The translations under genes were made by a program, and so were the position numbers. A model generated the notes under the pieces. That model was not told the DNA's origin. It was given only the letters and a program-made list of their open reading frames with translations, and ran no database searches. This document shows positions 1 to 41,558 of a stretch of DNA of 41,558 nt, piece by piece. Each line of letters starts with the position of its first letter. The stretch's first letter is position 1. This DNA is from Candidatus Omnitrophota bacterium (lineage in GTDB: Bacteria > Omnitrophota > Gorgyraeia > 2-01-FULL-45-10), in NCBI GenBank assembly GCA_016929115.1, contig JAFGJL010000031.1, positions 1 to 41,558 on the forward strand, in the 5' to 3' direction.

Positions 1-3299
<3,299 letters not shown>

Positions 3300-3304
3300 G
3301 CGTT

Positions 3305-4399
3305 TTACCCGACCTGCATCGGCAGGACCACGTAGACGTACTCATCGCCGATCCTCATCGCGCCCGCCTTCTCCGCGTCCGTCAGCTCGAATTGCACCGT
3401 CTCCTGGTCCACGTTCTTTAGCACGTCGATAAGGTAGTCGGGGTTGAACCCGATCGAGAGCTCCTTACCTTTATATTCGACACCCAGCTCCTCGCGCGCT
3501 TCCCCTAAGTAGGGGGTGCTTTTCGACATGATCAGTTTGTCGCGGCTTAAGTCCATTTTTATAGCGAGAGATTCGGCGTTTGTGAAAAGCGCTACGCGCC
3601 TTGCGGCGGCAAGCATCTTTTCACGCGAGACCGACATCTTTTCTTTCACCTCTTTTGGTATGACCTGCTCATAAGGCGGGAATTCGCCGTCGATCAGGCG
3701 CGCCGCCATCTTGGTCGCCCCAACGTCAAACAGGACCTGGTTGTCGGTGAAAAATATCTTCACTTCGCCGTCGCCGGTCAACAATTTGGAAAGCTCGTTT
3801 ATGGCCTTAGCCGGCACGATGAACTTTCTCTCTTGGTTCTTTGGGAATTGCATTTTGCGCTCCGCCATCGCCAACCTTCTCCCGTCCGTTGCCACAAGCC
3901 GCAGATACGACGGTTTTATAATAAAAAGGATGCCGTTCAGCGTGTAGCGCGTTTCATCATGGCTCATCGCGAAACTTGTCATATCCAGCATTTTTTTGAG
4001 TGTTTTTTGCTCTATCGCCAGACCATCCTTGTCTTTAAACTCCGGGATTTGTGGAAATTCATCTTTTGGGAGGCCCATGATCTTAAAGACACATTGTTGG
4101 CATTCCATGTGTATTAGGTTGTTCTTTTTTACCGAAACCATGATGTCGGTATCCGGCAATTCTTTTATGATGTCGAAGAATTTTTTCGCCGGTATCGTAA
4201 CCGAGCCTGTCAATTGCGGTTTTATTGATTCAGTTGATATGATCCCAAGGTCAAGATTGGTGGCCACAAAAACAATGTTATTATCTTTCGCCTCTATAAG
4301 TATGTTTGATAATATAGGGAGTGTGCTTTTTGGGTTTATGGCGTTCTGGACTATTTGAGTGCGTTTTAATAAAACATCTTTACTCACATTAAATTTCAT
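3305..4399 (-). CDS. dnaN: DNA polymerase III beta clamp
   Basis: 364 aa, MKFNVSKDVLLKRTQIVQNAINPKSTLPILSNILIEA..., C-terminal YVYVVLPMQVG; located next to dnaA. Confidence 0.96.
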   Translation of the reverse strand: MKFNVSKDVLLKRTQIVQNAINPKSTLPILSNILIEAKDNNIVFVATNLDLGIISTESIKPQLTGSVTIPAKKFFDIIKELPDTDIMVSVKKNNLIHMECQQCVFKIMGLPKDEFPQIPEFKDKDGLAIEQKTLKKMLDMTSFAMSHDETRYTLNGILFIIKPSYLRLVATDGRRLAMAERKMQFPKNQERKFIVPAKAINELSKLLTGDGEVKIFFTDNQVLFDVGATKMAARLIDGEFPPYEQVIPKEVKEKMSVSREKMLAAARRVALFTNAESLAIKMDLSRDKLIMSKSTPYLGEAREELGVEYKGKELSIGFNPDYLIDVLKNVDQETVQFELTDAEKAGAMRIGDEYVYVVLPMQVG

Positions 4400-4502
4400 T
4401 TTTTTCCTCTTCTTCTTTTAATTATTTAAAAATAGTAGCAGTCTCAGTAATAATTGTTGATATGTTGATAAACACCTAACTTCAACATGACCAATGTGTT
4501 GT

Positions 4503-4511
4503 GTATCCACA
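4503..4511 (+). promoter_or_regulatory. DnaA-box-like site GTATCCACA (dnaA-dnaN interval)
   Basis: 8/9 match to TTATCCACA; further TTATCAACA at 4570-4578 in the dnaA 3' end. Confidence 0.4.
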
Positions 4512-4544
4512 AAAAAAACCGCGCCCTATCCGGATATCAACAAC

Positions 4545-5927
4545 CTATCCCTTAATACTTTGGATAAGTTTATCAACAACCTCTTTAAACCCCTTTTTCG
4601 TCTTTAGGTCGGTCTCTATCTTCTCAAAAGCGTGCATAACCGTGGTGTGGTCACGCCCGCCGAATTGATAGCCTATCTCAGGCAAAGAGCAGTCTGTGAG
4701 CTGCCGCGCGAGATACATCGCGAGCTGGCGCGGGTAGGCGATCGCTTTTGAGCGCTTCTTCACCTTCATATCAGAAAGCTTGATATCGAAATACTCGCTC
4801 ACCTTCTTTTGTATAAGGTCGATCGAGACCTTCTTCTCACCCTCGATGATCATGTCTTTCAATACTTCCTTCGCGAGATCGGCTGATACGTCCTTACCGA
4901 TGAGCTTTGCGTAGGCGACGACGCGGATGAGCGCGCCTTCGAGCTCACGGATGTTCGTCCTGATCTTCTCCCCTAAAAAATACAGGACGTCGTCGGGCAG
5001 CGTGATCGTATCGCGCTCAGACTTCTTTTTCAGGATCGCGATCCTCGTCTCAAAGTCGGGCGGCTGGATGTCGGTGACTATGCCGTAAAGAAAACGCGAG
5101 ACGAGCCTTTCCTCAAGCCCGGGTATGTCCTTCGGCGGACGGTCGCTTGAGACGACGATCTGTTTGTGCGCGTCATAAAGGGCGTTAAATGTGTGGAAGA
5201 ACTCTTCCTGCGTCGATTCCTTGCCGGCGATGAAATGGACGTCGTCTATGAGAAGGATGTCGACGTTCCGGTACCTTTCCCTGAACTTTGCCATCGTCCT
5301 GTTCTGGATGGCGCCGATGAGCTGGTTGGTGAACTCCTCGCTCGAGATGTAGAGTATCTTGTAGCGCGGGAATTTCTGGAGGATCTTCTGGCCGATGGCG
5401 TGCATGAGGTGCGTCTTGCCGAGGCCCGTGCCGCCGTAGATGAAGAGCGGGTTATAGACTTTCGACGGCGAGTCACAGACGGCGAGCGAGGCGGCGTGCG
5501 CGAAGCGGTTGGACGGCCCGACGACGAAAGAGTCGAACGTGTAGCGCAGGTTCAGGCCGATCTCTTTTCCCGCGTCCGCCTTGTCCTTTGAAAAAGGCCA
5601 GAACGACCGCGCCTCTTTCTTCGTCTCCTCGGCGGGCCCCTTTGGCGCGGAATCTCCGCCGCTTGCGTCATGCAGCACGAACTCGATCGAGAGGTCCTTG
5701 CCGAATGCCTTCGACACGCCGTGGTGGAGGTTCGTCATGTAGCGCTCGAGCAGCCAGCCCTTGAAGAATTTGTTCGGCACCTCAAGCGTGATCGTATCCG
5801 GAGATGCCGATACGAAGCGTATGGGCGCGAACCAGATGGTAAAGGTCTGATCGTTGTCGAGCTCTTTCTTTATGATCTCCTGGGCTTTGAGCCAGGCGAC
5901 CGGCAGGTCCTGTTCCGTCACGCGCAT
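4545..5927 (-). CDS. dnaA: Chromosomal replication initiator DnaA (start probably at MRVTEQ; ORF is open to 5975)
   Basis: Walker A GGTGLGKTHLMHAIG, Walker B ILLIDDVHFIAGKESTQEEFFHTFN, domain IV GGRDHTTVMHAFEKIE. Confidence 0.97.
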   Translation of the reverse strand: MRVTEQDLPVAWLKAQEIIKKELDNDQTFTIWFAPIRFVSASPDTITLEVPNKFFKGWLLERYMTNLHHGVSKAFGKDLSIEFVLHDASGGDSAPKGPAEETKKEARSFWPFSKDKADAGKEIGLNLRYTFDSFVVGPSNRFAHAASLAVCDSPSKVYNPLFIYGGTGLGKTHLMHAIGQKILQKFPRYKILYISSEEFTNQLIGAIQNRTMAKFRERYRNVDILLIDDVHFIAGKESTQEEFFHTFNALYDAHKQIVVSSDRPPKDIPGLEERLVSRFLYGIVTDIQPPDFETRIAILKKKSERDTITLPDDVLYFLGEKIRTNIRELEGALIRVVAYAKLIGKDVSADLAKEVLKDMIIEGEKKVSIDLIQKKVSEYFDIKLSDMKVKKRSKAIAYPRQLAMYLARQLTDCSLPEIGYQFGGRDHTTVMHAFEKIETDLKTKKGFKEVVDKLIQSIKG

Positions 5928-5946
5928 ATTCCTCAAAATGTCCAGA

Positions 5947-6070
5947 TTATCCACAGCTTTTCGGAGGTTTCCCAACGAAAATACAGAAGTTATTCACAAG
6001 TTATTAACAGCGTTTTTGCACGATAATTATAGTAAAGATGCAATAATATTGCAAGGAAAAACGTAAAAAG
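5947..6070. promoter_or_regulatory. Putative oriC core: DnaA-box cluster followed by an AT-rich stretch
   Basis: TTATCCACA 5947-5955, TTATTCACA 5990-5998, TTATTAACA 6001-6009, then AT-rich sequence around 6022-6066; sits between divergent dnaA and rpmH. Confidence 0.75.
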
Positions 6071-6143
6071 CCACCAAACCCGCTATGCTCGTACTGAAAA
6101 TATTCTCAAATCATCCTATGATACATCGTGTGTTGGAAAAATA

Positions 6144-6206
6144 GGAAAAATAGGGACTGCCCCAAAAACATCTATTGCACGTTGAATGGGGCTGTCCCAT
6201 TTTTCC
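6144..6206. repeat. REP/MITE-like inverted element GGAAAAATAGGGACTGCCCC...GGGGCTGTCCCATTTTTCC
   Basis: Near-perfect ~19-20 nt arms around a 24-nt loop; the GGAAAAATA unit is tandemly duplicated at 6135-6152. Confidence 0.7.
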
Positions 6207-6278
6207 TTCTCCTTCGCAAAAGACCTGACATTTTCAGTGAGAACATAGCGGGCCTGGGCTATTAACTTAAATAAGCTG

Positions 6279-6307
6279 TTGCGGCGGGAAAATCTTTGTG
6301 CTATAAT
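6279..6307 (+). promoter_or_regulatory. Sigma70-type promoter for rpmH
   Basis: TTGCGG (6279-6284), 17-bp spacer, TATAAT (6302-6307); followed by a GC-only hairpin GCGCGCGCCGGGCGCGCGC in the 5' UTR. Confidence 0.65.
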
Positions 6308-6394
6308 CAATCCCTCAAAACTTTGAGGCGCGCGCCGGGCGCGCGCGTCCGGTATATTTTCCCGACGAGAAAATGGCCAGCGAAAGGAATTCAC

Positions 6395-6532
6395 ATGAAA
6401 TATACATTAAAACCGAAATCGAACCGTAAGCGCAAGAGGACACATGGGTTCAAAAAAAGGATGCGCGACCGCTGGGGAAGGGCTGTTCTGAAAAGAAGAC
6501 GGCAGAAAGGCCGCCACAAACTCACTGTGTAA
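6395..6532 (+). CDS. rpmH: 50S ribosomal protein L34
   Basis: [45 protein letters not shown]. Confidence 0.97.
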
Positions 6533-6556
6533 CATAACGCGCGTGTGGATCCCGCC

Positions 6557-6916
6557 ATGGCCGCAGCCGAGAGCTTTTCCAAGAAAGAGCACATCATAAA
6601 ATCGAGAGAGTTCAGGGATGTCTATACAAAAGGCGTCTCTTTTAGAAAAGGGGCGGTTATTCTGTATACCATGCCGAACGGCCTTGGCTGGAATCGGCTG
6701 GGCTTTTCGATAAGCGCAAGGAATGTCAAGCGCGCCACCCGTAGAAACAGGATAAAAAGGCTCTTTCGGGAAGCTTATAGAAGAACAAAAAGCAAGACTA
6801 ACAGTGGCCACGACATCTTTCTTATAATCAAGAAGGACGATGAGAATGTTGGGGCATACAAACAGGCTGAAAAGATTCTTTTAGGCCTGCTTAAAAAGGC
6901 CGGAATAACACAATGA
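6557..6916 (+). CDS. rnpA: Ribonuclease P protein component
   Basis: RLGFSISARNVKRATRRNRIKRLFREAYR motif; follows rpmH. Start ambiguous (6545 GTG or 6557 ATG). Confidence 0.93.
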   Translation: MAAAESFSKKEHIIKSREFRDVYTKGVSFRKGAVILYTMPNGLGWNRLGFSISARNVKRATRRNRIKRLFREAYRRTKSKTNSGHDIFLIIKKDDENVGAYKQAEKILLGLLKKAGITQ

Positions 6917-7122
6917 AGGCGCTGGTAATAGGGTTGATAAGGTTTTATCGTAATTATTTGTCATTCATGCACTTGCGTTGTTGCAGATTTTATCCTTCAT
7001 GTTCTGAATATGCTGTGGATGCAGTGGATAAGTATGGCGTTGTCCTGGGTTTATGGAAAGGCCTGAAAAGGCTTTGCAGGTGCCATCCCTTTTCCGCAGG
7101 CGGGTACGATCCTTTAATCTAG
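6913..7122 (+). CDS. yidD: Membrane protein insertion efficiency factor YidD
   Basis: RCCRFYPSCSEYAVDAVDKYGVVLGLWKGLKRLCRCHPFSAGGYDPL; 4-nt overlap with rnpA. Confidence 0.96.
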   Translation: MKALVIGLIRFYRNYLSFMHLRCCRFYPSCSEYAVDAVDKYGVVLGLWKGLKRLCRCHPFSAGGYDPLI

Positions 7123-7148
7123 AGTTTAACCTATAAAAAGGTAAAAAA

Positions 7149-8735
7149 ATGGAAAAAAGACTTATTACTGCTATTGCCCTATCAATCCTTGTAATAATAT
7201 CGTTCCAACACTTCTTTGGTACCCCTCCAACGAAAAGAGCGGCCGAACAGCCTATGACGGTAGCGCCGGTTGCGTTGCAGCCGGAGAAAGAGGCCGCACC
7301 CCAGGCCCCGGAGGAAAGACCGGTTTCCGAAGAAGAATTCACATTTGAAAGCGACAGGCTCGTCATAACCTTCTCGAACGTAGGCGGTGCGATAAAGAAG
7401 CTACAACTAAAGGATTATAAAGACGCCTCCTCCCGCGATATGCTGGTATTGGCGTCGATACGCAACCCCAAGAACTATATTCTTTCGATGAGCGATCCCT
7501 CAAATGTTTTGCCTCTCAGCTCATCTCGCTATGAACTTACGCGCAAAGATAATCAGATAATCTATACCTTAAAACTATCGGGCATAGAGGTCGTTAAAAA
7601 ATATATCATACCTAACTCTAATTACCACATAGAGTTACGTAACATTATCAAGAATGTTTCCGGCAGTCAAAAAGATATTGGTTACCAACTTATAACCGGT
7701 TCCGGGCTACAGGAAACCAATGTTACCGATAAGCGCTTTGTGGATGTGACATCATTCATAAACGGCAAACTCGCAAAGTTCAAGCATCCCAAGAACGACA
7801 GGATAATATACCCGGGGACCGTTGAATGGACGGCGCTTCGGAGCAAATATTTTTCTATCATTGTAAAACCATTTGCGCCGACACAGAACGAGTTCTACAG
7901 CGCCGACCGGTCAGGGATGCTCACCTCGGGAATGACGATCCAGGACGTCTCGATGCCACCGGACTCTTTTGTCGATCAAAGGTTCATACTTTACACCGGG
8001 CCGAATGACCCGTCAGTGCTGGCGGCCGGCGGATACGGGCTTGAAGAGTCGATAACCTACGGATTTTTCGGCGAGATAAGCAAGGCCATGCTTTGGGTCA
8101 TGAAGTTCTTCTATCGTATAGTCCGCAGCTGGGGCCTCTCCATCATCCTTCTGGCGGTATTCCTAAACCTACTCCTCTTCCCACTAACGATAAAGAGCAT
8201 GAAGTCGATGCAGAAGATGCAGGCGCTTCACCCTCAAATGGAAAAGCTGAAGGCCCAATTTAAGGACAATCCACAAAAGCTCAATAAAGAGATCATGGAG
8301 CTTTATAAGAAATACAAGATAAACCCATTAAGTGGATGCCTACCGCTGATTCTGCAGATGCCGGTCTTCATAGCGCTCTATCAGGCGCTTATGCGCGCCA
8401 TAGAGCTTCGCGGCAATTCCTTTTTATGGATATCAGATCTTTCTATGCCCGATGCCGTGTCGATACCGTTTAAGCTGCCTCTCATAGGCAATACGCTCAA
8501 CGTGCTTGTAATACTTATGATAATCGCCATGGTGGTCCAGCAAAAGCTCTCGACCAAGTTTATGGGCGGCGCGGTAACCGCTGAACAGAAACAGCAGCAG
8601 AAGATCATGCTCATAATGATGCCAGTCATGTTCGGGTTCATTTTTTACAATATGCCGTCGGGTTTGGTGCTTTACTGGTTCGTGAACACGATACTTACAG
8701 TGGTCGAGCAGTACACTATTTCAAAATATTCGTAA
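7149..8735 (+). CDS. yidC: Membrane protein insertase YidC/Oxa1
   Basis: Periplasmic domain plus RSWGLSIILLAVFLNLLLFPLTIKSMKSMQKMQALHPQMEKLK and NPLSGCLPLILQMPVFIALYQ. Confidence 0.96.
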   Translation: MEKRLITAIALSILVIISFQHFFGTPPTKRAAEQPMTVAPVALQPEKEAAPQAPEERPVSEEEFTFESDRLVITFSNVGGAIKKLQLKDYKDASSRDMLVLASIRNPKNYILSMSDPSNVLPLSSSRYELTRKDNQIIYTLKLSGIEVVKKYIIPNSNYHIELRNIIKNVSGSQKDIGYQLITGSGLQETNVTDKRFVDVTSFINGKLAKFKHPKNDRIIYPGTVEWTALRSKYFSIIVKPFAPTQNEFYSADRSGMLTSGMTIQDVSMPPDSFVDQRFILYTGPNDPSVLAAGGYGLEESITYGFFGEISKAMLWVMKFFYRIVRSWGLSIILLAVFLNLLLFPLTIKSMKSMQKMQALHPQMEKLKAQFKDNPQKLNKEIMELYKKYKINPLSGCLPLILQMPVFIALYQALMRAIELRGNSFLWISDLSMPDAVSIPFKLPLIGNTLNVLVILMIIAMVVQQKLSTKFMGGAVTAEQKQQQKIMLIMMPVMFGFIFYNMPSGLVLYWFVNTILTVVEQYTISKYS

Positions 8736-8742
8736 TAAAAAC

Positions 8743-8771
8743 TTGACGATTTTCTGTTTTTAGTGTAAACT
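8743..8771 (+). promoter_or_regulatory. Promoter for parA
   Basis: TTGACG (8743-8748), 17-bp spacer, TAAACT (8766-8771). Confidence 0.5.
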
Positions 8772-8803
8772 TTGTGGAAAATAGAGTGTGCCACGCAAAA
8801 AAT

Positions 8804-8819
8804 TGTTCCCCGTGGAACA
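8804..8819. promoter_or_regulatory. parS-like site TGTTCCCCGTGGAACA
   Basis: One base off the perfect palindrome TGTTCCACGTGGAACA, a variant of the parS consensus TGTTTCACGTGAAACA; immediately upstream of parA. Confidence 0.75.
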
Positions 8820-8829
8820 CTAAGCACAA

Positions 8830-9663
8830 ATGTCTAAGATAATAGCCATCTGCAATCAAAAAGGCGGTGTTGGCAAGACGACCACCGCTACAAATCTCTC
8901 CACTTACCTTGCCCTGTCCGGCAAGAAAGTCCTCCTTATCGATATCGATCCACAAAGTAACGCCACAAGCGGCCTTGGTATAGACAAGCATAGTGTAAAG
9001 CTGAGCGTCTATGATCTGCTGATAGATGAAATAGACCCTCAGCTTGTAATACAGCCCACAGGAATAGAAAATTTCTCGCTGATACCGTCCAATCTCAATC
9101 TTACAGGCGCTGAGGTCGAGCTTGTCGGTATCATGGGCCGTGAATACCGCCTCAAAAAAGCCCTTTCCGCAGTCTCAGGCAATTACGATTTTATAATTAT
9201 AGATTGCCCTCCTTCGCTCGGGCTTTTGACCATAAACGCCCTTGCAGCAGCCAATTCGGTCCTCATCCCCATCCAATGCGAATACTATGCCCTCGAAGGA
9301 CTTAGTCAATTATCAAATACCATAGATCTTGTGAGGGAAAATATAAACGGGTCGCTCCAGATAGAAGGCGTCCTTCTTACTATGGCCGATTACAGAACGA
9401 ACCTTACCGGCGAGGTCATCCAGGAAGCCCGTAGCTTCTTTAAGGAAAAAGTCTATGGTACCGTTATCCCAAGAAATATAAGGATAACTGAATCTCCAGG
9501 ATTCGGCAAACCGATAGCTCTATATGATGCCAATTCGTTAGGAGCGCAAAAATACAGAGACTTTACAAATGAGCTGTTAGGCATAAAGAAAGAAACCATG
9601 AGTGAAGAAGGAGTTAGTGAAAACATTGAGGGTGAGTTAGTCCCGCCTAATCCAGAGTCTTAG
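8830..9663 (+). CDS. parA: Chromosome partitioning ATPase ParA/Soj
   Basis: MSKIIAICNQKGGVGKTTTATNLSTYLA deviant Walker A; IDCPPSLGLLTINALAA. Confidence 0.96.
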   Translation: MSKIIAICNQKGGVGKTTTATNLSTYLALSGKKVLLIDIDPQSNATSGLGIDKHSVKLSVYDLLIDEIDPQLVIQPTGIENFSLIPSNLNLTGAEVELVGIMGREYRLKKALSAVSGNYDFIIIDCPPSLGLLTINALAAANSVLIPIQCEYYALEGLSQLSNTIDLVRENINGSLQIEGVLLTMADYRTNLTGEVIQEARSFFKEKVYGTVIPRNIRITESPGFGKPIALYDANSLGAQKYRDFTNELLGIKKETMSEEGVSENIEGELVPPNPES

Positions 9664-9745
9664 CAACACATGTGCGGGGTCCCGCTATGAATAGTGTCTA
9701 GTCTGGTTTAAGCGGGAAAAAAGTAGAGGAAGGCGAGGTTAAATA

Positions 9746-10624
9746 ATGGAAAAGAAAGCATTGGGCAAAGGACTGAGTGCGTTAATTCCACAAAAGGAAG
9801 TAAGCATAGAAAACAGCGCGGGGCAGGAAAAGGTTTTGGATCTGGCCATTTCCAAGATAAAGACGAACAAATACCAACCGCGTTTTGATTTCAATGAAGA
9901 GAAGCTTTCTGACCTGGTCAATTCCATCAAGGAGAAAGGGATAGTCCAGCCCGTTCTGGTCAGGGCCGCGCAGGAAGGCTATGAGCTGATCGCGGGCGAG
10001 CGCCGCCTGCGCGCGGCGAAAAAGGTGGGCCTCGAGTCGATACCCGCGATAATAAAGAACGTCGACGATCTCAACATGCTCGAGATATCGCTCATCGAGA
10101 ACATACAGCGTGAAGGCCTGAACCCGATCGAAGAGGCAAGGGCATTCCAGAAGTTCATTACCGATTTCCAGTTCACGCAGGAGAAGATATCCCAGGTCAT
10201 TGGCAAGGACCGCTCGACGATAGCGAATACGATCCGCCTTTTAAGCCTGCCGAAAAAGGTCCAGGATTATATTTCCCAAGGTGCGATAACTGCCGGCCAC
10301 GCCAAGGCGCTCCTGGCCCTCCCGACGGAGACGGGGCAGCTCAAGGTCTGCGAGGTCGTCATCAAGGGCAGCCTGTCGGTCAGGGAGACGGAGGATCTGG
10401 TCGCTAAGAGGACGTCTGGGTTAAAGAGAATAGCCCCTAAACAGGACCCCGACGTCGCCGAGCTCGAAAGCCAGCTACAGCGCTCGCTCGGCACGCGCGT
10501 CCGGATACTCCACGGCAAGAAGCGGGGGAGGATCCAGATCGACTACTATTCGAATGAGGACCTGAACAGGCTGCTTGATATCCTTTTGTCCAAGGCAAGC
10601 TCAACGCCCGCAAATGCGCAATAA
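9746..10624 (+). CDS. parB: Chromosome partitioning protein ParB/Spo0J
   Basis: KYQPRFDFNEEKLSDLVNSIKEKGIVQPVLVR, ELIAGERRLRAAKKVGL, IENIQREGLNPIEEARAF. Confidence 0.96.
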   Translation: MEKKALGKGLSALIPQKEVSIENSAGQEKVLDLAISKIKTNKYQPRFDFNEEKLSDLVNSIKEKGIVQPVLVRAAQEGYELIAGERRLRAAKKVGLESIPAIIKNVDDLNMLEISLIENIQREGLNPIEEARAFQKFITDFQFTQEKISQVIGKDRSTIANTIRLLSLPKKVQDYISQGAITAGHAKALLALPTETGQLKVCEVVIKGSLSVRETEDLVAKRTSGLKRIAPKQDPDVAELESQLQRSLGTRVRILHGKKRGRIQIDYYSNEDLNRLLDILLSKASSTPANAQ

Positions 10625-10647
10625 CCGCCTCTTATTATCAAAAATCC

Positions 10648-10676
10648 TTGACCGCGCAACCTTTCTTTATTATAAT
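10648..10676 (+). promoter_or_regulatory. Promoter for ndk
   Basis: TTGACC (10648-10653), 17-bp spacer, TATAAT (10671-10676). Confidence 0.65.
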
Positions 10677-10783
10677 ATCTGATTACTCTAATAATTATGT
10701 CATATAGGCGCATGCCGATGAAGGCACGCGCGCGAGGACTTATTTTTCTTTAAAGCTTTACATAACGAGTTAAAGGGGCGCGT

Positions 10784-11281
10784 ATGACACAACAGACATT
10801 GGTCCTGATAAAGCCGGACGGCCTTAAGAAGTCGCTGACAGGGAACGTATTGACACGCCTTTCGGAGACTAAGCTCGATATCGTGGCGTCAAAGATCGTC
10901 AAGGTCTCCCGCCAGCTCGCCGAGCAGCACTACTCCATGCTCAAGGACAAGCCGTTCTACGAGGATCTCTTGAAATATATCATGGGCGATTACCACAAGC
11001 GCAAAGTGATGGCGCTCGTCTACTGGGGAGAGGACGCTATCGGCAAGGTGCGGCAGATATGCGGCTCCACGAACCCGGAAGAGGCCGACCCGGTATCGAT
11101 CCGCGGAGCGTACGGCAGGATCACGACGAAGGGCGTCTACGAGAACGTCATACACGCCTCGACGAACGAGCAGGAAGCCGAGCGCGAGATAAAGTTGTGG
11201 TTCCAGCCCGAAGAGGTCATAGTCGACCTCTATCCCACCAAGACGGTTAAAAAGACCCGTGAAGAGCGTGCCTGGGCGTGA
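10784..11281 (+). CDS. ndk: Nucleoside diphosphate kinase
   Basis: QTLVLIKPDGLKKSLTGNVL; NVIHAS active-site histidine motif. Confidence 0.93.
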   Translation: MTQQTLVLIKPDGLKKSLTGNVLTRLSETKLDIVASKIVKVSRQLAEQHYSMLKDKPFYEDLLKYIMGDYHKRKVMALVYWGEDAIGKVRQICGSTNPEEADPVSIRGAYGRITTKGVYENVIHASTNEQEAEREIKLWFQPEEVIVDLYPTKTVKKTREERAWA

Positions 11282-11311
11282 CAATCCCGAATATTTAAAA
11301 AAGGACAGAGC

Positions 11312-12190
11312 ATGATCAAATCGATGACAGGGTTCGGCAGGGGCGAGGCAAAGTTCGGAAGCGGCAAGATCAAGGTCGAGATCAGGTCGATCAACCACAA
11401 ATTTCTCGACGCGAGCCTGAAGCTTCCCGAGAGCATCATACCCTTTGAGGAGAAGATAAAGGAGGCGTTGCAGAAGAGAGTCCGGCGCGGCAAGATCAAC
11501 CTGGCGGTCAATTACGACGGCGTCGTCGCGCGCGACGAGGGCATCGCGATAAACAAGCCGTTGGCAAAAAGGTATTGCGACGAGCTGCGGAAGCTTAAAA
11601 ACTCCCTTGGCTTAAAAGAGGATGTCGGCATAAAAGAGATCCTCGGCCTGCCGGGGGTCCTTAACGCGCGCTCGAACGAGAGGGATATCTCGCATCTGTG
11701 GGCGAGGACGAAGGACGCTATCGACGAGGCCGTGGCGCGCCTCATCGTCGAGCGGGAGAAGGAAGGCAAGGCCATCTACCGTGATCTCGACGACAGGGTG
11801 CGCAACATAGAGCGCATGGTCGCGGCCATCAAGACGCGCTCACATCTGAACGTCGGAGAATACCGGAAACGCTTCGCCGCCCGCATCAAGGACCTGACCG
11901 CCGGCCGGCAGATCGATATGGGCAGGCTCGAGATGGAGGTCGCGATCTTCGCCAAGTCCAGCGACGTCGCCGAAGAGATCACGCGGCTCAAGAGCCATCT
12001 CACCAACCTGAGACGGACGCTCACCGGCAGCGGCGAGATCGGCAAGAAGGTGGATTTTATAGCGCAGGAACTCCATCGCGAGATCAATACCGTAGGCTCC
12101 AAGGCGAGCGATTTCAAGATATCGAAGAACGTCATCGAGATAAAAAGCGAGATAGAGAAGATCCGCGAGCAGGCAAAGAACATCGAATGA
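11312..12190 (+). CDS. yicC: YicC family endoribonuclease-like protein
   Basis: MIKSMTGFGRGEAKFGSGKIKVEIRSINHKFLDASLKLP and C-terminal VDFIAQELHREINTVGSKASD. Confidence 0.94.
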   Translation: MIKSMTGFGRGEAKFGSGKIKVEIRSINHKFLDASLKLPESIIPFEEKIKEALQKRVRRGKINLAVNYDGVVARDEGIAINKPLAKRYCDELRKLKNSLGLKEDVGIKEILGLPGVLNARSNERDISHLWARTKDAIDEAVARLIVEREKEGKAIYRDLDDRVRNIERMVAAIKTRSHLNVGEYRKRFAARIKDLTAGRQIDMGRLEMEVAIFAKSSDVAEEITRLKSHLTNLRRTLTGSGEIGKKVDFIAQELHREINTVGSKASDFKISKNVIEIKSEIEKIREQAKNIE

Positions 12191-12765
12191 CCACGCGTGC
12201 CGCAAAAAGAGGGAAGCTCTTCGTCGTGTCGGCGCCGTCGGGCGCCGGGAAGTCGACGCTCTGCGAGCGGCTCCTTAACGACGACCTCGGGCTTGTCCGT
12301 TCGCTTTCAGTGACGACGCGGCCGCCGCGCGGGGGGGAGAAAGAGGGCGTCGATTACCATTTCGTCTCCAAAAAAGATTTCGAGGCCATGGTAGCGCGCG
12401 ACGCGTTCCTTGAGCGCGAGGAGAATTTCGGGTATTTTTACGGCACGCCGAAGCGGCCGATCGAAGAAGCGCTCGAAAAAGGGAAGAGCGCCCTCCTGAA
12501 CATAGACGTGAAGGGCGCGATGAACGTGCGGAAGGCGTACCCGAAAGAGAGCGTGCTTATATTTATACTTCCGCCGTCGATCGAGGTGTTAAAGAAGAGG
12601 CTGGCGTCGCGTAACTCCGATACCGCCGAGACCATATCGGCGCGGCTGAAATTCGCCAGGAAAGAGATGTCTTACAAGGAAAAGTACGATTACCGTATAG
12701 TGAACGACAAGCTCGATACGGCGTATAAGGAATTGAGGGAAATCATACGCAGGGAATCGAGATAA
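12187..12765 (+). CDS. gmk: Guanylate kinase
   Basis: GKLFVVSAPSGAGKSTLCERLL; SVTTRPPRGGEKEGVDYHFVSKKDFE. Confidence 0.96.
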   Translation: MTTRAAKRGKLFVVSAPSGAGKSTLCERLLNDDLGLVRSLSVTTRPPRGGEKEGVDYHFVSKKDFEAMVARDAFLEREENFGYFYGTPKRPIEEALEKGKSALLNIDVKGAMNVRKAYPKESVLIFILPPSIEVLKKRLASRNSDTAETISARLKFARKEMSYKEKYDYRIVNDKLDTAYKELREIIRRESR

Positions 12766-12777
12766 CAGAGGAGACTT

Positions 12778-12981
12778 ATGTACGATATATCGGTCGATGA
12801 ACTGGTCAAGAAGACGGGCAGCCTTTATAAGTTGGTCTTACTCTCCGCGAAGAGGACTATAGAGCTGGCCGAGGGCGCGACGAAACTTATCGACGCCCCG
12901 GTCGATACGAAGATGCCGACGATCGCGCTGCGGGAGATAATGCAGGACAAGGTTACGTTCAAACTGAAAGAAAAGAAATAA
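12778..12981 (+). CDS. rpoZ: RNA polymerase omega subunit
   Basis: 67 aa between gmk and coaC; VLLSAKRTIELAEGA... IALREIMQDKV. Confidence 0.85.
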   Translation: MYDISVDELVKKTGSLYKLVLLSAKRTIELAEGATKLIDAPVDTKMPTIALREIMQDKVTFKLKEKK

Positions 12982-13526
12982 TGGCGAAGGCAAAATCGGT
13001 CGTTCTTGGCGTGACAGGCAGCATAGCGGCATACAAGGCCTGTGAGGTCATACGGCTACTTAAAAAAGAGTCTTGTGAAGTTACGGTGCTCCTGACGCCC
13101 GAAGGGGAAAAGTTCATCACGCCGCTCACGCTGCAGACATTGTCGTCCAACAAGGTCGTCACCGGTATGTTCGAGGTCCCCGAGGACTGGGACCCGGCGC
13201 ATGTGGCCCTTGCCGATAAGGCGGACCTCGTCCTTATCGCGCCGGCTACCGCGCACATCATAGGCAAGATCGCATCCGGTCTTTGCGACGACATCGTATC
13301 GTGCGTCGTCTGCGCCACTAAGGCGCCGGTCCTCATCGCGCCGGCGATGAACGCGAACATGTACATGAACAAGGCCGTACAGGAAAACATAACGAAGCTG
13401 AAGAGGGCTGGATATAAGTTCGCGGGGCCGGTCAGGGGGATGCTCGCCTGCGGCTATGAGGGCATCGGATGTCTCGCCGCTCCGTCGGATATTGTCAAAG
13501 AAGCGAAGCGGCTATTGAAGCGATGA
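12981..13526 (+). CDS. coaC: Phosphopantothenoylcysteine decarboxylase (CoaC part of CoaBC/Dfp)
   Basis: VVLGVTGSIAAYKACEVIRLLKK; APAMNANMYMNKAVQENI; SGxLACGYEGIGCLA-like C-terminus. Confidence 0.92.
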   Translation: MAKAKSVVLGVTGSIAAYKACEVIRLLKKESCEVTVLLTPEGEKFITPLTLQTLSSNKVVTGMFEVPEDWDPAHVALADKADLVLIAPATAHIIGKIASGLCDDIVSCVVCATKAPVLIAPAMNANMYMNKAVQENITKLKRAGYKFAGPVRGMLACGYEGIGCLAAPSDIVKEAKRLLKR

Positions 13527-14167
13527 GGAAAAGCGCGAAACGGCCCTGCCTGCTTGTCGCCGCGGGGCCCACCAGAGAGCGGATAGACCCGGTGCGGTTC
13601 ATATCTAACTATTCCACGGGGACGTTCGGATATGAGATCGCGAAGGCGGCGAAGAGGAGAGGCTATTCGGTCGTCCTGGTCAGCGGGCCGACGTATTTGA
13701 AAGAGCCGCGCGGCGTAAAGGTCATACGGGTAGAGAGCGCCCGCGACATGAAGCGGGCCGTGATGAGGCAATTGCCCCGCGCGAAGACCGTCGTCATAGC
13801 GGCCGCGGTATCGGACTGGCGGCCCCGTTTCGAGGCGAAGCGCAAGATCAAAAAGGGCGCGGGCAAGAAAGTCCTGGAGCTGGTGGAGAACGACGACATC
13901 CTCTCCGAGGTGGGGAATAGGAAACGCGGCAGGGTCGTGGCAGGGTTCGCGCTCGAGACCGAGAACCTGGAGAGGAACGCTTTAAGGAAGCTTTTGCAAA
14001 AGAACGCGGATCTCATAATCGCCAACAGGCTCGGAGACTCTTCGATATTCGGCGACGGGAGGACAAGCGTGGTGATGATAGATAAGTGGGGCAACAGGAC
14101 GAGCGTACGCAACAGGACAAAGCGGGAGCTGGCCTCAAACGTCCTTGACAGGCTTGAGGCCTTCTAA
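13523..14167 (+). CDS. coaB: Phosphopantothenate-cysteine ligase (CoaB part)
   Basis: LVAAGPTRERIDPVRFISNYSTGTFGYEIAKAA; VIAAAVSDWRP; ATGA overlap with the coaC stop. Confidence 0.9.
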   Translation: MRKSAKRPCLLVAAGPTRERIDPVRFISNYSTGTFGYEIAKAAKRRGYSVVLVSGPTYLKEPRGVKVIRVESARDMKRAVMRQLPRAKTVVIAAAVSDWRPRFEAKRKIKKGAGKKVLELVENDDILSEVGNRKRGRVVAGFALETENLERNALRKLLQKNADLIIANRLGDSSIFGDGRTSVVMIDKWGNRTSVRNRTKRELASNVLDRLEAF

Positions 14168-14223
14168 ATATGGCCGGACTAGTTCAGCGCGCAGATACTG
14201 GAAAAGGCGCTAATAGCGCAGGG

Positions 14224-14658
14224 ATGCGACGCGGGGTCACGCTTGTGGAACTGGCATTTGTCGTCGCTTTCTTTTTGGTCCTGTCCGCCATCCTGACGCC
14301 AGTCGTCAGGTTCACGAACGACCGGTCCGGAGCGATCCGGTGCGCGGACAACCTGCGGCAGATAAGCCTGGCGCTGCACGCGTATGCAGCCGACCACAAC
14401 GACGCTTTTCCGCAGAGCCTTGGGCAGCTCTATCCGGGCTATATCAAGGAACAGAAGGCATTCGATTGCCCGGCAAGCGCGTCCTTAGGGACACAAGACA
14501 AGCCGGATTACGAATATGTCGCGGGCCTTACAGAGCTATCACCCCAGACGGAGGTCATCGTGTACGACCGCGACGCGCATCATAGAGGCAGCCGGAAGCA
14601 CCTATTAAGGATCGACGGTTCCGTCGAGCTTGTCAAGAGTGACGGAAAGCCCCGCTAG
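14224..14658 (+). CDS. Type II secretion/pilin-like (prepilin-type N-terminus) protein
   Basis: MRRGVTLVELAFVVAFFLVLSAILTPV prepilin-like segment followed by CADNLRQISLALHAYAADHNDAFPQSL. Confidence 0.75.
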   Translation: MRRGVTLVELAFVVAFFLVLSAILTPVVRFTNDRSGAIRCADNLRQISLALHAYAADHNDAFPQSLGQLYPGYIKEQKAFDCPASASLGTQDKPDYEYVAGLTELSPQTEVIVYDRDAHHRGSRKHLLRIDGSVELVKSDGKPR

Positions 14659-14672
14659 GGGCAAGCTCTTTT
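14649..14672 (+). terminator. Intrinsic terminator after the pilin-like gene
   Basis: GCCCCGCTAGGGGC hairpin followed shortly by CTCTTTTTATT. Confidence 0.65.
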
Positions 14673-14678
14673 TATTAG

Positions 14679-14753
14679 GGCGCGGTAGCCAAGAGGTAAG
14701 GCAGGAGTCTGCAAAACTCTTATACAGCGGTTCAATTCCGCTCCGCGCCTCCA
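14679..14753 (+). tRNA. tRNA-Cys (anticodon GCA)
   Basis: GGCGCGG...CCGCGCC acceptor stem, AGTCTGCAAAACTC anticodon arm, GGTTCAATTCC T-arm, encoded CCA. Confidence 0.95.
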
Positions 14754-14762
14754 GAAAAATAT

Positions 14763-14839
14763 GGGCGGTTAGCGCAGTTGGTTAGCGCGCCACGTTGACA
14801 TCGTGGAGGTCAGAGGTTCGAACCCTCTACCGCCCACCA
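14763..14839 (+). tRNA. tRNA-Val (anticodon GAC)
   Basis: GGGCGGT...ACCGCCC, CACGTTGACATCGTG anticodon arm, AGAGGTTCGAACCCTCT, encoded CCA. Confidence 0.95.
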
Positions 14840-14909
14840 GATTTTGCCCAACTTTATATAGGGCAAAATCTGTCCCGCAGCCGCGACGAGTAGGAGCGGC
14901 GGAGGGACA
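14838..14909. repeat. Two abutting hairpins between tRNA-Val and tRNA-Leu
   Basis: CAGATTTTGCCC (14838-14849)/GGGCAAAATCTG (14861-14872), then TGTCCC (14871-14876)/GGGACA (14904-14909) with inner GCCGC/GCGGC. Confidence 0.75.
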
Positions 14910-14921
14910 CTGGCCTTAAGC

Positions 14922-15007
14922 GGGTGAGTGGTGGAATGGCATACACGACAGACTTAAAATCTGTTGGCCGAAAGGTCTTGAGGGTTCAACTCCCTCCTCA
15001 CCCACCA
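14922..15007 (+). tRNA. tRNA-Leu (anticodon TAA)
   Basis: GGGTGAG...CTCACCC acceptor stem, CAGACTTAAAATCTG anticodon arm, long variable arm TTGGCCGAAAGGTCTT, encoded CCA. Confidence 0.95.
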
Positions 15008-15026
15008 TTCACAAAAGAATAACATT

Positions 15027-16742
15027 ATGGACCTGGACACGTTACGACACAGCACATCGCACGTTATGGCGCAGGCAGTGAAGAGCCTGTGGCCGGAGAC
15101 GAAGCTCGGGATAGGCCCGTCCATCGAGGATGGCTTCTATTACGACTTCGACAGGAAAGAGCCTTTCATCCCGGAGGATCTCGCGCGGATAGAGGAGAAG
15201 ATGCGCGAGATCGTAAAGAAGGATTACCGTTTTGAGCGCCAGGAGATGCCGAAGGAAGAGGCGATAAAGCTCTTTGAAAATATGGGGGAGACATATAAGG
15301 TCGCCTTGCTGAAAGAGATCCATGACGCGACCGTCTCGGTGTATAAGGACGGCGATTTTGTCGATCTCTGCCGCGGCCCGCACATCGAATCGACCGGCAA
15401 GATAAAAGCATTCAAGCTCCTTTCGATAGCCGGGGCATACTGGCACGGCATCGAGACGAACCCGATGCTCCAGAGGATCTACGGCACGGCGTTCGAAACG
15501 GAAAAGGAAGTGAACGCGTACATCAAGATGCTCGAGGAGGCTAAAAAGCGCGACCATCGCATCCTCGGCAAGCAGCTCGGCTACTTCAGCCTTAACGAAG
15601 ACGTCGGGCCCGGACTCGTCCTCTACCACCCGAAGGGCGCGATAGTGCGCACGATCATCGAGGAGTATATAAGGAAGGAGCATCTGAGGCGCGGGTACCA
15701 GCTCGTCATCGGGCCGCATATATTGAAGAGTGATGTGTGGGTCAGGTCGGGCCATTACGAGTATTATAAAGAGAACATGTACATGTTCAAGATAGAGAAC
15801 CAGGAGTACGCCATAAAGCCGATGAACTGCCCGAACCACATCATGGTCTACGAATCGCAGATGCGAAGCTATAAGGACCTGCCCTTGCGCTACTTCGAGC
15901 TCGGCACCGTCTACCGCAACGAGAAATCCGGCGTCCTGCACGGGCTTTTGCGCGTGCGGGGCTTCACCCAGGACGACGCCCACATATTCTGCCTCCGCGA
16001 GCAGCTTGAGGACGAGATAGTCGGCGTCATAGATTTCGTTATAGATACGCTAAAGGTATTCGGGTTCGACGAATTCGCGGTAGAGCTGTCGACGAGACCC
16101 GCAAAATCCATCGGCTCGAATGCCGACTGGGCCGCCGCCGAAACCGCGCTCGCCAATTCATTGAAGCGCAAAGGCCTGAAATACGAAGTGAACGAGGGGG
16201 ACGGCGCCTTCTACGGTCCCAAGATCGACATAAAATTAAAGGACGCGCTGAAAAGGGAATGGCAGTGCGCCACAATACAGTGCGATTTCGCGCTGCCCGA
16301 ACGCTTTAAGCTTACCTATGTGGGCGATGACGGTAAAGAGTACAGGCCCATCATGATCCATCGCGTGATACTCGGAAGCCTCGAGAGGTTCCTGGGCGCC
16401 CTGATAGAGCATTTCGCCGGCGCGATGCCCCTGTGGCTGGCGCCCACCCAGGTCCTCGTCATACCCGTTTCCGACAAGTTTGCCGACTATGTTAAGACCG
16501 TCGAAAAGGCGCTCTTGTCGCAGGATATACGCGTCGCCGTTGACAACCGCAACGAGCGGCTGCAGAAGAAGATACGCGACGCCGAGGTAGGGAAGGTACC
16601 TTACATGCTCGTCGTCGGAGAGAAGGAGGCCGCGGGCAAGTCGGTCTCAGTAAGGGCGAAATCACAAGGGGATATAGGAACGATGGCGTTGGATGCGTTC
16701 ATCGAACGCGCAAAAAAAGAGGTGCAAGAGAAAGGACGGTGA
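15027..16742 (+). CDS. thrS: Threonyl-tRNA synthetase lacking an N-terminal TGS domain
   Basis: Starts directly at LRHSTSHVMAQAVKSLWPETKLGIGPSIEDGFYYDFD; class II motifs MNCPNHIMVYES, RGFTQDDAHIFC. Confidence 0.96.
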   Translation: MDLDTLRHSTSHVMAQAVKSLWPETKLGIGPSIEDGFYYDFDRKEPFIPEDLARIEEKMREIVKKDYRFERQEMPKEEAIKLFENMGETYKVALLKEIHDATVSVYKDGDFVDLCRGPHIESTGKIKAFKLLSIAGAYWHGIETNPMLQRIYGTAFETEKEVNAYIKMLEEAKKRDHRILGKQLGYFSLNEDVGPGLVLYHPKGAIVRTIIEEYIRKEHLRRGYQLVIGPHILKSDVWVRSGHYEYYKENMYMFKIENQEYAIKPMNCPNHIMVYESQMRSYKDLPLRYFELGTVYRNEKSGVLHGLLRVRGFTQDDAHIFCLREQLEDEIVGVIDFVIDTLKVFGFDEFAVELSTRPAKSIGSNADWAAAETALANSLKRKGLKYEVNEGDGAFYGPKIDIKLKDALKREWQCATIQCDFALPERFKLTYVGDDGKEYRPIMIHRVILGSLERFLGALIEHFAGAMPLWLAPTQVLVIPVSDKFADYVKTVEKALLSQDIRVAVDNRNERLQKKIRDAEVGKVPYMLVVGEKEAAGKSVSVRAKSQGDIGTMALDAFIERAKKEVQEKGR

Positions 16743-16748
16743 TCGGGT

Positions 16749-17261
16749 ATTTATAAGAAAGAGATACGCGTGAACCACAGGATACGCGCAAGGGAAGTGC
16801 GGGTCATAGACGATGAGGGCAATCAGCTCGGCGTTATGAGCGTACAGGACGCCTTGAAGCGCGCCCAGGAGGCCGGGCTTGACCTTCTGGAATTGGCGCC
16901 GACGGCGGCGCCGCCTGTCTGCCGCATAATGGACTACTCGAAGTACAAATATGACCAGGAGAAGAAAGAAAAAGAGGCCCACAAGAAGCAGCGGGTGATC
17001 CATGTCAAAGAGATCAGGATCGGGCCAAAGATCGGCGAGCACGATTACCAGTTCAAACTGAAGGCGCTGCAGGACTTTCTGAAGCGCGGCGACAAGGTAA
17101 AGATCACCATGATGTTCAGGGGCCGCGAAATGGCGCATGTGGATCTCGGCAGAAAGATCCTCGACAGGCTCTCGAGCGACATCTCCGCTGTGGGCGAGAT
17201 CGAGGAATCCCCCAGGCTCGAAGGACGTTTCATAAATATGGTGGTAAAGGCGAAGCAATAA
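16749..17261 (+). CDS. infC: Translation initiation factor IF-3 (probable ATT start at 16749; ORF track GTG at 16770)
   Basis: IYKKEIRVNHRIRAREVRVIDDEGNQLGVMS..., KEIRIGPKIGEHDYQFK, RGREMAH. Confidence 0.93.
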   Translation: MYKKEIRVNHRIRAREVRVIDDEGNQLGVMSVQDALKRAQEAGLDLLELAPTAAPPVCRIMDYSKYKYDQEKKEKEAHKKQRVIHVKEIRIGPKIGEHDYQFKLKALQDFLKRGDKVKITMMFRGREMAHVDLGRKILDRLSSDISAVGEIEESPRLEGRFINMVVKAKQ

Positions 17262-17290
17262 GTTATAAGCCATGACTTATAACCAACTAT
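17262..17290. repeat. Short intergenic inverted repeat with 7-nt register (TTATAAG CCATGAC TTATAAC CAACTAT)
   Basis: TTATAA at 17263 and 17277 (14 nt apart); GTTATAAG/CTTATAAC arms; begins directly after the infC stop. Confidence 0.55.
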
Positions 17291-17308
17291 GCTGTTACAG
17301 GAGAAGCC

Positions 17309-17509
17309 ATGCCTAAATTAAAGACGAGCAAGAGCGTGCAAAAAAGGATACGTTTCAGCAAAAGGGGCAAGATAAAACATTTCCGCGCGGGCAAGAGCCA
17401 TCTCTTGACTAGCAAAAGGGGAAAAAGGAAAAGGCATCTGGCCAAGGCGGGTTACGTGGCGGAAGGCGACGCAAGGGCTATCCGGAAACTGCTGCCGTAC
17501 GGGGCGTAA
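17309..17509 (+). CDS. rpmI: 50S ribosomal protein L35
   Basis: MPKLKTSKSVQKRIRFSKRGKIKHFRAGKSHLLTSKRGKRKRHL. Confidence 0.96.
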   Translation: MPKLKTSKSVQKRIRFSKRGKIKHFRAGKSHLLTSKRGKRKRHLAKAGYVAEGDARAIRKLLPYGA

Positions 17510-17540
17510 GCACAAGGCAGCGCAATAAAGGAGAAGTGAC

Positions 17541-17888
17541 ATGTCACGCGTAAAACACGCAGTTGCTACAAGAAGGCACAGGAAGAGGGTCCTGAAGGCC
17601 GCCGAGGGGCAGTGGGGCGGCAGGCACCGGTTCTACAGGCGGGCGAAGGAATCTGTCGCGAAAGGGATGATGTATAGTTTTCGGGACAGGAAAGCCAAGA
17701 AGCGCGATTTCCGCGGCCTATGGATCGTAAGGATAAACGCCGCCTGCAGGGAATGCGGCATCTCCTATTCCAGTTTCATGAACGGCCTTAAGAAAGCGAA
17801 GATCGTCCTCGACAGGAAGGTGCTTTCCGACATCGCGGTTTCGGACAAGCAGGCGTTTGGCAAGCTCGTCGAGATGGTCAAGGCGTAA
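17541..17888 (+). CDS. rplT: 50S ribosomal protein L20
   Basis: [71 protein letters not shown]. Confidence 0.97.
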
Positions 17889-17906
17889 GAGGGCCAGTCG
17901 TCCTAT

Positions 17907-18941
17907 ATGAAAGAGCTCATACAGCGGTTGGAGCAGGAAGCCTTGCGCGAGATAAGGGCCGCGGCCGGCGGGGAAATGCTCGAAGCGGCGCGGACCAAGT
18001 ATCTCGGCAGGAAAGGCCTGCTCACCGAGGCCTTCAAGAAGATAGGCGAAGCGAGCGCCGAAGAGCGGCCCGCGCTCGGCAGTCTCATAAACGAGGTGAA
18101 GGGCCGCTTGGGCGCGGCGCTTGACGAAAGAACGCGCGCGGCCTCGGGCGGCGAAGAGAAGGCCGAGAAGATAGATATCACGCTTCCGGGCGCGCCGTTC
18201 CGACGCGGCCGCATACATCCTATAACGAAGACCGTCCGGGACATCTCCGACTGCTTCGTCTCGCTCGGTTTTATGGTAGTCGAAGGCCCCGAGATAGAGA
18301 CCGAGCACTATAATTTCGAAGCCCTAAACATCCCCCTTGAGCATCCGTCGAGAGATGCCTTTGACACCTTCTATCTCAACTCAAGGTCGGGGACGCAGCT
18401 TTTGCGCAGCCACACCTCGCCGGTCCAGGCGCGTTTCATGGAAAAGCATAAGCCGCCGTTCGCCATCATCGTCCCTGGGAGGGTCTTCAGGCCCGACGCC
18501 ACGGACGCCACGCACTCTTTCATGTTCCACCAGGTCGAGGGGCTCGTGGTCGGCGACCGGGTAACGTTCGCCGACCTTAAAGGGGTACTCGCGATATTCG
18601 CGCGCCAGATGTTCGGCGTGCAGACCCGGATGCGTTTCCGCCCGAGCTTCTTCCCGTTCACCGAGCCGAGCGCAGAGGTGGATATATCGTGCTTTGCCTG
18701 CGCAAGACAGAAGCATCTTGAGGGGCGCAGGTGCTCTATCTGCGGCGGTAAGGGGTGGCTTGAGATACTCGGCGCCGGGATGGTCAACCCCAAGGTCTTC
18801 AAGGGGGTCGGGTATGACCCGGAAAAGGTCACGGGGTTTGCCTTCGGAATGGGCGTCGAACGGATAGCGATGCTCAAATACGGCATCAGCGACATCAGGC
18901 TTTTCTGCGAGAACGACATTCGGTTTCTACGGCAGTTTTAG
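17907..18941 (+). CDS. pheS: Phenylalanyl-tRNA synthetase alpha subunit
   Basis: HPITKTVRDISDCFVSLGFMVVEGPEIETEHYNFEALNIPLEHPSRD; FRPSFFPFTEPSAEVDI. Confidence 0.97.
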   Translation: MKELIQRLEQEALREIRAAAGGEMLEAARTKYLGRKGLLTEAFKKIGEASAEERPALGSLINEVKGRLGAALDERTRAASGGEEKAEKIDITLPGAPFRRGRIHPITKTVRDISDCFVSLGFMVVEGPEIETEHYNFEALNIPLEHPSRDAFDTFYLNSRSGTQLLRSHTSPVQARFMEKHKPPFAIIVPGRVFRPDATDATHSFMFHQVEGLVVGDRVTFADLKGVLAIFARQMFGVQTRMRFRPSFFPFTEPSAEVDISCFACARQKHLEGRRCSICGGKGWLEILGAGMVNPKVFKGVGYDPEKVTGFAFGMGVERIAMLKYGISDIRLFCENDIRFLRQF

Positions 18942-18990
18942 CTCATAGCTCTTAGGAAAACTTACCTAAGAGCTATGAGCTAATAGCTAA
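18938..18990. repeat. Heptad-iterated hairpin (AGCT words), pheS-pheT junction
   Basis: Perfect 19-bp arms TTAGCTCATAGCTCTTAGG (18938-18956)/CCTAAGAGCTATGAGCTAA (18965-18983); AGCT at 18940, 18947 and 18971, 18978, 18985 (exact 7-nt steps); left arm contains the pheS stop codon. Confidence 0.9.
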
Positions 18991-19011
18991 ACGTTGTATT
19001 CTCGAGGATAT

Positions 19012-21051
19012 ATGCGCGTAAGTTATAACTGGCTCAAGGAATACGTCGATATCAGGCTGGCGCCGGAAAAGCTCGCCGAGCTCCTCACGATGTCGGGGCT
19101 TACCGTTGAATCGCTCCAGCCGCTCGGGGCCGACCACATATTCGAGATCGAGGTCACTTCGAACAGGCCTGACTGGCTGAGCGTTATCGGCATCGCGCGC
19201 GAGGTCGCGGCCATATGCGGCTCCAGGCTCAAGTTGCCGGCGATCGTTCCGGTCAGGAGCCAGGACGCGAAGGGCGGGGCCAGGATCATCGTCGACGATA
19301 GGAAGCTCTGCCCGCGTTACACGGGCCGCGTGATACGGAACGTAAAGATAGGGGAGTCGCCGCATTGGCTCAAGGCCAAGTTAGAAGCGATGGGCCTGCG
19401 GCCCGTCAACAACGCTGTCGATATCACCAACTTCTGCCTCTTCGAGACCGGTGAGCCCATGCACGTCTTCGACCTCGATAAGGTCGCGGGCGGTACCATC
19501 ATAGTGCGCAGGGCGAAAAAAGGTGAGAAGATCTTCACGATAGACGGCGTCGAGAGGGCGCTTGATGATCCGGCCCTCGTGATAGCCGACAGGGAGAAGC
19601 CCATCGCCATCGCCGGTGTAATGGGCGGGGCTGACACCGAGGTTACGGCTTCGACGAAGAATATCCTGCTGGAGGCGGCGTATTTTGACCCGGTCTCTGT
19701 GCGCAGGACCTCCCGGAAGCTCGGCATCTCGACCGAATCAAGTTACCGGTTCGAGCGGAAGGTCGACCTGGACAGTATCGCCTCTTCGTCCGACAGGGCG
19801 ACGGCGCTCATCGCCGAACTTTGCGGCGGGGCGGCCGGCGAACTATTTGACGTGGGTGAGAAGGCAAGGCCCGAAAAGACCGCGCACCTGAGGTATGAAC
19901 GGCTTAACAGCCTGCTGGGCTTGCATATCGAGCCGCCGAAGGCCGCCGCGATCCTTCGCTCCCTCGGCCTTGAGACGAAAGGCTCCTCACGCGACGCGAT
20001 AACCGCTAAGATACCGTCGTTCAGATACGACCTTGATGCCGAGACGGACCTCATAGAGGAGATATCCCGTATATACGGATATGACAGGATACCGCAGACC
20101 ATCCCTGTTGTCGTCGAACAGCCGATAAGGGTGCCTTCAAGCATAGTGATAGGCGACAAGATCAGGGATATATTGGCGGGTTTCGGCCTTGACGAGATCA
20201 TGACCTACAGCCTGTTGGGCAGAAGATCATTGGAGGCGGCCGGCGTCGGGACGGGCGACGCGGTCGAGATAAAGAACCCCCTCTCCAACGAACAGGAGGT
20301 CATGCGGCAAACGCTAATTCCGGGGATGCTTAACGCGGTCCGCTGGAACATCAACCGCAAGAATAAAGACCTGAAGTTGTTCGAGCTGGGCAAGGTTTAT
20401 ATCAAAAGGCACGACGGCGGCTTCAACGAGCATATTTCCCTTTCGATCGGCCTCGCGGGCCAGGCCTCGGCCGGCTGGCTCGAAGGCGCGAGGCAGGAGA
20501 GCTTTTTCGACGTGAAGGGCATAGCCGAGTCGCTTCTTGCGGAGCTGGGGATAAGCGATGTCTCTTTCAGGCCGGCCCAGAGCCCCTTCCTTTCCGCCGG
20601 CGCGGCCGCTTCCCTGGAGTCCGAAGGGAAGACCATAGGCATCCTCGGCCAGGTAAAGGCGTCGGTCCTGAGCGAGTTCGATATAAAGGAAAAGGTGTAT
20701 GTCCTTGAATTGTCGGCCGATGAGCTTTTTTCGCGCGCCCGCCTCGAAAAGACCTTTTCCGAGATACCGCGATACCCTTCCGTGGTCAGGGACATCTCTT
20801 TGATAGCCGACGCGGCAGCGCATAACGAAGACCTCCTCTCAGCCGTCAGGGCCGCGGGCAGCCCTCTTCTCAAGGAAGCCCAACTCATCGACCGTTATAT
20901 AGGCAGTCAGATACCGGACGGCAAGGTAAGCCTCACCTACCGGATCGAATACCAGGATCCGACGAGGACTCTCGAGGACAAGGACATCACGCCGGTCCAC
21001 GCGAGGATCCTCCAGGAGCTCGAGCGCCGTTTCGGCGCAAAACTTCGATAA
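19012..21051 (+). CDS. pheT: Phenylalanyl-tRNA synthetase beta subunit
   Basis: MRVSYNWLKEYVDIRLAPEKLAELLTMSGLTVESL; EVTSNRPDWLSVIGIAREVAAI; C-terminal anticodon-binding domain. ATG at 19012 preferred over the TTG at 18994. Confidence 0.96.
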   Translation: MRVSYNWLKEYVDIRLAPEKLAELLTMSGLTVESLQPLGADHIFEIEVTSNRPDWLSVIGIAREVAAICGSRLKLPAIVPVRSQDAKGGARIIVDDRKLCPRYTGRVIRNVKIGESPHWLKAKLEAMGLRPVNNAVDITNFCLFETGEPMHVFDLDKVAGGTIIVRRAKKGEKIFTIDGVERALDDPALVIADREKPIAIAGVMGGADTEVTASTKNILLEAAYFDPVSVRRTSRKLGISTESSYRFERKVDLDSIASSSDRATALIAELCGGAAGELFDVGEKARPEKTAHLRYERLNSLLGLHIEPPKAAAILRSLGLETKGSSRDAITAKIPSFRYDLDAETDLIEEISRIYGYDRIPQTIPVVVEQPIRVPSSIVIGDKIRDILAGFGLDEIMTYSLLGRRSLEAAGVGTGDAVEIKNPLSNEQEVMRQTLIPGMLNAVRWNINRKNKDLKLFELGKVYIKRHDGGFNEHISLSIGLAGQASAGWLEGARQESFFDVKGIAESLLAELGISDVSFRPAQSPFLSAGAAASLESEGKTIGILGQVKASVLSEFDIKEKVYVLELSADELFSRARLEKTFSEIPRYPSVVRDISLIADAAAHNEDLLSAVRAAGSPLLKEAQLIDRYIGSQIPDGKVSLTYRIEYQDPTRTLEDKDITPVHARILQELERRFGAKLR

Positions 21052-21069
21052 CCGCAAAAGTCTAATAAT

Positions 21070-21098
21070 TTGCTAGCGCATAAGGTTTGTGCTATACT
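21070..21098 (+). promoter_or_regulatory. Promoter for the 6S RNA
   Basis: TTGCTA (21070-21075), 17-bp spacer, TATACT (21093-21098). Confidence 0.6.
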
Positions 21099-21105
21099 TG
21101 GGGTG

Positions 21106-21270
21106 AAAAGACACCCTGCGGTGCTCGTGCTTGAACTGAAGAATCTTGAGCCATTAGAACTTACCCAGGGAGCCTAACTTTGCGCTCGCTTCGGCGTCCG
21201 CAAGAGGGCACCCACCTGTACATAACAGGGTCAAGATAATTCAATTTCACACGGCATCGCGGGGTTTTTT
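21106..21270 (+). ncRNA. ssrS: 6S RNA (SsrS-type RNA polymerase regulator)
   Basis: Closing stem CCCTGCGGTGCTCGTG / CACACGGCATCGCGGGG, second stem TTGAA...ATCTTGA / TCAAGAT..TTCAA, GGGAGCC and CCCACCTG conserved-type segments, apical GCGCTCGCTTCGGCGTCCGC, T6 tract at the end, own promoter. Confidence 0.88.
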
Positions 21271-21285
21271 ATGGCGAGCGGCATT

Positions 21286-21381
21286 AAAATTTTACGGGTC
21301 CTGCCGCGGGGTCGCCTTTCGGTGCTCCGCGGCCTCAAGGCGGACCCCGCGTCACCCGTAAAATTTTCGCAGTCGCTCCGG
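21286..21381. repeat. Nested inverted repeat with AAAATTTTACGGGT arms (family shared with 37325-37725)
   Basis: Perfect 14-bp arms 21286-21299/21354-21367; inner CGCGGGGTC-GCC / GGC-GGACCCCGCG; followed by CAGTCGCTCCGG (21370-21381), also present at 37466-37477. Confidence 0.85.
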
Positions 21382-21438
21382 CAGACACTCCAAAAGGCCT
21401 GTCGAGCGTGCCGAAAAATCACGATAGAGGAAAATTGA

Positions 21439-22749
21439 ATGGATCTTTTCGAAGGAAAGAAGGAAAAGAGACCCAAGACTGAGCCGCTGGCGGTGAGGAT
21501 GAGGCCGCGCTCTCTCGATGGTTTCGTCGGCCAGGAGCATATATTGGGTAAGGACAAGCTCCTCAGGCGCCTGATCGAGTCCGACAAGATCACTTCGCTC
21601 ATCCTTTACGGCCCGCCGGGCTGCGGCAAGACGACTCTGGCCCTCATCATAAGCGAGCGCACAAAGTCGCATTTTGAGCGCATCAACGCCGCCTCGAACA
21701 ATGTTGCGGACATCCGGCGCGTCATCGACGCCGCGAAAAAGCGCGCTTCGATGGACGGCAGGCGCACCATCCTCCTAATCGATGAGATCCATCGCTTCAA
21801 TAAGGCCCAGCAGGACGTCCTCATGCCCGATGTCGAGGCCGGTAATCCTGTCCTCATAGGCACGACCACCCACAACCCCTTCTTCTACGTCAACCAGGCG
21901 CTCCTTTCCCGCTCCCAGGTATTCGAGTTCAAAAAGTTGTCCGATAACGCGATCGCTGCCATCGTAAAAGGCGCCCTTAAAGACAAAGAGAACGGCTTGG
22001 GTAATGTCCCGATAATCATGGATGCCGATGCCGCAAAACATCTGGTGAAGGTCTCGGAAGGTGACGCCCGCCGGACGCTGTCGGCGCTGGAGGTGGGGGC
22101 CCTGACCACGCCCGCCGGCAAAGGCAAGAAGATCCATTTTACGGTGAGGGTCGCCGAGGAATCTATCCAGAAGAAGGCCGTTGTCTACGACAAGGACGAG
22201 GACGGCCATTACGATACCATATCCGCATTCATAAAGTCGATGCGCGGCTCAGACCCGGACGCCGTGCTCTACTGGCTCGCCAAGATGATATACGCCGGCG
22301 AGGATCCGCGTTTTATCGCCCGCAGGATCGTGATATGCGCGGCCGAGGACGTCGGAAACGCGGACCCGCAGGCCATCGTCATCGCCAATGCGGCCCTGCA
22401 GGTCTCGGAATTCGTCGGCATGCCAGAGGCGCGCATACCGTTGGCGCAGGCCGCCGTCTATGTCGCGTGCGCGCCGAAGTCGAACGCGGCGTACCTCGGC
22501 ATTGAGAGCGCATTGAAGGACGTCGAGGAAGGCAAGACGCTCGACGTGCCGGACCACTTGAAGGACGCCAGCCTCGACGCTGATGCCTTCGGCCACGGGA
22601 AAGGCTACAAATACGCGCACGATTTTAAGGACCATTACGTGAAGCAGGAATACAAGCCTTCGGCCAAGAAATATTATATCCCAACGACGATGGGCTACGA
22701 GGCCAGGATAAAGGAATGGCTTGAGAGACTTAAGAAAAGCGAAGGTTAA
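21439..22749 (+). CDS. rarA: Replication-associated recombination protein RarA/MgsA (AAA+ ATPase)
   Basis: MRPRSLDGFVGQEHILGKDKLLRRLIESDKITSLILYGPPGCGKTTLA; LLIDEIHRFNKAQQDVLMPDVE. Confidence 0.95.
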   Translation: MDLFEGKKEKRPKTEPLAVRMRPRSLDGFVGQEHILGKDKLLRRLIESDKITSLILYGPPGCGKTTLALIISERTKSHFERINAASNNVADIRRVIDAAKKRASMDGRRTILLIDEIHRFNKAQQDVLMPDVEAGNPVLIGTTTHNPFFYVNQALLSRSQVFEFKKLSDNAIAAIVKGALKDKENGLGNVPIIMDADAAKHLVKVSEGDARRTLSALEVGALTTPAGKGKKIHFTVRVAEESIQKKAVVYDKDEDGHYDTISAFIKSMRGSDPDAVLYWLAKMIYAGEDPRFIARRIVICAAEDVGNADPQAIVIANAALQVSEFVGMPEARIPLAQAAVYVACAPKSNAAYLGIESALKDVEEGKTLDVPDHLKDASLDADAFGHGKGYKYAHDFKDHYVKQEYKPSAKKYYIPTTMGYEARIKEWLERLKKSEG

Positions 22750-22760
22750 ATCAAAATATA

Positions 22761-22860
22761 CAAACTACAAATCACAAACAAACCACAATTTACAATTACC
22801 AAAACCTTTTGGTCATTTGGTATTGCAATTTGTTTGTGATTTGGGATTTGTGATTTGGAA
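22761..22860. repeat. Heptad-iterated inverted repeat (CAAA / TTTG words), rarA to ThiI-like junction
   Basis: CAAA/CAAT at 22761, 22768, 22775 | 22779, 22786, 22793, 22800; TTTG at 22829 | 22833, 22840, 22847, 22854; shared 15-nt arm CAAATCACAAACAAA; the 4-nt phase slip is mirrored in both arms. Confidence 0.85.
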
Positions 22861-22878
22861 ATTAAAGGGCGTTCAATC

Positions 22879-23880
22879 GTGAATAAGAAGGCGATTGCAT
22901 TACTATCCGGCGGGCTCGACTCGATACTCGCGATCCGCCTCCTGCAGGAGCAGGGGGTAGAGATCGAGGCGGTCAACTTCTATATCGATTTCGCCGCCTG
23001 CATACCGAAGATCGGGGGCGAGGACGCCGCGAAGAAGGCCGCGCGTCTCCTTAATATCCCGCTCACCGTGGTCGATATCACGCCCGAATATCTCGAGATG
23101 TTCAAAAATCCCAGGCATGGCTACGGCGCCAATATCAATCCCTGTATCGACTGCAAGATATTCATGCTTAAAAGAGCCAAGGCGATGATGGCCGAGAGAG
23201 GCGCCTCGTTCTTGGTAACGGGGGAGGTGCTCGGTGAGCGTCCGATGTCGCAGCGCAGGGACGCGCTCAACATCATCGAGCGGGATGCCGGGGTGCGCGG
23301 TATACTTCTGCGGCCGTTGTCAGCCAAGGTCTTGAACCCCACGCTTCCGGAAAAAGAAGGTGCGGTCGATCGCGAAAAATTACTCGGTATCACAGGCCGG
23401 GGCAGAAAGCCCCAGATGGAACTTGCGGAGAAGTTCGGCATCAAGGAATACCCCAACCCCGCAGGCGGCTGCCTCCTTACCGACCCCGGATTCACCGGTC
23501 GCGTGGAGGACCTCGTCAAACATAACGCTCTCGACATCGAGAACCTGAAACTCCTGAAGTGCGGCAGGCATTTCAGGCTTTCGCCGACGGCAAAGCTGGC
23601 AGTCGGACGGGACGACCGCGACAATGACCTTGTCATGGCCGAGGCGAAAGAAGGCGATATATGCCTGCGTCTCGCCGATTACCCGAGCCCTTTCTGCCTA
23701 TTGCGTGGCGCCACCGACGATGACACTGTCCATGAGGCGGCACGGGTTGTCGCCTATCACACCAAGCTCCGGGACAGGGAAAGCCTGCGCATTGATTACT
23801 GGAAAGAGGGCTCTCCGGAGCACAGAACGATATCCGTCAAGCCGGCTTCGCTCGAAGAAATAAGCGCCATGCGAATATAG
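22879..23880 (+). CDS. ThiI/MnmA-like PP-loop tRNA sulfurtransferase-type protein
   Basis: KKAIALLSGGLDSILAIRLLQEQGVEIEAVNF PP-loop; NPCIDCKIFMLKRAKAM; RPLSAKVLNPTLPEKEG. GTG at 22879 preferred because the tracked TTG start lies inside the repeat. Confidence 0.8.
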   Translation: MNKKAIALLSGGLDSILAIRLLQEQGVEIEAVNFYIDFAACIPKIGGEDAAKKAARLLNIPLTVVDITPEYLEMFKNPRHGYGANINPCIDCKIFMLKRAKAMMAERGASFLVTGEVLGERPMSQRRDALNIIERDAGVRGILLRPLSAKVLNPTLPEKEGAVDREKLLGITGRGRKPQMELAEKFGIKEYPNPAGGCLLTDPGFTGRVEDLVKHNALDIENLKLLKCGRHFRLSPTAKLAVGRDDRDNDLVMAEAKEGDICLRLADYPSPFCLLRGATDDDTVHEAARVVAYHTKLRDRESLRIDYWKEGSPEHRTISVKPASLEEISAMRI

Positions 23881-23893
23881 CCGCCGAAAATAT

Positions 23894-23922
23894 TTGACAC
23901 AAATGGGCGGAGATGTTTTAAT
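23894..23922 (+). promoter_or_regulatory. Promoter for thi4
   Basis: TTGACA (23894-23899), 17-bp spacer, TTTAAT (23917-23922). Confidence 0.6.
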
Positions 23923-23958
23923 AGCGGAAGAGATGCGGTCAATCTGAGGAGGTTTCGC

Positions 23959-24735
23959 GTGAAACTGGACGAGATAAAGATATCGAAGGCGATAATCAAG
24001 GCCTATAACGAGAAGTTGATAAACGCGCTGGATATCGATGTCGCTATAGTCGGGGCCGGGCCTGCGGGCATGGCCTGCGCGTATTATCTCGCGAAAGCGA
24101 AAAAGAGGGTCGCGATATTCGAGCGGAAACTCTCGGTCGGCGGCGGGATGTGGGGCGGCGGCATAATGTTCAACGAGATAGTGGTCCAGGATAAGGCCAA
24201 AAAGATACTGGATGAGTTTGGCGTGCGGACAAGGCTGTATGAGAAGGGCTATTTTCTCGCCGATTCCATAGAATCAGTGTCCACTATATGCTCGAAGATG
24301 GTTAAGGCGGGCGTGAAGGTCTTTAACCTGCTGAGTGCCGAGGATGTCTTAGTGAGGCATAGAAGGGTTTGCGGCCTAGTCCTCAACTGGACGGCCGTGG
24401 AGATGGCGAAACTGCATGTCGACCCCATCAGCATGAAGGCGCGATTCGTAATCGACGCCACCGGCCACGCAGCAGAGGTCGTGCGCATAGTCGAGCGCAA
24501 ATCCGGCATCCGGCTAAAGACTAGGACCGGCAAAGTCATGGGAGAGCAATCTATGTGGGCCGATGTAGGGGAAGACACGATAGTCAAGAATTCGAAAGAG
24601 GTCTGCCCGGGCCTCTATACCTGCGGCATGTGCTCAAATGCTGTTTTCGGCGGCCCGCGCATGGGGCCGATATTCGGCGGCATGCTGCTCTCAGGTAAGA
24701 AGGTTGCCGGAGAACTGCTCGGGAAGCTGTATTAA
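23959..24735 (+). CDS. thi4: Thi4-family thiazole synthase (HVDP variant, predicted sulfide-dependent)
   Basis: [92 protein letters not shown]-type end. Confidence 0.9.
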
Positions 24736-24752
24736 ATCCACAAATCCACCAC

Positions 24753-24794
24753 ACCCGCCCCGGCCGGGAACCATGGTTCCCGGCCGGGGCGGGT
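24753..24794. terminator. Perfect 42-bp palindrome downstream of thi4 (terminator candidate)
   Basis: ACCCGCCCCGGCCGGGAACCATGGTTCCCGGCCGGGGCGGGT equals its own reverse complement with no spacer; followed by AATATTTTC. Confidence 0.75.
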
Positions 24795-24811
24795 AATATT
24801 TTCAAAAAAAC

Positions 24812-24839
24812 TTGACAAAAGTGTTATTTCAGGTATAAT
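24812..24839 (+). promoter_or_regulatory. Consensus sigma70 promoter for rrf2-cysK operon
   Basis: TTGACA (24812-24817), 16-bp spacer, TATAAT (24834-24839); downstream TTACTAA (24842-24848)/TTAGTAA (24869-24875) inverted repeat. Confidence 0.8.
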
Positions 24840-24884
24840 TATTACTAAGCCAATCATATTTATAGGGTTTAGTAAAAGGACAGG

Positions 24885-25343
24885 ATGAAGATAACCTACA
24901 AAGGCGACTACGCTCTAAAGGCGCTTTTTCAGCTGGCTCTCCACTATGGTAACGAGGCAGGAGGCGTCATGTCCATAAACGAGATAGCCAGGCTCGGGGA
25001 TATGCCTGTTAAGTTCCTCGAGCAGATACTCCTTACCTTAAGTAAGGGTGGCTTTGTGAAGAGCAGGCGGGGAATAAAGGGCGGGTTCTCCCTGGCAAGG
25101 CCGCCGAAAGATATAACAGTAGGAGAAGTCGTGCGGTTCATCGAGGGGCCCTTAGAGCCGATCGCCTGCGTTACCGATGAACATTATAAAGGTTGCAAGG
25201 ATATGTCAAATTGCATATTCAGGGACGTTTGGAAGGATGTCGGCCACGCCATTTCCGTAGTGATAGACACATTGACGTTTGAGGAGCTTGCATCGCGCTA
25301 TAAAGAGCGGGGCCTGAAACCCGTTCTGGAGTATACTATATAA
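24885..25343 (+). CDS. Rrf2-family transcriptional regulator (IscR/CymR-like)
   Basis: [22 protein letters not shown]... [53 protein letters not shown]; cysteines C-x8-C-x5-C. Confidence 0.93.
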
Positions 25344-25359
25344 AGGTAAGGGGGCTTTG

Positions 25360-26286
25360 ATGGCCACTGGGATAGCGGGCAATATCGCGGAGCTTATAGG
25401 CAACACGCCCATGGTAAGGCTGGTCCGGATAGTCGAATCAGAGATGGCTCAAGTCCTGGCAAAGGTGGAATATTTCAACCCGGGAGGGAGCATAAAGGAC
25501 AGGATATGCCTTTCGATGATAGAGGACGCCGAGAGAAGCGGTCTCTTGAAGAAAGGGGCCACCATCATAGAGCCGACGAGCGGCAATACCGGCATAGGCC
25601 TTGCCATGATCTCGGCGGTCAAGGGCTACAGGTGTGTCCTCACGATGCCGGAGACGATGAGTATAGAGCGAATACACATCCTGAAGGCCTACGGCGCGGA
25701 GGTAGTGCTTACGCCGGGCAGCGAGGGCATGACAGGCGCCGTAAAGAGGGCCGAGGAGCTGCTCAAAAAAACCGCGGGAAGCTTCATGCCTCAGCAGTTC
25801 AAGAATCCCGCGAACCCCGACGCGCACCGCCGGACGACGGCCCTCGAGATACTGGAACAATCCGGCGGCGCCATAGACGCTTTCGTGGCCGGCGTGGGGA
25901 CCGGCGGGACGCTTACAGGAGTGGGCGAAGTCTTGAAAGCGCGTAATCCTCAGGTGAAGATCATCGCGGTCGAGCCGTCGAAAAGCCCTGTCCTCTCCGG
26001 AGGGAAACCAGGCCCTCATAAGATCCAGGGAATAGGCGCGGGATTCGTCCCGGAAGTGTTGAATAAGAGCATGATAGACAGGATAATTCAGGTCGATGAT
26101 AATGACGCCTTGTTAACGGCGAAGAGACTGGCCAGGGAGGAAGGGCTTTTTGTAGGCATATCGAGCGGGGCAGCTGTGTGGGCCGCGCTGAATGTAGCCG
26201 TGGAATTGGGAAAAGGGAAGACCGTGGTGACGGTGCTTCCGGACACGGGAGAAAGATATCTCTCTATGGAAAAAAGCGGGGTGTAG
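25360..26286 (+). CDS. cysK: Cysteine synthase
   Basis: [74 protein letters not shown]. Confidence 0.96.
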
Positions 26287-26288
26287 GC

Positions 26289-27503
26289 ATGGCAAAGACG
26301 ATACAGGAAATAAACGAAAAGATAAAACACGGCAACGTAGTCGTGGTCACCGCTGAGGAGATCATCGACCTCGTCGAGAAAAGGGGCATCCGCGAGGCGG
26401 CGAAGGAGGTCGACGTCGTCACGACGGGGACGTTCGGGCCGATGTGCTCAAGCGGGGCGTATCTGAACGTGGGCCATTCGAAGCCCAAGATAAAACTGGG
26501 CGGCGGCAAGGTCACCCTGAACAATGTCCCGGTCTACACAGGTTTTGCGGCCGTCGATATCTATATAGGCGCGACCGCAATGCCTGATGATGACCCGCGG
26601 AACAAGGTCTATCCCGGCGAGTTCAAATACGGCGGCGCCCATGTCATAGAAGAGCTGGCCGCAGGCAAAGATGTCGTTCTTGAAGCCTATGCCTACGGCA
26701 CGGACTGCTATCCGCGCAAGCACATCAGGACCCTCATCAATATAAAGGACGTGAACGAGGCCGTCCTCCTGAACCCGAGGAACTGCTACCAAAATTACAA
26801 TGTCGCCGTTAACCTGTCGCCGGACAGGACGATCTACACCTACATGGGGATGCTGAAACCCAACCTTGGCAACGCCAACTATTGCTCGGCCGGTCAACTT
26901 TCGCCTCTACTTAAAGATCCGCACTATAAGACTATCGGCATCGGCACGCGGATATTCCTGGGAGGCGGGACGGGGTATGTCTACTGGCAGGGAACACAGC
27001 ATAACCCGTCGGTAAAACGCAAAGAGAGCGGCGTCCCGCAGGCGCCGGCGGGCACACTTGCCGTTATGGGGGACCTCAAGGAGATGAGCCCGCGGTGGCT
27101 TGTCGGAAGCTCGTTCCAGGGCTACGGCGTGACGCTAGCCATCGGGATAGGCATACCCATACCGATATTGAACGAAGAGATAGCCAAATATGCCGCCGCC
27201 AAGGATGAAGACCTTTGGGCGCAGGTGATCGATTACAGCGAAGACTATCCTCAAGGCAAGGCCGGCTCTCTTGCCGAAGTGAATTATGCGCAGCTTAAGA
27301 GCGGAAAGATCACCGTAAAGGGCAAGGAGGTGCCGACCTCATCCCTGTCGAGCTATCCGAAGGCGGTCGAGATCGCCGAGACGCTTAAGAAATGGATAAA
27401 GGATAAGAAGTTCTATCTGACCGAACCTGTCGCGCATCTCCCGGGCGCGGAATCGGGCTTGAGTTTCAAGCCGCTGAAGGAACGGCCGGTGAAAGAGGAG
27501 TAA
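26289..27503 (+). CDS. DUF39 homocysteine biosynthesis protein (L-aspartate semialdehyde sulfurtransferase family)
   Basis: INEKIKHGNVVVVTAEEIIDLVEKRG, VVTTGTFGPMCSSGAYLNVGHSKPKIKLGGGKVTLNNVPVYTGFAAVDIYIGAT. Confidence 0.88.
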   Translation: MAKTIQEINEKIKHGNVVVVTAEEIIDLVEKRGIREAAKEVDVVTTGTFGPMCSSGAYLNVGHSKPKIKLGGGKVTLNNVPVYTGFAAVDIYIGATAMPDDDPRNKVYPGEFKYGGAHVIEELAAGKDVVLEAYAYGTDCYPRKHIRTLINIKDVNEAVLLNPRNCYQNYNVAVNLSPDRTIYTYMGMLKPNLGNANYCSAGQLSPLLKDPHYKTIGIGTRIFLGGGTGYVYWQGTQHNPSVKRKESGVPQAPAGTLAVMGDLKEMSPRWLVGSSFQGYGVTLAIGIGIPIPILNEEIAKYAAAKDEDLWAQVIDYSEDYPQGKAGSLAEVNYAQLKSGKITVKGKEVPTSSLSSYPKAVEIAETLKKWIKDKKFYLTEPVAHLPGAESGLSFKPLKERPVKEE

Positions 27504-27512
27504 AACTTAAGA

Positions 27513-27526
27513 AGCTAAGAGCTAAA
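27513..27526. repeat. Two-copy heptad word (AGCTAAG AGCTAAA) before the permease start
   Basis: AGCT at 27513 and 27520, just after the DUF39 stop; same word as at 18971-18990. Confidence 0.45.
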
Positions 27527-27528
27527 GC

Positions 27529-28428
27529 ATGGAGCATTTCTTACACGTATTCATCCATTATCTTGCCGAGATAATCCCGGCGCTCGCGATAGGGTTCTTC
27601 ATAAGCGGCCTTGTCCACGAACTGATCCCCGAGGATATCGTCAACAATTTCCTGGGGGTCCGCGGAATAAGACCGATCCTGGCGGCCACACTGGTCGGCA
27701 CCATCCTGCCTGTCTGTTGCTGGGGGAGCCTCCCCATAGCCGTCAGCTTCTACAAAAAAGGCGCGCGGCTCGGGCCGATACTGGCATTCCTTGTGGCGAC
27801 GCCCGCGACGTCTGTCAGCGCGCTTTTGGTCGCGTACGCGGTGCTGGGGTTGAAATTCACCATATATATCTTTTTTGCCGTCATTGTCATGGGCGTCGTG
27901 GTGGGGCTCATCGGGAACACACTTAAATATGAGCCGAAAATAGCCAAGAAGGAGACATGCCCCCATTGCGAGGCCAACCCCGAGCATGTCCACACCCATA
28001 AAAAGAAGACCGTCGGTGACAGGCTGAAGTCAATATTGAAATACGCGTATATCAAGCTTCCGAAAGAGATAGGGCTGGAGCTTGTCATAGGCATACTCCT
28101 CGCCGCGGCCGTCGCTACATTCCTCCCCATAGGGGGGCTCATCAAAATGTATCTGGGCGGCTGGCTCAGCTATATCTTCGCTGTCGCCTTCGGCCTTATC
28201 ATGTACCTCTGCTCTACCGCAAGCGTCCCCCTAATAGACAGCTTGATAGGGCAGGGTATGAACGCGGGCGCTGCCATGACGCTCCTGCTCATCGGTCCGG
28301 TCGCGAGTTACGGCACGGTACTCGTGCTCAGGAAAGAGTTCGGCCTCAAGGTTCTCGCTGTATTTTTGTTATCGCTTGTCGCCATATCATTACTTCTGGG
28401 TTTAGGTTTCCAGTTTTTAGTGTTATAA
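27529..28428 (+). CDS. Permease, DUF318/ArsP-like (SO_0444-type metal/organoarsenic efflux)
   Basis: GTILPVCCWGSLPIAVSFYKKGARLGPILAFLVATPATSVSALLVAY; central CPHCEANPEHVHTHKKK loop; MYLCSTASVPLIDSLIGQGMNAGAAMTLLLIGP. Confidence 0.85.
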   Translation: MEHFLHVFIHYLAEIIPALAIGFFISGLVHELIPEDIVNNFLGVRGIRPILAATLVGTILPVCCWGSLPIAVSFYKKGARLGPILAFLVATPATSVSALLVAYAVLGLKFTIYIFFAVIVMGVVVGLIGNTLKYEPKIAKKETCPHCEANPEHVHTHKKKTVGDRLKSILKYAYIKLPKEIGLELVIGILLAAAVATFLPIGGLIKMYLGGWLSYIFAVAFGLIMYLCSTASVPLIDSLIGQGMNAGAAMTLLLIGPVASYGTVLVLRKEFGLKVLAVFLLSLVAISLLLGLGFQFLVL

Positions 28429-28437
28429 TAAGGGCAA

Positions 28438-29712
28438 ATGGACCATAGCCTGATCGCCCTAACAATATTCGTCGTTTCCTATACGCTCTTCGTATTTCTG
28501 CCTGCCAAACGGACCTACATAGCGATAGGCGCCAGCGCTCTACTGCTCCTGACCGGTGTCCTGTCTCCGAAAGAGGCATTCCTTGCCATCAACTGGAACG
28601 TCATGGGGATATTCGTCGGGACGCTTGTCATAGCCGACATCTTCATGGAGAGCCGGGTCCCAGCCTATTTTGCCGAGGTCATCGTCGACCGCTCTAAGAA
28701 CACCGCATGGGCCATCCTTCTCATATGCGCCCTTACCGGACTCATCTCCGCGTTCGTTGAGAACGTCGCGACGGTGCTTATCGTCGCTCCTATCGCATTG
28801 GCCCTTGCAAAGAAACTGAAGATGAACCCGATGAATATGATGATAGCCATAGCCGTATCTTCGAACCTGCAGGGCACGGCGACCTTGATAGGCGACCCTC
28901 CGAGCATGCTTCTTGGCGGTTTCGCGAAGATGAACTTCATGGACTTCTTCTTCTATAAGGGAAGGCCCAGCATATTCTTCGCGGTAGAGATTGGCGCGCT
29001 CGCGTCGTTCGTCGTCCTTTATTTCATTTTCAGGCGCCGGAAGGAAAAGATGGCCCTTGTGCCGGTAGAAAAAGTGCGCTCATGGGTCCCGACCGTCATC
29101 CTGGTAAGCCTCATAGCGCTATTGGCGGCATCCTCATTCTTTGATACGGGTTTTGCTTACATGGCCGGGATCCTCTGCGTCGTTTTCGGCGTGATATCCG
29201 TTGTCTGGGATAAGCTCTTCAACAAAAAAGTCATGATGCGCGGTATGAAGAAGCTCGATTGGGAGACGGTGCTGTTCCTTATGGGGGTCTTCGTGCTCGT
29301 CGGCAGCATAACACTGACCGGATGGACAGAGAAGAGCGCCGTCTTCTTGTCGAATATCGTCGGCCCCAATATATTTCTCGGTTATACACTGCTGGTATTT
29401 ATGGCCGTCGTTATATCGGCCTTTGTCGACAACGTGCCTCTCCTGGTGGCTATGCTACCGGTCGCCATCTCCATGTCGGCCAAGCTTCAGATAAATCCGT
29501 CGCTATTCCTGTTCGGCCTCCTGATAGGCGCTTCGCTCGGCGGCAATATCACGCCGATAGGTGCATCGGCCAATATAGTGGCGTGCGGCCTTCTTAAAAA
29601 GGAGGGCTATCAGGTCAGTTTCAAGGATTTCATGAAGATAGGCGTCCCGTTCACGCTGGCAGCGGTCACTGCGGCGTACCTCTTTGTGTGGCTAGTGTGG
29701 GGCTTTAAGTGA
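28438..29712 (+). CDS. ArsB/NhaD/SLC13-superfamily ion transporter
   Basis: LSPKEAFLAINWNVMGIFVGTLVIADIFMES, ENVATVLIVAPIALALAKKL, DNVPLLVAMLPVAISM, NITPIGASANIVACGL. Confidence 0.85.
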   Translation: MDHSLIALTIFVVSYTLFVFLPAKRTYIAIGASALLLLTGVLSPKEAFLAINWNVMGIFVGTLVIADIFMESRVPAYFAEVIVDRSKNTAWAILLICALTGLISAFVENVATVLIVAPIALALAKKLKMNPMNMMIAIAVSSNLQGTATLIGDPPSMLLGGFAKMNFMDFFFYKGRPSIFFAVEIGALASFVVLYFIFRRRKEKMALVPVEKVRSWVPTVILVSLIALLAASSFFDTGFAYMAGILCVVFGVISVVWDKLFNKKVMMRGMKKLDWETVLFLMGVFVLVGSITLTGWTEKSAVFLSNIVGPNIFLGYTLLVFMAVVISAFVDNVPLLVAMLPVAISMSAKLQINPSLFLFGLLIGASLGGNITPIGASANIVACGLLKKEGYQVSFKDFMKIGVPFTLAAVTAAYLFVWLVWGFK

Positions 29713-29738
29713 TATAATATAAAAAAAGAGGGGTTTAT

Positions 29739-29957
29739 ATGAAGAAAGACAGGTTTTTCGTATGGCTGGTCGCGATCCTGATCATCGCCGCCAGCTTCTG
29801 TGTTTTTACGGAGCGCGCGCTCCAAGCTCAGGGATCGGCAGACCCTGAGGTAGTGAAGAAACTCAATGAGATCCTGGCCAATCAACGGACCATCATGGCC
29901 GATCTTGCCAATATGAAGGTCCAGCTCCAGGAGATAAAGGTGAGGGCGACACCATAG
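29739..29957 (+). CDS. Small secreted coiled-coil protein
   Basis: 72 aa: signal-like MKKDRFFVWLVAILIIAASFCVFTERALQAQG followed by EVVKKLNEILANQRTIMADLANMKVQLQEIKVRA; coupled to ccdA. Confidence 0.7.
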   Translation: MKKDRFFVWLVAILIIAASFCVFTERALQAQGSADPEVVKKLNEILANQRTIMADLANMKVQLQEIKVRATP

Positions 29958-30682
29958 TGGCGGGCGAGAACCTATCGTACATAACGGCGTTCGTAGCCGG
30001 GTTGCTGACGTTCCTTTCGCCGTGCATCCTTCCGGTCATCCCGTCATTCGTGGCGTATATATCCGGCGTTTCGTTCGCCGACTTGAAAGACGCCGACAAT
30101 AAGTCGGGGGTCCGGTCGAAGGTCATCATACACACGCTCCTTTTTATACTCGGCTTTTCCGTCGTCTTCGTGATCCTGGGGCTTACAGCGACGGCCATAG
30201 GCAAGCTTTTCTTCCGGTATCAAAAGGCTATAAATATCGTCGGCGGCATCCTCATCGCGTTCTTCGGCATATACCTTACCGGGGTGCTCAATATAGGGTT
30301 CCTGGCCAAAGAGAGAAGGTTCAAATTTCCCGTGCAGGGCGCGACCTATCTCGGGTCGTTTTTAGTGGGCGTGACCTTCGCCGCCGCATGGACGCCTTGC
30401 GCCGGGCCGATACTGGGCTCGATCCTTGTCATGGCCGGCACGAAGGCGGACTTGGCGCGGGGCGCGCAGCTTTTAGTGGCTTATTCTCTGGGTATAGCCG
30501 TGCCTTTCCTGTTGACGGCGTTTGCGATAAACTCGTTTTTAACCCTGTTCAACAGGTTCAAGAAAGCAATAAACGTCATCACCGTTATGGGAGGGATATT
30601 CCTGATCGTCGTCGGCGTTCTTCTTGCCACCGGGTATTTTTCGGTAGTTTCCGAAAGGGTCTTAAGCTCGTTCGCGCGGTAG
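29957..30682 (+). CDS. ccdA: Cytochrome c biogenesis/thiol reductant transmembrane protein CcdA
   Basis: ITAFVAGLLTFLSPCILPVIPSFVAYISGVSF; GVTFAAAWTPCAGPILGSILVMA; GTG start overlaps the upstream TAG. Confidence 0.93.
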   Translation: MAGENLSYITAFVAGLLTFLSPCILPVIPSFVAYISGVSFADLKDADNKSGVRSKVIIHTLLFILGFSVVFVILGLTATAIGKLFFRYQKAINIVGGILIAFFGIYLTGVLNIGFLAKERRFKFPVQGATYLGSFLVGVTFAAAWTPCAGPILGSILVMAGTKADLARGAQLLVAYSLGIAVPFLLTAFAINSFLTLFNRFKKAINVITVMGGIFLIVVGVLLATGYFSVVSERVLSSFAR

Positions 30683-30708
30683 CTGTCCGTCCAAAAAAGG
30701 GGGTAGCT

Positions 30709-31206
30709 ATGAGAAGAATAAGCTTTTTGTGTCTCGCTGTTCTGATGTCGGCGCTTTTTCTGGCAGGCGGGTGCTCCAAGACGAGCGCCCTTGAGATCGG
30801 GGAAGAGGCGGTCGATTTTACCCTGCGTGATGTCAACGGCAAGACGGTCAACCTTTCCGACTTCAAAGGAAAAGTCATCATACTCGATTTTTTCGCGAGT
30901 TGGTGTCCGCCGTGCAGGCAGGAGATACCGGATTTCATAGACCTGCAGAAGGCATACGGCGACAAGGGTTTTACCATGGTTGGCGTGTCTCTCGTCGAGC
31001 CGGGCGAGGCGAAGAGTTTCGCCGATAAGATGGGCATAAATTATCCCGTGGTGGTCGACGACAACAGGGTCAGCGTTCTGTACGGTCCTATGCGCTCCAT
31101 ACCTACGACGTTTGTCATAGGCAAGGATTTCAGGATAGCCAGGATGTATATAGGCTACAGGCCCAAAAATGTCTTTGAAAGCGACGTGAAAGCGCTGCTC
31201 AAATAG
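30709..31206 (+). CDS. TlpA/ResA-like thioredoxin-fold lipoprotein
   Basis: Lipobox LAGGC; VDFTLRDVNGKTVNLSDFKGKVIILDFFASWCPPCRQEIPDF. Confidence 0.93.
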   Translation: MRRISFLCLAVLMSALFLAGGCSKTSALEIGEEAVDFTLRDVNGKTVNLSDFKGKVIILDFFASWCPPCRQEIPDFIDLQKAYGDKGFTMVGVSLVEPGEAKSFADKMGINYPVVVDDNRVSVLYGPMRSIPTTFVIGKDFRIARMYIGYRPKNVFESDVKALLK

Positions 31207-31219
31207 CGGAGACGGGAAG

Positions 31220-31867
31220 ATGATAATTTCCAAACAGAAGGACCCGAAGGAGATATTGCAGTATCTCGAAGGGCATAATAAGATATTCATCATAGGCTGC
31301 GGCGAGTGCTCTACGACATGTAAATCCGGCGGCGAGGAAGAAGTCAAGAAGATGAAAGAGCTGCTTGAGAAAGAGGGCAAGACCGTCACAGGATACTGCG
31401 TGCCGAAAGCGCCGTGCATAGCGGCGCAGGTGAAGCTGGAACTTGCCAAGAACAGGAAGGCGATCGAGGCGTCCGAGTCGGTGCTCGTATTGGCGTGCGG
31501 GCTCGGCATCCAGTCGGTGAAAGAGAATATGCGAGTGGAGAGGCCCGTCCATGTCGGGTGCGACACGCTCTTCATGGGCGAGGTGGACGGCCAGGGTGCG
31601 TTCCTCGAGCGCTGCTCCGCGTGCGGCGAATGCGTCTTAGAGCTTACCGGCATGATCTGCCCTATAACGCGCTGCCCGAAGTCGCTTCTGAACGGGCCGT
31701 GCGGCGGCCAGGACAAAGGCAAGTGCGAGGTCGATAAGGACCGCGACTGCGCCTGGGTCCTTATCTATAACGAGCTAAAGAAACAGAACAGGCTGGACCT
31801 GCTCAAGAAGATAAAGCCACCCAAAGACCACACAAAGTCCACAAAACCCCGTCAACTGACGCTGTAA
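31220..31867 (+). CDS. metV: MetV-like (methylenetetrahydrofolate reductase C-terminal, zinc/Fe-S-cysteine-rich domain)
   Basis: IFIIGCGECSTTCKSGGEEEVKKMKELL, CSACGECVLELTGMICPITRCPKSLLNGPCGGQDKGKCEVDKDRDCAWVLIYNEL. Confidence 0.85.
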   Translation: MIISKQKDPKEILQYLEGHNKIFIIGCGECSTTCKSGGEEEVKKMKELLEKEGKTVTGYCVPKAPCIAAQVKLELAKNRKAIEASESVLVLACGLGIQSVKENMRVERPVHVGCDTLFMGEVDGQGAFLERCSACGECVLELTGMICPITRCPKSLLNGPCGGQDKGKCEVDKDRDCAWVLIYNELKKQNRLDLLKKIKPPKDHTKSTKPRQLTL

Positions 31868-31927
31868 GCGGAGCCATTGGCATAAATGGTTGCGTTTGGG
31901 CTCTTTATATGCTAATTTGTATATAAT

Positions 31928-32476
31928 ATGAAACATGTCATAAGAAAAAACATAAAAAAGCTCCTGGATACGCATTCTGGGCTTGAAAAATCGCGAAAGA
32001 GTGCTATAATAAAAGGCAAGCTATTCAATGAGGAGGTATTCAGAAAGGCACGTGTCGTGATGTTTTACGTCTCGCTCAAGGACGAAGTAGATACGGTACC
32101 GATGATAGACGAGGCGTTAAAGGCGGGAAAGAGGGTTTGCGTTCCTGTCATCTTGAAGGAAGAGAAGAAATTGATAGCAGGCGAGATACATAACAGATTG
32201 GAAGATCTGGAAAAACAGCACTTTGGGATCTATCAGCCGCGCGCTGACAGGGTCAAAGAGGTCCCCTTGAAAGATATAGATCTGGTGGTCGTTCCCGGCG
32301 TCGCTTTCGATAAGCATGACATGCGACTGGGCAGGGGGCACGGCTACTATGACCGGTTCCTGAGCTGTCTTTCCGCCAACACCAAGACGATCGGCCTCGC
32401 TTTCGATTTCCAGCTCGTAGAGCACCTTCCCAAGCAACCCCACGACATTCCTGTCTGGAAGACCATCGCTGCATAA
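31928..32476 (+). CDS. 5-formyltetrahydrofolate cyclo-ligase
   Basis: IRKNIKKLLDTHS...RKSAIIKGKLF; VPGVAFDKHDMRLGRGHGYYDRFLS. Confidence 0.93.
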   Translation: MKHVIRKNIKKLLDTHSGLEKSRKSAIIKGKLFNEEVFRKARVVMFYVSLKDEVDTVPMIDEALKAGKRVCVPVILKEEKKLIAGEIHNRLEDLEKQHFGIYQPRADRVKEVPLKDIDLVVVPGVAFDKHDMRLGRGHGYYDRFLSCLSANTKTIGLAFDFQLVEHLPKQPHDIPVWKTIAA

Positions 32477-32485
32477 CGGCATAAT

Positions 32486-32585
32486 CAGTAGACAGTAGCG
32501 CGACACTAACGGAAGAAGCGCCGCCATTTGCCAAAGGCCCATACCGCCTTAAGGTATTCCATTCCGGCAGCGCGCCGCGTCGCGC
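32486..32585. other. Structured intergenic region between 5-FCL and rny
   Basis: CAGTAGA CAGTAGC heptads (32486-32499); nested pairings GCGCGAC (32498-32504)/GTCGCGC (32579-32585), CGGAA (32510-32514)/TTCCG (32562-32566), ATACC (32541-32545)/GGTAT (32553-32557). Confidence 0.45.
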
Positions 32586-32616
32586 GAGATCTACGTTTTT
32601 AAATAGGGGGGGCAGT

Positions 32617-34188
32617 ATGTACAAGGATATGACGGTAGTTTATATCGGGCTTGCAACATTGGGCGCGGTCTCCTTCTTCCTGTTGGGCTACTCGATAAGA
32701 AAATTCTACGCCAAGAAGAAGGTCAGGACAGCGGAGGAGAACGCGAGAAGGGCGCTTGAGAACTCGAAGGTCGAGGCCGACAAGATACGCCGCCAGGCGG
32801 AGATCGAGGCCAAGGATTTCCTGTTGAAAGCGCGCTCGGAATTCGAGAACGAGACAAGGGCGCGGCGGCAGGAGGGCATCACGCTCGAGAAGCGCCTGAT
32901 CCAGAAAGAGGAGAACCTCGACAGGAAGGTCGACCTTATCGACCGCAAGGAGAAGGACCTCGAGCGGAGGGACCAGTCGATCTCCGCGCGCGAAAAGAAC
33001 ATCGGCACCAAGGAGAGGGAGCTGGAATCGCTTTTGCAGGCGGAGAAGGAACAGCTGCAAAGGGTGTCCGGCATGACCAGGGACGAGGCGAGACAGGTGT
33101 TGTTGAAGAGGCTGGAGGACGATGTGAAGCAGGAAGCGGCCCTCATGATAAAGAGGACCGAGGATGAGGCGCGCGAGAAAGCCGACAAGGAGGCCCGCAA
33201 GATCATAGGGCTCGCCATACAGAAATGCGCCGCCGAGCACACGGTCGAGACGACGGTGAGCGTGGTGAACCTGCCGAACGACGAGATGAAGGGCCGCATC
33301 ATAGGTCGCGAGGGCCGCAACATACGCGCCCTTGAGGTCGCGACGGGCATCGATGTCATCATAGACGATACGCCGGGGGCGGTCATACTCTCCGGCTTCG
33401 ATCCGATAAAGCGCGAGATCGCCAAGATGTCGCTAGAAAAGCTTCTCGAGGACGGCCGCATACATCCCGGGAGGATCGAAGAGGTAGTCGAAAAGACGAA
33501 GAAGGAGCTTGACAACCTGATCCGCGAAGAGGGCGAGAAGGCGCTCTTCGAGACCGGGCTGCACGGCATGCATCCGGAGCTGGTTAAGCTGTTGGGCCGG
33601 TTGAAATACCGAACGAGCTACGGCCAGAACGTCCTGCAGCACTCGAAAGAGGTGGCGCACCTGATGGGCGTCATGGCCGGCGAGCTTAAACTGGACCCGA
33701 CGCTCGCGAAGCGCATAGGGCTTCTGCACGACATCGGGAAGTCCGTGAGCCACGAGGTCGAGGGCACGCATTCGAAGATAGGCTCGGACCTCGCGCGCAA
33801 ATACGGCGAGTCGGAGAACATCTGCCACGCTATCGAGGCGCACCACCAGGACATCGAGGCGAAGACGCTCCTCGCCGTAATGGCGCAGGCGGCCGACGCG
33901 ATAAGCGCGTCAAGGCCGGGCGCGCGGCGCGAGACGCTCGAGGTCTACATCAAGCGCCTTGAAAAGCTTGAGTCGATAGCCGATTCGTTCAAGGGCGTCG
34001 AGAAGGCCTACGCGATACAGGCCGGGCGCGAGATACGCGTCATCGTCCAGCCCGAGAAGATAACCGACGCGCAGGCGGCTGTGCTGGCGCGCGATATCAC
34101 GAAAAAGATCGAAGAGGGCCTGGAGTATCCGGGCCAGATCAAGGTGACGGTCATTAGAGAAACGCGAGCAGTAGAATATGCGAAATAA
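32617..34188 (+). CDS. rny: Ribonuclease Y
   Basis: N-terminal TM plus coiled coil, [63 protein letters not shown]. Confidence 0.97.
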
Positions 34189-34257
34189 TAGCGTATAGCG
34201 GATAGCGTTTAGCGTATAGAAAACCTAAACGCTATACGCTCCACGCTAAACGCTAAA
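34189..34257. repeat. Heptad-iterated hairpin (AGCG / CGCT words), rny-ymdB junction
   Basis: AGCG at 34190, 34197, 34204, 34211 and CGCT at 34230, 34237, 34244, 34251: four units per arm at exact 7-nt spacing, imperfect ~30-nt arms, starts directly after the rny stop. Confidence 0.9.
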
Positions 34258-34268
34258 ACGAGGATTTT

Positions 34269-35048
34269 ATGCACATTCTGTTCATCGGCGACATAGTGGG
34301 TGAGCCTGGAAGGCGCGCGGTCAAGGAGCTCCTGCCGAAGATATGCAAAAAAGAGGCGATCGATTTCGTCATAGCGAACGGCGAGAACGTCGCCGGCGGA
34401 AGCGGTATTACCCCGCAGCTGGCGAAAGAGCTTTTCGGCTACGGCATCGACGTCCTGACGACCGGCGACCATGTCTGGAAGCGCAAAGAGATCGTCGAGG
34501 CGGAGGAGTGGGACGGCCGGCTGCTCAGGCCCGCCAACTACCCCCGCCAGACGCCCGGGTTCGGCGCAACGGTCGTCGAGTCGAAGGCCGGCGTCAGCGT
34601 CGCAGTCATCGATCTTTTGGGGAGGGTCTTCATGCAGGCGGTGGAATGCCCGTTCAGGGTGGCGAAGGAAGAGATAGAGCGCGTCAAGAACAAGGCGCGC
34701 GTCATCGTCATCGACATGCACGCCGAGGCGACCAGCGAGAAGATAGCACTCGGCTGGTACCTGGACGGCCTTGTGAGCGCGATAATAGGCACGCACACGC
34801 ACGTCCAGACCGCCGACGAGAAGATATTGCCGGGCGGCACGGCGTTCATCTGTGACGCCGGCATGACCGGGCCGCTCGATTCGGTCATAGGCAGGAAGAA
34901 GGAACAGGTATTAACGCGTTTTGTCACGCAGATGCCTGCAAGGTTTGAAGTGGCGGACAACGACGTCCAGCTTCATGGCGTGATCGTCGACGTGGACGAT
35001 AAGACCGGCAAGGCGTATTCGATAAAACGGATACAGGAAAAGTTGTAG
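34269..35048 (+). CDS. ymdB: YmdB-family metallophosphoesterase
   Basis: MHILFIGDIVGEPGRRAVKELLPKICKKEAIDFVIANGENVAGGSGITPQLAKELF; DMHAEATSEKIALGWYLDG. Confidence 0.94.
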   Translation: MHILFIGDIVGEPGRRAVKELLPKICKKEAIDFVIANGENVAGGSGITPQLAKELFGYGIDVLTTGDHVWKRKEIVEAEEWDGRLLRPANYPRQTPGFGATVVESKAGVSVAVIDLLGRVFMQAVECPFRVAKEEIERVKNKARVIVIDMHAEATSEKIALGWYLDGLVSAIIGTHTHVQTADEKILPGGTAFICDAGMTGPLDSVIGRKKEQVLTRFVTQMPARFEVADNDVQLHGVIVDVDDKTGKAYSIKRIQEKL

Positions 35049-35072
35049 CGCGAGGATCACGAAAGGCAACAC

Positions 35073-35921
35073 ATGCCGTACAAGATACTGGAGAAGGCCA
35101 GGCTGAATTCCGTAGTCTGGAAGATAAAGGTGCACGCCCCGACACCGGCAAAGGCCGCGAGGGCGGGCCAATTCATCATCCTGAGGATCGACGAAAAGGG
35201 TGAGCGGATACCGCTCACGATAAGCGATGCCGACCCTGCGAAAGGTGTCCTTACGATCATATTTCAGGAGGCAGGAAAGACGACGAAGAAGATGGCGGCG
35301 ATGAAGGCGGGCGACAGCTTCGCCGACGTATTCGGCCCGCTCGGGAAGGCGACGCATTTCGGCAAGATAGGCAAGGTCGTGCTGGTCGCCGGCGGCGTCG
35401 GGATAGCGGAAATACTTCCGGTGGCGCAGTACGCCAAGACATGCGGCAATTTCGTTGCGACGATCATCGGCGCCAGGACGAAAGAGCTCCTGATACTGGA
35501 AGACGAGCTCAAAAAGTGGAGCGACAGGCTCATCGTGACGACCGACGACGGCTCGTACGGGACGAAGGCCCTCGTTACGGGGCCGCTCAAGGAGCTGCTC
35601 GAAAAAGAGAAATTCGGCCTCTGTTACTGTGTCGGGCCGGACATCATGATGAAGTTTGTCGCCGAGACGACGAGGCCCTTCGGCCTCAAGACGTTCGTCT
35701 CGCTTGACGCCAACATGGTCGACGCGACCGGCATGTGCGGGACCTGCCGCGTGACGGTCGGCGGCAAGACGCGGTTCACGTGCGTCGACGGGCCTGAATT
35801 CGACGCCCATCTCGTCGACTGGGATGAATTCCTGAAGAGGCAGAAGCGCTTTGTGGACGAGGAAAAGGCCTCATTGGCGGCGTTCGGAGAGCAGCATAAG
35901 GAATGCATGCACAAGGTGTGA
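35073..35921 (+). CDS. Ferredoxin:NADP(H) oxidoreductase/sulfide dehydrogenase small subunit (SudB/NfnA-like)
   Basis: FAD/NAD-binding reductase fold; C-terminal GMCGTCRVTVGGKTRFTCVDGPEFDAHLVDWDEFLKRQKRF; adjacent to SudA-like gene. Confidence 0.88.
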   Translation: MPYKILEKARLNSVVWKIKVHAPTPAKAARAGQFIILRIDEKGERIPLTISDADPAKGVLTIIFQEAGKTTKKMAAMKAGDSFADVFGPLGKATHFGKIGKVVLVAGGVGIAEILPVAQYAKTCGNFVATIIGARTKELLILEDELKKWSDRLIVTTDDGSYGTKALVTGPLKELLEKEKFGLCYCVGPDIMMKFVAETTRPFGLKTFVSLDANMVDATGMCGTCRVTVGGKTRFTCVDGPEFDAHLVDWDEFLKRQKRFVDEEKASLAAFGEQHKECMHKV

Positions 35922-35922
35922 T

Positions 35923-37326
35923 ATGACAAAGATAAAGATGAGAGAACAGGACCCTGCTGAGAGGGTCAAGAATTTCAATGAAGTGGCCATGGGCCTGAGC
36001 GAAGAGGACGCCGTAGCGGAGGCCAAAAGGTGCCTGCAGTGCAAGAAAGCGCTCTGCATGAGCGGCTGCCCGGTGGAGATAGACATCCCGGCCTTCATAA
36101 AGGATATCGTCGAGGGAAAATACGAAAAGGCCCTGTTTAAGATCAGGGAAAAGAATTCGCTTCCCGCCGTATGTGGAAGGGTCTGCCCGCAGGAGGACCA
36201 GTGCGAGAAGGCCTGCGTCCTCTCGAAAAAGGGCGCGCCGATCGGCATCGGATATCTCGAGAGGTTCGTGGCGGACTGGGAATTGAAGAAAAAGAGGGAG
36301 TATGTGGCGCACACCGATCTCCCGAAAGAGTCGCCTGCCCATAAGAAGCACGCCCACGGCAAAAAGGTCGCCGTTATAGGCTCCGGGCCGGCCGGCCTCA
36401 CGTGCGCCGGAGACCTGGCGAACATGGGCTACGACGTGACGGTCTTCGAATCGCTGCACAAGCCGGGCGGGGTGCTGATGTACGGCATCCCGGAGTTCAG
36501 GCTCCCGAAGGCTATAGTAGAGGCGGAGATGAATTACGTGAAACATATCGGTGTCAAGCTCGAGGTGAACTTCCTCGCGGGAAAGACGGGCACCATCGAC
36601 GAGCTGAGGGAGCAGGGGTTCAAGGCCTTCTTTGTAGGCATCGGAGCGGGGCTGCCGTATTTTCTCGGCGTAGAGGGTGAGAACCTGAACGGCATATACT
36701 CGGCCAACGAATTCTTGACGCGCACCAACCTGATGAAAGCGTATCTTTTTCCGGAATACGACACTCCGATAAGGGTCGGAGAGCGCGTCGGCGTTGTAGG
36801 CGCCGGCAATGTCGCTATGGACTCCGCGCGCTGCGCCCTGAGGCTCGGCGCAAAAGAGGTCTCCATCATCTACCGCAGGAGCGAGCAGGAGATGCCCGCC
36901 AGGCGGGAGGAGATCATCAGGGCGAAGGAAGAAGGCATAAGGTTTGAGCTTTTGACGAACCCCACGAAATTTTTCGGCGACGAAAAAGGCTGGGTCAAAG
37001 GGGCGGAACTGTTGCGCAACGAGCTCGGCGCCCCGGACGCGAGCGGCCGCCGCAGGCCGGTGCCGATAAAGGGCTCCGAGTTCAGGATGAAGCTCGATAC
37101 GGTTATCATCGCTGTTGGGCAGGGGTCGAACCCGCTCCTTCCGGCGACGCTGCCCGACCTTAAAGTGACCGACGACGGTACGATAGTTTGTAACGATGAT
37201 CTCATGACGTCGATACCGGGCGTCTTTGCCGGCGGCGATATCGTCACCGGCGCGGCTACGGTCATCTCGGCGATGGGCATGGGCAAGAAGGCCGCCCGCT
37301 CGATTGACAAATACCTGATGAGTTAA
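35923..37326 (+). CDS. Glutamate synthase small-subunit-like flavoprotein (SudA/NfnB/GltA-like)
   Basis: CLQCKKALCMSGCPVEIDIPAFI, CGRVCPQEDQCEKACVL, VAVIGSGPAGLTCAGDLANMGYDVTVFE. Confidence 0.92.
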   Translation: MTKIKMREQDPAERVKNFNEVAMGLSEEDAVAEAKRCLQCKKALCMSGCPVEIDIPAFIKDIVEGKYEKALFKIREKNSLPAVCGRVCPQEDQCEKACVLSKKGAPIGIGYLERFVADWELKKKREYVAHTDLPKESPAHKKHAHGKKVAVIGSGPAGLTCAGDLANMGYDVTVFESLHKPGGVLMYGIPEFRLPKAIVEAEMNYVKHIGVKLEVNFLAGKTGTIDELREQGFKAFFVGIGAGLPYFLGVEGENLNGIYSANEFLTRTNLMKAYLFPEYDTPIRVGERVGVVGAGNVAMDSARCALRLGAKEVSIIYRRSEQEMPARREEIIRAKEEGIRFELLTNPTKFFGDEKGWVKGAELLRNELGAPDASGRRRPVPIKGSEFRMKLDTVIIAVGQGSNPLLPATLPDLKVTDDGTIVCNDDLMTSIPGVFAGGDIVTGAATVISAMGMGKKAARSIDKYLMS

Positions 37327-37519
37327 ATTTTTTCGCTCCACCCGGAAGGCGTCACTTTTGCGGCCGCCCTCCGCTTGCCGCGGCCTCAGATTAGGCATCT
37401 TCGGCCGCTGTGCAAAAATTTTGACGGTGAAGCCTGGACCGCCATAAGGTGTCAAAATTTTTGGACAGTCGCTCCGGGCGGACCACAAAAGTTCCGCCTC
37501 TTGCGAAGCGAAAAAATTT
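37325..37519. repeat. Large nested inverted repeat, element A
   Basis: Outer AAATTTTTTCGCT (37325-37337)/AGCGAAAAAATTT (37507-37519), GGCGtcACTTTTG/CAAAAGTtcCGCC, inner CAAAAATTTTGAC (37413-37425)/GTCAAAATTTTTG (37451-37463); contains CAGTCGCTCCGG (37466-37477). Confidence 0.85.
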
Positions 37520-37535
37520 TGATTCTTTTGAGAGG

Positions 37536-37725
37536 GTGAAATTTTACGGGTGGCTCGGGCCCAGCCTTGAGGGCCGTAGGCGGCTGAGTGTTTACGGGAT
37601 GGGGTTATCAGCCGCCGAAGGCGGCATGAAAGATACCCGTCTAGCATGCGTGTCGAGTGTAAACCCCGTACGAAGCCGCCTAAAGGACCGAAAGGCGGCC
37701 CGAGACAGGACCCGTAAAATTTCAC
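37536..37725. repeat. Large nested inverted repeat, element B
   Basis: Perfect 16-bp arms GTGAAATTTTACGGGT/ACCCGTAAAATTTCAC, then CTCGGGCC (37554-37561)/GGCCCGAG (37697-37704), TAGGCGGCT (37577-37585)/AGCCGCCTA (37674-37682), inner GCCGCCGAAGGCGGC hairpin. Confidence 0.9.
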
Positions 37726-37736
37726 AAAACCATAAT

Positions 37737-38948
37737 ATGCCGAACGAGCAGAAAGAAAAGCACGTATATACGGTCACCGAGCTCACGAAGTATATACGCG
37801 TGATACTCGAGGATTCGTTCCCGAACGTGTGGATCGAGGGTGAGATATCGAATTACACTCTCCATTCATCGGGCCACATGTATTTTTCCCTGCGCGACGC
37901 CAATTCGGTCCTGAAGTGCGCGATGTTCAAGCGCGCAAACGAGAAGCTGAAATTCAAGCCGAAGGACGGGATGAAGGTCATCTGTTTCGGCTCGATAAGC
38001 GTCTACGAGGCGCGCGGCGATTACCAGCTCATCGTCCAGGAGATAGAGCCGAAGGGGGTCGGCGCGCTGCAGCTGCAGTTCCAGCAGCTGAAGGAGAGGC
38101 TCTTCAAGGAAGGGCTCTTCGATGAGCGCCACAAGATACGGATACCGTTCCTGCCGATGAGGATCGGGGTGGTCACGAGCCCTACAGGGGCGGCGATACG
38201 CGATATCCTGAACATATCGCGCAGGCGCTTTTCGAACGTCGAGATAATCATAAATCCGGTCAAGGTGCAGGGCGAAGGCGCAAAAGACGAAATAGCCGCG
38301 GCGATAAGGCAGTTCAACAAGCTCGCCAATATAGACGTAATGATCGTGACAAGGGGCGGAGGGAGCCTTGAAGACCTCTGGCCGTTCAACGAGGAGGCCG
38401 TGGCGCGGGCCATCTACGATTCGGAGATACCCGTCATCAGCGCCGTGGGCCACGAGATAGACTACACCATCTCGGACTTTGTCGCCGACTTCAGGGCGCC
38501 GACGCCGTCCGCGGCGGCCGAGCTCGTCATCCCGAACAAGGACGACCTCGTCGGGCTTATCAGGACATCGGTGACCAGGCTGAAGAACGCCCTTATTAAC
38601 GAGCTTGAGATGCTCCAGGAAAAGCTCGCCAAGCTCAGGGGAAGCTATGTATTGCGCCAGCCCCTCAACATGGTCATACAGTACCAGCAGAAGATCGACG
38701 GCCTTGTCGAGGACCTTATGCTCCATACCGACCACCTCGTCATACGGCGCGAGGAAAGCTTTAAGCTCCTTGCGGGCAAGCTCGATACGCTGAGCCCGCT
38801 CGCCATACTCAATAGAGGGTATAGCATAACCGCGAAGCTGCCCGAGGGGCGGATAATCAAAACGGCATCCGATATAAAACAAGGCGATCTGGTCGAGACG
38901 AAACTGGGTAAAGGAAAGTTCACAAGTAAGGTAGAAAGTGTAAGTTGA
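37737..38948 (+). CDS. xseA: Exodeoxyribonuclease VII large subunit
   Basis: YTVTELTKYIRVILEDSFPNVWIEGEISNYTLHSSGHMYFSLRD; IVTRGGGSLEDLWPFNEEAVARAIYDSEIPVISAVGHEIDYTISDFVAD. Confidence 0.97.
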   Translation: MPNEQKEKHVYTVTELTKYIRVILEDSFPNVWIEGEISNYTLHSSGHMYFSLRDANSVLKCAMFKRANEKLKFKPKDGMKVICFGSISVYEARGDYQLIVQEIEPKGVGALQLQFQQLKERLFKEGLFDERHKIRIPFLPMRIGVVTSPTGAAIRDILNISRRRFSNVEIIINPVKVQGEGAKDEIAAAIRQFNKLANIDVMIVTRGGGSLEDLWPFNEEAVARAIYDSEIPVISAVGHEIDYTISDFVADFRAPTPSAAAELVIPNKDDLVGLIRTSVTRLKNALINELEMLQEKLAKLRGSYVLRQPLNMVIQYQQKIDGLVEDLMLHTDHLVIRREESFKLLAGKLDTLSPLAILNRGYSITAKLPEGRIIKTASDIKQGDLVETKLGKGKFTSKVESVS

Positions 38949-38966
38949 AATTTCTATAAATTTCAA
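38945..38966. repeat. Inverted repeat TTGAAATTT-CTAT-AAATTTCAA at xseA stop
   Basis: Perfect 9-bp arms; includes the xseA TGA. Confidence 0.6.
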
Positions 38967-38987
38967 TCTGGTCTATGGAGGGATGAT

Positions 38988-39278
38988 ATGGCGGACATGA
39001 AATTCGAAGAGGCGCTGAAAAAACTGGAAAAGATAGTCGAGGACCTTGAGGCAGGCGACCTTTCGCTCGACGACGCGCTCGAAAAGTACGAAGAGGGCAT
39101 AAAGCTCTCGAAGCTCTGCGCGAAAAAATTGGAGCTTGCCAAAAAGAAAGTCGAACTCCTGGTCAAGTCCGAGGACGGCTCCGTCGAGCTGAAGCCGTTC
39201 GACGAATCAACGGCCGGGGATGAAAAGCCGGCGCAGGAAGCGAAGAAGAAAAAGGTAAAAGAGGAAACCCCGTTTTAA
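38988..39278 (+). CDS. xseB: Exodeoxyribonuclease VII small subunit
   Basis: FEEALKKLEKIVEDLEAGDLSLDDALEKYEEGIKLSKLCAKKLELAKKKVELL. Confidence 0.95.
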   Translation: MADMKFEEALKKLEKIVEDLEAGDLSLDDALEKYEEGIKLSKLCAKKLELAKKKVELLVKSEDGSVELKPFDESTAGDEKPAQEAKKKKVKEETPF

Positions 39279-39281
39279 TAC

Positions 39282-41213
39282 ATGACGCCCGATAAGACCT
39301 ATGCGACAGAAACAGCCAAGGCGGAACGGCTCCTGCCGGCTATAACCGGCCCGGCCGACCTCCGCAAGCTCCCGCTCACGGAACTGCCCAAATTGGCGGC
39401 CGAGATACGCGAGGAGATACTGAGGACCGTGTCGAGAACGGGGGGGCATCTCGCATCGAGCCTTGGCTCCGTTGAGCTCGCCATCGCGGCCCACTACGTC
39501 TTTAATACGCCGCATGATATTATCCTCTGGGACGTCGGCCACCAGGCATATGCCCACAAGATCCTGACCGGGCGCCTTAAAAGATTCCCAAGCCTAAGGC
39601 AGCTGGGGGGCATGAGCGGCTTCCCGAACAAGGACGAGAGCCCGGAATACGACGTATTCACCTGCGGCCACAGTTCGACGTCGATATCGGCCGCGCTGGG
39701 CCTGGCCGTGGCGCGCGACCTGAAGAACGAGAAACACAAGATCGTCTCCGTCATCGGCGACGCGTCGCTGGCCGGCGGCATGGCGTTCGAGGCGATGAAC
39801 CATGCCGGGCAGATGAACAAAGACCTTATCGTCATACTGAACGACAATGAGCTTTCGATCTCGCAGTCCGTCGGCGCGCTCTCAAGGTACCTTAACAGGA
39901 TAATCACAAATCCCGCTTATAATAAGATACGCAAGGATGTCGAGAAGGTCCTGAAGCGCATACCGCGCTTCGGTTTCAGGGCCTACCGGGCGGCGCGCAG
40001 GCTCGAGGAAGGCCTGAAGAACCTTCTCGTGCCCGGCATGCTCTTCGAGGAGCTGGGTTTCAGGTATTTCGGGCCCATAGACGGCCACAACATCGCCCAG
40101 CTCGTCTCGGTGTTCAGGAACACGAAAAACCTGAATGAGCCGATCCTGATCCATCTCGTCACCAAGAAGGGAAAAGGCTATAAATTCGCCGAGGCGAACC
40201 CGGCCGACTTCCACGGCACAGGCCCCTTTGACCTTGACACCGGCCATAAGGCATGCAAGAAAGAGGCGAAGAGCTTCACCGACGCCTTCGGCGAGACGGT
40301 CGTCGAGCTGGCGGCGAGAGACCCGCGCATGGTCGGGATCACGGCGGCGATGGTCGATGGCACAGGCTTCAACAAATTTTGCCAGCTCTTCCCTGAGCGC
40401 TTCTTTGACGTCGGAATAGCCGAAGAACACGCGGTCACTTTCAGCGCCGGGCTCTGCCGCGGAGGCTTTAAGCCTGTCATCGCCGTTTATTCCACCTTCC
40501 TGCAGCGCGGTTATGACCAGCTTATACACGATATATGCCTGCAGAAGCTGCCGGTCGTTTTCTGTCTCGACCGGGCCGGCATCGTCGGAGAGGATGGCCC
40601 GACCCATCAGGGGACATTCGACATCGCGTATCTGAGGCATATGCCGAACCTTACGGTCATGGCGCCGAAGGACCCTGAAGAGCTGAAGAGGATGCTTGAG
40701 TTTGCTGTGCGCCAGCCGATGCCGGTCGCCATCCGATATCCCAAGGGAGCGGCGTTCAGGGTATCGCCGGAGGCGCGCAGCCCCGCCGCCGCGGCGCCGA
40801 TACAATACGGGAAGGCGGAGGTCCTTCGGGAAGGCAGGGACGTGGCGATCCTCGCCGCGGGGAGCATGGTCAATATCGCCATGGAAACGGCGCTTTTACT
40901 TTCGCGCAAAAATGTAAGCGCGATGGTGGTGAACAGCCGCTTCATCAAGCCGCTCGACGAAGAACTTTTGGAGCGCGTATTCGCCGGGGCGAAAAAGGCG
41001 GTTACCGTGGAGGAGGGCGTATTGGAAGGCGGCTTCGGCAGCGCGGTGCTGGAATTCGCGGAGCGCGAGAACATCAAGGGCGTCAAGATAAGGCGCATAG
41101 GGCTGCCGGACATCTTTCTTGAACACGGGAAACGCGATGAGATATTCCTTAAGTACAACTTGACACCCGATGCTATTTGTGATGTGATTATGAATGAGGT
41201 CATTAAGAGTTAA
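39282..41213 (+). CDS. dxs: 1-deoxy-D-xylulose-5-phosphate synthase
   Basis: GGHLASSLGSVELAIAAHYVFNTPHDIILWDVGHQAYAHKILTGR; GDASLAGGMAFEAMNHAG; DRAGIVGEDGPTHQGTFDI. Confidence 0.97.
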   Translation: MTPDKTYATETAKAERLLPAITGPADLRKLPLTELPKLAAEIREEILRTVSRTGGHLASSLGSVELAIAAHYVFNTPHDIILWDVGHQAYAHKILTGRLKRFPSLRQLGGMSGFPNKDESPEYDVFTCGHSSTSISAALGLAVARDLKNEKHKIVSVIGDASLAGGMAFEAMNHAGQMNKDLIVILNDNELSISQSVGALSRYLNRIITNPAYNKIRKDVEKVLKRIPRFGFRAYRAARRLEEGLKNLLVPGMLFEELGFRYFGPIDGHNIAQLVSVFRNTKNLNEPILIHLVTKKGKGYKFAEANPADFHGTGPFDLDTGHKACKKEAKSFTDAFGETVVELAARDPRMVGITAAMVDGTGFNKFCQLFPERFFDVGIAEEHAVTFSAGLCRGGFKPVIAVYSTFLQRGYDQLIHDICLQKLPVVFCLDRAGIVGEDGPTHQGTFDIAYLRHMPNLTVMAPKDPEELKRMLEFAVRQPMPVAIRYPKGAAFRVSPEARSPAAAAPIQYGKAEVLREGRDVAILAAGSMVNIAMETALLLSRKNVSAMVVNSRFIKPLDEELLERVFAGAKKAVTVEEGVLEGGFGSAVLEFAERENIKGVKIRRIGLPDIFLEHGKRDEIFLKYNLTPDAICDVIMNEVIKS

Positions 41214-41232
41214 CAGTTAACAGTTGATAGTA
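41208..41232. repeat. Heptad tandem word (AGTTAAC AGTTAAC AGTTGAT AGTA) at dxs stop
   Basis: AGTT at 41208, 41215, 41222 and AGTA at 41229; first unit contains the dxs TAA, last abuts the next ATG. Confidence 0.8.
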
Positions 41233-41234
41233 AA

Positions 41235-41435
41235 ATGGCGAAGATAAAGATAAATAAAGACAGGTGCAAGGGCTGTTACCTCTGCGTGGCGAACTGCCCC
41301 AACGGCCTTATCAAAATAGCCGGCGAGCTTAATGCGAAGGGAGTAAAGCCGGCCGTTTTCACCGGCGGGAAATGCACGGGCTGCGCTATGTGCGCCCTGG
41401 TCTGTCCGGATTGTGTTATCACGGTGTATAAATAA
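41235..41435 (+). CDS. 4Fe-4S ferredoxin-type delta subunit of 2-oxoacid:ferredoxin oxidoreductase
   Basis: KINKDRCKGCYLCVANCPNGLIKI and GGKCTGCAMCALVCPDCVITVYK. Confidence 0.88.
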   Translation: MAKIKINKDRCKGCYLCVANCPNGLIKIAGELNAKGVKPAVFTGGKCTGCAMCALVCPDCVITVYK

Positions 41436-41438
41436 TAT

Positions 41439-41558
41439 ATGGCCACCAAAGTATTGATGTGCGGAAATGAGGCTTGCGGCGAGGGCGCGATCCTTGCCGG
41501 ATGCGCCTTCTACGCGGGTTATCCGATCACGCCGCAGAACGAGCTGACCGCTTACATG
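41439..41558 (+). CDS. 2-oxoacid:ferredoxin oxidoreductase alpha subunit, N-terminus (runs off window)
   Basis: MATKVLMCGNEACGEGAILAGCAFYAGYPITPQNELTAYM. Confidence 0.85.
   Translation, partial: MATKVLMCGNEACGEGAILAGCAFYAGYPITPQNELTAYM

Follow-up and report, generated by a model that had tools for sequence, protein, structure and literature searches.

The heptanucleotide arrays at gene ends in this DNA are best read, with somewhat better than even confidence, as REP/ERIC-like dispersed intercistronic hairpin cassettes whose words turn over fast and whose role and mode of spread we infer. The window (the whole analysed stretch of 41,558 nucleotides) belongs to a 1.5-Mb MAG of Candidatus Omnitrophota. 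A cassette would be an imperfect palindrome, each arm of which repeats a word of 7 nt, or rarely 8 nt, about four times in tandem, with the two arms facing each other across a short loop. It would act, or at least be tolerated, as a long stem-loop in polycistronic mRNA that separates two cistrons, and it may stabilise or delimit the upstream message and provide the downstream gene with a ribosome-binding site of its own. Cassettes would spread inside the genome through a copying process, while their words would change rapidly as tandem units are gained, lost and homogenised by slippage or conversion, with the pairing of the arms preserved.

Period and placement of the arrays

The genome was scanned over 1.08 of its 1.50 Mb, taken as stretches with 840 gene junctions and genes called by a simple script of our own. 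An intergenic region was counted as carrying a strong lag-7 array if it contained a lag-7 segment scoring >=12. Such arrays were found in 59 intergenic regions, whereas dinucleotide shuffles gave 0.2. No lags other than 7 and 14 are prominent, lags 4-6, 8-13, 15 and 16 being represented by 0-3 regions each. The original prediction, which had named the lack of a genome-wide lag-7 excess as its own refutation, thus survives that test. Simple averaging of lag matches across the intergenic DNA of the window itself yields no distinct peak at lag 7: the signal resides in local arrays and not in the mean. Like heptanucleotide tandem repeats of the STRR/LSSR type, the arrays consist of 7-nt tandem units above chance level and are mostly intergenic.

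The elements lie between co-directional genes in 69 of 76 intergenic cases. They extend from the upstream stop codon to a point just 5' of the downstream ribosome-binding site, in operons with a usual gap of ~10 nt: the median codirectional gap is 10 nt without an element and 82.5 nt with one. An enrichment near stop codons had also been predicted and was recovered in part. Of 74 elements, 45 have a stop codon no more than 5 nt away, versus 32% under random placement in the same gaps. In gaps >100 nt, however, just 8 of 22 are this close to the stop, so that tight gaps account for part of the effect. The filling of otherwise 10-nt operon gaps, the inverted pairing of the arrays and the existence of BLAST-detectable word families had all been overlooked previously.

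Paired arms and the sites in the window

Adjacent arrays of the same word are inverted in 80 cases and direct in 6. Sorted by period, 78 inverted pairs occur at 7, seven at 8, and none at 6 or 9-12. The stems comprise about four units per arm, the commonest array length is 31 nt, and the fold z-scores of the hairpins range from -5 to -9.6. RNA structure, a possible role in the original prediction, is thus probably what the elements have in common. The hairpin model leaves part of the arrays uncovered, because about half of those in the window's genome (59 of 132) have no inverted partner even when degenerate partners are searched for; the array at 41208 is among them.

In most large families each unit has five near-invariant and two variable positions, and 280 of 338 mismatches fall in the two most variable phases (250 +- 4 expected). 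Among AGCG elements of genome G000 the arms are 86-90% identical, compared with 35% for the loops and 28-30% for the flanks. At their variable dinucleotides the AGCG arms are complementary in 26 of 106 cases, i.e. less often than shuffled pairs (38.8 +- 3.8), and simple selection for perfect pairing is therefore not indicated. We had considered this anti-matching as proof of selected internal loops and withdrew that reading, because the same statistic would result if two arms that differ from each other were copied in either orientation. Pairs with the same architecture and a period of 8 occur in the same genome and also in Elusimicrobia; for example, an 8-nt pair AGCTCATA/AGCTCATG is present in both arms at L002:5925-6001, beside the 7-nt AGCT family.

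Within the window, the imperfect 7-nt arrays originally placed at 18938, 22761, 34189 and 41208 are all confirmed (+ strand, as for every site below). The AGCT-family hairpin at the pheS/pheT junction (18939-18990; RNA fold -32.3 kcal/mol, z -9.6) consists of a left arm TAGCTCATAGCTCTTAG at 18939-18955, the first TAG of which is the stop codon of pheS, a loop GAAAACTTAC, and a right arm CTAAGAGCTATGAGCTAATAGCTAA at 18966-18990. Between rny (RNase Y) and the gene that follows lies an AGCG-family hairpin (34188-34257; -34.6 kcal/mol, z -7.2). It has its left arm at 34188-34219, with identical copies at several further loci of the same genome, a loop AAAAC at 34220-34224 and its right arm at 34225-34257. 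A CAAATCA/TTTGTGA-family hairpin lies 3' of a RarA-type ATPase gene (22761-22857, fold z -5.0), with a degenerate left array from 22761 to about 22800, a right array at 22833-22857 and a relative at L036:6838-6941. Finally, an unpaired array of three AGTTAAC units spans the dxs stop codon (41203-41231) without a strong hairpin (z -1.5) and ends directly before the start of the next, ferredoxin-like gene.

The weaker sites of the original prediction do not hold together as a group. The sequence AGCTAAGAGCTAAA at 27513-27526 is the exact end of an AGCT-family (18938 family) right arm, matching right-arm ends in L036, L026 and L059, and is probably a remnant whose left arm is gone. At the infC-rpmI junction (17262-17283) there is a short inverted repeat, GTTATAAG-CCATGA-CTTATAAC, with a lag-7 score of 0 and no heptad array; the same junction carries heptad arrays with other words in L082, L088, L092 and L093. 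The two-unit doublets CAGTAGA CAGTAGC (32486-32499) and TAGTGTC TAGTCTG (9692-9705, 5/7 match) are at chance level; since lag-7 doublets occur at 6 of 41 gene ends, versus 1-3 at other lags, several of the weaker cases are chance. A scan of the window against Rfam 15 matched only 6S RNA and three tRNAs, and no heptad element had a match above the gathering score.

Word families and their exchange between relatives

The elements had been thought to be unique copies that repeat finders would miss. Instead, the AGCG (36-37 arrays), AGCT (about 25) and AATTATG (21) words form dispersed families with BLAST matches of 85-97% identity, the copies of AATTATG being 86-97% identical and having a conserved core of about 45 nt. 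A family recognised by its syntax and not by a single sequence, as predicted, is supported in period and position and, beyond the prediction, in pairing; its words also form dispersed sequence families. The window's genome contains at least 22 word clusters, with many low-copy words of one to three arrays each. Four-unit arms of 31 nt are conserved, their variants following an identical order in many places, and AGCG arms show the same succession of units across genera as inside the genome. AGCG matches are patchily distributed between genera, from 0 to 107 per genome.

Across the thrS-infC-rpmI-rplT-pheS-pheT operon, compared in the window and 20 other Omnitrophota loci, arrays occupy 16 of about 87 junctions, and an empty pheS-pheT gap is typically 1-6 nt long. 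Wherever the same junction is occupied in two or more genomes of this set, all the words differ. Several genera have period, pairing and position in common, but not the word. Within the sister genus G002 a constant frame, TAG-GAGTCGAAAACTC ... TATAACGAGG-start, holds at least four different words (AGCG, AGCTTTC, CCGTNNT/AGTTCGT and GGTTATC). Its 3' part occurs at 29 distinct sites with a median stop-to-SD length of 124 nt, and the upstream stop is TAG in 16 of 25 cases. The frame motifs GAGTCGAAAACTCA and GCTATAACGAGG were found in none of 37 relatives, so that among 38 genomes the frame is present in G002 only. Elements recur as wholes, with their two arms, loop and flanking frame, at different G002 sites in both orientations; because these parts are common to several sites, the elements have been copied and not invented site by site.

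Origin of the elements and related systems

Such copying might suggest miniature transposable elements of the MITE/REPIN type, served by a trans-acting transposase for which the heptad arrays are terminal binding sites, a possible reading that we nevertheless do not favour. It would account for the dispersal of the families, the patchiness of AGCG between genera, and the near-identical copies with inverted ends in the AATTATG family, with its conserved core, and in the AGCG family of G002, where loop and flanks are conserved as well. However, no target-site duplication was detected (k=5-9, 32 pairs, no excess), and no reverse transcriptase was found in G000. The AGCG arm is absent from IMG/VR, and a viral origin was rejected. 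REP elements are tied to RAYT. Here, five of six RAYT (PF01797) loci checked have no adjoining arrays and the sixth has one weak array; RAYT numbers are not correlated with those of AGCG (Spearman 0.11, p 0.52). No enzyme was found. Membership in REP/REPIN was rejected, as the association with RAYT (TnpA-REP) is neither physical nor numerical. The elements resemble REP/BIME/REPIN and ERIC-type palindromes in being dispersed, imperfect and located inside operons, and differ from them in their heptad syntax.

Alternatively, the arrays could be ordinary long simple-sequence repeats without function, in which replication slippage favours 7-nt units and purifying selection sets the location. Heptamers are, according to PMC4679880 and PMC4692102, the commonest long-unit class of such repeats in many bacteria, for which Mrazek 2007 (as cited in both) proposed a 7-nt polymerase contact. 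Perfect long arrays do exist (AGCTATC x11.6 in L195), and two tuf paralogues with 3 and 4 units differ by exactly one heptad, the one case in which the slippage originally proposed is supported, at the level of the unit. Slippage does not predict the 80:6 excess of inverted pairs, the conserved 31-nt arms with their variant order, the common frames, or pairs of period 8 with none at 6 or 9-12; we consider it unlikely overall and disfavoured for the paired class.

It is rather doubtful that the elements are arrayed operators to which a global regulator binds, as DNA or as RNA. This is how Geobacter classes 1-4 (PMC2700814) have been interpreted and, in the form of translational control, the TAACTGA repeats of Beggiatoaceae (PMC4679880). 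The five fixed and two variable positions per unit do resemble a recognition core, and Geobacter metallireducens has paired opposite-strand hepta- and octanucleotide arrays (PMC2700814). Yet the number of word clusters in one genome, and the different words of relatives at the same junction, would demand a large set of regulators, or a single one that responds to spacing alone, and the neighbours are housekeeping operons (pheS-pheT, infC-rpmI-rplT).

The earlier idea that each site makes its own words, through template switching or repair of a terminal-transferase-like kind, is very improbable: it would suit the many low-copy words, but the main words are dispersed copies whose unit order recurs (AGCG), the arms lack the exact reverse complementarity expected after fresh template switching, and G002 sites share whole elements. 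Intrinsic terminators are hardly credible, since the strong stem-loops at gene ends have no U-tract or T-run 3' of the right arm and lie inside operons, e.g. at pheS-pheT and between rny and its neighbour, mostly with co-directional genes on both sides.

Heptamer elements of this kind are not the undescribed system originally supposed. Heptamer arrays near stop codons, inverted pairs included, are published for Xanthomonas (PMC4692102), and further heptamer arrays are on record for cyanobacteria and Beggiatoaceae (PMC4679880) and for Geobacter (PMC2700814); the heptad hairpins described here are a wider form of the repeat type known from Xanthomonas and cyanobacteria. The GGGAATC / GGGGAYT repeats of Xanthomonas and Nostoc (Rehm et al. 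2015, PMC4692102) include 70-75 inverted heptamer pairs in Xanthomonas, located on the sense strand <=50 bp from the stop codon, which some overlap, and on the antisense strand <=50 bp from the next start. They share with our elements the imperfect 7-nt arrays, fixed and variable positions, a preference for four units, inverted pairs and mostly co-directional genes (PMC4692102); here, too, inverted pairs with about four units per arm lie near stop codons. By contrast, Xanthomonas has one G-rich word, explained by G-quadruplex formation (PMC4692102), whereas the many word clusters found here have the same architecture, words are interchangeable in one frame, and the main words (TAGCGNN, TAGCTNN, AATTATN, CAAATCA) contain no GGG and hence do not qualify as G-quadruplex sequences.

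Cyanobacterial STRRs/LSSRs (three heptanucleotides in Calothrix, and Mrazek 2007, both as cited in PMC4692102 and PMC4679880) likewise have period 7, several words per genome and a mostly intergenic location; unlike here, few inverted pairs are reported for Nostoc (PMC4692102), and no stop-to-SD cassette is described. According to PMC4679880, the TAACTGA repeats of Beggiatoaceae, cyanobacteria and Bacteroidetes are also heptamer arrays between genes, patchy across taxa, and differ between close strains by indels in 7-nt steps, but they are direct repeats of one word just 5' of start codons, with one indirect repeat in 170 sets. The Geobacter metallireducens classes 1-4 (GGGACCG family) have tandem 7-/8-nt units, opposite-strand pairs, variable spacing and several classes per genome. 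PMC2700814 reads them as regulator sites, and its available part describes neither stop-to-RBS placement nor word swapping in one frame.

We tentatively suggest, as a speculative extension, that a single class of intercistronic RNA/DNA element may be common to bacteria of several phyla. Geometry, and not sequence, would define it: paired arms with a 7- or 8-nt period between stop codon and ribosome-binding site, with words actively rewritten in concert in both arms and the cassette remaining a functional operon separator. That heptamers are the most frequent long-unit repeat of many bacteria has called for an explanation since 2007. The G-quadruplex idea becomes testable here, as the main words lack G-tracts and yet four units, inverted pairing and place are kept, and so does a fixed 7-nt polymerase contact, given that pairs of period 8 with this architecture exist in the same genome, among Elusimicrobia and in the published Geobacter arrays. 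A cassette with constant ends and a changing middle word offers a direct way of asking whether it is the geometry of the hairpin, and not its sequence, that is kept.

Period-7 arrays at gene junctions

Tandem arrays of 7-nt words occur between the genes of the window's genome in excess of chance, and the original prediction that lag 7 would exceed other lags is thus borne out. When the best local self-match per lag was scored at 840 gene junctions, 59 regions reached a score of at least 12 at lag 7, as against 0.2 in dinucleotide-preserving shuffles, and 42 did so at lag 14; the remaining lags between 4 and 16 yielded 0 - 3 regions each. Mean lag-7 identity across the window's intergenic DNA is unremarkable, so the signal resides in local arrays. 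The four cases considered clear at the outset (18938, 22761, 34189 and 41208) are genuine lag-7 arrays. Among the weaker cases, 27513 coincides exactly with the terminus of an AGCT right arm, 17262 is a simple short hairpin, and the doublets at 32486 and 9692, of two units each, are no more than chance would produce.

The source MAG comprises 1.50 Mb in 79 contigs (the window is on contig C60), and 80 of its stretches plus the window, 1.08 Mb, were analysed. The closest pheS relatives are all Candidatus Omnitrophota, and thrS-infC-rpmI-rplT-pheS-pheT, rarA, rny and dxs are ordinary genes. Rfam identifies a 6S RNA directly downstream of pheT (window 21110-21269) and three tRNAs (window 14679-15004). 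Dispersed 111-197-nt stretches in window 37368-37725, with 87-92% identical copies in loci L069 and L039, are unrelated to the heptads; a ~120-170-nt repeat at L093:13698-14001 occurs at several places in the sister-genus genome G002 (93-96% identity).

Paired arms and word families

Across all DNA examined, adjacent arrays that share a word form 80 inverted and 6 direct pairs. A typical arm consists of four units plus 3 nt, the commonest array length being 31 nt, and inverted pairs have period 7 (n=78) or 8 (n=7), with none at 6, 9, 10, 11 or 12. RNA folding yields z-scores between -5 and -9.6 for the hairpins; the array at 41208, which is unpaired, is without such a fold (z -1.5).

The 132 arrays fall into 22 word clusters, dominated by TAGCGNN (about 36), TAGCTNN (about 25) and AATTATN (21), with 1 - 11 members in each of the others. 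Each copy had been thought unique and invisible to repeat finders; instead, the words form dispersed families whose copies BLAST recovers at 85-97% identity. Units are almost invariant at about five positions and variable at two (TAGCGNN, TAGCTNN, TCAGCNN in G002, AGTTCNN in Elusimicrobia), a contrast somewhat inflated by anchoring on the core, and mismatches concentrate in two phases (280/338 vs 250 +- 4 expected). AATTATG elements of ~110 nt (L008, L015, L017, L049, L052, L055, L067, L081) possess a conserved two-hairpin core (GTCGCTTCGCGAC ... GGCCCGAAGGGC), in either orientation, flanked by heptad arms. Long GGTCTAC/GGTCTTT arrays lie at contig ends (L004:1-62, L039:1-68), and the longest arrays are therefore probably under-represented in the assembly.

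The order of the variable dinucleotides differs between AGCG arms, e.g. TA.GA.TT.TA against TA.TT.GA.TA or TT.TG.TA.TT. Matched dinucleotides (26/106) are rarer than in shuffled pairs (38.8 +- 3.8), which speaks against the template-switching origin initially envisaged and suggests inheritance of the arms as two dissimilar halves, without fresh template switching. AGCG copies are present in both orientations, so that the mismatches need not reflect selection.

Period-8 relatives exist in the same genome. At L002:5925-6001 the words AGCTCATA/AGCTCATG, which exceed that of the AGCT family by one base, occupy both arms as an inverted pair; an indel in all units of both arms fits concerted turnover, with independent origin a possible alternative. 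Perfect GGTCACCA x4 arrays of period 8 lie at L002:7079-7648. Period-8 pairs are common in the Elusimicrobia genome G167, where loci L226-L235 hold many paired 8-nt arrays (CGTATAAT, AATCTCCT, CTTACTCA) as well as 10-nt arrays (CACTTCCTTT / AGTGAACAAA) that score as unpaired.

Placement, constant ends and interchangeable words

Neighbouring genes are co-directional for 69 of the 76 intergenic elements with both neighbours known, and the median co-directional gap is 82.5 nt with an element and 10 nt without. The predicted placement at stop codons stands in part: 45/74 elements start within 5 nt of the stop (32% expected under random placement in the same gap), and the first TAG of the element is often the stop codon itself, but the tendency weakens in gaps wider than 100 nt (8/22), so that part of the rule is lack of room. 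Most paired elements end 2-40 nt ahead of the next start.

In G002, which belongs to the same family as the window's genome and has 107 matches to the AGCG word alone, constant ends enclose AGCG, AGCTTTC, CCGTNNT/AGTTCGT or GGTTATC arms. The stop end is TAG-(A)GTCAGACAACGAGTT or TAG-AGTCGAAAACTCA, and the 3' end, at 29 distinct sites, is GC-TATAACGAGG, a Shine-Dalgarno (SD) sequence directly ahead of the start; stop-to-SD lengths have a median of 124 nt, and the upstream stop is TAG in 16/25. In locus L092 a different 3' end (TTATGCTATTRCA) recurs unchanged at 4 sites, and in G167 arrays of several words share one GATTTTA-start flank at their end. In 164 kb of G167 there are 43 lag-7 arrays, a density biased upwards as contigs were picked for holding one of the words, and the pairs are 16 inverted to 1 direct. 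Such ends may be kept because their own stop and ribosome-binding site would spare the next gene: a cassette with both could enter a tight operon without silencing it.

The pheS-pheT junction carries an AGCT array in the window, AGAAACC in L092, AGCG in L093 (assigned to G002 by 100% identity over 3014 nt with its locus L219), TTCGCTT in L103 and a weak AAGATAA-like array in L100; it is empty (1-6 nt) in 10/20 other Omnitrophota loci. Across the five junctions of the thrS-infC-rpmI-rplT-pheS-pheT operon 16 of ~87 are occupied, with no word common to two genomes at one junction, and L093 has all five occupied using three words.

Turnover and relation to known arrays

Comparison of AGCG elements from different sites of the window's genome gives 86-90% identity for the arms, with loops (35%) and flanks (28-30%) near random, and these copies look old, with preserved arms. 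Loops and flanks are also common to the AGCG copies of G002, which are therefore recent. Two tuf copies, one ahead of rpsJ and the other ahead of rpmG, have the array and the flanks on either side in common and differ by exactly one heptad, as read from overlapping contig ends where the assembly breaks. These contigs join at the tuf copies (L047:1-87, L056:5361-5447, L063:1-87), and the homology spans the array up to the start codons of the differing next genes, as if gene conversion had extended beyond the stop codon.

The arrays are patchily distributed among genomes: G025 has 13 in 75 kb, G011 has 1 in 70 kb and G018 has 0 in 80 kb. Y1 (RAYT-like) transposase genes are widespread among Omnitrophota, being present in 30/38 genomes with up to 11 copies, and a search for association with heptad arrays found none. 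Likewise, we found no reverse transcriptase in the window's genome, no target duplication around elements and no AGCG arm in viral contigs. As no transposase link was found, we propose another route, in which cassettes would be copied by recombination between cassettes or by some enzyme, with unit slippage adding to this. Constraint would keep a stem between two cistrons, where the RNA may stabilise or delimit the upstream message and supply the downstream SD.

Heptamers are described as the commonest long-unit repeat, with a 7-nt polymerase contact proposed (Mrazek 2007, as cited in PMC4679880 and PMC4692102). Xanthomonas GGGAATC arrays, for which G-quadruplexes have been argued (Rehm et al. 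2015, PMC4692102), resemble the Omnitrophota elements in having four units and inverted pairs and in lying at the same place with respect to stop and start codons. Similarly, the paired hepta- and octamer arrays of Geobacter metallireducens, interpreted as regulator sites (PMC2700814), are comparable in their paired 7-/8-nt arrays. The Omnitrophota elements belong with published paired heptamer arrays, as a variant of which we found no description from Omnitrophota in the open-access literature. New here are the many interchangeable words that are not G-rich, the constant stop-to-SD frames, the limitation of inverted pairing to periods 7 and 8, and the differing words that relatives carry at the same operon junction.
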